Shown piece by piece: positions 1-64,000 of a DNA stretch of 64,000 nt (the first letter of the stretch is position 1; each line of letters starts with the position of its first letter). The stretch covers positions 19,604,056 through 19,668,055 of the forward strand of contig NC_133108.1 of assembly GCF_022965805.1 (NCBI RefSeq), given 5' to 3'. The stretch comes from Primulina eburnea. Its lineage: Eukaryota > Streptophyta > Magnoliopsida > Lamiales > Gesneriaceae. The notes under the pieces were generated by a model. It ran no database searches and had not been told where the DNA came from. It worked only from the letters and a program-made list of their open reading frames with translations. Both the position numbers and the translations under genes were made by a program.

Positions 1-328
1 TGATATGTTCATTGTTATGTAAGAGTTCCACTTGCTGAGTTTTATACTCATTTCAGTTATTTTCATGTGATGCAGATAAGAGCGACGGGCCAGGACGTTG
101 ACTGTGGATTGGGGTCATATGCATACAAAGATTGGAAGGAAGTAGTTTGTTTTGCAAACAATATTTTGTACATGATCATGAAAATGATGTTTTGTATTTT
201 GATGTATCATTTAGTTGATCATGTTGATAATTTTGATGATATTTGGAAATGTATTTTGAAACTCCTTCCATTTGTAAGAAAATTTTAAATTCCGCTGTAT
301 TTTAATTGTAACGGGTCAAGGTGTCACA
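1..328 (+). repeat. 3' part of the 5' LTR of element Z
   Basis: This matches the last 328 bp of the Z 3' LTR (31484-31811) colinearly and ends in TGTCACA, directly before a PBS. The small open frame at 67-288 recurs in the 3' copy and is best read as chance coding within R/U5. I see no gene here. Confidence 0.92.
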
Positions 329-333
329 TTTAG

Positions 334-345
334 TGGTATCAGAGC
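334..345 (+). other. Primer-binding site of element Z (initiator tRNA-Met)
   Basis: TGGTATCAGAGC lies five bases after the LTR end. It is the usual plant LTR-retrotransposon complement of the 3' end of initiator tRNA-Met. The leader 346-454 that follows carries no gene and stops at the A insertion. Confidence 0.92.
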
Positions 346-593
346 ACCGTTCTTCGGACCAATGCATATGACTTCGTCTACTTTCAACTGTCCGGGTATG
401 TTTTCTTTGCATCTATCCATTGTTATTTATTGATATGTCTTTTGTGAGCACATTTGTAAGGCCCGAGATGTTATTACAGTAATTCGAGATTAATCTGAAA
501 GGATTATAGACAGAACGGATTAGCTGTAGAAAAGTAATGCCCAAGATTTTAAGTTGATAACATGAGATTTTGAAAGAGGGCATGCGAAGCAAG

Positions 594-891
594 ACCGCAC
601 CTGCAGTCAAAGAAGGACCGCCCCCGCGGTCAAGATTAATGAAATTGTGAAGAGGAGGCCGAAGCCTCACCGCACCCGCGGTGTTAGCAGGGACCGCACC
701 CGCGGGTGCGGTACGGTGCAGTACCGCACCCGCGGTCTCGACATGTACCGCACCCACGGTCGTGCAATTGCAAGATGGATAAGATTGTCGACGCATGAGC
801 GCACCCGCGGTCTTACACCTACCGCACCCGCGGTACGACGTGCTTTGTAAAGAATGCGCCACCTCTTGACATGCATGCAATGATATATATA
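594..891 (+). promoter_or_regulatory. GC-rich motif array (ACCGCACCCGCGGT type) with TATA box, 5' LTR of A
   Basis: About eight exact or degenerate copies of ACCGCACCCGCGGT lie between 594 and 834. Variants include AGCGC at the left arm and altered centres. TATATATA follows at 884-891, 50 bp after the last copy. Each full copy has inverted 5-bp arms (ACCGC/GCGGT) around ACCC and contains CCGCGG. The position implies the LTR core promoter, with the array as an upstream element (inference). The 3' LTR carries the same arrangement at 14837-15123. Confidence 0.7.
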
Positions 892-1671
892 GGTGGTAAT
901 CCATTCGAAATTCATTCAGAAAAGTGAAGAAAAGGGTCTGAAGAAGAAAGGAGAAAATCGTTACGCCTTTTGCGAGAAATCCGTCCGTCTGATTTTAAAT
1001 CCGACTTCGATATCGAGTTCCTAGCAACGTAGGCTACAGCTGGACGTAAGTTTTACTACGTTTTGACATGCTTTGAAATTATGATATTGTCAGAATTGAA
1101 TGGAACTCATATATGTTGTTCTTGACACATTAGACATCAGAGAATCGAAGTCAGATTAAGAAACGGACTGATCATGGAATTGTTATGATTTTCGGAGTAG
1201 TTTTGGACTCGAGTTGATATCAGAATTGAGTTGTTATTGAGTATGAGATATTAGAGTTAATATCTGATTGATATGGTATTGTTGGGTATATTGATATTAT
1301 ACCGTTATGCCATCGATAGTGAAGTAGGTTAAGTATTGAGCAGAACAGATTTGATTCGAGTGGTGTATTGATATTATACTCCTCGATATTGTTCTTGTCA
1401 GATCGATATTGACAGGTTTTGAGTTCGAGACTTCGACAGAGTCAGAGTATCAGAAAAGAAAGGTATAAATTAATGTTGTGTTGGGATTGCACGACTCGAG
1501 GAAGGTTTGACTCGAGTTTCCCTAAATCACATACTTTCATTTATTGCATTGATATTTGCAATTGATGAGACTTATAATTGTAGTCTATTGATTTATATCA
1601 ATTATATGATAAGATTGATATTGGTAGTCTATTGATTTATAGCTACTGCATGTGATGACTGCTGATTCGCC

Positions 1672-1885
1672 AGTCATCTACTGATTTGCGTAGATTTGAG
1701 TCATAGGCTGATTCGCCTAGTCACCGGCTGATTCGTCTGGTTATAGACTGATTCGTCTATTTATTGGCTGATTCGCCTAATTATAGCTGATTCGCTTAAT
1801 CACAGGCTGATTCGTCTGGTTATTGGCTGATTCGCCTAATTCTTGACTGATTCGTCAATCCTGCGGCTGATTCGCCCAGACACTG
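1672..1885 (+). repeat. About 20-bp tandem repeat with core CTGATTCG in LTR A
   Basis: About ten degenerate units of about 20 bp share the core GGCTGATTCGCC or close variants (ACTGATTCGTC and so on). Many units are short imperfect palindromes. The 3' LTR copy (about 15890-16145) has about 30 extra bases near its start, so the array changes length between sister LTRs. Confidence 0.8.
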
Positions 1886-2501
1886 GATAAGTATTATATC
1901 GATGCCGTTTAGGGATTGATTCATTCCTATCGACTGAGATTCGGTATAATTACTATTATTCAGACTTCGGGATCCCTAGGATAGAGTTGAGTCGAGTCTG
2001 AGACGACGCGTTGTTTGAGTCGAGTCTGAGTCTGAGTATGATTCAGTGTTTGATATTGATTTATGTTTCTGATTTGAGACATGTTATGAATATTCGTTAT
2101 TATGCTTTTATATATGGTTTTATATATGATCGCATGTATACATTGTTTATACTGGGATTTATTCTCACCGGAGTTATCCGGCTGTTGTCTTGTTTTGTAT
2201 GTGTGCATGACAACAGGTGGGGCTTGATCAGGGTCAAGAAGAGGATGAGAGAAGATTAGATAGCGTGGAGATCCGGGCTTCGAAGCAACATAGGATTCAG
2301 CACTGATATGTAGTTGAACCTAGTTGAATTCTTGTAGATAACACAAGATTTGTATGTTCATGTTTAATATGTAATTTGACTAAATTACATTACGTTTCCG
2401 CTTTGTATTTTAAAAAAAAAATTTAGACCCTGTTTTATAATTGATTAATTAGTCCCAATGATGATTAAGATAATGATTAGCGTCCGGGTCCCCACAACAG
2501 G

Positions 2502-2513
2502 TGGTATCAGAGC
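2502..2513 (+). other. Primer-binding site of element A (initiator tRNA-Met)
   Basis: TGGTATCAGAGC lies six bases after the 5' LTR end. The untranslated leader runs from 2514 to the gag start at 2780 and shows no other feature. Confidence 0.92.
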
Positions 2514-2779
2514 TGTAGGTACCAGAACTGTAGATTCTTAAGATTGAGATAGAAGCTAGTGAGCGGGGTAGAATGTGTTTCTTTCCTTGCTTATGATTGC
2601 TAGCATTCTTTACTGCTTTATATAATACATGTTACTTGACTTATCTGATTTGATTCTGTAATATGTATTATTGGGAACGAATCTGAACTGATTCTCGATC
2701 AGCAGTAAGATGATCGGAGGAGAGATTGAATTGAAACAGGTGTGTTGGATTGGATTACTAATCCTTTTGAGTTTCAGAT

Positions 2780-3889
2780 ATGCCTCCTAGACAAATCCCA
2801 GAACAGGGTAGTACATCGAATCCTCCAATGGCTGTAACACCAACTCCAATGGAAACCTTGCTGAAGAGGTTTCAGTCATTCAAACCACCCACTCTGAAAG
2901 GTACTGAGACGTCGGTCGAGTGTGAGAGTTGGTTAGGTAGCATTGAGTTGCTGTTTGATTCACTGGAGTACAGTGATGAGCGCCATATTAAATTGATTGG
3001 ACACCAGTTGCTGGATGTTGCACAAAGCTGGTGGGTTACAATGAAGAGGGCCTTGGAGCAGCGAGGTACGATTATTACTTGGGATGTATTTAAAACTGAG
3101 TTTTATCAGAGATTTTTCCCAATATCGTACAGAAAAGACAAGGGGGCGGAGTTTAACAATTTGAGACAGGGTCAGCTGAACATTGAAGAATATGTGACCA
3201 AGTTCTCTACCTTGTTGAAGTTTGCTCCACATGTGTCCGAAAATGACGAAGCCGTTGCCGATCAATTCATCAATGGCTTGAATCCCGATATATTTACATT
3301 GGTGAACACAGGGCGACCCAATAACTTTGCTGATGCCATGAATAGAGCAAAGGGCGCTGAAGCAGGCCTGATAAGACAGAGAGGAGCTGAATTTGTTCCT
3401 CCAGTGTCGAGACCACCACAACCACCTCCCCGATTCGAGAGTGGCAGTAGCAGTGGTGGAACGAAAGATTTTCTGAAGGCTAGAGGAAAGCAGTTTAAGA
3501 CGTCTGACGGAAGTTCTTCTAGCTCTAGTAGTTCTCAGCAGAGTTATACCGGCGTTTATTGCGGAAATTGTGGTGGGAGACATTCCACTGAACAATGCCA
3601 AGGAGTACTTGGTAGCTGCCACTTCTGCAAACAACAGGGACATTTTGCCAGAGTATGTCCACAGAGGAGTTCCCAAAGATCCCAGGGAACTGAACCATCT
3701 GGATCAGCGGCAAAGTGGAGTAGACGATCAGCTGCCGTTCCTTCATTTCAGCCAGCACCATCTCAGTCACAGTTGAGGCCAGAAGGAAGCCAGACAGTTG
3801 GCCAGCCTCCTAGACAGCAGGCCAGAGTATTTGCTTTGACCGAGGAGCAGGCTCAGGAAGCACCAGATGATGATGTTGCAGGTAACTGA
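2780..3889 (+). CDS. gag: Gag polyprotein of element A (intact, 369 aa)
   Basis: Structural protein expected to form the cytoplasmic virus-like particle and bind element RNA. It starts MPPRQIPEQG and has the retrotransposon Gag core (about residues 25-195, with ECESWL, FFPISYRKDKGAEF and LRQGQLNIEEY). A Ser/Pro/Gln-rich linker follows, then two zinc knuckles at about 260-295: a short CX2CX3HX4C (CGNCGGRHSTEQC) and a standard CX2CX4HX4C (CHFCKQQGHFARVC). The frame ends in TGA just after the DDDVAGN segment. In element B the equivalent segment continues into protease, so A's Gag is separated from the pol remnant. The open frame beside a ruined pol suggests recent decay or selection on gag alone. 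The start is the first ATG after the leader and matches B. Confidence 0.85.
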   Translation: MPPRQIPEQGSTSNPPMAVTPTPMETLLKRFQSFKPPTLKGTETSVECESWLGSIELLFDSLEYSDERHIKLIGHQLLDVAQSWWVTMKRALEQRGTIITWDVFKTEFYQRFFPISYRKDKGAEFNNLRQGQLNIEEYVTKFSTLLKFAPHVSENDEAVADQFINGLNPDIFTLVNTGRPNNFADAMNRAKGAEAGLIRQRGAEFVPPVSRPPQPPPRFESGSSSGGTKDFLKARGKQFKTSDGSSSSSSSSQQSYTGVYCGNCGGRHSTEQCQGVLGSCHFCKQQGHFARVCPQRSSQRSQGTEPSGSAAKWSRRSAAVPSFQPAPSQSQLRPEGSQTVGQPPRQQARVFALTEEQAQEAPDDDVAGN

Positions 3890-5700
3890 TTTGTTTGATT
3901 ATCCTGCATATGTATTGAGGGATACCGGTGCTTCACATATTTTATTTCTGAAAGATTTGCATTGATGTATGCATTATCTGTTGAATCCCTATGTACTGTA
4001 GTATTTGTTTCTTTTCCTTTGGGGAAAAGATTTTGTATCAGTGAATTCTGTTAGATCTTGTATACTACAGTAGAATGAGAATGAGATTGAGTTAGATCGT
4101 GTGGTAGCTGGTGTTGTGCTAGTGTTCTCTGATTTTGGGACGGCATTACTGATATTGATATGCTGACCAAGTACAGAGCTACCATAGATTAGTTCAGAAG
4201 ATGGTAAGAATCAGACCTGAGATGACCAAGAGATGAATATTGTACGATAAGAATTCTAGACTGAGAATTCCTTTGATATTCGTACTAGCTATGACTCGAT
4301 TATTACAGAAAGGAGCAGAGTGACTCTTATGTATTCAGTTGATTTACTGAAATTGAGTCTATCATTGGCTGATTTACCAATGATAAGAAAGTTCTCGATG
4401 TTTTCTCTGATAAAACTTCAGATCTGATTCCAAGCAGAGAGATTGATTTTAGTCTTGAACTGATCTTAGAAACTGTTGAAATGGTAAATCCTGATTGAGA
4501 CATATTGTGTTCAGTTTTTTTTATATCTGAAGATGATATATGTGTTGATTTTAACAGAGTTAAACCGTGATTAGCCAGCTGAGGTTGACATCGATGTCAG
4601 ACATTTGCGGTTTATGAGTGCAGCAGATCAGTATTGATGAGTGATGTTTTGAATCTGATTGAATATTGATGTTATTCTGAATACGTGTTTGAGACAGATT
4701 GTAGACAATGGAGATTACATTGTACCGTCCGAACATGAGTTGAGTTTGAAAACGTTAGCAATTCAAAAGTTGATTTGAATGTTTAGAATTCAATATCGAT
4801 AGTCATAACAGAGTGTCGATTAGAATATCAGGTAAGTAATACTGTATTGTATGTTAATAACTGATTTGTTTGTGCCTGATATTTCGAATGTGAAATGACA
4901 TAGATTGTCAGAAAGGTGCAATACTTGATTCAGTAAGCATCTTGATAGAAGAAAATGTTTTGATAGAAACATATGAGATTAGATATGACAGAGTTTGGAC
5001 TGAAATGTCTGAACTACAGACAGATAAAGATAGAAAGAAAGAAACCAAGAAATTGGTTATGTAACTTGTCGGTTTCTGAATGGAAATGAGATTACATTTC
5101 CAAGGATATCGTGATAAAGTTACTGCATTCCTCTCAGAATTGAGTATTGATTGCGTTAGGAATGACAGACTGACCCAGTCTGCGAGTGCTAACTCGTACA
5201 TGAAGATGTACAAATATGATATATTACTGAGATTCTGTCAGAAAAATGATTAGATTACACGGAGTGTTGAGAATTGATTATATTAAACCGTGATTTTGGT
5301 TGATTTTACACGTTTGACAGAATGTACAGTAAGAGTTGGATACTAGATTATATCTGAATATTGAATAGTATTCACTATCTGACGGATAGTCAGAGTGGAG
5401 TATCCAGATTCCAGAACATAGGCTTAGAATTGTAGTGTTTGATTTAACACTAATTGGCAGGATTTATTGCCAGGTGGTGAGTTTTTATACCACAACAGAT
5501 ATCAAATGAGTATGGGAATGACACTATTAGAGACGTTATATGTTAAGAAGTACAGATTCCCTTTTTATTGGAATGATATCTCCGAAGTTCCTGAGATTGG
5601 ATCTGAAATGATCAGAGATATGACTGAAAAGATGAAGCTAATTCAGAAGAAAATGAAACTAGCTCATCATAAACAGACTGAATATGCCAACGTCGGATGA
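3890..5700 (+). pseudogene. pol: Decayed pol remnant of element A (protease traces and integrase C-terminal part)
   Basis: The stretch is homologous to B's pol but full of stops and shifts. A protease trace lies near 3920-3950 (DTGA-like), and a [12 protein letters not shown] segment near 4160. LADLP-like sequence lies near 4370, and the integrase-linker segment [10 protein letters not shown] is recognisable near 4845. Comparison with B puts a deletion of about 1.1 kb between 4450 and 4845, which removes nearly all RT and RNase H. Integrase core traces occur near 5100-5190. The last part, 5467-5700, is an open 77-codon stretch matching the integrase C-terminal region that follows the catalytic core. 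No functional enzyme can be made. Element B begins 15 bp later. Confidence 0.82.
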
Positions 5701-5714
5701 TGACTGTTGATAAT

Positions 5715-7613
5715 TGTAATGCCCTAGATTGAATATGAATAGACAGAAATTGAGAAATGTAATGCCTGAGATTATTGTAGATAGTTAAATACGAATCGCA
5801 AGAACAGACGGGGCGAAACAATGCGATAAAATATGAAATTTTATCTATGCAAGACCGCACCCGCGGTCTGGCAAGCACCGCACCCGCGGTGCAATGGGCA
5901 GAAAGTTGGTAGAATTCCCGTACCCACACCGCACCCGCGGTAGAATTAGACCGCACCCGCGGTACTAAGACCGCACCCGCGGTATTTACCTGACCGCACC
6001 CGCGGTCATCACTTGTGAAAAATAAAAGTTATGTCGAAGCCATAGCGCACCCGCGCTACTAGAGTTACCGCACCCCCGGTGATGCCTCCGAGAAATCCAC
6101 TCTTGTTCTTAACTTGACACATGGCAGGGGTATAAATATAACTCAAACATGAGTCATTCCACCCATTTCAGATACGGGAAACAAGGGAAAACTCAGAAGA
6201 AGAAGAAAGGTTCCTTGCTTATGAAAATTGATCTTGTGCAAGATTTAGCCATCCAAATTATAATCCGAGTTGAGATTCTTGTTCCTTGCATCGACGGCTA
6301 CAAGGTAATGTAAGTTTTGTGTAGTTCTAACATGTCTCGAATCATAGATGTTGGAGAAATAGTAATATGTTAGTTATATGGGATTCTTGGCATAGTGAGC
6401 ATCGTATATTCACTATCGGGTTGAATATCGGATGTCATAGGCAATTGTTACGATTTTCCAGCATATATTGGCATGAGATTATGCAGAGTGTGTGATCGTG
6501 TCATAGATATTATGATGATTATGAGTTGAGAATTGCACAATGTTGATATATGATGAGATTTGGATAGACCGGTATTGAGAAATCATGTCGTTATGCCGTC
6601 CGACTGTACCAAGATCACGTATAGAATTAGATAGGTGTTGAATTGAGTTGGGAATTGATATTGTATGTATCTACATTTCCATTTCAGATTCGTATTGTCA
6701 ACCGTGACGGCAACTGTGCGACGAAAGGTATAGTACATGTTTTGTTTGGGGACCTGCGACTCAAATGAGATCACATTTGAGTTTCCCAACCAAAATCACA
6801 TACTTGTTTTATTGTTTATATCTAGATATGATTATGATTGTTTATAGATTTGTTTATAGAACTTGTATACAAATCTTGCTATGCTTTGTTTACAGATCAT
6901 GTGGCATTGCATTAGAATGATTATGCTTGTTTACAGATTGTGTATTCATGCATTAAGATAGGACAGTCTGGAGATCAGGCAGACTACTAGACGTTCGGCG
7001 ATATCACAGCTTAGGGGAAGATCACCGCCCCTATTGTAGACGCGGATACAGATCAGGCCGAAGTCTAGGAATAAGACGGACAACACCTCGATTGGGAGGG
7101 TAGGTGACAGACAGTGCCGTCTTATTCGCAACGGGATCCCTAGAGTTCTAGTCGAGTCGTGTCTAGACATGATTAGACGCGCATTGCATGATTATATATG
7201 AATGACATTCATATTAGCATGTTTCATGTTTTAGATTGTTTTAATGCATGTATACATGTTTATACTGGGATTTGTTCTCACCGGTTTTCCGGCTGTTGTT
7301 ATGTCTGTATGTGTGCATAACAACAGGTGGGGCAGGATCTGGGTCGAGACAGAGATGATCGTGTTAGCGTGGAGATCACGGGCATAGCAGATGGACCAGT
7401 AGTTGTCTTTTATTATGTACTGTATTTTAATACTGGTTAGTTGAGGACATACAGAATAAGACATGTATTGTGTTTGTTTGTTGTAAATTTAATAAAGAAC
7501 TTATGCTTGTTTAATTACATGTGTTTTTATGTAAAAAGCGAAAATTTGACCCACATTTTAGAATAACGATCCATTTAATCCCAAGAAAAAGAATTAGAGC
7601 CCGGGTCCCCACA
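5715..7613 (+). repeat. 5' LTR of element B (1899 bp)
   Basis: It begins TGTAATGCCC and ends TCCCCACA. U3 carries eight copies of the GC-rich motif (5854-6080), then TATAAATA (6131-6138). Short open frames on both strands recur in the 3' LTR with no recognisable product. Confidence 0.95.
5854..6138 (+). promoter_or_regulatory. GC-rich motif array plus TATAAATA box, 5' LTR of B
   Basis: Eight copies of ACCGCACCCGCGGT or near variants lie at 5854-6080; the seventh reads AGCGCACCCGCGCT. TATAAATA follows 51 bp after the last copy. The spacing equals that in A, although the sequences between and around the motifs differ. The same array is at 12639-12865 in the 3' LTR, with TATAAATA at 12916-12923. 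Confidence 0.75.
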
Positions 7614-7618
7614 ACAGG

Positions 7619-7630
7619 TGGTATCAGAGC
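7619..7630 (+). other. Primer-binding site of element B (initiator tRNA-Met)
   Basis: TGGTATCAGAGC lies five bases after the LTR end. The leader 7631-7864 carries no other feature I can support. Confidence 0.93.
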
Positions 7631-7864
7631 GAGAGTTCCTTTAGACTGAGATAAGATAGAATGAGCGGGGTAGATTGAGTCTTCTTCCTTGCTTTATGAT
7701 GTGCTAGCATGATTAGTGCTTTCCTTATTGCATGTGTGTTATCTGATTTGATTATGACATGTGCTTAACTGAATCAGAACCGATTCTAGATCAGATGTAA
7801 CTGACTAGAGGAGGGCTGAGACGGTTGTATATTTGGTATACTAATCAGTTGGATTATTAGATAC

Positions 7865-10800
7865 ATGCCTCCTCGAAGAGCAGCAGTGCCTCTACGACCC
7901 ACAGCACCAGAACAGGGGAGCACATCCGGAGATCCTATGGATGTTACGGCGACCCCTATGGAGACGTTGCTGAAGCGATTCCAATCCTTTCGACCTCCCA
8001 CATTAAAAGGTACCGAGAATGCCATCGAGTGCGAAAGTTGGCTTGAGGACATTGAAATGTTATTCGACTCTTTGGAGTACAGTGACGAGAAGAGAATAAA
8101 GCTAATTGGCCATCAATTGCAAGATATAGCCAAGAATTGTTGGTTGAACATTAGGAGAGCTTTAGAGCAACGGGGTACCGAGATTACTTGGAAGGTATTC
8201 AAGACGGAGTTCTATCTGCGTTTCTTTCCTGTATCCTACCGTAAAGATAAAGGTGCTGAATTTGCCAATTTGAGGCAAGGGACTTTGAACATTGAAGAGT
8301 ATGTTGCCAAATTCTCTTCCTTGCTTCGTTTTGCACCCCATGTTTCAGGTAGTGACGAGGCGGTGGCGGACCAATTCATAAATGGCTTAAATCCAGACAT
8401 CTTTACGTTGGTAAACACGGGAAGACCTAATAACTTTGCAGATGCATTGAATCGGGCCAAAGGAGCAGAAGCAGGATTGATAAGACAGCGGAGTGCTCCA
8501 TATGTTGCTCCTGTGCCAAGACCACCACAACCTTCAGTGCAATCTCCTCCTCCTAGATTTGAAAGCGGCGGTAGTAGCAGTGGCAGAAAGGAACAGCTGA
8601 AGGCGAAGGGGAAACAGTTTAAAAGACCTGGGAGCAGCTCTTCAAGCTCCAGTGGATCAAGACAGACTGGTTTTGATCAGAGTACCAGGTATTCAGGTGT
8701 TTATTGTAGTTCCTGTGGAGGAAAACATGCGACTGAACAGTGCTAGGGAGTTACAGGCCGATGCAACATTTGTAGGCAACCGGGGCATTTTGCCAAAGTC
8801 TGCCCACAGAGGAGTGTACAGCCAGCCCAGAGTGGACGAGCATCCGGGCCAGTACCTCAGTTTGAGCGGCAGGCATCATCAGTTCACTCTTTCCAGCCTC
8901 CACCAGCACCGACTCAACCCAGAGCTCGTGGTAGTCAGACAGTGAGTCAACCTCCGAGGCAACAGTCTCAAGTGTTTGCATTGACAGAAGAGCAAGCACA
9001 AGATGCACCAGATGATGTTATAGCAGGTAACTGCTCTCTTTATGGTTATCCTGCTTATATCTTGATAGATACAGGTGCATCGCATACATTCATTTCAGAG
9101 CGATTTGCATTGTTGCATTCATTGCCTGTTGAGTCTTTGTTAGAGGTTGTATCCATTAATTCTCCGTTGGGAAGTGGATTGATATCTGTAACTACGGTTA
9201 AACATTGCATTCTACAGTTTGAGGGGCATGAGATTGACCTAGATTGTATAGTATTGGGTCTAGCTGATTTTGATTGTATAGTCGGTATTGACATGCTAAC
9301 AAAGTACAGAGCTACCGTGGATTGTTTCCACAAGATTGTCAGATTCAGACCCGAGATGACAGACGAGTGGAAATTCTACGGGAAGGGTTCCAGATCTCGG
9401 ATTCCCTTGATTTCGGCTCTTACTATGAACAGATTGTTACAAAAAGGAGCAGATGGTTTCTTTATTTATGCTGTAGATATGCAGAAGTCGAGCCCGGCGT
9501 TGGCAGATTTGCCAGTAGTACGGGAATTTCCAGATATTTTTCCAGATGAAATCCCAGGATTACCTCCGGTTCGAGAGGTAGATTTTAGCATTGATCTTGT
9601 ACCAAGTACCGTCCCTATTTCGAGAGCTCCGTATAGGATGGCACCCATCGAACTAAAAGAATTGAAAGCACAGTTAGAAGATCTTCTGGCCAAGGGATAT
9701 ATCAGACCTAGTGTATCTCCTTGGGGCGCTCCGGTGCTGTTTGTGCGAAAGAAAGACGGTTCGATGCGATTGTGTATAGACTACAGGCAACTGAACAAGG
9801 CAACGATCAAGAATAAATATCCTTTGCCTAGGATTGAAGATTTATTTGATCAGTTGCAGGGATCCTCTGTGTATTCGAAGATTGATTTGCGTTCTGGGTA
9901 CCATCAGCTCAGAGTTCGAGATATAGACATACCAAAGACAGCATTTCAAACCAGGTATGGACATTACGAATTTATTGTCATGCCTTTTGGTTTAACCAAT
10001 TCTCCTGCGGTATTTATGGGCTTGATGAACCAAGTGTTTCAGAAATATTTGGATGAATTTGTTATTGTTTTCATCGATGATATTTTGGTGTATTCGAAGA
10101 ACAGATATGAGCATGCAGAGCATCTCAGAATTGTTTTGCAGACGTTGAGAAACGAGCGACTGTATGCTAAATTGTCCAAGTGTGAGTTTTGGCTGTATCG
10201 AGTTGTATTCTTGGGGCATATCATTTCTGGTGATGGTATTTCTGTTGATCCGAGTAAAGTGGAAGCTGTGATCAATTGGCCAAGACCGACTTCGGTGCCA
10301 GAAATACGCAGTTTCATGGGTCTAGCAGGATACTATAGACGATTTATCCAAGACTTCTCCATTATTGCAAAGCTAATCACACAATTGACACAGAAGAATA
10401 TGCCATTTGTATGGTCAGAGGAGTGTGAGTCTAGCTTTCTAGAGTTGAAAAAGAGGCTGACCAGTGCTCCAGTGTTGACGATACCTTCAGGTACGGGCGA
10501 TTTCGTTGTATATTGCGATGCTTCTCATAGAGGTTTGGGATGTGTTCTTATGCAGCGAGGCCATGTGATCGCATACGCCTCGAGACAATTGAAGCCACAT
10601 GAAGTTCGATACCCCATTCATGATCTGGAATTGGCGGCTATCGTATTTGCATTAAAGATTTGGCGTAATTATCTCTATGGCGAGAAATTTGAGATCTTTT
10701 CCGATCACAAGAGCCTAAAGTACCTATTCTCTCAATCAGAATGGAACATGAGGCAGCGTAGATGGTTACACTTATTGAAAGATTTTGACTGCGAAATCAA

Positions 10801-12400
10801 ATACTATCCAAGAAAGTCAAACGCAGCAGCAGATGCCTTGAGTCGAAAGGTATGTTCTTTATCCTTGTCGACGATAGGTGTTACAGATATGATTGAAGAC
10901 TGTTGTTTGGCTGGATTAACATTTGATACAGATAGTAAGCCACTACGACTTGCTATGATTCGAGTTGAACCAGACTTGATAATGAGAATCAAAGAAGTAC
11001 AAAGAACAGATCAAAATGTGCAAAAATCAATTCAAATGGTCCAAGCAGGGCACATGTCAGAATATCAAGTACGTGATCATGTGCTGTACGTGAATAACCG
11101 TCTTGTTGTACCAGATGTTGCAGAGTTGAAATAGCAGATTCTGTCAGAGGCACATTGTATTCGGTTCAGTATTCATCCTGGTGGCAGGAAGATGTATAAT
11201 GACTTGAAGACACAATTCTGGTGGAAACATATGAAATCAGATATTGCAGAATTCGTGTCTAAGTGTTTGAACTGCCAACAGGTAAAAGCTGAAAGGAAGA
11301 AGCCCGGGGGGTTACTTCAGAGTTTATCTATTCCAGCATGGAAATGGGACCACATTTCCATGGATTTTGTGACGAAGTTACCTCGATCATCGAAAGGCTG
11401 TGACGCGATTTGGGTCATTATTGACAGATTGACCAAATCTGCTTGTTTCATTCCGTATAGAATGACGTATAGACAGGATCAGATGGCGGAGATTTATATT
11501 CGAGAGGTAGTCAGATTGCATGGAGTGCCGAAGTCTATCGTATCAGATCGTGATCCACGATTTACTTCTCACTTTTGGCACAGTTTACAGCAGGCCTTAG
11601 GTACGACTTTACACCTGAGTACTGCTTATCATCCTCAGACAGACGGACAGTCATAACGGACTATCCAGACTCTAGAGGATATGTTGAGAGCCGTGGTGCT
11701 AGATTTTGGCATTGGTTGGCAAGATTCTCTACCTCTTTGCGAATTTTCTTACAATAATAGCTATCAGACGAGTATCGAGATGGCACCGTTTGAAGCTTTG
11801 TATGGCAAGAAGTGCAGATCTCCGCTATATTGGGATGATATCTTAGATGTACCAGAACTTGGGCCAGATATGATTCGTGACATGACCGAGAAGGTGAAAC
11901 TCATTCAGAAGAGGATGAAGACAGCACAAGATCGACAAGCAAAGTATGCCAATATCAGACGTAGACCGTTAGTATTTGAAGCAGGAGATAGAGTATTCTT
12001 AAAGATTTCTCCATTCAGAGGCGTTGTTCGATTTGGCAAACGCGGGAAACTATCTCCTCGATACATTGGTCCTTACGAGATTCTTGATAAGATTGGCGAT
12101 CGAGCTTATCGACTTGCACTTCCTCCTTCTCTATCCGGAATACATGACGTGTTTCATGTATCAATGTTACGAAGATATATGCCAGATGTTTCTCATGTCA
12201 TTCAACCTGACGAAGCTGAACTTGATCAGACTTTGAGCTATGTGGAACAACCGATACATATCCTTGATCGGAAAGAAAAGAAACTCAGAACGAAGAATAT
12301 TCCACTTGTGAAAGTTCAATGGAGTCGTCATGGCATCGAGGAAGCGACTTGGGAAACAGAGGCAGACATGAGGCAGAAACACCCCGAGTTATTTTTATGA
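7865..12400 (+). pseudogene. gag-pol: Gag-Pol polyprotein of element B, one frame with three nonsense codons
   Basis: A single frame of 1512 codons runs without indels. Order (approximate residues): Gag core 25-195; zinc knuckles 279-310; aspartic protease with DTGASHTF near 402; reverse transcriptase 600-790 with FIDD near 736; RNase H from about 880 (YCDAS); integrase HHCC zinc region 1095-1140; integrase core with Asp in DFVTK (about 1167) and SDRD (about 1229); C-terminal chromodomain-like tail ending MRQKHPELFL. The tail and overall order fit Tekay/Del chromoviruses. Three in-frame stops break it: TAG 8744-8746 between the zinc knuckles (A has Gln there), TAG 11132-11134 before the integrase zinc region, and TAA 11654-11656 at the D35E catalytic glutamate. 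The start ATG matches A's gag. Confidence 0.93.
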
Positions 12401-12484
12401 TGTAAGTAATTATTCAGCTTTTGATTTTAATGCTGCTTTACATACCTTGATTGATTTATTCAAGTTCGAGGACGAACTTATGTC

Positions 12485-12499
12485 TTAGAGGGGGAGAAA
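12485..12499 (+). other. Polypurine tract of element B
   Basis: A purine run (AGAGGGGGAGAAA) ends directly at the 3' LTR start. This is the expected plus-strand priming site. The same tract precedes A's 3' LTR at 14683-14697. Confidence 0.88.
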
Positions 12500-14398
12500 T
12501 GTAATGCCCTAGATTGAATATGAATAGACAGAAATTTAGAAATGTAATGCCTGAGATTATTGTAGATAGTTAAATACGAATCGCAAGAACAGACGGGGCG
12601 AAACGATGCGATAAAATATGAAATTTTATCTATGCAAAACCGCACCCGCGGTCTGGCAAGCACCGCACCCGCGGTGCAATGGGCAGAAAGTTGGTAGAAT
12701 TCCCGTAGCCACACCGCACCCGCGGTAGAATTAGACCGCACCCACGGTACTAAGACCGCACCCGCGGTATTTACCTGACCGCACCCGCGGTCATCACTTG
12801 TGAAAAATAAAAGTTCTGTCGAAGCCATAGCGCACCCGCGCTACTAGAGTTACCGCACCCGCGGTGATGCCTCCGAGAAATCCACTCTTGTTCTTAACTT
12901 GACACATGGCAGGGGTATAAATATAACTCAAACATGAGTCATTCCACCCATTTCAGATACGGGAAACAAGGGAAAACTCAGAAGAAGAAGAAAGGTTCCT
13001 TGCTTATGAAAATTGATGTTGTGCAAGATTTAGCCATCCAAATTATAATCCGAGTTGAGATTCTTGTTCCTTGCATCGACGGCTACAAGGTAATGTAAGT
13101 TTTGTGTAATTCTAACATGTCTCGAATCATAGATGTTGGAGAAATAGTAATATGTTAGTTATATGGGATTCTTGGCATAGTGAGCATCGTATATTCACTA
13201 TCGGGTTGAATATCGGATGTCATACGCAATTGTTACGATTTTCCAGCATATATTGGCATGAGATTATGCAAAGTGTGTGATCGTGTCATAGATATTATGA
13301 TGATTATGAGTTGAGAATTGTACAATGTTGATATATGATGAGATTTGGATAGACCGGTATTGAGAAATCATGTCGTTATGCCGTCCGACTGTTCCAAGAT
13401 CACGTATAGAATTAGATAGGTGTTGAATTGAGTTGGGAATTGATATTGTATGTATCTACATTTCCATTTCAGATTCATATTGTCAACCGTGACGGCAACT
13501 GTGCGACGAAAGGTATAGTACATGTTTTGTTTGGGGACCTGCGACTCAAATGAGATCACATTTGAGTTTCCCAACCAAAATCACATACTTGTTTTATTGT
13601 TTATATCTAGATATGATTATGATTGTTTATAGATTTGTTTATGGAACTTGTATACAAATCTTGCTATGCTTTGTTTACAGATCATGTGGCATTGCATTAG
13701 AATGATTATGCTTGTTTACAGATTGTGTATTCATGCATTAAGATAGGACAGTCTGGAGATCAGGTAGACTACTAGACGTTCGTCGATATCACAGCTTAGG
13801 GGAAGATCACCGCCCCTATTGTAGACGCGGATACAGATCAGGCCGAAGTCTAGGAATAAGACGGACAGCACCTCGATTGGGAGGGTAGGTGACAGACAGT
13901 GCCGTCTTATTCACAACGGGATCCCTAGAGTTCTAGTCGAGTCGTGTCTAGACATGATTAGACGCGCATTGCATGATTATATATGAATGACATTCATATT
14001 AGCATGTTTCATGTTTTAGATTGTTTTAATGCATGTATACATGTTTATACTGGGATTTGTTCTCACCGGTTTTCCGGCTGTTGTTGTGTCTGTATGTGTG
14101 CATAACAACAGGTGGGGCAGGATCTGGGTCGAGACAGAGATGATCGTGTTAGCGTGGAGATCACGGCCATAGCAGATGGACCAGTAGTTGTCTTTTATTA
14201 TGTACTGTATTTTAATACTGGTTAGTTGAGGACATACAGAATAAGACATGTATTGTGTTTGTATGTTGTAAATTTAATAAAGAACTTATGCTTGTTTAAT
14301 TACATGTGTTTTTATGTAAAAAGCGAAAATTTGACCCACATTTTAGAATAACGATCCATTTAATCCCAAGAAAAAGAATTAGAGCCCGGGTCCCCACA
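12500..14398 (+). repeat. 3' LTR of element B (1899 bp)
   Basis: Same length as the 5' LTR, no gaps, about 22 substitutions by eye. Several of these fall in motif copies: one copy is CACCCACGGT here, and one is repaired relative to the 5' copy. It ends at 14398, directly before the ATAAT duplication. Confidence 0.95.
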
Positions 14399-14403
14399 AT
14401 AAT

Positions 14404-14697
14404 TGAGATCGAAGATCGAATATATCTTTGATTGAGATAAACTGACTTAATAACAGCTGATGGTGTTGAGCTGTTACGAACTGTTAGTTTGGTCTATACA
14501 GATGTTGTATAACCAGTATTGCGAGATTGATTTTAGCAGAGCTATTTTCAGAAATAGAATTTGATATGAGATTGACATATCAGAATAGATTCCTTGAGAT
14601 GAGTTTCTGATTTAAACTCTGTATACATTTCTTCTAATATATCTGAATTGATTACTTGCGAGTTCGAGGACGAACTCAGATCTAAGAGGGGGAGAAA
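14404..14697 (+). other. 3' internal tail and polypurine tract of element A
   Basis: Non-coding end of A's internal region downstream of B. It ends with a GTTCGAGGACGAACT-type segment and the tract AAGAGGGGGAGAAA (14683-14697) immediately before the 3' LTR. The equivalent tail is seen on the minus strand of D at about 33567-33720, showing A and D are of one lineage. Confidence 0.82.
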
Positions 14698-16476
14698 TGT
14701 AAGGCCCGAGATGTTATTACAGTAATTCAAGATTAATCTGAAAGGATTATAGACAGAACGGATTAGCTGTAGAAAAGTAATGCCCAAGATTTTAAGTTGA
14801 TAACATGAAATTTTGAAAGAGGGCATGCGAAGCAAGACCGCACCTGCAGTCAAAGAAGGACAGCCCCCGCGGTCAAGATTAATGAAATTGTGAAGAGGAG
14901 GCCGAAGCCTCACCGCACCCGCGGTGTTAGCAGGGACCGCACCCGCGGTGCAGTACCGCACCCGCGGTCTCGACATGTACCGCACCCGCGGTCGTGCAAT
15001 TGCAAGATGGATAAGATTGTCGACGCATGAGCGCACCCGCGGTCTTACACCTACCGCACCCGCGGTACGACGTGCTTTGCAAAGAATGCGCCACCTCTTG
15101 ACATGCATGCAATGATATATATAGGTGGTAATCCATTCGAAATTCATTCAGAAAAGTGAAGAAAAGGGTCTGAAGAAGAAAGGAGAAAATCCTTACGCCT
15201 TTTGCGAGAAATCCGTCCGTCTGATTTTGAATCCGACTTCGATATCGAGTTCCTAGCAACGTAGGCTACAACTGGACGTAAGTTTTAGTACGTTTTGACA
15301 TGCTTTGAAATTATGATATTGTCAGAATTGAATGGAACTCATATATGTTGTTCTTGACACATTAGACATCAGAGAATCGAAGTCAGATTAAGAAACGGAC
15401 TGATTATGGAATTGTTATGATTTTCGGAGTAGTTTTGGACTCGAGTTGATATCAGAATTGAGTTGTTATTGAGTATGAGATATTAGAGTTAATATCTGAT
15501 TGATATGGTATTGTTGGGTATATTGATATTATACCGTTATGCCATCGATAGTGAAGTAGGTTAAGTATTGAGCAGAACAGATTTGATTCGAGTGGTGTAT
15601 TGATATTATACTCCTCGATATTGTTCTTGTCAGATCGATATTGACAGGTTTTGAGTTCGAGACTTCGACAGAGTCAGAGTATCAGAAAGAAAGGTATAAA
15701 TTAATGTTGTGTTGGGATTGCACAACTCGAGGAAGGTTTGACTCGAGTTTCCCTAAATCACATACTTTCATTTATTGCATTGATATTTGCATTTGATGAG
15801 ACTTATGATTGTAGTCTATTGATTTATAGCAATTATATGATAAGATTGATATTTGTAGTCTATTGATTTATAGCTACTGCATGTGATGACTGCTGATTCG
15901 CCAGTCATCTACTGATTTGCGTAGATACTGAATGCATGTATTGATTACTGAGTCGTTGAGTCATAGGCTGATTCGCCTAGTCACCGGCTGATTCGTCTAG
16001 TTATAGACTGATTCGTCTATGTATTGGCTGATTCGCCTAATTATAGCTGATTCGCTTAATCACAGGCTGATTCGTCTGGTTATTGGCTGATTCGCCTAAT
16101 TCTTGACTGATTCGTCAATCCTGCTGCTGATTCACCCAGACACTCGATAAGTATTATATCGATGCCGTTTAGGGATTGATTCATTCCTATAGACTGAGAT
16201 TCGGTATAATTACTATTATTCAGACTTCAGGATCCCTAGGATAGAGTTGAGTCGAGTCTGAGACGACGCGTTGTTTGAGTCGAGTCTGAGTCTGAGTATG
16301 ATTCAGTGTTTGATATTGATTTATGTTTTTGATTTGAGACATGTTATGAATATTCGTTATTATGCTTTTATATATGGTTTTATATATGATCGCATGTATA
16401 CATTGTTTATACTGGGATTTATTCTCACCGGAGTTATCCGGCTGTTGTCTTGTTTTGTATGTGTGCATGACAACAG
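14698..16476 (+). repeat. 3' LTR of element A, first part (interrupted by copia element C)
   Basis: Colinear with 455-2215 of the 5' LTR. It carries its own motif array (14837-15066), TATATATA (15116-15123) and CTGATTCG repeats. It stops at 16476 with AACAG, the duplicated target of C. It continues at 25847. Confidence 0.94.
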
Positions 16477-18627
16477 TGAAAGGGATCGAATAAAGTGACC
16501 GAAAACGCAACGGAAGCTACAAAATTTTCGATTTTGAAGAAGAAAATTCGGCCACCATGTACTAGTGTAGCATATACAAAAATCTCAACTTTCATGCATA
16601 GGGTGTTGAGAAAATTACCTATCAATCTTATAGATTGATGTAATGGCTCCAAATTAGTTGTCAAACAACTAAGCTCTTGATAGGAATGACAATCTACAAG
16701 CTTCCTCCTCCTTGAATCTTTCCTTCAAATTAGGCCCACCACCAACTAGGTAGATCCCCTCACATTTTGCACTAGAAAAATGTGAGGATTTTTCAAAGAG
16801 AAGATAATGTTTCCTCAACAAATTGAAGAACAAAAGAGAGAAATTTTTGAGAGAGTTTTTTAAGCAAGTTTCGGCCAAGGCTATGTTAGGGAGGAAGGAG
16901 AATGACTTAATTTCTTGTCTTGGTGTTGCAAAAAGCAAAAGTGAAAAAGTTGCATGCCATGCAATTTTTTATTCAAAAGTAATCTCCACCTCTTCACCTC
17001 CCAAACATGTATATTATATGGTTTTTAATCAAATTAAAAACCTTGGACTAAATTTTAATTATCTCAAACATATTTGAGACTAATTAAACATTACTTGAAT
17101 TTACCCAAGTCCCACTAGTTAAATAATTATTTAAATTGAGCTCTACAAGACTCAATATAATTTAATTAATTCAACACTTGAATTAATTTAATTATTTGGA
17201 CTCTACTAGGTCCACTAGTGTTTAATTAATTCAACACTTGAATTAATTTAATTTAGTCCATAATAATGTTTATGAAAATCACAATTTTCAAATACATTAT
17301 TCACTTAGCCAAATTTTAATTTAGGAACACTTCCAAAAATTAAAATTTACATTTCTCTCAAAGAAGTCATACTTCTATTTTTCTTTACACTTATAAACTC
17401 ATTTATAAGTTGTTCAACACATTGAACTATTTTCTCCTTTATAGAAGTCATACTTCTAATTTTCCTTACGCTTATAAACTCCTTTATAAGCCGTTCAACA
17501 CATTGAACTATTTTTACTTCTCAACGGGATCTAGAAAGCTAGTACTTGTGTGGCCCTCAATGGTTCATTGATACAACTAGCCGTGGGTTCACATCTCTAT
17601 GTGATTCGGACTAAACATGTCCTTATATGAGCATACCCCAATTGCTCCATTCTTATTTATCAACACCTTGATAATAAGAACGTCAGAACTCAAGTCTGAT
17701 AGTACCCAACCAATCATGTTAAACGCCTAGCAGCATCGCTTACATGATTCCCTAGGTATCAAATGATAGTGCCTGTAAGAACCATTCTATTATGGTTAGC
17801 GTACAGTACGGTCCCTTCAACTCATATATCCCGATCGATTCGACAACCATTGGTTTATCGAGAGTTGTCAATGAATCGATACTATGTGTCATGTCGTAGT
17901 TGCATCGATGGTGTAATCTATGAAACCCTTTCATAATTACCACCATACTCTGGCCAGAGATTTCGATCTACATACACATGATAACACATAGGATATCCAT
18001 ACCCGAAGGTAAGCGGTGAATCCCCGACTACAATGCATCGACTCCTATGTGTTTCGACAGAACACCCAACCTTGCCACCTAATGACCCCATGAGAGTCGG
18101 TAAACAAGTCAAAGTGTAATTCTAGCACATAGAGTCTCAATGTTGTCCCGGGTCATAAGGACTAATTCTGTACAACCATAAACTAGGACATTTCCACTCG
18201 ATAAGTGAGAACCACTTGGAAAGTCCTTTTATGGAGGGTTGTTCAGTGCACTCTACAAGGAGCACCTATCTGCATGCTCGGACATCACAATGTCCCCTAC
18301 CAATGAAACATAGTACTCACATCGCAGATACTAGTCTCTAACTCGAGCGGCCTATATCCTTCTTAGTGGCGGCTGAATCGACTAGGAACCGTTTAGAATA
18401 TACAGTATTACAAATATGAGTTTCATGATACTCATCATATGAGCATCTCATATTCTTTCTACTATTTGTATATTCAAGGGCTTTATCTATGCAACTAACA
18501 TGGGTATACAGATAAAGATGTGCCAAAGTAATAATTTCAAATATTATTAAAATAAAGATTGCTTATACATAGAGTTTCATTGTGAACACTCGGCCAACAC
18601 TTGGCTCGACGGGCACCTACTCTAACA
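16477..18627 (-). repeat. 3' LTR of copia element C (2151 bp)
   Basis: On the minus strand it begins TGTTAGAGTAGG and ends CCCTTTCA. A polypurine stretch (AAGTGGGAGAT on the minus strand) lies at about 18628-18638. Near 17155-17265 a palindrome, TTAATTCAACACTTGAATTAA-like, occurs twice about 70 bp apart. It has no GC-rich motif array. The 62-codon minus frame 18338-18526 recurs in all family copies but changes mostly by amino-acid replacement, so I do not call it a gene. Confidence 0.93.
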
Positions 18628-18641
18628 ATCTCCCACTTGCA

Positions 18642-21037
18642 CTAGAGCCAACTACCCATATGCTTTAAACCCATTGATTCGCGATGCTTGTCGAATAATG
18701 GTCCAGGTAAAGGCTTAGCTAGTGGATCAACAACATTGTCTGTGGAGCCGACTGTGTCAATCGACACTTCTCTTTTTCCCACAATCTCTCCGAGGATGTG
18801 GTACTTTCTCAATACATGTTTGGGCTTCTGATGAGACCTTGGCTCCTTTGCTTGAGGTAAAGCTCCCGTGTTGTCACACAACACCGGGATAGGAGCAACT
18901 CCATTAGGAATGACGTCTAACTCTTAGACGAAATTCCTTATCCAAACAGCCTCCCTTGCTGCATCTGATGCAGCAATGTATTCGGCCTCTGTGCTGGAAT
19001 CCGTAATATTGTCTTGCTTGGAACTCTTCCAAGAGACATCAGCACCATTGAGCATGAATACAAACCCAGAGGTTGACTTCGAGTCATCGATATCGCTTTG
19101 GAAGCTAGAGTCGGTATAGCCTTCCAATCTCAGTTCTCCACCCCTTAGACCAAGAACAACTCATTGGTCCTTCTCAACTACTTGAGGATGTCTTTCACAG
19201 CTTTCAGGTGTGGAAGACCAGGGTTCGATTGATATCTACTCACTATACTTAGTGCGAAAGCCACGTCAAGACGTGTAGATATCATCCCATACATGATGCT
19301 ACCAATTGCCGAAGCATACGGAATGCGTGTCATCGCCACTATCTCTGCATCAGTCTTGGGAGACAGACTTGGATAGGGACACGCCATGACACATTGGTAG
19401 ATGTCCTCCCTTGGACTCATCCATCGAGAACGGCTTCACGATGGTATCAATGTATGTGGACTGGGTGAGACCAAGCAATCTTCTCGATCTATCTCTATAG
19501 ACCTGTATTCCCAATACAAAAGATGCTTCACCCAAGTCGTGCATCGAGAACTTACTCGCTAACCATATCTTAGTTGATTGCAACATTCCTACATCATTCC
19601 CAATGAGTAGAATGTCATCAACATACAACACCAGGAATGTCACAACACTCCCACTGACCTTCTTATACACATAGGGTTCCTCAGGATTCTTATTAAATCA
19701 ACTCTTTGATTGTACTATCGAATCTAAGGTTCCAACTCATAGATGCCTGCTTTAGACCATAAATAGATCTCTGAAGTTTGCATACCATATGCTCACTTCC
19801 GACAGATGTAAACCCTCCAGGTTTGAGACATGTAAATCACTTCCTTAATATCCCCATTAAGAAAGGTTGTCTTGACATCCATCTGCCATATCTCATAGTC
19901 ATACTATGCAGCCATGGCTAGCAATATCCTTATAGACTTGAACATTGCAACTGGTGAAAAGGTTTCCTCAAAGTCAACTCCTTGTCTTTGAGTATATCCT
20001 TTTGCCACCAATCGCGCCTTGAAGGTCAATACCTTCCCATCCGCCCCAAGTTTCCTCTTGTAAATCCATTTACACCCTGTGGGAACAATTCCCTCAGGTG
20101 GATCCACGAGATTCCACACTTGGTTCGAATGCATGGAATTCATCTCAGATTCCATCGCTTCAAGCCATTTGGATGAATCGGCATCAGATAACGCTTCCTT
20201 GAAGGTCCTTGGATCACATCCATGGTTAGGCTCATCATGGCCCTCTTCAAGAAGCTGACCATACCTCATAGGTGGTCTCGAGAATTTCTCGGATCTTTTA
20301 GGAGCTTGTATCTCCTCTCTTGGCTCTTCGGGTGTGGGTTCTATAATTGTGGGTGTCTCTCGAACCTCTTCGAGTTCTATCATCTCCCCTTTTCTATCCA
20401 ATAGAAAATTCCTTTTCCAAAAAGGTTGCATTCCTAGAAACAAACACCTTTGTTTCTTGGGGATGATAGAAGTGATATCCAACTAAATTCCTTGGATATC
20501 CCACAAAGTAACATAAAATGGATCAACATTCCAATTTATCTCCCACTACCTGCTTCATAAGCAGGGCACCCCATATTCTAAGATAAGAATACTTAGGAGG
20601 CTTACCCATCCATATCTCATATGGTGTATGCCTTTGAATGGACATTTAGTAGAATATATTTTAATTTTAAGTTATAGAGATTGTTTTCAAGTTTTCAAGT
20701 ACCAATCAAACATTCATTCATGTAAATGTTGCAAACACCTTTGCAAAATAAACAAGAATATCCATTTTTATCACCATAGAAATGGAAACAATGTTTTTAC
20801 AAAATTAGGTACAATCAAAACATCTCATAAAATTAACTTAAAACTAATGTTCAATAATAAGTAAACATCTTCAATGGCCTTGGCAGCAACTCTTGTTCCA
20901 TTGCCCATCCTCTAGAAGGTCACACCTTCCTTAAGCATCCTACTTCTTCCCATCACCTGTAACCCATTACAGAGATGTGAGTCACAATCGGTATCTAATA
21001 CCCAAGAAGTAGAGTTAATTGAAATGTTTACTTCAAT
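18642..21037 (-). pseudogene. pol: Copia pol pseudogene of element C (protease stub, deleted integrase, broken RT and RNase H)
   Basis: Read on the minus strand. The protease start has DTDC where copia proteases have DTGC (about 20990). A GAG-pre-integrase-like stretch follows to about 20700. It then jumps to the integrase C-terminal signature TPYEIWMGKPPKYSY (about 20600), so the HHCC zinc region and the DDE core are missing. RT follows: KWIYKRKLGADGKV and FKARLVAKGYTQ at about 20000-20080, YVDD near 19620. RNase H segments are at 19127-18924 ([10 protein letters not shown]) and 18884-18642. Several stops and frameshifts separate the pieces, for example after 19904 and around 19690-19900. 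The missing catalytic core makes C dependent on helper enzymes even before the point mutations. Confidence 0.85.
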
Positions 21038-21910
21038 TTAGAACATACCGTTTCCAGAACTTTTCTGGGCAAGATATTCTTTGCAATTACGCCTCCAATG
21101 TCCAGGCTTCTTGCAGTGATGACATACATCATCAGTCTTGTCAGCCTTAACTGGTCTGGCTGCCTCAACGGGATTCGGAGATTGCCTCAACAAGGGCACG
21201 TTCTTCTTGGGACGTTGGAAAGAACTCTTCTTTCCCTTCCCATGTGGATCAATCTTCGTACCAGATGAAGAACCCACATAAAGAACCAACTTCTCTTTCT
21301 TGATGGTGGATTCAAACGTAACAAGCATGTTTACCAACTCCTCAAGGGTCGGTTCTATCTTGTTCATGTTGAAGTTCACCACAAAAGGATCAAATGAGCT
21401 AGGCAGCGATAACAGCAACACGTCGGTGGTCAACTCCGAAGGCAAGATCATATCCATGCCAACGAGCTTATCGACGAGCCCAATCAACTTCAGGCCATGC
21501 TCATGGACCAAGGCCCCATCTCGCATGCGCATAGTGATCAGCTCCTTGACGGTAGCATGCCTAAGAGGCCGAGTCTGCTCACCAAAGAGCTCTTTGAGGT
21601 GCTTATGAATGTCAGCAGCATTCTTTGCACCCTCAAAACGCCTCTGCAGCTCATCATTCATAGAAGTCAGCATATAACACCTGGCTATCAAGTCATGGTC
21701 ATACCATTCCTTGTAAGTCTGCAATTCCTCAGGAGTGCAGTCAGTCGGAGCCTCAACAGGGGGCGACTCAGTCAGTGTATATGCTACCCTTTCCGAATTC
21801 AAGACGATTTTTAGGTTTCTTAGCCAAGTGAGGTAATTAGGTCCAGTTAATATGTTTTTGTCGAGTATTACGGATATTGGTTGCGAATCGATGACATCGT
21901 CAATTTGTAC
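21038..21910 (-). CDS. gag: Copia Gag protein of element C
   Basis: The frame is open on the minus strand from at least 21910 down to the stop at 21038 (about 290 codons). It contains the copia Gag core (TGPNYLTWLRNLK near the start, then LKELFGEQTRPL and HEHGLKLIGLVDKLVG) and one zinc knuckle CHHCKKPGHWRRNC near the C-terminus. It would assemble the particle and bind RNA. No ATG starts the conserved frame: the first conserved residues follow directly after TTTTACTTTTCAG (minus strand, about 21911-21923), which resembles a 3' splice acceptor, so the start may lie in an upstream exon (inference). Otherwise a non-ATG or later start would be needed. Confidence 0.75.
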   Translation of the reverse strand, partial: VQIDDVIDSQPISVILDKNILTGPNYLTWLRNLKIVLNSERVAYTLTESPPVEAPTDCTPEELQTYKEWYDHDLIARCYMLTSMNDELQRRFEGAKNAADIHKHLKELFGEQTRPLRHATVKELITMRMRDGALVHEHGLKLIGLVDKLVGMDMILPSELTTDVLLLSLPSSFDPFVVNFNMNKIEPTLEELVNMLVTFESTIKKEKLVLYVGSSSGTKIDPHGKGKKSSFQRPKKNVPLLRQSPNPVEAARPVKADKTDDVCHHCKKPGHWRRNCKEYLAQKSSGNGMF

Positions 21911-23684
21911 TGAAAAGTAAAAACAGATAAATGTTGATGACTATTTTAAAATATTTAGTAAGATATGAAGTTTGGACTTTTACTTCATAAATATTTGCTC
22001 CCACTGTTTTGACATCTTTCACTACCCTCTAGTGAAAACGGGAAACTCTTTCCTCAGAAGGTACGTAAGGTCCAATTAGCGAATTGTGATCCCGAATAAT
22101 ATCGGCCATCACAATTCCTAAAAGGTAGTTTCCAATTGCATCGCCATGCAACCCTCTACGTATACTTTTGTCTCACGTTTGATTAGGACCCAATAATATG
22201 ACGTCGTTCATCTTTACGTGTCAAGCCTAACCCATCGATATTGAACCTTAATGGACGGTCGCCATGAGTTCCCTCAATAATATGAGCCGAAATCATGGGA
22301 GTTCCACGTAGTTCACATCACTATGTCAATGGATGTCACAGCTTTCCGGCACCCAGGGTCCCCTCAATAATATGAGCCGAGCCCCGAGTACGGGTAGCGT
22401 TCATCATGCATCCATTGTCGATGGAAGACAAGGAAATTATAAACAGATTTACAATTCCCTTTTTCGGACTTGATATTAATTTTGAATCTTATTCAAAATG
22501 AGGGTTTTTAATTTTGAAAGGTCTCATCATTAATTTTATTTTAAAAGCTCGCCATGTTTGATCGTATGTTTGCCGGATTCATGCAACTTTGTTATTATAA
22601 TAATAATAACGCACATACTCATTATTTATAACATATCATGCATATATTATAAATAGAAAAACAATACAAGGATGATCAATCGCCCCAAAACTAATGGCCC
22701 GTGTGAGCTAAACACGGGCCTAGGTCCAATCCTAGGGTAAATGCAAGGGATGCAATGCAACTATATTATTACATTAGCATCCAATATTACATGTCTTCGA
22801 TCTTCATAATCACCAAGGCCACCATCTTCCAATCTTGATCTTCCACTATTCTAATATTTACAATTAAATATCCATGGCACATAGGGATACATCTCATGGG
22901 GGGTGGGAACGGGCCATAAACCAAGCCCACTTTAAATTGATAATTATTACAATCATACAACACAAATATCCTAACATACACCTAGCAAATTGGGCTTGGG
23001 CTTTTGATCATCCTTCATGCATAATATCACATATCATACACCATCAATTAATTATCACAATAATTAATTGATCCAATATTATATATCTTGATCCAATCAC
23101 TAACCGCCACGATTATAAACTAAATTAACAAAGTATACAAACACCTTTGTCTACTTTCAAATTAATTTATTTATAACCTAATTTCTTATAAATCACCATT
23201 TACTATAAATAATTAAATTCCAACTTAAATTATTTATTTAATGAGAAAAATTCGCAACTTTTGTAATTTTAAACTTAAGGGCCCAAAAACTCATTTTTCA
23301 CCAAAAATATTTTGGCCCATTTAAAATTCACAAATGTGTTAGCCATCCAATGGTCCAACAACTCAAGGCCCATGACACTTAGATTATCCAAAACACTTTT
23401 GGAAACCCTAGCCGTCATCGCCGTCGCCGGAGCTCCGTCGCCGGATTCCGGCCAACAAAAATTTTTTTTTTTTTTAATAAAATAGGGGGGGTGGTTCGGG
23501 CAGCCCCTAGGGCTGCCCTTGCTACCCGTTTCGGGCAGCCCAAGCTGCCCGAAATGGGCAGCAACATGCTACCCAAAAATCGCCCCAATCCGACCTTGAA
23601 TCGTTGCAAATTTTCATCACAATCGGTTAGAAATCGCCCTCAATATAATATCTTGTATATGCTATCAAAAAACTAGTACCCTTA
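21911..23684 (-). other. Long untranslated leader of copia element C
   Basis: About 1.8 kb between PBS and gag, non-coding as far as I can see. It holds a repeat of CCTCAATAATATGAGCCGA-type sequence at about 22270-22385. A GC-rich cluster of GGGCAGC/GCTGCCC inverted repeats lies at about 23480-23580, next to a homopolymer of about 14 T (23461-23475). Homologous sequence lies in the opposite orientation at 60156-60704 and 62719-64000, which shows this leader is a family trait and not a local insertion. Confidence 0.78.
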
Positions 23685-23697
23685 GCTCATGATACCA
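23685..23697 (-). other. Primer-binding site of copia element C
   Basis: Minus strand TGGTATCATGAGC, two bases from the LTR end at 23700. It is close to the initiator tRNA-Met complement with one extra T, a form I know from plant copia elements. Confidence 0.78.
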
Positions 23698-23699
23698 CT

Positions 23700-25841
23700 T
23701 GAAAGGGATCGAATAAAGTGACCGAAAACTCAACGGAAGCTACAAAATTTTCGATTTTGAAGAAGAAAATTCGGCCACCATGTACTAGTGTAGCATATAC
23801 AAAAATCTCAACTTTCATGCATAGGGTGTTGAGAAAATTACCTATCAATCTTATAGATTGATGTAATGGCTCCAACTTAGTTGTCAAACAACTAAGCTCT
23901 TGATAGGAATGGCAATCTACAAGCTTCCTCCTCCTTGAATCTTTCCTTCAAATTAGGCCCACCACCAACTAGGTAGATCCCCTCACATTTCGCAATGTGA
24001 GGATTTTTCAAAGAGAAGATAATGTTTCCTCAACAAATTGAAGAACAAAAGAGAGAAAATTTTGAGAGAGTTTTTTAAGCAAGTTTCGGCCAAGGCTATG
24101 TTAGGGAGGAAGGAGAATGACTTAATTTCTTGTCTTGGTGTTGCAAAAAGCAAAAGTGAAAAAGTTGCATGCCATGCAATTTTTTATTCAAAAGTAATCT
24201 CCACCTCTTCACCTCCCAAACATGTATATTATATGGTTTTTAATCAAATTAAAAACCTTGGACTAAATTTTAATTATCTCAAACATATTTGAGACTAATT
24301 AAACATTACTTGAATTTACCGAAGTCCCACTAGTTAAATAATTATTTAAATTGAGCTCTACAAGACTCAATATAATATAATTAATTCAACACTTGAATTA
24401 ATTTAATTATTTGGACTCTACTAGGTCCACTAGTGTTTAATTAATTCAACACTTGAATTAATTTAATTTAGTCTATAATAATGTTTATGAAAATCACAAT
24501 TTTCAAATACATTATTCACTTGGCCAAATTTTAATTTAGGAACACTTCCAAAAATTAAAATTTACATTTCTCTCATAGAAGTCATACTTCTATTTTTCTT
24601 TACACTTATAAACTCATTTATAAGTTGTTCAACACATTGAACTATTTTCTCCTTTATAGAAGTCATACTTCTAATTTTCCTTACGCTTATAAACTCCTTT
24701 ATAAGCCGTTCAACACATTGAACTATTTTTACTTCTCAACGGGATCTAGAAAGCTAGTACTTGTGTGGCCCTCAATGGTTCATTGATACAACTAGCCGTG
24801 GGTTCACATCTCTATGTGATTCGGACTAAACATGTCCTTATATGAGCATACCCAATTGCTCCATTCTTATTTATCAACACCTTGATAATAAGAACGTCAG
24901 AACTCAAGTCTGATAGTACCCAACCAATCATGTTAAACGCCTAGCAGCATCGCTTACATGATTCCCTAGGTATCAAATGATAGTGCCTGCAAGAACCATT
25001 CTATTATGGTTAGCGTACAGTACGGTCCCTTCAACTCATATATCCCGATCGATTCGACAACCATTGGTTTATCGAGAGTTGTCAATGAATCGATACTATG
25101 TGTCATGTCGTAGTTGCATCGATGGTGTAATCTATGAAACCCTTTCATAATTACCACCATACACTGGCCAGAGATTTCGATCTACATACACATGATAACA
25201 CATAGGATATCCATACCCGAAGGTAAGCGGTGAATCCCCGACTACAATGCATCGACTCCTATGTGTTTCGACAGAACACCCAACCTTGCCACCTAATGAC
25301 CCCATGAGAGTCGGTAAACAAGTCAAAGTGTAATTCTAGCACATAGAGTCTCAATGTTGTCCCGGGTCATAAGGACTAATTCTGTACAACCATAAACTAG
25401 GACATTTCCACTCGATAAGTGAGAACCACTTGGAAAGTCCTTTTATGGAGGGTTGTTCAGTGCACTCTACAAGGAGCACCTATCTGCATGCTCGGACATC
25501 ACAATGTCCCCTACCAATGAAACATGGTACTCACATCGCAGATACTAGTCTCTAACTCGAGCGGCCTATATCCTTCTTAGTGGCGGCTGAATCGACTAGG
25601 AACCGTTTAGAATATACAGTATTACAAATATGAGTTTCATGATACTCATCATATGAGCATCTCATATTCTTTCTACTATTTGTATATTCAAGGGCTTTAT
25701 CTATGCAACTAGCATGGGTATACAGATAAAGATGTGCCAAAGTAATAATTTCAAATATTATTAAAATAAAGATTGCTTATACATAGAGTTTCATTGTGAA
25801 CACTCGGCCAACACTTGGCTCGACGGGCACCTACTCTAACA
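23700..25841 (-). repeat. 5' LTR of copia element C (2142 bp)
   Basis: The sister copy of 16477-18627. It differs by about 15 substitutions and a few short indels; for example, it lacks several bases in the AAAATGTGAGG segment near 24000. TGTTAGAG start at 25841 on the minus strand. Confidence 0.93.
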
Positions 25842-25846
25842 AACAG

Positions 25847-26125
25847 GTGGGGCTGGATCAGGGTCAAGAAGAGGATGATAGAATATTAGATAGCGTGGAG
25901 ATCCGGGCTTCGAAGCAACATAGGATTCAGCACTGATATGTAGTTGAACCTAGTTGAAATCTTGTAGATAACACAAGATTTATATGTTCATGTTTAATAT
26001 GTAATTTGAGTAAATTACATTACGTTTCCGCTTTGTATTTTAAAAAAAAATTTAGACCTTGTTTTATAATTGATTAATTAGTCCCAATGATGATTAAGAT
26101 AATGATTAGCGTCCGGGTCCCCACA
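25847..26125 (+). repeat. 3' LTR of element A, second part
   Basis: Resumes after C and its TSD (25842-25846). It is colinear with 2216-2496 of the 5' LTR and ends TCCCCACA. It is followed by ACATT (26126-26130), the target duplication of A in Z's leader. Confidence 0.94.
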
Positions 26126-26137
26126 ACATTGTAGAGT

Positions 26138-29100
26138 ATGCCTCCTAAGAGGAAAGCCGTAGAGGGTGAGGATAGTTCTTCCTCTAGAGTTGTCGACGAG
26201 TTCGGCATGTTGCTTAAAGAGCAGGCCAAAGTCCATAGTGAGCAGATTCAGCAGCTGCTTCGATTGCAAGGATCAGGTCAGGGTAGAGGCCAAGTGAGAG
26301 GCCAAGTAGCTCAGGCAGTTGGCACTGATGCCATCTTTTCTGCTTTTAAGAGGATGGATCCGCCAGAGTATGCAGGGAGCACTGATCCGTTAGTTGCTGT
26401 AGAGTGTATCAAAGCGCTTGAAGCTATCTTCGATCATCTCCAGTACGAAGACAAAGACAGGATCAGCTGTGCAGTATTCATGTTGGTAAAAGCTGCACAT
26501 ATCTGGTGGAATGCCACTAAGGTTGGTGTCGATGTTTCAGCTTTGAAGTGGTCAGAGTTCACTGATTTGTTCTATGACAAGTACTTTCCCGACGCACTCC
26601 GAGCTAGGAAGGTGACTGAGTTTCTGGAGCTTCGACAGGGGAGCTTGAACGTTGATGAGTACATTCTCAAGTTTGAGGAGGGTTGTTTATTTGCTCCGTA
26701 AATTGCTTCGAACGACAAAGACAAAGGCTCTCACTTCATTCGAGGCCTTAGAGCAGAGATCCGGAGGGATATCAACATGTCCAAAGCTGCGACTTTGAAG
26801 GAGATTGTGTCCAAGGCATTGTTGGCCGAGCAAGACGAGAAGGACATCTCTTGAGAGAGGCAGGAGAGGAATCAAGCTAGTGTTCAGAGAGGCCAGGGCT
26901 CGAATCAGAGTCCTAGACCACCGTCAGTCCCAGTTGATCCCGAGAAGCCTTTGTGTCCTAAGTGCAGCAGACATCACCGAGGAGAGTGCAGATTTGGCAC
27001 TCATTCTTGTTATCGTTGTGGCACGGCAGGCCACATTGCCAGAGATTGTCCCAGGGGAGCGAGCAAGGATAGAGTGCAGGGTCGTATCTTTTCGATGACC
27101 AAGGAAGGTGATGGCATTAAGGGAGGAGTTCTCGCCAGTGCAGGTACTTCGCTGGTCCTTCCTTTTATTTCTTGTCTTGAGGCTGAGAAGTTGATGTGTA
27201 GAGGTTGTGATGTATTTCTGGCTTCGATTGTGGACGTGGATAGAATGATTAAGTTGAATATTGATGATATTGATGTTGTGAGGGAGTTTGCTGATGTGTT
27301 TGAAGATGATGTGCCGGGTTTGCCGCCGGATAGAGATGTTGAGTTTGTGATTGATCTAGCTCCAGGTACGGTTCCTATTTCTAAGGCTCCGTATTGGATG
27401 GCCCCTACCGAGATGAAGTAGTTGAAGACGCAGTTGCAGGATCTTTTGGACAAGGGTTTTATTCGTCCGAGTTCTTCAACTTGGGGAGCTCCGGTTCTTT
27501 TCGTTAAGAAGAAAGATGGGTCTTTGCGGTTGTGTATCGACTATAGGGAGCTCAACAAAGTGACGATCAAGAACAAGTATCTGTTGCCACGGATTGACGA
27601 TCTATTTGACCAACTTCAGGGTGCCACTGTATTTTCAAAGATTGATCTTCGGTCTGGCTACTATCAGTTGAAGGTTAGGGAGTCTGATATCCCTAAGACA
27701 GCGTTCCGGACCAGGTACGGTCATTATGAGTTTGTTGTGATGTCTTTTGGTCTGACCAATGCTCCTTCAGTTTTCATGGATCTGATGAACCGTGTGTTCA
27801 AGCTTTTTTTGGATAGCTTTGTCATTGTCTTCATCGACGACATCTTGATTTATTCCAAGACCAGAGAGCTTCATGCAGAGCATCTTAGAGTTGTTCTCCG
27901 ATTGTTGAGGGAGAAGAGGTTGTTTGCCAAGTTGAAGAAGTGTGAGTTTTGGTTGGATCGGATTTCTTTTCTAGGCCATGTTGTTTCGAAAGATGGCATA
28001 GCTGTTGATCCAGTGAAGATAGAGGCAGTCCAGAAGTGGCCTATTCCTACTACTGTTTCTGAGGCACGCAGTTTCCTTGGTTTGGCGGGTTATTATCGTC
28101 GTTTCATTTCAGATTTCTCCAAGATTGCCTTGCCATTGACCAATTTGACGAGGAAGACTGTGAAGTTCGAGTGGTCCATTGATTGCCAGAGTGCATTTCA
28201 AGAGTTGAAGGATAAGTTGACGACAGCTCCTGTTCTTTCATTGCCAAGTGGTTCAGAGGATTTCGTTGTGTATACCGATGCGTCGAAGAAGGGTCTCGGT
28301 GCAGTGCTGATGCAGCGAGGTAAGGTTATTGCCTATGCTTCTCGCCAGTTGAAAGACTATGAGAAGAATTATCCGACGCACGATTTGGAGCTGGCAGCTG
28401 TGGTTTTCGCCTTGAAGATTTGGAGACATTATTTGTATGGCGAAAAGTGTGAGATCTTCACGGACCACAAGAGTTTGAAGTATCTGTTTTCCCAGAAAGA
28501 GCTCAATATGCGGCAGAGGAGGTAGTTAGAGCTTGTCAAAGATTATGATGTGACTATCAGTTACCATCCAGGGAAGGCGAACGTTGTGGCTGATGCTTTG
28601 AGCCGTAAGTCGAGTTCTTCTTTGAGTTCTTTGATTCAGAGACCTTTGCTGATGGACTTGCAGAGAGAGGAGATTTCTTTGGTAGTTCCGGGGACCATTG
28701 CTCGCTTTTCAGCGTTGGTTATTCGGGCTACTTTGACGGACAGGATCCGTAGAGAGCAAGCTACTGATTTGCAGTTGTTAGAGTTGAGAGCTAGAGCAGA
28801 GGAGAGAGGTAACTCAGAGTTTGCGTTGAATGGTGATGGTTTGGTGACTTTCAGAGGCCGTATTTGTGTTCCCGTTGGTGATGATATTCGGCAAGACGTC
28901 TTGACAGAGGCTCATACCGCGCCATATTCGATACATCCAGGCAGCACCAAGATGTATCAGGATCTTCGTCGACTTTACTGGTGGCCAGGTATGCAGAAAG
29001 ATATTGCTATGTTTATCTCTCAGTGCCTAACTTGTCAGCAGGTGAAGATTGAGCACCAGAGACCTGCTGGGACATTGCTATCTTTGCCGATTCCTCAGTG

Positions 29101-30162
29101 GAAGTGGGAGCATATTACGATGGATTTCGTGACTGGTCTTCCCAAGACGCAGAAAGGTTTCAATTCCATTTGGGTTATTGTTGATCGATTGACCAAGTCA
29201 GCGCACTTTCTTCCAGTCAAGACGACGTATTCCATGAACCAGTATGCCGAGGATTACATAGCAGAGATTGTTAGACTTCACGGTGTCCCTGTGTCGATTG
29301 TGTCTGATCGTGACCCTAGATTTACCTCAGAGTTTGGAAGAGTTTGCACAGAGATATGGGTTCGCGGTTAGCTTTCAGTACAGCTTATCACCCTCAGAGC
29401 GACGGTCAGTCAGAGAGAGTCATTCAGATTCTGGAGGATATGCTCAGAGCTTGTACTATTGATTATTCTGGTAGCTGGGATTCCAAATTGCCTCTTGTGG
29501 AGTTCACGTACAACAATAGCTACCAAGCGACGATTGGGATGGCACTGTATGAAGCACTTTATGGTAGGAAGTGTAGATCTCCCTTGTATTGGGATGAGGT
29601 TGGTGAGAGGAAGATGTTGGGACCAGAGTTGGTCCAACAGACAGCCGATGTTGTTGCTGTTATCCGTGAGAGGATGAAGAATGCGCAGTCGAGACAGAAG
29701 AGCTATGCGGATGTTCGTCGAAGACCGTTGCAGTTTGAGGTTGGCGACCATGTGTTCTTGAAGATTGCACCTCTCAAGGGTGTGATGCGATTTGGCAGGA
29801 AGGGTAAGTTGAGTCCGAGATTTATTGGCCCCTTTGAGATTTTGGACAGAGTTGGTGATCGAGCCTACAGGTTAGCCCTACCGCCGGATCTTGACAGAGT
29901 CCACAATGTTTTTCCCGTATCGATGCTCAGGAAGTATATTGCGAATCCTTCCCATGTTCTTCGCCACGAGCCATTGGACTTGACGCCGAATTTGACGTAC
30001 CAAGAGATTCCGGTTCAGATTCTGGATCGCAAAGTTAAAGTTTTGAGGAACAAAGAGATCGGCATCGTTAAAGTCCTTTGGAGGAATCATTTGATCGAAG
30101 AGGCTACGTGGGAACCAGAGGATGAGATGAGAGAGAAGTATCCTGAGTTGTTCATGCAGTGA
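26138..30162 (+). pseudogene. gag-pol: Gag-Pol of element Z, broken, with the protease domain deleted in frame
   Basis: Starts [12 protein letters not shown]. Gag core runs to about 26830 and zinc knuckles lie near 26955-27050 ([12 protein letters not shown] and [14 protein letters not shown]). RT lies about 27400-27980 with FIDD near 27835, RNase H from about 28270 ([10 protein letters not shown]), and the integrase zinc region near 28915-29045. The core has DFVTGLP, SDRDPRF and GQSERV, and a chromodomain-like tail ends MREKYPELFMQ. Against copy M, about 0.41 kb between RIFSMTKEG and LASAGTSLV (near 27105-27135) is missing without a frameshift. This removes the whole aspartic protease. Other damage: stops at 26699, 26852, 27419 and 28523, and a 1-nt deletion near 29333. 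It cannot produce a working polyprotein. Confidence 0.92.
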
Positions 30163-30188
30163 CGTCAATTTCGAGGACGAAATTACTT

Positions 30189-30202
30189 TAAGGAGGGGAG
30201 AT
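30189..30202 (+). other. Polypurine tract of element Z
   Basis: TTAAGGAGGGGAGAT sits directly before the TGTAATAGCC LTR start. The minus-strand relatives have the same tract at 46032-46045 and 52362-52375. Confidence 0.85.
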
Positions 30203-31811
30203 TGTAATAGCCGAGCCCGGTGTACGGTATGGTTTAAGTTTTGTATGTTTATTTGGGTTATTTGATTAGATGTTTAGAGTTGTGTTTATGGGCCATAGTA
30301 TTGTTGGTTATTATTGTTATGAGGTGTAGTTGTTGTTGGTTGCGTTGTTTCAGTGTTTCGGATTGATTTTAGTTGCATGAGTGGTGTTCATTGCCGTGAC
30401 CAGAGTGCACCCGCGCTCATAGTAGGAGTGCCCCCGCGGTGTACTGTTCATAATTTTGTTGTTGGAGGGCCGTGGCATCACCGCACCCGCGGTAGTGTTG
30501 AGACCGCACCCGCGGCAGAGACCGCACCCGCGGTATTAGCAGCGCCGCACCCGCGGTCGTAGTGTTTCAGAATTTGGTGGTTTTTCCGTGAGCATGGCGC
30601 ACCCGCGGTGCTTTTTTGAGCGCACCCGCGGTCATGCATTATTGAGGTATGGGCGAGATATTTAGTACCTTTTTGGATAAGTTGACTTCATTTTCACCTT
30701 TCCCTTTCCTCTCAATCTCGTTTTTCTCTCTTAGAACAAGGGTTTCCTCTATTTTCTTTCATTTCCTATCTTCAATCCAAGCATTTAGTTGGAGTTTCGA
30801 GTTGAGATCGAAGTTCTTGGTTGCTCTAGGAAGCTAAGGTAAGCTTTTGGTTATGTTATTTCATGGTTTTGGAAGAGAGATGATTTGGGTTTGATGTATT
30901 TGTTGGTTTAATGGATTATTTGACTTGGATTCTTGGATTTTGAGTTGATGTTGGTGTTATTTATGGATTATTGTTGTAGGTGGTGTACCAAGAGTTAGAT
31001 TTAAGGTGTTATTGTGGTTTGTAAGTGGAATTTCATCCCTTGTGCTCACATGATTATATATGTATTGTGTTCAAAGGTTTTATTGTGTTATTCCCTTCAA
31101 TTGATTCTTGATTATGTATTGATTCCATTGCTATGTATATTGGGGACAATTTTATGTCTCATATTATTGAAAAGGGAATACAAAGAGTATAGACTTCAAA
31201 GTGATTGATTAAATGCAAAGAGAGAGTTTCAAATGTTTTATGGATTGATAGATACATAGTCAGAGATTGCATGCAATTAGTTGATCAACGACCATAGGCT
31301 TATATCCCTCAGAGTTATCGGTTTATATTGATTGGGATACGAGCACCACAGACAGAGTTACTATTGATATCAATCCAACCAGAGTAAAGAGAAATACCAT
31401 CTCATTGTTATTGCTATTGCTATGATATTCATGTTTCAGAGTTGATGGTATTTAATGATTTCAAAGCTATGTTTTACAGAGTATGATATGTTCATTGTTA
31501 TGTAAGAGTTCCACTTGCTGAGTTTTGTACTCATTTCAGTTATTTTCATGTGATTCAGATAAGAGCGACGGGCCAGGACGTTGACTGTGGATTGAGGTCA
31601 TATGCATACGAAGATTGGAAGGAAGTAGTTTGTTTTGCAAACAATATTTTGTACATGATCATGAAAATGATGTTTTGTATTTTGATGTATCATTTAGTTG
31701 ATCATGTTGATACTTTTGATGATATTTGGAATTGTATTTTGAAACTCCTTCCATTTGTAAGAAAATTTTAAATTCAGCTGTATTTTAATTGTAACGGGTC
31801 AAGGTGTCACA
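30203..31811 (+). repeat. 3' LTR of element Z (1609 bp)
   Basis: TGTAATAGCC start and GTGTCACA end. U3 carries a motif array (30403-30632). The last 328 bp match the window's left edge. I see no coding sequence. Confidence 0.93.
30403..30632 (+). promoter_or_regulatory. GC-rich motif array in LTR of element Z
   Basis: Eight copies of the ACCGCACCCGCGGT family. The first two are AGTGC variants, the last two are GGCGC and AGCGC variants. No clear TATAAA follows; only a weak GATATTTA lies near 30656. The array is the same type as in A, B, D and N, although the surrounding LTR sequence is of a different family. Confidence 0.65.
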
Positions 31812-32682
31812 CAATACATATACATCATGTGAGCACAAGGGATGAAATTCCACTTACAACCACTAGAAACCTTGAATCTAACTCCTTGGGTGAAATCCTA
31901 CAACAATAATCTACAAATAATACCATCGTCAACTCAATAATCAAGAACCCATGCCCATTAATCCATAAATCCAACAAATACAACAAACTCATATCATCTC
32001 TCTTCCAAAACCAATAAATAATACAACCAAAAGCTTACCTTAGCTTCTTAGAGCAACCAAGAACCTCGATCTCAACTCGAAAATCCAACTAGAAGCTTGA
32101 ATCAAAGATGGGAAGTGAAAGAAATGAGGGAAAACCCTTGTCTCCAAGAGAGAATTCGAAAATTGAGAGGAAAGAAATGGGGAAAAGTGAAGTCAACTCA
32201 CCCAAAAAGCACTTCAAATCTCGACCATACTACTACTGTTCATCACCGCGGGTGCGCTCCACCAAGCACCGTGGGTGCGCTGAGCTCACGGCCTCCAATC
32301 CAAAAATCCATGCTCGACGACCGCGGGTGCGGTCCTGAAATTACCGCGGGTGCGGTACTAACATCACCGCGGGTGCGGTGAAGCTACGGGAAAAACACCA
32401 AAATCCAACAATTAAGACCGCGGGTGCGGTCCTTACACTGAGCGCGGGTGCGGTCTGGTCACGGCCAAGACAAAATCTAAGGCAACTAAAATCGAACCGA
32501 AACGCTGAAACGACGCAACTACCAACAACTAAAAATATCAACCACACCTCAAGACAAAATAACCCACAATACTATGGCCCATAATCACAACTCTTAACAT
32601 CACAACTAAACTTAAACTTAATCAATAAATCTATAACATACGAAAAATTAAACCGTACCGTTCACCAGGCTCGGCTATTACA
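31812..32682 (-). repeat. Element Y: partial minus-strand LTR of the Z/H family, interrupted by Z
   Basis: Reverse complement of the first about 870 bp of an H-type LTR. The minus-strand start TGTAATAGCCGAGCC is at 32682, and it is closest to H at 41516-42400. It carries seven or so motif copies (32245-32454), again reading ACCGCACCCGCGGT in LTR sense. The rest of this LTR must lie left of the window because Z inserted into it. It borders D's 3' LTR at 32683. Confidence 0.88.
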
Positions 32683-33566
32683 CATATCATTGACATCACA
32701 ATATAATCAAAATCATATCTGAATCTGATCAATATCAATTTCATGATGTTTCGACAGTATAACAACACAATCTTGATATTCCATCAATCTCAACATCACA
32801 GATATCATACCAGAACTCATAATCAATACTGATATAACTCACAATCTCAATGATAACACAAATCTGATATCGAATCTCCGTCAATATCTTTTAAAAATCA
32901 TAACAATTGCATAAACAGTCTGTTCTTTAATCTGACTTCAATTCTACAATGTCTACGGTAGTAGAAACACCATATCTGAATCATATGCGATTCTAGCAAC
33001 ATCATATTTTCAAAACATCTCAAAACGTAATAAAACTTATGTCCTTGTGTAGCTCGAGTCAAGAGGAACTCAAAACTGAAGTCGGATTTGAATTCTGATG
33101 GACTAATCTTTCACAATCGCAAATCTAAAAGGCGTAAGGAAGTCTTCTCTCAACAGCTCGGCCCTTTTTCTTAAATTCTGAGGAATTACGTGTAATTCTT
33201 CTATATATGTATATGCATGCAATTCATAAAACGTGGCATCATTTTTCAAGCTACACGCATGACCGCGGGTGCGGTAGTGCAAGGAGCGCGGGTGCGCTAA
33301 TGCTTCGGCACCAATTCGATTTTCTAAAATCTTCGACCGCGGGTGCGCTACATACAAGACCGCGGGTGCGGTGTCACTACCGCGGGTGCGGTCCCTCTTG
33401 CACCGCGGGTGCGGTACTTTCCTGAGCGCGGGTGCGGTCTTGTCTCAAATAAAAACTCTTATTTTCTCATGTCTTTTCTACCCTCATTACATGTCATGCA
33501 TTCTCATATCTCTGGGTATCATATTAATGAAGGTTAACCATATCAACAAGAATCTCGGGCATTACA
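32683..33566 (-). repeat. 3' LTR of element D, 5' portion only
   Basis: Minus-strand start TGTAATGCCCGAG at 33566. Motif array at 33262-33438. It lacks a 51-bp stretch that the 5' LTR has between two motif copies (39474-39525 region), an exact motif-to-motif length change. A TATATA box lies beside the array, as in the 5' LTR. Confidence 0.9.
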
Positions 33567-36277
33567 TTTCTCCTTCTCTTAGATCTGAGTTCATCCTCGA
33601 ACTCATAAGTAATCAATTCAGATATATCAGGAGAAGTGTATAATAGAGTTTAAATCAAACTCATCTCAATGAATCCGTTCTGAAATCTTTTTCTTATATC
33701 AACCACTGATTTCAAATCTGGAATAAAACTTCATGAAGTATACTATCATAATACTTCTTAAACTAACTCTGACAGAGTCAATCTTGCCATGTTGGTTATA
33801 CAACATCCGTATAAACCAATCACAGTTCATAACAAACAATACCAGTAGTTGGTATCCAATCTGTTTATCCCAATCAAGGACATATACAGTCTTCATCTTC
33901 AAGTAACAATCGTCATCATCCGACGTTGGTTTCTTCAATCTGTTCATTCTGAAATATCTTCATCTTCCTTCGAATTTTCTTCAAAAGAAATCTGTAGTAT
34001 TCTCTGTATACTGTCTTGTCTATAACTATCTCATTACCCATCGGATAAGCTGATAGCTATTGTCACGCAGTGATAATAAGTCATATCAATTAGTGCTAAC
34101 ATCTAGCACTCTATAATTCTACCAAAATCTTCCAATATCTGGATAATACATTCTGACTGTCTGTCAATCTGTGACAAATCCAAAAAAAAGCTCATGGTAT
34201 ACTCTGTCACAAATACAAACTCAAGCAAAATCAATCAAAATCAAAATCTGATATACCCTATTTCTGTATTCTAATTGTTTTGACCATTTCTCGGACATCG
34301 ATCTTTGTCATTTGGTCATGTTTGTAGGTTATCTGGTACAAACTATTCGATATAGATTGAACAATCTATCAATCACAATCATATCATATTATAATCTGGA
34401 AAGTATTACAATGATCTTATTACGAAATCCATCGAAAGATACTCCCCATGTCTATTCAGGAATATACAATTCTGTAATAAATCTTCTGATTTCTATCTTT
34501 CTGTCTTTTCTGTTAGCGATTCAGACATATCAGTACAATTTCTGCCAACATTTCAATACAATTTCTGTCATAACTGATCTCATCTGTCGATATCACAACT
34601 ATCTGTTCGAATAATATACATTTTCATCATCAGACTGAAAACTGAATCCACTACGGTGCATTTCTGACCCTATCTGTGATTTCAAATCCGAACTACTGAC
34701 ATAAACAAATCAGTTAATAACATAAATTAAAGAAGAAGTACCTACCTGGTATTCTGTTCTGACTGTCGATATCAAATTATGTTGACAATTCTGAAACATT
34801 CTGATATCACAAGATAATTATTCTTATACGGTACAAATCACATATCTGTTACTCTGCTCGATGTTCTGCTCTAATTATCACATTCATGTTCTGAACATTC
34901 TGATCACATTTCTGAACTGTTGTAATTCTCGAATTCAGCTCCGATTCGGTTTGAACTGTATATAATCTCAACGGTTATAATAATCTGTTTCAAACACTGA
35001 TTCAAAATAACAGTAATATGAAATCAGAGACAAAATATCAATATCTTATACAGATCTAGTGAGTTCAGTGAACTCTTAAAATAATGGTTTCTGGTAATTA
35101 TCTTCATGTCATTCTGATCAACTGTTATATCTCATCTGTAAATCAAATATGCTTCCCAAAACAATATAAAATATCTCAAATACTGATTTAGAATAATAAC
35201 AATATTTAGCAGATATAAAGCAACAGTCGAATAAAATAATCTACCAAATCAGACAAAATACATTTCTGACATTTCTGAACTTTCTGATATCGGTATTATT
35301 ATCAGCCCTAGATTATTATCTCAACTGTATCAACATCAATCCGTATACTAACTTCAGATATCGCATACTCTGTATACAATCTGTTTCAAGCAGAATTCTT
35401 ATCTGAATAATTTCTGTATACAATCATCACAGTTCTCAGAATAGTTAATACACTCTTTAGATATTCGATTCGATCAATCGAATGCTGCAATTATATCAAA
35501 ATCTCATAGATATAACAGGCATAGAATCATCAGAACATCTCTGAATATACTGAAATATGCCAAAGAGCAACACTAACTCAGATGTGTCGGTACTCTTCTA
35601 CTGATCTTTCAATTCTTTCAATTTATTCTGTATTATTCTGTACATTCAATATTATTCTATACTGAATTCTAAAACAACAATCAGTATCTGATCTAAATTC
35701 AATTCTGAAATCTATCTTTCTCATATGAAGCAAATCTAAAATCTTATCTGACAACATCAGCCAATTCGCACATCATTGGCAAATCTGCCAATGCTAGGTT
35801 CGATTTCAGTACATCTACTGAATACATAAGGATACCATCTGTTCCTTTCTGTAAAAATCGAGTCATAGACAATCTAAATATCACAGGAATTCCAAATCTA
35901 GAATAATTACTGTGACATCTCTAGTCATCAACCATATCTGGTCTGAATCTTGTATTCTCCTGAAAGGAATCTATAATAATTCTGTACTTGTTCAGCATAT
36001 TAACATCAATAATGCGGTCAAATCAGAAACACAAGTACGTCAAAATCTAACTCAATCTCAGTCTCATCTAACTGTAGTATACAATATATCACAGAAATCT
36101 CTAAGATCAATCTTTCTTTCTCACAAGGTAAGAGTATCAATACTACAGTAAATACAGGCCCAACAGGTATCACATATATCAATGCAATTCAATCAAAGAT
36201 CATCGTAGAGAATGCATTAGTATATATCAATACATATGCAATCTAATCATAAAAGAATAGTACCTGTCACTATATCA
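33567..36277 (-). pseudogene. pol: Decayed pol region of element D
   Basis: No long open frame. Minus-strand traces include an LALADLP-like segment near 35785, the integrase-linker region near 34690-34770 that also survives in A, and integrase C-terminal traces near 33900. Reverse transcriptase and integrase catalytic motifs are not recognisable by eye. AT-rich sequence with many TCTGA/TCAGA words is typical of this element's internal region. I cannot say whether decay began before insertion. Confidence 0.7.
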
Positions 36278-37231
36278 TCAAGTGCCTCTTGGGTCTGTTC
36301 CTCGGTCGCTCCCACCAGATGGTCCAGCTCCCTGAAATCTGCGGGAACCTCTTTGTGGACAGACTCTCGCAAAATGTCCTGGCTGTCTACAAATATTGCA
36401 TCTACCAAGCACTCCTTGGCATTGCTCTAAGGAATGTCTCCCTCTGCAAGTTCTGCAGTACACTCCAGTGTAACTTGAGCTAGAATCACTAGAACTAGAG
36501 GAACCACTCCCTAACTTCTTGAATGACTTCTTTCGAGCTTTCAGCAATTCTTCCTTCCCACTCGTACTGCCACGATCCAATTTGAGAGGGGATTGCTGTG
36601 TCTGGGGTTGTTTCACACACAACCTCCCTAGCTGTCTAATCAGAATCACCTCAGCTCTTTTCGCTCTACTCAAGATATCAGCAAAATGGTAAGGTCGTTG
36701 CAGATTCATAAATGTAACTACCTCTGAATTAAACCCTCTGATAAATTGATTCACTATAGCTTCATCATTTCCAGCTAAATGAGGAGCAAAACGCTGTAAA
36801 GTAGAGAATTTAGCCACATACCCTTCAATATTCAACTGACCTTGGCTCAAATTCTCAAACTCTGCTTTCTTGTCCTCTCGGTACGAGACTGAGAAAAATC
36901 TTCGATAAAATTCAGTTCTGAATATTTCCCACGAAATCACTGTACATCTCTGGTCTAACATTCTTTTACTGGTAATCCACCAATTCTTGGCAGCTTCTCG
37001 TAAATGATAAGGTACCATTTTAACTGTCTGTTCATTTGTACAATCAAGTAAATCGAAAAATATTTCTATATCATCAAACCAGTTCTGACAATCTTCGGTT
37101 GTCTCGATACCATTCAGAATCGACGGCTTTAATAACTGAAATTCTTTCATCTTTACTTCCATCTGAGTTTCTGATGCATCCATCTGTTCAGACGAAGTAC
37201 TATCCCTCTCTGGAATTCTCCGAGGCGGTAT
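36278..37231 (-). pseudogene. gag: Gag of element D, start codon lost
   Basis: The open frame starts MDASETQMEV at 37183. The homologous start seen in A and B lies at 37229-37231, where ATG has become ATA and is followed by CCG CCT CGG. The core is conserved (WFDDIEIFFD, FFSVSYREDKKAEF, LSQGQLNIEGY). Two knuckles follow, CRTCRGRHSLEQC and [14 protein letters not shown]. The frame ends at TDPRGT; the EEQTQEALDD segment that should follow is in another frame, so there is an indel near the 3' end. An internal ATG could still give a shortened Gag of 301 aa. Confidence 0.8.
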
Positions 37232-37546
37232 ATCTGAATATCAAAGAAATTAATACACAATCTATATAATCTGTCTCAGCCCTCCTCTGATCATATACCT
37301 CTGATTCAGACTCGGTTCTGATTCGGTCTTGATGATTACATGTTGTAGTCAACTCAGATAACAAACAACATGTAATAGGGAAAGCAATAAATCATGCTAG
37401 CACACACAATGTAAGTCAACATTAAAATAATTCTCATGCTAGCAATCACAGGCAAGGAAAGAAAATTCAATCTACCCCGCTCATTCTCTTCTATCTCAAT
37501 CTAAAGGTTCTATCATCTCTGGCTATCTCAATCAAAAGGATCTATC

Positions 37547-37558
37547 GCTCTGATACCA
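37547..37558 (-). other. Primer-binding site of element D (initiator tRNA-Met)
   Basis: Minus strand TGGTATCAGAGC, five bases inside the 5' LTR end at 37564. Confidence 0.9.
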
Positions 37559-37563
37559 CCTGT

Positions 37564-39676
37564 TGTGGGGACCCGGACGCTGATCTTTTTCTTAATCTTC
37601 TTTGGGATTTAATTATCAATTAAGATAAAACAGGATCTAAAAATTTTTCTTTTAAAATGCGGAAGGCAATGGAATCAATGTATTATACAAATCAGTATAA
37701 TAATACAAATCTTGTACAACATGTTTCTAGATCAAATTAATCTAAGGTTTAACTACTAAATTCAAGTATTAAACCAGGTCTATAATAAGTCCGGAATCAC
37801 CATGCTAACTCGTCTTCTCTCATCATTTTCTTGACCCCGATCTTGTCCCACCTGTTATCATGCACACATACAAAACAAGACAACAGCCGGATACTCCGGT
37901 GAGAATAAATCTCAGTATAAATCATGGTAAACATGCATATACATAAAGTAAATCATGAAATATTCTATCATGAATATAATTCAAATCAATAGATTTCATA
38001 ATCTATGAAATTAAATCAAGATAAGCATGCAACTCGAATCAGTTAAACATGCTACTCAAATCATATCATAAGAACATGCTATCATGACTGAAAGCAATAA
38101 CAATGGGTTTCATAGTCTATGAAACCACATCCATAAATGCATGCAGTTCTAGTCAAATCATGTCTAGACTCGACTCAACTATAACTCTAGGTATCCCGGT
38201 GTGAATAAGACGTCACTGATCTATCACCTACCCTACCACTCGGGGTGACTGTACGTCTTATTCCTAGACTTCGGTCTGATTTGTATCCACATCTACAATA
38301 GGAGAATGATCTTCCCCTAAGTTGTGATATCACCGAACGTCTAGAAGTCTGACAGTTCCGTCAAGACTTTCCTACCTTATATGCAATGAATATCGATCTA
38401 TAAACAAAGCATGCTCATTTCAAAGGATATGAATATAACATCTATAAACACATCATAATCATATCATAAAATAAACAACCATAATTCTAGTATGTGATTT
38501 TGTTGAAAAACTCAAATGGGATCTTATTTGAGTTGTATCTTCCCGAATATCACATGAATTATACCTTTGTCTTCCAGGTCTAACGAAGACGAGGTCTGGT
38601 ATTCCAATCTGTCCATACATGATCTGGCAATGACAATATCGAATACACTGTATCAGTGAATAACTCAATATACAATCAGTTCTGATCAATACTCAAATCA
38701 GTACGTAATATGATCAATGTCTGAACAAGATACAATTCAATTCATATCATTGACATCACAATATAATCAAAATCATATCTGAATCTGATCAATATCAATT
38801 TCCGGATGTTTCGACAATATAACAACACAATCTTGATATTCCATCAATCTCAACATCACAGATATCATACCAGAACTCATAATTAATACTAATATAACTC
38901 ACAATCTCAATGATAACACAAATCTGATATCGAATCTCCGTCAATATCTTTTAAAAATCATAACAATTGCTTAAACAGTCTGTTCTTTAATCTGACTTCA
39001 ATTCTACAATGTCTACGGTAGTAGAAACACCATATCTGAATCATATTCGATTCTAGCAACATCATATTTTCAAAACATCTCAAAACGTAATAAAACTTAC
39101 GTCCTTGTGTAGCTCGAGTCAAGAGGAACTCAAAACTGAAGTCGGATTTGAATTCTGATGGACTAATCTTTCACAATCGCAAATCTAAAAGGCGTAAGGA
39201 AGTCTTCTCTCAACAGCTCGGCCCTTTTTCTGAAATTCTGAGGAATTACGTGTAATTCTTCTATATATGTATATGCATGCAATTCATAAAACGTGGCATC
39301 ATTTTTCAAGCTACACGCATGACCGCGGGTGCGGTAGTGCAAGGAGCGCGGGTGCGCTAATGCTTCGGCACCAATTCATTTTCTAAAATCTTCGACCGCG
39401 GGTGCGCTACATACAAGACCGCGGGTGCGGTGTCACTACTGCGGGTGCGGTCCCTCTTGCACCGCGGGTGCGGTATCGAAATATCAAAATTAGGTACCCT
39501 ACTGGACATTCACCGCGGGTGCGGTACTTTCCTGAGCGCGGGTGCGGTCTTGTCTCAAATAAAAACTCTTATTTTCTCATGTCTTTTCTACCCTCATTAC
39601 ATGTCACGCATTCTCATATCTCTGGGTATCATATTAATGTAGGTTAACCATATCAACAAGAATCTCGGGCATTACA
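37564..39676 (-). repeat. 5' LTR of element D (2113 bp) with motif array and TATA box
   Basis: TG...CA ends on the minus strand. About nine motif copies lie at 39322-39548, read ACCGCACCCGCGGT in LTR sense. A TATATA box at about 39262-39268 is 54 bp downstream. The 3' LTR is about 51 bp shorter within this array. No gene is seen. Confidence 0.92.
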
Positions 39677-41515
39677 CTTTTGGAAGACTTTATGGGCTAA
39701 ACTTGGCACAAAATTGTGTTTTCTACTACTTGTTATCCTCAAACGGATGGACAAACTGAAGTTGTCAATAGAACTTTGGGAACACTTTTGCGTGCTATTC
39801 TTAAAAAGAACTTGGATTGACATTTCTATGGATTTTATTTTGGGGTTTCCTAAGACTAAGAAGGGGAGGGATTCTATTTTTGTTGTTGTGGATAGATTCT
39901 CTAAGATGGCACATTTTATAGCTTGTCATAAAACCGATGATGCTTCAAACATGGCGGATTTGTTCTTTAGAGAAGTCGCTTGGTTGCATGGCATGCCTAG
40001 GACTATTGTTTCTGGTCGCGATGTTAAATTCTTGAGTTACTTTTGGAATACTTTATGGGCTAAACTTGGCACAAAATTGTTGTTTTCTACTACTTGTCAT
40101 CCTCAAATGGATGGACAAACTGAAGTTGTCAAGAGAACTTTGGGAACACTTTTGCGTGCTATTCTTAAAAAGAACTTGGATTGACATTTCTATGGACTTT
40201 ATTTTGTGGTTGCCTAGGACTAAGAAGGGGAGGGATTCTCTTTTTGTTGTTGTGGATAGATTCTCTAAGATGGCACATTTTATAGATTGTCATAAAACCG
40301 ATGATGATTCAAACATTGTTGATTTATTCTTTAGAGAAGTCGTTAGGTTGCATGGCATGCCTAGGACTATTGTTTCTGGTCGTGATGGTAAATTCTTGAG
40401 TTACTTTTAGAAGACTTTATGGGCTAAACTTGGCACAAAATTGTGTTTTCTATTACTTTTCATCCTCAAACGGATGGACAAACTGAAGTTGTCAATAGAA
40501 CTTTGGGAACACTTTTGCGTGCTATTCTTAAAAAGAACTTGGATTGATATTTCTATGGACTTTATTTTGGGGTTGCCTAGGACTAAGAAGGGGAGGGATT
40601 CTATTTTTGTTGTTGTGGATAGATTCTCTAAGATTGCACATTTTATAGCTTGTCATAAAACCGATGATACTTCAAACATGGCGGATTTGTTCTTTAGAGA
40701 AGTCGTTAGGTTTCATGGCATGCCTAGGACTATTGTTTCTGGTCGCGATGTTCTTGAGTTACTATTGGAATACTTTATGGGCTAAACTTGGCACAAAATT
40801 GTTGTTTTCTACTATTTGTCATCCTCAAACGGATGGACAAACTAAAGTTCTCAATAGAACTTTGGGAACACTTTTGCGTGCTATTCTTAAAAAGAACTTG
40901 GATTGACATTTCTATGGACTTTATTTATGGGTTGCCTAGGACTAAGAAGGGGAGGGATTCTATTTTTGTTGTTGTGGATAGATTCTCTAAGATGGCACAT
41001 TTTATAGCTTGTCATAAAACCGATGATGCTTCAAACATGGCGGATTTGTTCTTTAGAGAAGTCGCTAGGTTACATGGCATGCCTAGGATTATTGTTTCTG
41101 GTCGCGATGTTAAATTCTTGAGTTACTTTTGGAATACTTTATGGGCTAAACTTGGCACAAAATTGTTGTTTTCTACTACTTGTCATCCTCAAACGGATGG
41201 ACAAACTGAAGTTGTCAATAGAACTTTGGGAACACTTTTGCGTGCTATTCTTAAAAAGAACTTGGATTGACATTTCTATGGACTTTACTTTGGGGTTGCC
41301 TAGGACTAAGAAGGGGAGGGATTCTATTTTTGTTGTTGTGGATAGATTCTCTAAGATGGCACATTTTATAGCTTGTCATAAAACCGATGATGCTTCAAAC
41401 ATGGCGGATTTGTTCTTTAGAGAAGTCGTTAGGTTGCATGGCATGCCTAGGACTATTGTTTCTGGTCGCGATGTTAAATTCTTGAGTTACTTTTGGAATA
41501 CTTTATGGGATAAAC
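39677..41515 (+). repeat. SAT364: tandem repeat of integrase-core sequence, block 1 (about five units)
   Basis: Head-to-tail units of 359-364 bp; the same GGATTGA junction ends at 39820, 40184, 40547, 40906 and 41270. Each unit encodes a Ty3/gypsy integrase core, from DISMDF through the [11 protein letters not shown] segment to [10 protein letters not shown]. The unit length is not a multiple of three, so the frame changes at every junction and the array cannot be one protein. The second catalytic Asp is Gly in all units: SGRD where SDRD is expected. It ends at H's target site TAAAC (41511-41515). Confidence 0.92.
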
Positions 41516-43141
41516 TGTAATAGCCGAGCCTGGTGAACGGTACGGTTTAAGTTTTCGTATGTTATGGATTTATTGATTAAGTTTAAGTTTAGTTGTGATG
41601 TTAAGAGTTGTGATTATGGGCCATAGTATTGTTGGTTATTATTGTCTCGAGGTGTGGTTGTTATTGTTAGTTGATGGTAGTTGCATCGTTTCAGCGTTTC
41701 GATTCGATTTCAGTTGCATTATATTTTGTCTTGGGTGTGACTAGACCGCACCCGCGCTTATTGCAAGGACCGCACCCGCGGTCGTAATTCATGAATTTTA
41801 TTGGTTTTCTCGTGGATACACCGCACCCGCGGTAGAGTTGGCACCGCACCCTCGGTGATTGCAGGACTGCACCCGCGGTCGTCGATTTCAGAAAATTGGT
41901 GGTGTGCCATGAGCTTACTGCACCCGCGGTACAAGGATTAGCGCACCCGCGGTCACGCATTTCGGGTTACTCTTCGAGATTTTAAGTGGGTAGTTGGCTT
42001 CACTTTACTCATTTCCTTCTTCTCCTTTTCGACATTTCTCTCTAGAGGCTAGGGTTTTCTCATTTTCTTTCACTTCCTATCTTCGATTCAAGCTTTTAGT
42101 TGGTGATTGGAGTTGAGATTGAAGTTCTTCTTGGTTGCTAGGAAGCTAAGGTAAGCTTTTGGTTGTATTATTCTTGGTTTTGGAGGAGAGATGATATGGG
42201 TTTGTTGTATTTGTTGGATTTATGGATTAATTGGCATGGGTTCTTGATTATTGAGTTGATGATGGTGTTATTTGTGGATTATTGTTGTAGGATTTCACCC
42301 AAGGAGTTAGATTCAAGGTGTTCTTGTGGTTTGTAAGTGGAATTTCATCCTTTGTGCTCACATGATAATATATGTATGGTATTCATAAGGTTTTATTATG
42401 CTATTCCTTTCATTTGATCCTTGAGTATGTATTGATTTCATTGTTATGTATATTGGAGACAATTTAATGTCTCAATTATGAGAAGGGAATACAAAACAGA
42501 AAGAATATCAAAGTGTTTGATGAAATGTCCCAAAGAAAGAGTTTAAATGTTTTGTGGATTGATAGATACATAGTCAGAGATTGCATGCAATTAGTTGATC
42601 AACGACCATAGGACTTATATCCCTCAGAGTTGTCGATTTATATCGATGGGATACGAGCACCACAGACAGAGTTACTATTGATATCAATCCAACCAGAGTA
42701 AAGAGAAATACCATCTTATTGCTATGCTATTGCTATGATATTTATTTCAGAGTTGATGGTATTTATGTTTTAAAGCTATGATTTTCAGAGTATGATATGT
42801 TCATTGCTATGTAAGAGTTCCACTTGCTGAGTTTTATACTCATTTCAGTTATTTCATGTGATGCAGCTAAGAGCGACGGACTAGGACAGTGATTGTGGAC
42901 CGAGGTCATATGCATATAGAGTTGGAAGGAAGGAAGAAGATGTTATTTTTTCAACATTTTGGGACATGATCATAGGAATGATATGTATTTTTGTTGTTAT
43001 ATCATTTGAATGATCATGTATTTATTTTGGTTGCAAATATTTTGTAAATGATTTTATGTTATTAAATTGTAATCCTTCCATCCTTTAATTGAAAATTTTA
43101 AATTCCGCTGTATTTTAATTAAATTGGGTCGAGGTGTCACA
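41516..43141 (+). repeat. 5' LTR of element H (1626 bp) with motif array
   Basis: TGTAATAGCC start and GTGTCACA end. Seven motif copies lie at 41745-41953, including CACCCTCGGT and ACTGC variants. No strong TATA box follows. It is similar to Z's LTR in order. Confidence 0.92.
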
Positions 43142-43146
43142 TTTAG

Positions 43147-43158
43147 TGGTATCAGAGC
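43147..43158 (+). other. Primer-binding site of element H (initiator tRNA-Met)
   Basis: TGGTATCAGAGC lies five bases after the LTR end. The leader 43159-43275 is uninterrupted, which shows what Z's leader looked like before A inserted. Confidence 0.92.
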
Positions 43159-43275
43159 ACCGTTCTTCGGACCAATGCATATGACTTCGTCTATTTTCAA
43201 CTGTCCGGGTATGTTTTCTTTTGCATCTATTCATTGTTATTTATTGATATGCCTTTTGTGAGCACATTGTAAAGT

Positions 43276-43570
43276 ATGCCTCCTAAGAGGAAAGCCGTAG
43301 AGGGTGAGGATAGTTCTTCCTCGAGAGTTGTCTACGAGTTCGGAAAGTTGCTTAAGGAGCAGGCCAAAGTCCATAGCGAGCAGATTCAGCAGCTGCTTCG
43401 ATTGCAAGGAACCGGTCAGGGTAGAGGCCAAGTGAGAGGCCAAGTAGCTCAGGCAGTTGGTACTGATGCCGTCTTTTCTGGTTTTAAGAGAATGGATCCA
43501 TCGGAATTCGCAGGTAGCACTGATCCGTTAGTGGCTGTCGAGTGGGTCAAGGCGCTTGAAGCAATCTTCG
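43276..43570 (+). pseudogene. gag: Gag fragment of element H (first about 98 codons)
   Basis: Starts [16 protein letters not shown] and continues through FKRMDPSEFAGSTDP to EAIF. It then breaks at 43570/43571 where a 10-bp AT-rich filler (GAATTTAAAA) leads into a minus-strand LTR end. The filler resembles bases found a little inside that LTR (GCGGAATTTAAAA), so it may record a local template switch. Only the N-terminal part of Gag remains. Confidence 0.88.
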
Positions 43571-43580
43571 GAATTTAAAA

Positions 43581-44135
43581 TGCGACACCTCTGACCCATT
43601 TTATAAAATAACAGCGGAAATTAAAATTTTTCTTTAAAATGGAGGAAGGATTCAAAATACATTTCATATATTCAAAAGTATACAAATGATCAATAAAATG
43701 ATACAACAAAAAGTAAAATATCATTCTTGTGATCATGTCAAAATGCTAGCAAAATAACTTCTTCCTTCCATCTTTGGTATGCATATGACTCCGGCCCCCA
43801 ATCAACGTCCCGGCCCGTTGCTCTTATCTGCATCACATGAAATAACTGAAATGAGTATAAAACTCAGCAAGTGGAACTCTTACATAGCAATGTACATAGC
43901 ATACTCTGTAAAACATGGCTTAGCATTAAATACCATCAACTCTGAATCATGAATAACATAGCAATAATATAACAATAAGATGGTATTTCTCTTTTCTCTG
44001 TTGGATTGATATCTATATAGTATCTCTATCTCTGTACCTATATCCCATCGATATAAATCGATAACACTGAGGGATATAAGCCTATGGTCGTTGATCAACT
44101 AATTGCATGCAATCTCTGACTATGTATTTATCAAC
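43581..44135 (-). repeat. LTR fragment J (minus, Z/H family)
   Basis: Reverse complement of the last about 550 bp of the family LTR; its end TGTGACACC is mutated to TGCGACACC here. At 44135 it is fused to a gag fragment instead of continuing, so leader, PBS and LTR start on that side were lost. Confidence 0.82.
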
Positions 44136-44674
44136 TCAGTCACCTTCCTAGCTTGAAGTGCATTCATACCTCCTTGACGAAGCTCCAAGAACTCAGTCAC
44201 CTTCCTAGCTCGAAGTGCATCTGGGAAGTACTTGTCATAGAAAAAATCGGTGAACTCTGACCACTTCAATGTCGGAACATCAACACCCACCTTGGTAGCA
44301 TTCCACCAAATGCGTGCAGCCTTGACCAACATGAACACTGCACAACTGATTCTATCTTTGTCTTCGTAGTTGAGATGATCAAAAATCACTTCAAGAGCTT
44401 TGATCCACTCTACAGCTACCAAAGGATCAGTGCTACCTGCAAATTCAGGCGGATCCATCCTCTTGAAAGCAGTAAAGATCCCATCGGTTCCCACTGCCTG
44501 AGCCACTTGGCCTCTACCCTGCCCTCTACCTTGGCCTGTACCTTGCATACGGAGCAACTGCTGGATCTGCTCACTATGGACCTTGGCTTGCTCTTTCAAC
44601 AACTTGCCGAACTCATAGACAACTCTAGAGGAAGAACTATCCTCACCCTCTACGGCTTTCCTCTTAGGAGGAAT
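44136..44674 (-). pseudogene. gag: Gag fragment of a minus-strand Z-family element
   Basis: Encodes the Gag N-terminal half ([18 protein letters not shown] through FLELRQGG). The start is lost: ATG at 44672-44674 reads ATT. The C-terminal end repeats about 30 bp of upstream gag sequence (RKVTEFLE copied as RKVTELIN) before joining LTR fragment J. This is a junction duplication typical of illegitimate joining. Zinc knuckles and pol are absent. Confidence 0.85.
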
Positions 44675-44794
44675 TTATTCCTACAATGTGCTCACACAAT
44701 ACAAATAAATAGATAACAATGAATAGATGTAGAAGAAGACATACCCGGACTGTTGAAAGTAGACGAAGTCATATGCATTGGTCCGAAGAACGGT

Positions 44795-44806
44795 GCTCTG
44801 ATACCA
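44795..44806 (-). other. Primer-binding site between LTR K and the gag fragment
   Basis: Minus strand TGGTATCAGAGC, five bases inside the LTR K end at 44812. LTR K therefore acts as a 5' LTR for the gag fragment on its left. Confidence 0.88.
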
Positions 44807-45430
44807 CTAAATGTGACACCTCTGACCCATTTTATAAAATAACAGCGGAATTTAAAATTTTTCTTTAAAATGGAGGAAGGATTCAAAATACATTTCATAT
44901 ATATTCAAAAGTATACAAATGATCAATAAAATAATACAACAAAAAGCAAAATATCATTCTTGCGATCATGTCAAAATGCTAGCAAAATAGCTTCTTCCTT
45001 CCATCTTTGGTATGCATATGACTCCGGCCCACAATCAACGTCCCGGCCCGTCGCTCTTATCTGCATCACATGAAATAACTCAAATGAGTATAAAACTCAG
45101 CAAGTGGAACTCTTACATAGCAATGTACATAGCATACTCTGAAAACATGGCTTTAAAAACATTAAATACCATCAACTCTGAATCATGAATAACATAGCAA
45201 TAATATAACAATAAGATGGTATTTCTCTTTTCTTTGTTGGATTGATATCTATATAGTATCTCTGTCTCTGTACCTATATCCCATCGATATAAATCGATAA
45301 CTCTGAGGGATATAAGCCTATGGTCGTTGATCAACTAATTGCATGCAATCTCTGACTATGTATCTATCAATCCATAAATCATTTTTAAACTTTCTCTTTG
45401 GCATTTCATCAAAACTTTGAAGACTTTATT

Positions 45431-45728
45431 TGTAACGACCCATTACAGGCCCAGTGGACCGCCCATACGGCCCACTGCCCCAATCGACCCAAGGCTATCC
45501 CGGATTGTGCTAAGTACCTATATATCCATGTGGTCTTAGGTTCGATCCTGGGGAGGCACAAACTTAAGTTCATGGGCTTAAGAGTTCTATGAGTAACCCG
45601 TACGACGCCTATGGAAAGCCCGTGAGGGACAAGGCCCCATAGAGGGACCCCAAGATCGGGATAGCCTTGGGTCGATCGGGGCAGTGGGCCGTATGGGCGG
45701 TCCACTGGGCCTGTAATGGGTCGTTACA
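45431..45728. mobile_element. Fold-back element with 72-bp terminal inverted repeats
   Basis: 298 bp. The left arm 45431-45502 (TGTAACGACC start) and right arm 45657-45728 are reverse complements with one mismatch. The non-arm centre and right arm match the SINE-like sequence next to it (45729-45978), but the SINE head is replaced by an inverted copy of the tail. I see no convincing target duplication. It codes for nothing. It may be a MITE or a snap-back derivative of the adjacent sequence. Confidence 0.85.
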
Positions 45729-45978
45729 ATAAAAGAGCTCAATTGGTACCAGGATTGTGCCAAGTATCTATATATCCATGTGATCTTGGGTTCGATCCTG
45801 GGGAGGCACAAACTTAAGTTCATGGGCTTAAGAGTTCTATGAGTAACCCGTACGACGCCTATGGAAAGCCCGTGACGGAAAAGGCCCCATAGAGGGAGCC
45901 CAAGGTCGGGATAGCCTTGGGTCGATCGGGGCAGTGGGCCGTATGGGCGGTCCACTGGGCCTGTAATGGGTCGTTACA
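45729..45978 (+). mobile_element. SINE-like sequence with tRNA-type A and B boxes
   Basis: About 250 bp. An A-box-like GAGCTCAATTGGTACC (45735-45750) and a B-box-like GGTTCGATCC (45789-45798) are spaced about as in tRNA genes, which would suit RNA polymerase III. The tail is nearly the same as the fold-back element on its left and ends GGGTCGTTACA. It lacks a poly-A tail. There is no intact tRNA cloverleaf, so I call it a tRNA-derived SINE or SINE fragment, not a tRNA gene. Confidence 0.55.
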
Positions 45979-46071
45979 CAATAAACTTATGAAAACTTAA
46001 ACCGTACCGTACACCAGGCTTGGCTATTACAATCTCCCCTCCTTAGAGGAATTTCGTCCCCGAAATTAACT

Positions 46072-49000
46072 TCACTGAGCAAACAACTCGGGATACTTCT
46101 CTTTCATCTCATCCTCTGGTTCTCACGTGGCTTCTTCGATCAAATGATTCCTCCAAAGGAATTTAACAATGCCGATCTCTTTGTTTCTCAACACTCTAAC
46201 TTTGCGATCCAGAATCTGGACCGGAATCTCTTGGTACGTCAAATTCGGCGTCAAATCCAATGGATCGTGACGAAGAACATGGGAAGGATTCGCAATATAC
46301 TTCCTGAGCATCGAAACATGAAAAACATTATGAACTCTGTCAAGATCTGGCGGTAGGGCTAACCTGTAAGCTCGATCACCAACTCTATCCAAGATCTCAA
46401 ATGGGCCAATAAATCTCGGACTCAACTTTCCCTTCTTGCTAAATCGCATCACACCCTTAAGAGGTGCTATCTTCAAGAACACATGGTCGCCAACCTCAAA
46501 CTGCAACGGCCTACGACGCACATCAGCATAGCTCTTCTGTCTCGACTGTGTTGTCTTCATCATCTCTCGAATAACAGCAACAACATCAGCTGTCTGTTGG
46601 ACCAACTCGGGACCCAACATCTTCCTCTCACCAACCTCATCCCAATACAAGGGAGATCTACACTTCCGGCCATAAAGTGCTTCATACGGTGCCATGCCAA
46701 TCGTCACTTGGTAACAATTATTGTAAGTGAACTCAACTAGAGGCAATTTGGAATCCCAGCTACCCGAATAATCAATAGTACAAGCTCTGAGCATATCCTC
46801 TAAAATTTGAATAACTCTCTCTAATTGACCGTCGCTCTGGGGGTGATATGCTGTACTAAATGCTAACCGTGAACCCATAGCTCTGTGCAAACTCTTCCAA
46901 AACTCTGAAGTAAATCTAGGGTCACGATCAGACACGATCGACACAGGAACACCATGAAGTCTAACAATCTCTGCTATGTACTCTTCGGCATACTGGTTCA
47001 TGGAGTACGTCGTCTTGGCTGGAAGAAAATGCGCTGACTTGGTCAACCGATCAACAATAACCCAAATAGAGTTAAAACCTTTCCGCGTCCTGGGGAAGAC
47101 CAGTTACGAAGTCCATCGTAATATGCTCCCATTTCCATTGAGGAATCGGCAATGACAACAATGTCCCAGCAGGTCTCTGGTGCTCAATCTTCACCTGCTG
47201 ACAAGTTAGGCACTGAGAAATAAACATGGCAATATCTTTCTTCATACCTGGCCACCAGTAGAGTCGACGAAGATCCTGATACATCTTGGTACTGCCAGGA
47301 TGTATCGAATATGGCGCAGTATGAGCCTCTGACAAGACGTCTCGCCGAATATCATCACCAACGGGAACACAAATACGGCCTCTAAAAGTCACCAAACCAT
47401 CTCCATTCAATCCAAATTCTGAGTTACCTCTCTCCTCTGCTCTAGCTCTCAACTCTGTCAACTGAACATCATCAGTCTGCTCTCTACGGATCCTGTCCGT
47501 CAATGTAGCCCGAATGACCAACACTGACAAACGAGCAATGGTCCCTGGAACTACCAAAGCTATCTCCTCTCTCTGCAAGTCTAACAACAACGGTTGCTGA
47601 ATCATCGAACTCAAAGAAGAACTCGACTTACGGCTCAAAGCATCCGCTACAACATTCGCTTTCCCTGGGTGGTAACTGATCGTCACATCATAGTCTTTGA
47701 CAAGCTCTAACCACCTCCTCTGTCCCATATTGAGCTCTTTCTGAGAGAACAAATACTTCAAGCTCTTGTGGTCCGTGAAAATTTCACACTTTTCGCCATA
47801 CAAATAATGTCTCCAAATCTTCAGGGCGAAAACCACAGCTGCTAGCTCCAAATCATGCGTCGGATAATTCTTCTCATAGTCCTTCAACTGGCGAGAAGCA
47901 TAGGCTATAACCTTTCCACGTTGCATCAGCACTGCACCAAGACCCTTCTTCGACGCGTCAGTGTAAACAACAAAATCCTCTGAACCACTGGGCAATGCAA
48001 GAACAGGAGCTGTCGTCAATCTGTCTTTCAACTCCTGGAATCCACTTTGGCATTCATTGGACCACTCAAACTTCACAGTCTTCCTCGTCAGATTGGTTAA
48101 TGGCAGGGCAATCTTGGAAAAATCTGAAATAAAACGACGATCGTAACCCGCCAAACCAAGAAAACTGCGTACCTCTGATACAGTGGTAGGAATAGGCCAC
48201 TTCTGAATCGCCTCTATTTTCACTGGATCAACAGCTATACCATTCTTCGAAACAACATGGCCTAAGAATGAAATCTGCTCCAACCAGAACTCACATTTCT
48301 TCAACTTGGCATACAACCTCTTCTCTCTCAGCAACTGAAGAACAACTCTGAGATGCTCTGCATGAAGCTCTCTGGTCTTGGAATAGATCAAGATTTCGTC
48401 GATGCAAATAATGACAAAGCTATCCAAATAAGGCTTGAACACTCGGTTCATAAGATCCATGAAGACTGAAGGGGCATTAGTCAGACCAAAAGACATAACC
48501 AGAAACTCGTAATGATCATACCTGGTCCGAAACGCCATCTTAGGGATATCAGACTCCCTAACCTTCAGCTGATAATAGCCAGATCGCAGATCAATCTTCG
48601 AAAACACGGTAGCTCCTTGCAGCTGATCAAACAAGTCATCTATCCGTGGCAACGGATACTTATTCTTGATAGTCAACTTGTTGATCTCTCTATAATCAAT
48701 ACATAGCCGCAAAGTCCCATCTTTCTTCTTGACGAAAAGAACCGGAGCTCCCCAAGGCGAAGAACTCGGTCGAATGAAACCTTTATCCACAAGATCCTGC
48801 AACTGCGTCTTTAACTCTTTCATCTCTGTAGGGGCCATTCTGTACGGAGCCTTGGAAATTGGAACCATACCTAGAACTAGATCAATCACAAACTCCACAT
48901 CTCTGTCCGGCGGTAAACCCAGCACATCATCCTCAAAAACATCAGGGAACTCTCTCACCACATCAATATCATCAATATTCAATTTCACAATCTTATCCAC

Positions 49001-50494
49001 ATCCACAATAGAAGCCAAAAACCCATCACATCCTCTAAACAACAACTTCTTAGCCTCAAGACACGAAATAAAAGGAAGGACCAGCGAAGTACCTGCACTT
49101 GCATGCATACCTTTCTTATTGCCATCATCTACAAATTTCACAGTCTTAGCAACGCAATCAATCACTGCACGATAGGTCGATAGCCAATCCATGCCAAGTA
49201 TAATATCAAACGCAACCATTGGGATAACAATCAAATCAGCATAAACCACTCGTTCATCGATTTGAACAGAGCACGCATACACAATAGATGTCGGGCACAA
49301 AACATCCCCCGAAGGCAAAACAACATTAAACTGGAGGGGAAGAACAGAAGGAACTATACCCGAAGATCTCAAAAATAGTTCAGACATAAAAGAATGAGTA
49401 GCACCTGTATCAATCAATGTCGTAGCTACTCTGCCTGAAATTAAAATAGTGCTAGAGATCACAGAATAATCATGGTTTATACCTTCCTTCGTCATGGTAA
49501 AGATGCGACCCTGCACCTTATCTTTACTCGCTCCTCTTAGACAATCTTTGGCAGTATGGCCTGCAGTGCCACAACGGTAACAAGTATGAGTACCAAATCT
49601 GCACTCTCCCCTATGATGTCGACTGCACTTGGGACACAAAGGCTTCTCGGGATCAAATGGAACTGCCGGTGGTTTTGGACTCGGCACTATCTTGCCTTTC
49701 CCTTTGAAACGATCCTTCCCTCTTGGACTTGAGCCTTGGCCTCTCTGAGCAATGGCCTGTTGTCTCGCTTGTCTTTCTCTGGCAATCTCTTTCTCATCCT
49801 GTTCGGCCAACAAAGCCTTAGCTACAATCTCCTTGAATGTCACAGCTTTGGACATATTGATGTCCATTCTGATCTCTGCTCGAAGGCCTCTAATGAAATG
49901 AGCACTCTTGTCTTTGTCGTTGGAAGCAATGTATGGGGCAAACAGACAGCCCTCCTCGAACTTCAGAATATACTCATCGACATTAATACCTCCTTGACGA
50001 AGCTCCAAGAACTCACTCACCTTCCTAGCTCGAAGTGCATCTGGGAAGTACTTGTCATAGAAAAGATCGATGAACTCTGACCACTTCAATGTCGGAACAT
50101 CAACACCCACCTTGGTAGCATTCCACCAAATGCGAGCAGCCTTGACCAACATGAACACTGCACAAGTGATTCTGTCTTTGTCTTCGTAGTTGATATGATC
50201 AAAAATCGCTTCAAGAGCTTTGATCCACTCTACAGCTACCAAAGGATCAATGCTACCTGCAAATTCAGGCGGATCCATCCTCTCGAAAGCAGTAAAGATC
50301 CCATCGGTTCCCACTGCCTGAGCCACTTGGCCTCTACCCTGCCCTCTACCTTGGCCTGTACCTTGCATACGGAGCAACTGCTGGATCTGCTCACTATGGA
50401 CCTTGGCTTGCTCTTTCAACAACTTGCCGAACTCATCGACAACTCTAGAGGAAGAACTATCCTCACCCTCTACGGCTTTTCTCTTAGGAGGCAT
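46072..50494 (-). pseudogene. gag-pol: Gag-Pol of minus-strand element M (near complete, frameshifted in integrase)
   Basis: An open 1140-codon frame, 50494-47072: Gag core; zinc knuckles near residues 285-318; protease DTGATHSF near 363; RT 560-760; RNase H with [10 protein letters not shown] near 845; integrase zinc region near 1060-1100; ending just after DFVTGLP. One extra C near 47095 shifts the frame. The rest (47046-46123) holds the integrase core with SDRDPRF and GQLERV and a chromodomain-like tail in which a Trp codon has become TGA. The original stop is at 46072-46074. The RT active site reads CIDE where Z has FIDD, so the second catalytic Asp is Glu and the enzyme is probably impaired. 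PBS and LTR L lie upstream, LTR K downstream. Confidence 0.92.
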
Positions 50495-50614
50495 CTATTC
50501 CTACAATGTGCTCACACAATACAAATAAATAGATAACAATGAATAGATGTAGAAGAAGACATACCCGGACTGTTGAAAGTAGACGAAGTCATATGCATTG
50601 GTCCGAAGAACGGT

Positions 50615-50626
50615 GCTCTGATACCA
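50615..50626 (-). other. Primer-binding site of element M (initiator tRNA-Met)
   Basis: Minus strand TGGTATCAGAGC, five bases inside LTR L. The leader 50495-50614 is closely similar to that at 44675-44794. Confidence 0.9.
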
Positions 50627-50631
50627 CTAAA

Positions 50632-52361
50632 TGTGACACCTCTGACCCATTTTACAAAATAACAGCGGAATTTAAAATTTTTCTTTAAAATGGAGGAAGG
50701 ATTCAAAATAAATTTCATATATATTCAAAAGTATACAAATGATCAATAAAATGATACAACAAAAAGCAAAATATCATTCTTGTGATCATGTCAAAATGCT
50801 AGCAAAATAACTTCTTCCTTCCATCTTTGGTATGCATATGACTCCGGCCCACAATCAACGTCCCAGCCCGTCTCTCTTATCTGCATCACATGAAATAACT
50901 GAAATGAATATAAAACTCAGCAAGTGGAACTCTTACATAGCAATGTACATATCATACTCTGTAAAACATGGCTTTAAAAACATTAAATACCATCAACTCT
51001 GAATCATGAATAACATAGCAATAATATAACAATAAGATGGTATTTCTCTTTTCTTTGTTGGATTGATATCTATATAGTATCTCTGTCTCTTTACCTATAT
51101 CCCATCGATATAAATCGATAACTCTGAGGGATATAAGCCTATGGTCGTTGATCAACTAATTGCATTCAATCTCTGACTATGTATCTATCAATCCATAAAT
51201 CATTTTTAAACTTTCTCTTTGGCATTTCATCAAACACTTTGAAGACTTTATTCTCTTGTATTCCCTTTTTACACAATTGAGACATTCAATTGCCTCTAAT
51301 ATACCAACAAGTATATCAATACATAATATGAATCAAATGGAAGGGAATAACATGTTAAAACCATTGAAACACAATACATATACTATCATGTGAGCACAAG
51401 AATGAGATTCCACTTACTACACTTGCAACCTCTTGATTCTAATCTCTTTGGTAGCAATCCTACAACAATAATCCATAAATAACACCATCAATAACCCAAT
51501 AATCTAACAACAATATCAATAAATCCAATACACCAACACAATCCACAAACCCAAGAACTCTCCCAACACCAAACCAAGAAATAACAAAACCAAAAGCTTA
51601 CCTTAGCTTCCTTGATCCCAAAATAACTTAGTTCCCTCAACAATAATCCACTAAGAGGCTTGAATCAAAGAAAGAAATTGAAAGGAAATGAGGAAACCCT
51701 AGCTCCAAGGAGAGAATTTCGAAAATGGGGAGAAAGAAATGAGAGAAATAAGACCAATTCTTCTATTTAAGCACTAAAAATCGCCAAAACACGCTTATAC
51801 TGTGCCCGGCGCTCGGGCGGTCAAAAATTACCGCTCGGGCGCCAATGATTCTGCCCAAAACCCAAATTTCCAGAAGCAGTGGCGCTCGGGCGGCCATATA
51901 TTACTGCTCGGGCGCCACTCTGCGCACTGATACGTTAAAGATCGCTCTAGAAACACCTCTTCCTTTCCGAGTTAGAAAAAGTTGTAAACTACAAAGTTTT
52001 AGCCCTATGTCGTATCTTGAGTCCCTCAAAATTTCAGATCTTTTGGAGGTCTGAGTAAAATGTTATGCCCATTCTCCCAACATGTGTCACTGGAGGAACG
52101 ACGAAACGCACGACACACTTCAGGGCTCTTTTGGCTTATCTTCCACAATGATTTGAACCAAACTCAAAATAAGAAAATTACACCTCTATGTCTTATTTAA
52201 TCGTAACACCGCTACAAAAGCACTACACATCATCTATAGTCAACCATACTATAAATCCTAAATCGAAACTCTTAACATACAAACTATACTTAAACTTGAC
52301 CAATCAGTCAATAAACTTATGAAAACTTAAACCGTACCGTACACCAGGCTTGGCTATTACA
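50632..52361 (-). repeat. LTR L (minus, Z/H family, 1730 bp) with variant motif array
   Basis: TGTAATAGCC start at 52361 and GTGTCACA end at 50632 on the minus strand. Internal M sequence lies on its left, and another family member's pol 3' end with PPT lies on its right, so it is shared by two internal regions. In place of ACCGCACCCGCGGT it has four GGCGCTCGGGCGGT-type units (51808-51916) at the matching position. A TTAAATAG box lies about 40 bp downstream on the minus strand. Confidence 0.9.
51808..51916 (-). promoter_or_regulatory. Variant GC-rich motif array in LTR L
   Basis: Four units: GGCGCTCGGGCGGT, ACCGCTCGGGCGCC, GGCGCTCGGGCGGC and ACTGCTCGGGCGCC, as written on the plus strand. They keep the arrangement of 5-bp GC-rich inverted arms around 4 bp but the centre is TCGG (CCGA in LTR sense) where other arrays have ACCC. 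A TATA-like TTAAATAG follows in LTR sense. Confidence 0.6.
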
Positions 52362-52401
52362 ATCTCCCCTCCTTAGAGGAATTTCGTCCCCGAAATTAAC
52401 G

Positions 52402-53437
52402 TCACTGAGCAAACAACTTGGGATACTTCTCTTTCATCTCATCCTCTGGTTCCCACGTGGCTTCTTCGATCAAATGATTCCTCCAAAGGAATTTAACAAT
52501 GCCGATCTCTTTGTTTCTCAACACTCTAACTTTGCGATCCAGAATCTGGACCGGAATCTCTTGGTACGTCAAATTCGGCGTCAAATCCAATGGCTCGTGA
52601 TGAAGAACATGGGAAGGATTCGCAATATACTTCCTGAGCATCGAAACATGAAAAACATTATGAACTCTGTCAAGATCTGGCGGTAGGGCTAACCTGTAAG
52701 CTCGATCACCAACTCTATCCAAGATCTCAAATGGGCCAATAAATCTCGGACTCAACTTTCCCTTCTTGCTAAATCTCATCACACCCTTAAGAGGTGCTAT
52801 CTTCAAGAACACATGGTCGCCAACCTCAAACTGCAACGGCCTACGACGCACATCAGCATAACTCTTCTGTCTCGACTGTTCTGTCTTCATCCTCTCTCGA
52901 ATAACAGCAACAACATCAGCTGTCTGTTGGACCAACTCGGGACCCAACATCTTCCTCTCACCAACCTCATCCCAATACAAGGGAGATCTACACTTCCGCC
53001 CATAAAGTGCTTCATACGGTGCCATGCCAATCGTCGCTTGGTAACTATTATTGTAAGTGAACTCAACTAGAGGCAATTTGGAATCCCAGCTACCTGAATA
53101 ATCAATAGTACAATCTCTGAGCATATCCTCTAAAATCTGAATAACTCTCTCTGATTGACCGTCGCTCTGGGGTGATATGCTGTACTAAATGCTAACCGTG
53201 AACCCATAGCTCTGTGCAAACTCTTCCAAAACTCTGAAGAAAATCTAGGGTCACGATCAGACACGATCGACACAGGAACACCATGAAGTCTAACAATCTC
53301 TGCTATGTACTCTTCGGCATACTGGTTCATGGAGTACGTCGTCTTGGCTGGAAGAAAATGCGCTGACTTGGTCAACCAATCAACAATAACCCAAATAGAG
53401 TTAAAACATTTCTGCGTCCTGGGGAAGACCAGTTCGG
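52402..53437 (-). pseudogene. pol: Integrase/chromodomain fragment of a second minus-strand Z-family element
   Basis: Minus-strand pieces 53375-53130 (SDRDPRF region) and 53124-52402 (C-terminal integrase and chromodomain-like tail, MKEKYPKLFAQ end), separated by a 1-nt loss in the DGQ segment near 53170 that shifts the frame. It retains the normal Trp codon that is TGA in M. The N-terminal side is cut at about 53437, where it meets an H LTR fragment. Confidence 0.88.
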
Positions 53438-53444
53438 GGCCTTA

Positions 53445-53604
53445 AAAATGATTTGTGGATTGATAGATACATAGTCAGAGATTGCATGCAATTAGTTGAT
53501 CAACGACCATAGGCTTATATCCCTCAGAGTTGTCGATTTATATCGATGGGATACGAGCACCACAGACAGAGTTACTATTGATATCAATCCAACCAGAGTA
53601 AAGA
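53445..53604 (+). repeat. 3' LTR of element H, first surviving part
   Basis: Matches H's 5' LTR from about 42545 onward, in plus orientation. It ends at AAAGA (53600-53604), the target duplication of solo LTR N. The LTR start and motif array are missing. Confidence 0.85.
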
Positions 53605-55597
53605 TGTAAGGCTCAAGATTATTAGTCTTCATTGACGAAATACTCGGAATATATGAGTATGCATGATATAGAGCTTGAGATTTGAATTATTAGTCTTCAT
53701 TAATATGATACTCAAAGATTTGAGACTGCATGACATGAAATTAGAGTTTGAGTACAAGATAAAAATGTGAAATTTATGAAGGCTAGGCCGAGACAAGACC
53801 GCACCTACGGTCTAGGAGACACCGCACCCGCGGTGAATGTCCAGTAGGGTGCCTAATTTTGACATTGCAAGACCGCACCCACGGTAAGAACAGACCGCAC
53901 CCGCGGTGTCAAGACCGCAACCGCGGTGCTGAGGAGACCGCACCCGCGGTCGTCACTTTTAAAAATTAAGAGTCATGCCGAAGCATGAGCGCACCCGCGG
54001 TCTAGATATGAGCGCACCCGCGGTGCTGCATGCGAGAAGTCCACCTTTGTTTATATGTTGACACATGGCCTGAGGTATAAATACTTAGTGCTGATTCATT
54101 CTTTCATCGTTTCAGAAGCTGAGAACCGAGATTTCTCTCAAGAATCCTTCAATTTCTTCAAGGCTTTGAAGTAAGGTAATTCATGATTTAACCATCCGAA
54201 TTGCATTTCGAGTTGAGATTCTTGTTTCTCTCATGGAGGGCTTTAAGAGGATGTAACTTGCATTCACTCCCTACATGATTTAAGATATGGAGATTGGGGG
54301 AAATTGTATTATGTTTATAGATGTGTGTTCTTGAGATTATAGACAACATATAAAGGTAAACAGATCGAGTATGGGATGTCATATGCGATTCTTATGAATT
54401 TCAGCATGTTAAGATTAGATGGTGCTGATTTATGGTGTTCTAGATTGATATTATGGTGGATTTTGAGTGATGATAATTGATTTCTGAAAGATGAGTTGAT
54501 CAGTATCGAAAGACTACGTTGTTATGCCATCGAATGATATTAAGATAGATTATTAATTAATAGATGTGTTGAATGGGATAGGAATTGATAGAATGTGTAT
54601 CGATGTATCTCTTTCAGATTTGATTGACAGACTTGATATCGACTTCGAGACTTCGATTGATTCCTACGACAAGAAAGGTATAAACCATGTTTGTTTGGGA
54701 AGCCACAACTCAAATAAGATATCATTTAAGTTTCCCAACCAAAATCACATACTAGCATTGTTGTATATATGGTAACGTGTTTATGACTTGTTTATAGAAT
54801 TATATCCAAATCTTGTAACATGATTATGCTTTGATTATAGAATTGTATTCAAGCATATAAGATCATTGTGATATTCAGATATGAATATGAGCATGCTTTG
54901 TTTACAGATTGATATTCATTGCATTTAAGATAGGAGAGTCGTTGATAGCTATTGTCACATATCTAGATGTTCGGTGTATCTCAGCTTAGGAGCAGCTCTG
55001 ACTCCTATTGCAGCCGTCGATACAGCTCAGACCGAAGTCTAGGAACAAGACGTACAGTCACCCTGAGTGGGAGCGTAGGTGACAGCCATTGACGTCTTAT
55101 TCACACCGGGATCCCTAGAGTCTAGTCGAGTCGAGTCCAGACATGGTTTGATTCACATTGCATTGTACGTTTATATGGATGTCATTCATTATATCATGTT
55201 TCATGTTTTAGATTGATTATATGCATGTATACATGTTTATACTGGGATTTGTTCTCACCGGAGTTTCCGGCTGTTGTTATGTTTGTATGTGTGCATAACA
55301 ACAGGTGGGGCAGGATCTGGGTCACGCAGAGGATGAGAGATGGACATAGCGTGGTGATCTCAGGCATAGCAGAAGAACTAGTAGTTGTACTTTTCATATG
55401 TATTGTATTTAATTACTAGTTGTTGAGTATGGAGGGAACAAGACATGTTTGTACCTTATGTTTTGTAAAATAAATAAAGACTTTATGCTTGTTCATACAA
55501 CATTAGAATAAATGTTGAAAAACAAAAATTTGACCCACTTTTTATATTAATGATCCATTTAATCCCAAATAAAAGAGTTAGAGCCCAGGTCCCCACA
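53605..55597 (+). repeat. Solo LTR N (1993 bp), Tekay-like family related to B, with motif array and TATA box
   Basis: Begins TGTAAGGCTC and ends GTCCCCACA. It is flanked by AAAGA (53600-53604, 55598-55602) with no PBS or internal sequence, so it is a solo LTR left by LTR-LTR recombination. Eight motif copies lie at 53798-54024, and TATAAATA (54076-54083) follows 52 bp after the last. The U5 side resembles B's LTR (TTATACTGGGATTTGTTCTCACC); the U3 side is largely its own. Confidence 0.93.
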
Positions 55598-55602
55598 AAA
55601 GA

Positions 55603-56040
55603 AAAAATACTATCTTATTGCTATGCTATTGCTATGATATTTATTTCAGAGTTGATGGTATTTATGTTTGAAAGCTATGATTTTCAGAGTATGATATGTT
55701 CATTGTTATGTAAGAGTTCCACTTGCTGAGTTTTGTACTCATTTCAGTTATTTCATGTGATGCAGCTAAGAGCGACGGACCAGGACAGTGATTGTGGACC
55801 GAGGTCATATGCATATAGAGTTGGAAGGAAGGAAGAAGATGTTATTTTGTAAACATTTTGGGACATGATCATAGGAATGATATGTATTTTTGTTGTTATA
55901 TCATTTGAATGATCATGTATTTACTTTGGTTGCAAATATTTTGTAAATGATTTTATGTTATTAAATTGTAATACTTCCATCCTTTAATTGAAAATTTTAA
56001 ATTCCGCTGTATTTTAATTAAATTGGGTCGAGGTGTCACA
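55603..56040 (+). repeat. 3' LTR of element H, second part
   Basis: Continues after N, colinear with 42710-43141, and ends GTGTCACA at 56040. Then TAAAC (56041-56045) and satellite follow. Confidence 0.9.
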
Positions 56041-57795
56041 TAAACTTGGCACAAAATTGTTGTTTTCTACTACTTGTCATCCTCAAACGGATAAGCAAAT
56101 TGAAGTTGTCAATAGAACTTTAGGAACACTTTTGCGTGCTATTCTTAAAAAGAACTTGGATTGACATTTCTAGGGACTTTATTTTGGAGTTGCCTAGGAC
56201 TAAGAAGGGGAGGGATTCTGTTTTTGTTGTTGTGGATAGATTCTCTAAGATGACACATTTTATAGCTTGTCATAAAACCGATGATGCTTTAAACATTGCG
56301 GATTTATTCTTTAGAGAAGTCGTTAGGTTGCATGGCATGCCCAGGACTATTGTTTCTGGTCGCGATGTTAAATTCTTGAGTTACTTTTGGAAGACTTTAT
56401 GGGCTAAACTTGTCACAAAATTGTGTTTTTTACTACTTGTCATCCTCAAAAGGATGGACAAACTGAAGTTGTCAATAGAACTTTGGGAACCCTTTTGCGT
56501 GCTATTCTTAAAAAGAACTTGGATTGACATTTCTATGGACTTTATTTTGGGGTTGCCTAGGACTCAGAAGGGGAGGGATTCTATTTTTGTTGTTGTGGAT
56601 AGATTCTCTAAGATGGCACATTTTATAGCTTGTCATAAAACCGATGATGCTTCAAACATAGCGGATTTGTTCTTTAGAGAAGTCGTTAGGTTGCATGGCA
56701 TGCCTAGGACTATTGTTTCTGGTCGCGATGTTAAATTCTTGAGTTACTTTTGGAAGACTTTATGGGCTAAACTTGGCACAAAATTGTTGTTTTCTACTAC
56801 TTGTCATCCTCAAACGGATGGACAAACTGAAGTTGTCAATAGAACTTTGGGAACACTTTTGCGTGCTATTCTTAAAAAGAACTTGGATTGACATTTTATG
56901 GACTTTATTTTGGTGTTGCCTAGGACTAAGAAGGGGAGGGATTTTATTTTTGTTAAGATGGCACATTTTATAGCTTGTCATAAAACAGATGATGCTTCAA
57001 ACATTGCGGATTTGTTCTTTAGAGAAGTCGTTAGGTTGCATTGCATGCCTAGGACTATTGTTTCTGGTCGCGATGTTAAATTCTTGAGTTACTTTTGGAA
57101 GACTTTATGGGCTAAACTTGGCACAAAATTGTTGTTTTCTACTATTTGTCATCCTCAAACGGATGGACAAATTGAAGTTGTCAAGAGAACTTTGGGAACA
57201 CTTTTGCGTGATATTCTTAAAAAGAACTTGGATTGACATTTCTATGGACTTTATTTTGGGGTTGCCTAGGACTAAGAAGGAGAGGGATTCTATTTTTGTT
57301 GTTGTGGATAGATTCTCTAAGATGGCACATTTTATAGCTTGTCATAAAACAAATGATGCTTCAAACATGGCGGATTTGTTCTTTAGAGAAGTCGTTAGGT
57401 TGCATGGCATGCCTAGGACTATTGTTTCTGGTCGCGATGTTAAATTCTTGAGTTACTTTTGGAAGACTTTATGGGCTAAACTTGACACAAAATTGTTGTT
57501 TTCTACTACTTGTCATCCTCAAACGGAATGACAAACTGAAGTTGTCAAGAGAACTTTGGGAACACTTTTGCGTGCTATTCTTGAAAAGAACTTGGATTGA
57601 CATTTCTATGGACTTTATTTTGGGGTTGCCTAGGACTAAGAAGGGGAGGAATTCTATTCTTGTTGTTGTGGATAGATTCTATAAGATAGCATATTTTATA
57701 GCTTGTCATAAAACATATGATGCTTCGAACATTGCGGATTTGTTCTTTAGAGAAGTCGTTAGGTTGCATTGCATGCCTAGGACTATTGTTTCTGG
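56041..57795 (+). repeat. SAT364 block 2 (about five units)
   Basis: Same integrase-core units. GGATTGA junctions end at 56164, 56527, 56891, 57236 and 57600; the unit before 57236 is shorter (345 bp) through an internal deletion after [14 protein letters not shown]. All complete units again read SGRD. The phase continues from block 1 across H, so the two blocks were one array. It stops at F's target site TCTGG (57791-57795). Confidence 0.92.
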
Positions 57796-60085
57796 TGTTA
57801 GAGTAGGTGCTCGTCGAGCCAAGTGTTGGCCGAGTGTTCACAATGAAACTCTATGTATTAGCAATCTTTATTTTCATATTATTTGAAATTATTGTTTTGG
57901 CAAATCTTTATCTGAATACCCATGCTAGTTGCATAGATAAAGCCCTTGAATATACAAATAGTAGAAAGAATATGAGATGCTCATATGATGAGTATCATGA
58001 AACTCATGTTTGTAATACTGTATATTCTAAACGGTTCCTAGTCGATTCAGCCGCCACTAAGAAGGATATAGGCCGCTCGAGTTAGAGACTAGTATCTGCG
58101 ATGTGAGTACCATGTTTCATTGGTAGGGTACATTGTGATGTCCGAGCATGCATATAGGTGCTCCTGGTAGAGTGCACTGAACAACCCTCCATTAAAGGAC
58201 TTTCCAAGTGGTTCTCACTTATCGAGTGGAAACGTCCTAGTTTATGGTTGTACACCATTAGTCTTTATGACCCGGGACAACATTGAGACTCTATGTGCTA
58301 GCATTTCACTTTGACTTGTTTACCGACTCTTATGGGGTCATCAGGTGGCAAGGTTGGGTGTCATGTCGAAACATATTGGAGTCGATGCATTGTAGTCGGG
58401 GATTCACCGCTTACCTTCTGGTATAGATATCCTATGTGTTATCATGTGTAAGTAGGTTGAAATCTCTGGCCAGAGTATGGTTGTAATTATGAAAGGGGTT
58501 TCATAGATTACACCATTGATGCAACTACGACATGACACATAGTATCGATTCATTGACAACTCTCGATAAACCAATGGTTGTCGAATCGATCGGGATATAT
58601 GAGTTGAAGGGACCGTACTGTACGCTAACCATAATTGAATGGTTCTTGCAGGCACTATCATTTGATACCTAGGGAATCATGTAAGCGATGCTGCTAGGCG
58701 TTTAACATGATTGGTTGGGTACTATCAGACTTGAGTTCTGACGTTCTTATTATCAAGGAGTTGATAAGTAAGAATGGAGCAATTGGGGTATGCTCATATA
58801 AGGACATGTTTAGTTCGAATCACATGGAGATGTGAACCCACGGCTAGTTGTATCAATGAACCATTGAGGGCCACACAAGTACTAGCTTTCTAGATCCCGT
58901 TGAGAAGTAAAAATATTTCAATGTGTTGAACGGCTTATAAAGGAGTTTATAAGCGTAAGGAAAATTAGAAGTATGACTTCTATAAAGGAAAAAACTAGTT
59001 CAATGTGTTGAACGACTTATAAATGAGTTTATAAATGTAAAGAAAAATAGAAGTATGACTTCTATAAGAGAAATGTAAATTTTAATTTATGGAAGTGTTC
59101 CTAAATTAAAAATTGGCCAATTGAATAATGTATTTGAAAATTGTGATTTTCATAAACATTATTATGGACTAAATTAAATTAATTCAAGTGTTGAATTAAT
59201 TAAACACTAGTGGACCTAGTAGAGTCCAAATAATTAAATTAATTCAAGTGTTGAATTAATTAAATTATATTGAGTTTTGTAGAGCTCAATTTAAATTAAT
59301 TATTTAACTAGTGGGACTTGGGTAAATTCAAGTAATATTTAATTAGTCTCAAATATGTTTGAGATAATTAAATTTAGTCCATGGTTTTTAATTTGTTAAA
59401 AACCATATAATATGCATGCATGGGAGGTGAAAGGTTGGGAGACTACTTTTTGAGTTTTCAAGGCATGGCATGCAAAAAGTGATTTCTACTTTTTCCACTA
59501 CCAAGACAAGTCTCCCTTCCCTTCATTGCATCCAATATGGCCGAAATTTTCAACTTTTTCTCTCCAATTTTTGTCTCAATTTTCTTCTTCAATTGTTGAG
59601 GAAAGAAATCACTTCTCTTTGAAAAATCTTCTTATTTTTCTAGAGCAAAATAAGAAAGGTTCTAGCTAGTTGGTGGTGGGCCTAATTTGAAGGAAAGATT
59701 TCAAGAACAATGAAAGCTTGTAGAGGGTCTTGCCATTCAAGAGCTTAGTTGTTTGACAACTAAGTTGGAGCCATAATCAATCTCTTGAGATTGATAGGTA
59801 TATTTCTTTAAACACCCTATGAATGTCATTTTTGTGTTTTATTGTATTTGTTGCACAAAATCTTGAGGTGGCCGAAAATTATATGAAAAATTAAAATTTT
59901 TGAACTTCCGTTGCGCTTCCGGTCACCGTAACCGATCCCCTTTCAAGAGAAGATGGAGGCCGAAATTCCTCTAGCATTTTCTCTCCATTTTTCTTCATTT
60001 TTGTGTTCTTCAATTTGTTGAAGAAAACACCATCTTCTCTTGAAAGGGGATCGGTTACGGTGACCGGAAGCGCAACGAAAGTTCA
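57796..60085 (+). mobile_element. Insertion F: copia LTR (C family) with a fold-back 3' end
   Basis: Flanked by TCTGG (57791-57795, 60086-60090) inside a satellite unit. 57796-59945 is a complete C-family LTR (TGTTAGAG...CCCTTTCA). A further 140 bp follow. Bases 59901-59956 and 60030-60085 are 56-bp inverted arms with one mismatch (59908/60078) around a 73-bp loop that resembles an inner part of the LTR (CTTCAATTTGTTGA segment). The insertion's terminal CA is the complement of the TG at 59901. No PBS or genes. It looks like an LTR whose end was copied back on itself before integration. Confidence 0.9.
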
Positions 60086-60155
60086 TCTGGTCGCGATGTT
60101 AAATTCTTGAGTTACTTTTGGAAGACTTTATGGGCTAAACTTGGCACAAAATCGT
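60086..60155 (+). repeat. SAT364 block 3 (end of the interrupted unit)
   Basis: Continues the satellite unit broken by F, from TCTGGTCGCG to GGCACAAAAT. It then changes abruptly at about 60155 into copia leader sequence, so the array's right end in this window is a truncation. Confidence 0.85.
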
Positions 60156-60704
60156 GGCGGTTAGTGATTGGATCAAGATATATAATATTGGATCAATTAA
60201 TTATTATGATAATTAATTGGTGGTGTATGATATGTGATATTATGCATGAAGGATGACCAAAAGCCCAAGCCCAATTTGCTAGGTGTATGCTAGAATATTT
60301 TATGTTGAATGATTGTAATAATTATCAATTTATAAAGTGGGCTTGGTTTATGGCCCGTTCCCACACCCATGAGATGTATCCCTATTTGCCATGTATATTT
60401 ATTTGTAAATATTAGTATAGTGGATGATCAAGATTGGAAGATGGTGGCCATGATGATTATGAAGATCGAAGACATGTAAATATTGGAAGCTTATGTAATA
60501 GTTGCATTTGCATCCCGTGCATTTCCCTAGGATTGGAACTAGGCCCGTGTTTAGCTCACACGGTCCATTAGTATTGGGGCGATTGATCATCCTTGTTTGT
60601 TTACTGTTTATAATATATGCATGATATGTTATAAATAATGAGTATGTGCGTTATTATTATGATAATAACAAAGTTGCATGAATCCGGCAAACATACGATC
60701 AAAC
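60156..60704 (+). other. Fragment G: copia leader sequence (C/E family)
   Basis: Begins GTGGCGGTTAGTGATTGG and is homologous to the minus strand of C's leader at about 22570-23110 and to 63186-63740. No LTR or PBS precedes it, and it is cut at 60704 by the E LTR. Non-coding. Confidence 0.82.
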
Positions 60705-62718
60705 TGTTAGAGTAGGTGCACGTCGAGCCAAGTGTTGGCCGACTGTTCACAATGAAACTCTTTGTATAAACGATCTTTATTTTAATAATATTTCAATTTA
60801 TTAATTTGGCGCATCTTTATCTTTATACCCATGCTTGTTGCATAGATAAAGTCCTTGAATATACAAATAGTAGAAAGAATATGAGATGCTCATATGATGA
60901 GTATCATGAAACTCATATTTGGAATACTGTATATTCTAAACCGTTCCTAGTCGATTCAGCCGCCACTAAGAAGGATAAAGGCCGCTCGAGTTAGAGACTA
61001 GTATCTGCGATGTGAGTACCATGTTTCATTGGTAGGGGACATTGTGATGTCCGAGCATGCAGATAGGTGCTCCTGGTAGAGTGCACTGAACAACCCTCTA
61101 TAAAGGACTTTCCAAGTGGTTCTCACTTATCGAGTGGAAAAGTCCTAGTTTATGGTTGTACACCATTAGTCCTTATGACCCGGGACAACATTGAGACTCT
61201 ATATGCTAGCGTTTCACTTTGACTTGTTTACCGACTCTTATGGGGTCATCAGGTGGCAAGGTTGGGTGTTACGGCGAAACATATAGGAGTCGATGCAATG
61301 TAGTCGGGGATTCACCGCTTACCTACGGGTATGGATATCCTATGTGTTTCTCATGTATGTGTGGGTTGAAATCTCTGATCAGAGTATGGTTGTAATTATG
61401 AAAGGGGTTTCATAGATTACACCATCGATGCAACCACGACATGACACATAGTATCGATTCATTGACAACTCTCGATAAACCAATAGTTGTCGAATCGGTC
61501 GGGATATATGAGTTGAAGGGACCGTACTGTACGCTAACCATAATTGAATGGTTCTTGCAGGCACTATCATGTGATACCTAGGGAATCACGTAAGCGATGC
61601 TGCTAGGCGTTTAACGTGATTGGTTGGGTACTATCAGACTTGAGTTCTGACGCTCTTACTATCAAGGGGTTGATAAGTAAGAATGGAGCAATTGGGGTAT
61701 GCTCGAATAAGGACATGTTTAGTCCGAATCACATAGAGATGTGAACCCACGGCTAGTTGTATCAATGAACCATTGAGGGCCACACAAGTACTGGCTTTGT
61801 AAATCCCGATGAGAAGTAAAATAGTTCAATGTGTTGAACGGCTTATAAATGTGTTTATAAGCATAAAGAAAATTAGAAGTATGACTTCTATGAGAGAAAT
61901 ATAAATTTTAATTTTTGGAAGTGTTCCTAAGATTAAAATTTGGCCAAGTAAATAATGTAGTTGAAAATTGTGATTTTCATAAACATTATTGAGGACTAAA
62001 TTAAATTAATTCAAGTGTTGAATTAATTAAACACTAGTGGACCTAGTAGAGTCTAAATAATTAAATTAATTCAAGTGTTGAATTAATTAAATAATATTGA
62101 GTCTTGTAGAGCTCAATTTAAATAATTATTTAACTAGTGGGACTTGAGTAATATCAAGTAGTATTTAATTTATCTCAAATGTGTTTGAGATAATTAAAAT
62201 TTAGTCTATGGTTTTTAATGTGTTAAAAACTATATTATATGTATGTCATTCTAGGGTTTGCATGCTTTGGGGAGGTGAAGGGTTGGAGACTAGGCATGCA
62301 ACTTTTTGTTGTTTTTGAGAGTTGCTTTTCTCACTACCTAGACTCAACTTCTCTCCCTCATTCACTACACACCTTGGCCGAAAAAATTAGGAGGATTTCT
62401 CTCTCAATTTTTCAAAAATTTTGTTCTTCATTTTCTTGGAGCAAAATCAATCTCTTTGAAAAATCCTCAAGTTTTTCTAGTGCAAAACTTGAGGGGATTT
62501 ACATAGCCAAGTGGTGGGCCTTATTCTTGAAGGGGAAAAGAAGGAGCTTGTAGATTTCTCTACCAAAACAAGAGCTTTGTTTTTTTAAACAAAGTTGGAG
62601 CCATTTCATCAACTCTAAGGAGTTGATAGGTAAATTTCTACAAACATCCTATGCATGTTTTTGATTTCTTGTAAATATTGCACAAAATATATGAGGGGGC
62701 CGAAATATATGCTCTAAA
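60705..62718 (+). repeat. LTR of copia element E (C family), 3' end missing
   Basis: Starts TGTTAGAGTAGGTGC, colinear with F and with C's LTRs on the other strand. The final about 100 bp and CCCTTTCA end, and the PBS, are absent. It passes directly into leader sequence near 62718. The paired TTAATTCAA/TTGAATTAA palindrome is present near 62005-62090. Confidence 0.86.
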
Positions 62719-64000
62719 TTTTCGGGCAGCATGTTGCTGCCCGAGGGCTGCCCGAGCTGCCCGGAAATTTCGGGCAGCAAAGGGCAGCCCGAGGGGGCTG
62801 CCCGAAAATACAGTTTTAAAATAAAAAAAAATTTTTTTTGGTTGCCGGAATCCGGCGACGGAGCTCCGGCGACGGCGATGACGGCTAGGGTTTCCAAAAG
62901 TGTTTTGGACAATCTTAGTGTCATGGGCCTTGAGTTGTTGGGCCATTGGATGGTCAACATAATTTTGTGAAATTTAAATGGGCCAAACTATTTTTGGTGA
63001 AAAATGAGTTTTGGGCCCTTAAGTTTAAATTTACAATTGTTGCACATATTTTCTCATAAAATAAATAGTTGAAGTGAGACTTTAATTATTTATAGTAAAT
63101 TGTGATTTACAAGAAATTCGATTATAAATAAATTAATTTGAAAGTAGACAAAGGTGTTTGTATACTTTGTTAATTTAATTTATAATTGTGGCGGTTAGTG
63201 ATTGGATCAAAAAATATAATATTGGATCAATTAATTATAGTGATAATTAATTGATGGTGTATGATATGTGATATTATGCATGAAGGATGATCAAAGGCCC
63301 AAGCCCAATTTGCTAGGTGTATGCTAGGATATTTGTGTTGTATGATTGTAATAATTATCAATTTTTAAAGTGGGCTTGGTTTATGGCCCGTTCCCACCCC
63401 ATGAGATGTATCCCTATGTGCCATGGATATTTAATTGTAAATATTAGAATAGGGGAAGATCAAGATTGGAAGATGGTGGCCTTGGTGATTATGAAGATCG
63501 AAGACATGTAATATAGGATGCTAATGTAATAGTTTTAGTTGCATTGCATCCCTTGCATTTACCCTAGGATTGGACCTAGGCCCGTGTTTGGCTCACACGG
63601 GCCATTAGTATTGGGGCAATTGATCATCCTTGTACTGTTTTCTATTTATAATATATGCATGATATGTTATAAATAATGAGTATGTGCGTTATTATTATAA
63701 TAATAACAAAGTTGCATGAATCCGGCAAACATACGATCAAACATGGCGAGCTTTTAAAATAAAATTAAAGATGAGACCTTTCAAAATTAAAAACCCTCAT
63801 TTTGAATAAGATTCAAAATTAATATCAAGTCCGAAAAGGGGAATTATAAATTTGTTTATAATTTCCTTGTCTTCCATCGACAATGGATGCATGATGAACG
63901 CTACCCGTACTCGGGGCTCGGCTCATATTATTGGGGAGCCTTGAGTGCCGGAAAGCTGTGACATCCATTGACATTGTGATGTGAACTACGTGGAACTCCC
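62719..64000 (+). other. Leader of copia element E, running off the window
   Basis: Homologous to the reverse complement of C's leader (23600 to about 22290), including the GGGCAGC/GCTGCCC cluster (62720-62815), an A-run and the AACATACGATCAAACATGGCGAGC segment. The gag of E would lie beyond 64000. No coding region is recognised. Confidence 0.84.

Follow-up and report, generated by a model that had tools for sequence, protein, structure and literature searches.

Why should the same 14-bp motif recur in ordered clusters in one long terminal repeat (LTR) after another at a single plant locus? In a 64-kb stretch of the Primulina eburnea genome (the window), we found 77 units of this motif, called ACCC units after their four central bases, across ten LTRs of nested Ty3/gypsy elements. 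Searching the window at up to two mismatches returned 76 matches, compared with a mean of 0.05 and a maximum of 1 in 100 shuffles. The arrays reported in a preliminary description of this DNA are thus real, with coordinates correct to 1 bp (that of LTR Z begins at 30404). Its count of ten LTR copies also held, but its seven separate families did not, as the letters collapse to group I (A, B, D and N) and group II (Z, H and Y). An additional group II LTR, W, lies on the minus strand and has no ACCC unit; it carries four units of the form RSCGC-CCGA-GC[GA]SY in a 22-51-22 layout shared with the ACCC arrays. The features are as follows.

594..834, plus strand: ACCC dyad array of the 5' LTR of A, 8 units and one overlapping reversed unit; LTR 455-2499
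884..891, plus strand: TATA-like box read in the sequence of LTR A, 49 bp downstream of its array
5854..6080, plus strand: ACCC array of the 5' LTR of B, 8 units; LTR 5715-7616
6131..6140, plus strand: TATA-like box read in the sequence of LTR B, 50 bp downstream of its array
7865..12400, plus strand: gag-pol ORFs of element B in three or four open pieces, with a weak chromodomain match at the end
12639..12865, plus strand: ACCC array of the 3' LTR of B, 8 units; LTR 12500-14401
14837..15066, plus strand: ACCC array of the 3' LTR of A, 8 units; LTR 14698-16476 and 25842-26128, with a nested element between
30404..30632, plus strand: ACCC array of LTR Z (group II), 8 units; LTR 30203-31811
32245..32454, minus strand: ACCC array of truncated LTR Y (group II), 7 units
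33262..33438, minus strand: ACCC array of the truncated second LTR of D, 7 units, lacking one unit and a spacer
39322..39548, minus strand: ACCC array of LTR D, 8 units; LTR 39676 down to 37561
41745..41953, plus strand: ACCC array of LTR H (group II), 7 units; LTR about 41516 to 43141
51808..51916, minus strand: CCGA dyad array of LTR W (group II), 4 units, 22-51-22; LTR 52361 down to 50629
53798..54024, plus strand: ACCC array of LTR N, apparently a solo LTR, 8 units; LTR about 53605-55604

Seven arrays held eight units and three (D at 33 kb, H and Y) held seven; 39 of the 77 units were perfect, with a mean of 0.68 mismatches per unit. The unit-to-unit layout of the ACCC arrays, approximately 23-51-23-20-23-51-23 bp, persisted across both LTR groups. 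The sole reversed unit was the ninth of LTR A (699-712, minus strand), which overlaps a plus-strand unit inside an 11-bp insertion. The arrays had a GC content of 0.57-0.63 and a CpG observed/expected ratio of 1.19-1.37, and nine of the ten exceeded 200 bp, in keeping with CpG islands.

Element B has the Ty3/gypsy order of ORFs, and its ORFs of at least 150 aa are the ordinary gag-pol set; a Pfam Chromo match at the end of its pol (E 9e-5, 22.8 bits) fell under the cut-off of 25.1. At seven places in the window, LTR ends were followed by a tRNA-Met type primer site, TGGTATCAGAGC, which we take to be of the initiator-Met type. Chromovirus use of a tRNA-Met type primer site is described in PMC6317226. 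The clade name Tekay/Del is our guess from LTR length and primer-binding site (PBS). The arrays of A and B end 49-50 bp above TATA-like boxes, and other group I LTRs are similar; no canonical TATA was evident below the arrays of group II LTRs. An Rfam scan of the window gave nothing at gathering scores, and a protein search with an antisense ORF over an array as query gave none among 692 candidates at E ≤ 10.

Groups I and II align across the array only. Against three group II LTRs with the array masked, the group I profile gave no E value better than 5.6 (blastn, 0.004 at best), whereas with the array kept it reached group II LTRs at E 1e-34 to 3e-39. These values bear out the proposal that a promoter-upstream element is conserved between LTR groups whose sequences cannot be aligned over their full length. 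Between the groups, motifs differed at 4-12% of positions, compared with 36-55% for spacers and 45-53% for shuffled spacers. Within the LTR pairs of A, B and D, differences were small in number, at 5/318 motif, 2/315 spacer and 51/3,897 remaining positions. Within insertions the motif thus decays about as quickly as the remaining LTR sequence, and the conservation seen across families therefore implies that it is selected while elements replicate. Variants common to both groups at matching slots numbered 15, against a permuted mean of 6.9 (p 0.0006), and point to a single inherited ordered array.

The preliminary description also held that the motif always reads in one direction. This was so for ACCC, with uniform orientation in 17 of 18 clusters, but not for other asymmetric spellings, of which 4 of 14 clusters (in three elements) were mixed. 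Descent explains the fixed orientation: since one ordered array appears to have been inherited, as the shared slot variants suggest, a shared direction cannot be counted as separate evidence of function. Four LTR pairs had a clearly related downstream part but a near-random U3 block, which makes the proposed exchange among families plausible. These pairwise comparisons show turnover of U3 blocks between LTR lineages.

The 14-bp motif is one of several spellings of a wider dyad, CGC-N4-GCG. Genome-wide, SCGC-N4-GCGS occurred 234,738 times (289 per Mb), whereas reversing the pattern gave 16,625 sites and N5 spacing 8,579, and two dyads with 2-40 bp between them occurred 152,849 times as against 4,520. 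A 200-kb sample held 83 CGC-N4-GCG sites versus 7.3 after shuffling, with 8 at N3 and 12 at N5; N6 was likewise above shuffles (25 versus 7.6). For 58 of these 83 sites a partner dyad lay at 22-23 bp. The inner halves of paired dyads read GCGGT...ACCGC, with GCGGT in 83 of 126 inner halves. The central four bases varied by LTR family (ACCC, YCGR, CCTA, CCCA and ATAT) while the geometry remained constant, and between two related LTRs the four centres all differed in the same way. The geometry was found under these different spellings, also in an element of a different PBS type. The element L021, assigned to a lineage by PBS type alone, carried a single ORF resembling gag, which missed the Pfam cut-off (E 0.11) and had one relative in P. 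eburnea and one in Henckelia; a literature search on its PBS returned no match. No viral contig contained a pair of exact ACCC units separated by 5-12 bp, and a literature search with eight motif strings returned papers that were unrelated by title and the start of the abstract.

The closest known system appears to be the palindromic LTR motifs of Sireviruses. Their RM boxes, carried by Ty1/copia retrotransposons of the SIRE lineage (Bousios et al. 2010, PMC2829016), are palindromic LTR units in eight or more copies, which the ten ACCC arrays resemble with 7-8 units each; W has only four. As in our arrays, the available text describes a CpG island and a spelling that is element-specific yet constant within one element; it also describes a TATA shortly below, which here was evident in group I LTRs. 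CGGT...ACCG, resembling our inner halves, can be seen by eye in five of the 13 tabulated RMs (Osr10, Osr8, Vitis, Barbara and Inga). However, the carriers here are Ty3/gypsy with a weak chromodomain match (B), not Ty1/copia, and the core here is CGC-N4-GCG, which by eye is in none of the 13 tabulated RMs, the five above having CGG-CCG with 0-3 bases between. The available text of PMC2829016 mentions neither a common N4 geometry nor pairing at 22-23 bp. LTRs of Del (Tekay) chromoviruses also have a CpG-rich stretch in their 5' part (Cruz et al. 2014, PMC4029996), but there it is variable in sequence and length and, in the text available, found in no eudicot element, whereas we found a conserved dyad array in a eudicot. 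In the Tnt1 superfamily, U3 likewise varies between subfamilies while other parts are conserved, and BII boxes bind host factors (PMC1838419, PMC3316501); Tnt1 is, however, a Ty1/copia element of Solanaceae, for which the available parts of these papers describe no cross-family dyad geometry.

The arrays, their geometry and genome-wide excess, their conservation and decay, U3 turnover and the group I position above TATA were all obtained from sequence, and from them we infer protein binding, enhancer activity, the host origin of the factor and a route of exchange. Together, they make it probable, though well short of certain, that the arrays are a U3 enhancer of Ty3/gypsy LTRs read by a dimeric host factor that raises transcription. 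Dyads paired 22-23 bp apart, about two helical turns, would be recognised at their CGC/GCG halves by a host DNA-binding protein, as a dimer or dimer of dimers, increasing LTR transcription. Replicating elements would have to retain the sites, whereas landed copies would lose them. U3 blocks may turn over between lineages by template exchange near R, and joint spelling changes within an array may come from copying between repeated pairs. We know of no plant factor that can be named for CGC-N4-GCG. Spelling differences from family to family count against the enhancer model, as one simple half-site reader does not demand them. A more tentative version, which we hold to be possible but a good deal less probable, is that the four bases at the centre serve as an address, specific to each LTR family, for diversified members of one host DNA-binding protein family, with the halves and the 22-23 bp pairing kept; alternatively, the centres might be set against silencing factors. 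If so, families would compete for or escape factors by switching all units of an array together, and the code would not be confined to chromoviruses but would be shared by at least one element whose primer site is of a non-chromovirus type.

Other readings fit parts of the data. Since U3 is at the 3' end of the transcript, palindromic pairs could act as RNA hairpins, serving the element or being cut into small RNAs by the host. All 14 folded arrays were more stable than shuffles (z -0.9 to -10.9; 13 at z -1.99 or below), a YCGR pair forms a near-complete hairpin and palindrome-rich LTR regions of Sireviruses, as reported in the available text of PMC10760457 and PMC5311732, are small-RNA hotspots. 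A first, unstratified test of centre pairing also gave 105 of 144 cells versus 82.5 shuffled (0/1000 as high), but we read this excess as family structure because it vanished within the YCGR class, where cross-arm pairing was at chance (61 of 76 cells versus 60.8). Moreover, the two centres of an ACCC pair cannot pair, yet the spelling is kept, and a hairpin needs neither fixed N4 nor fixed pair spacing; we consider an RNA role unlikely. We give a similarly low probability to the arrays having no function and arising by tandem duplication and conversion between repeats, their abundance merely reflecting common carriers. The pairs do resemble duplication units (L012 has a 65-66 bp array period), and units change in concert between W and L023. 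Conversion, however, leaves unexplained why 14-bp units and slot-specific variants are kept in ACCC arrays amid near-random spacers. Also speaking against this reading, units decay at the ordinary rate after insertion, and the geometry recurs under different spellings and in an element of a different PBS type.

Two candidate readers of the arrays appear far less probable. VANC proteins of VANDAL transposons are anti-silencing factors, and a comparable protein encoded by the element would form a matched pair with its site, fitting a spelling that varies by family and is fairly uniform per array. Yet B encodes only the ordinary gag-pol set among ORFs of at least 150 aa, and its pol is 93% identical to that of L012, which has different dyad spellings; this reading is thus very improbable. 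No more credit can be given to the CAMTA factors, binding CGCG boxes, that were originally proposed. The vCGCGb sequence is present in 67 of the 77 window units, but in the 200-kb sample CGCG lies inside 12 of 12 ACCC dyads and none of 54 dyads of the six other main spellings. The left half, which has no CGCG, is equally conserved (CGCAC in 70/77 units, CCGCG in 67/77). As 16 of the 83 sampled dyads contain CGCG, 12 of them ACCC, CAMTA cannot be the general reader.

To our knowledge, few of the host factors that drive LTR element amplification have been identified. The site described here, which is short and rigid, is easy to assay and has approximately 235,000 copies in one plant genome, points to such a factor. 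These data suggest that palindromic LTR enhancers, putative in this case, extend beyond Sireviruses and that their geometry can hold while their spelling changes, and retrotransposons have spread an enormous number of possible binding sites.

The arrays of the 14-bp ACCC unit (ACCGC-ACCC-GCGGT) reported in the preliminary description were recovered, with 76 matches at two or fewer mismatches compared with 0.05 in shuffled sequence. The ten arrays contain 77 units, 39 of them without mismatch, and positions 4, 5, 8 and 11 are invariant in all 77. The claim that units always read in one direction held, in LTR sense, for every unit but one, a reversed unit at 699-712 in A that overlaps a plus unit within an 11-bp insertion. 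The usual array has eight slots spaced by about 23-51-23-20-23-51-23 bp; in H and Y one of the central units is missing, and in the second D LTR one unit is gone along with its spacer.

Group I LTRs (A, B, D and N) start with TGTAA[TG]GC and group II LTRs (Z, H, Y and W) with TGTAATAGCC, and TGGTATCAGAGC follows LTR ends at seven places. Element B contains coding pieces for gag, protease, RT, RNase H and integrase, with a chromodomain match under the Pfam cut-off. Searching with its gag gave 174 relatives, and the 120 listed were by name Primulina, Henckelia or Dorcoceras, genera of the Gesneriaceae. B pol is 55% identical across 721 residues to that of a group II-like element elsewhere in the genome (L023), and the L023 pol in turn shares 90% identity with the window's group II ORF at 47072-50494. 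The window also holds 364-bp tandem repeats with an integrase-like fragment (39676-41516 and 56041-57796; about 5 copies, 93-94% matches), and similar repeats adjoin locus L012. Both A LTRs carry tandem repeats of ~20 and ~40 bp (CTGATTCGCC...) well downstream of the promoter (1703-1856 and 15948-16116), and at 45431-45978 a W-like LTR is broken by 1.9 copies of a 250-bp unit, with the unit's end in inverted orientation on the far side. An element at 16477-25841, with 2.15-kb LTRs that are 98.9% identical and without an ACCC array, sits inside the A 3' LTR; by eye, the ORFs within its bounds are Ty1/copia-like.

A profile of the four group I LTRs matched three group II LTRs across the array only (E 1.6e-34 to 2.8e-39), consistent with the earlier proposal of a promoter-upstream element shared among retrotransposon families; with the array masked, the best E was 5.6 (blastn, 0.004). 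Between groups, 4-12% of motif positions and 36-55% of spacer positions differed, compared with 45-53% for shuffled spacers (21 comparisons, among which LTR copies are not independent). Some 37-bp spacers retain weak same-slot similarity, as expected of a remnant of descent. Fifteen derived bases were common to the same slot in both groups (permuted mean 6.9, p 0.0006), which argues for inheritance or transfer of the array as one ordered block. Within single insertions (A, B and D, with A and D compared in part), LTR pairs differed at 5/318 motif and 2/315 spacer positions and at 51/3,897 positions elsewhere (gapped columns excluded: 18, 45 and 35, respectively); on these small counts, array sites are unprotected after insertion. 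Taken together, between-group conservation and ordinary decay once inserted indicate selection in replicating lineages.

Arrays of this kind are already known in Sireviruses, for which the cited passages likewise give regulatory function as a proposal only (PMC2829016); as described there, they differ from the Primulina arrays in carrier, core and geometry. According to the excerpts cited, maize Ty3 elements generally have no clear peak of such structures (PMC10760457) and Del LTRs of five eudicots have no CpG island (PMC4029996). The exact motif strings led to no related paper in the literature searched, and our claim goes no wider.

LTR W has four CCGA units (22-51-22) at the ACCC-array position. 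The wider dyad, CGC-N4-GCG, occurred 83 times in 20 stretches of 10 kb that we picked, compared with 7.3 in shuffles; other gaps gave 8 (N3), 12 (N5) and 25 (N6). With strands merged, dyad centres were CCGA (15), CCTA (15), ACCC (12), CCGG (8), CCCA (6), TCGA (5), ATAT (5) and others (17). A partner lay at 22-23 bp for 58/83 of these dyads, and for 61/100 SCGC-N4-GCGS sites, the first 100 of the genome listing. Genome-wide counts, possibly lower bounds, were 234,738 for SCGC-N4-GCGS (reversed pattern, 16,625), 8,579 for the N5 variant, 152,849 for two dyads 2-40 bp apart (reversed, 4,520), 53,636 for the YCGR class (reversed, 65) and 52,056 for the exact 14-mer on both strands (reversed, 0). 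Among 63 distinct pairs from the window and loci, a set enriched through choice of loci, the inner half was GCGGT in 83/126, and outer halves varied (ACCGC 44/126, GGCGC 24/126, CGCGC 24/126, CTCGC 20/126). Dyads also occur outside LTR arrays, where single CCGC-CTAG-GCGG sites recur. Two such lone sites lie 558 bp apart in opposite sense at L035:399-970, a distance found again elsewhere on contig C1. Arrays with ATAT/ATGT/ACAT centres and 22-23 bp pairing occur at L027 and L033, and at L020:6380-8700 inverted copies, each with dyads of this geometry, face each other ~2 kb apart.

The fixed half-site distance, pairing at about two turns, placement above the TATA box in group I and retention in replicating copies are best explained by a protein that would bind the arrays as DNA. 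Selection could instead have acted on RNA hairpins, and the arrays do fold well, but cross-arm pairing of centres within the YCGR class did not exceed chance (61/76 cells, compared with 60.8 in shuffles). As to which protein would bind the DNA, the sampled dyad spellings rule out CAMTA as a general reader, so that earlier suggestion fails for dyads in general, and a motif search of the literature found no binding factor. Several group I LTRs share two blocks between array and TATA, and CATGCA resembles RY sites:

About 850-891 in A: GCCAC block and CATGC block; also at L012, L013, L017, L026 and L027

The pol of L012 is 93% identical to that of B, yet its pairs are CCGG/CCGA. Over the first 500 bp of B/L012, A/L026, D/L017 and H/L023, identity was 20-59% per 100-bp bin, with gaps scored as differences, except in the first H/L023 bin (83%); downstream bins were mostly >60%. 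The stretch that aligns in A, B and D begins about 85-105 bp below TATA. Low U3 identity above a related downstream part would result from template exchange near R; fast U3 divergence would also produce it. W and L023 align over the full-length LTR at 81-83%, with all four centres changed (CCGA vs CCTA) and outer halves also different.

Locus L021, with 99.8% identical LTRs and a 5-bp target duplication (AAAAG), carries dyad pairs too. Its primer site is presumably of tRNA-Asp type, and this one example suggests that the arrays probably reach beyond chromoviruses.
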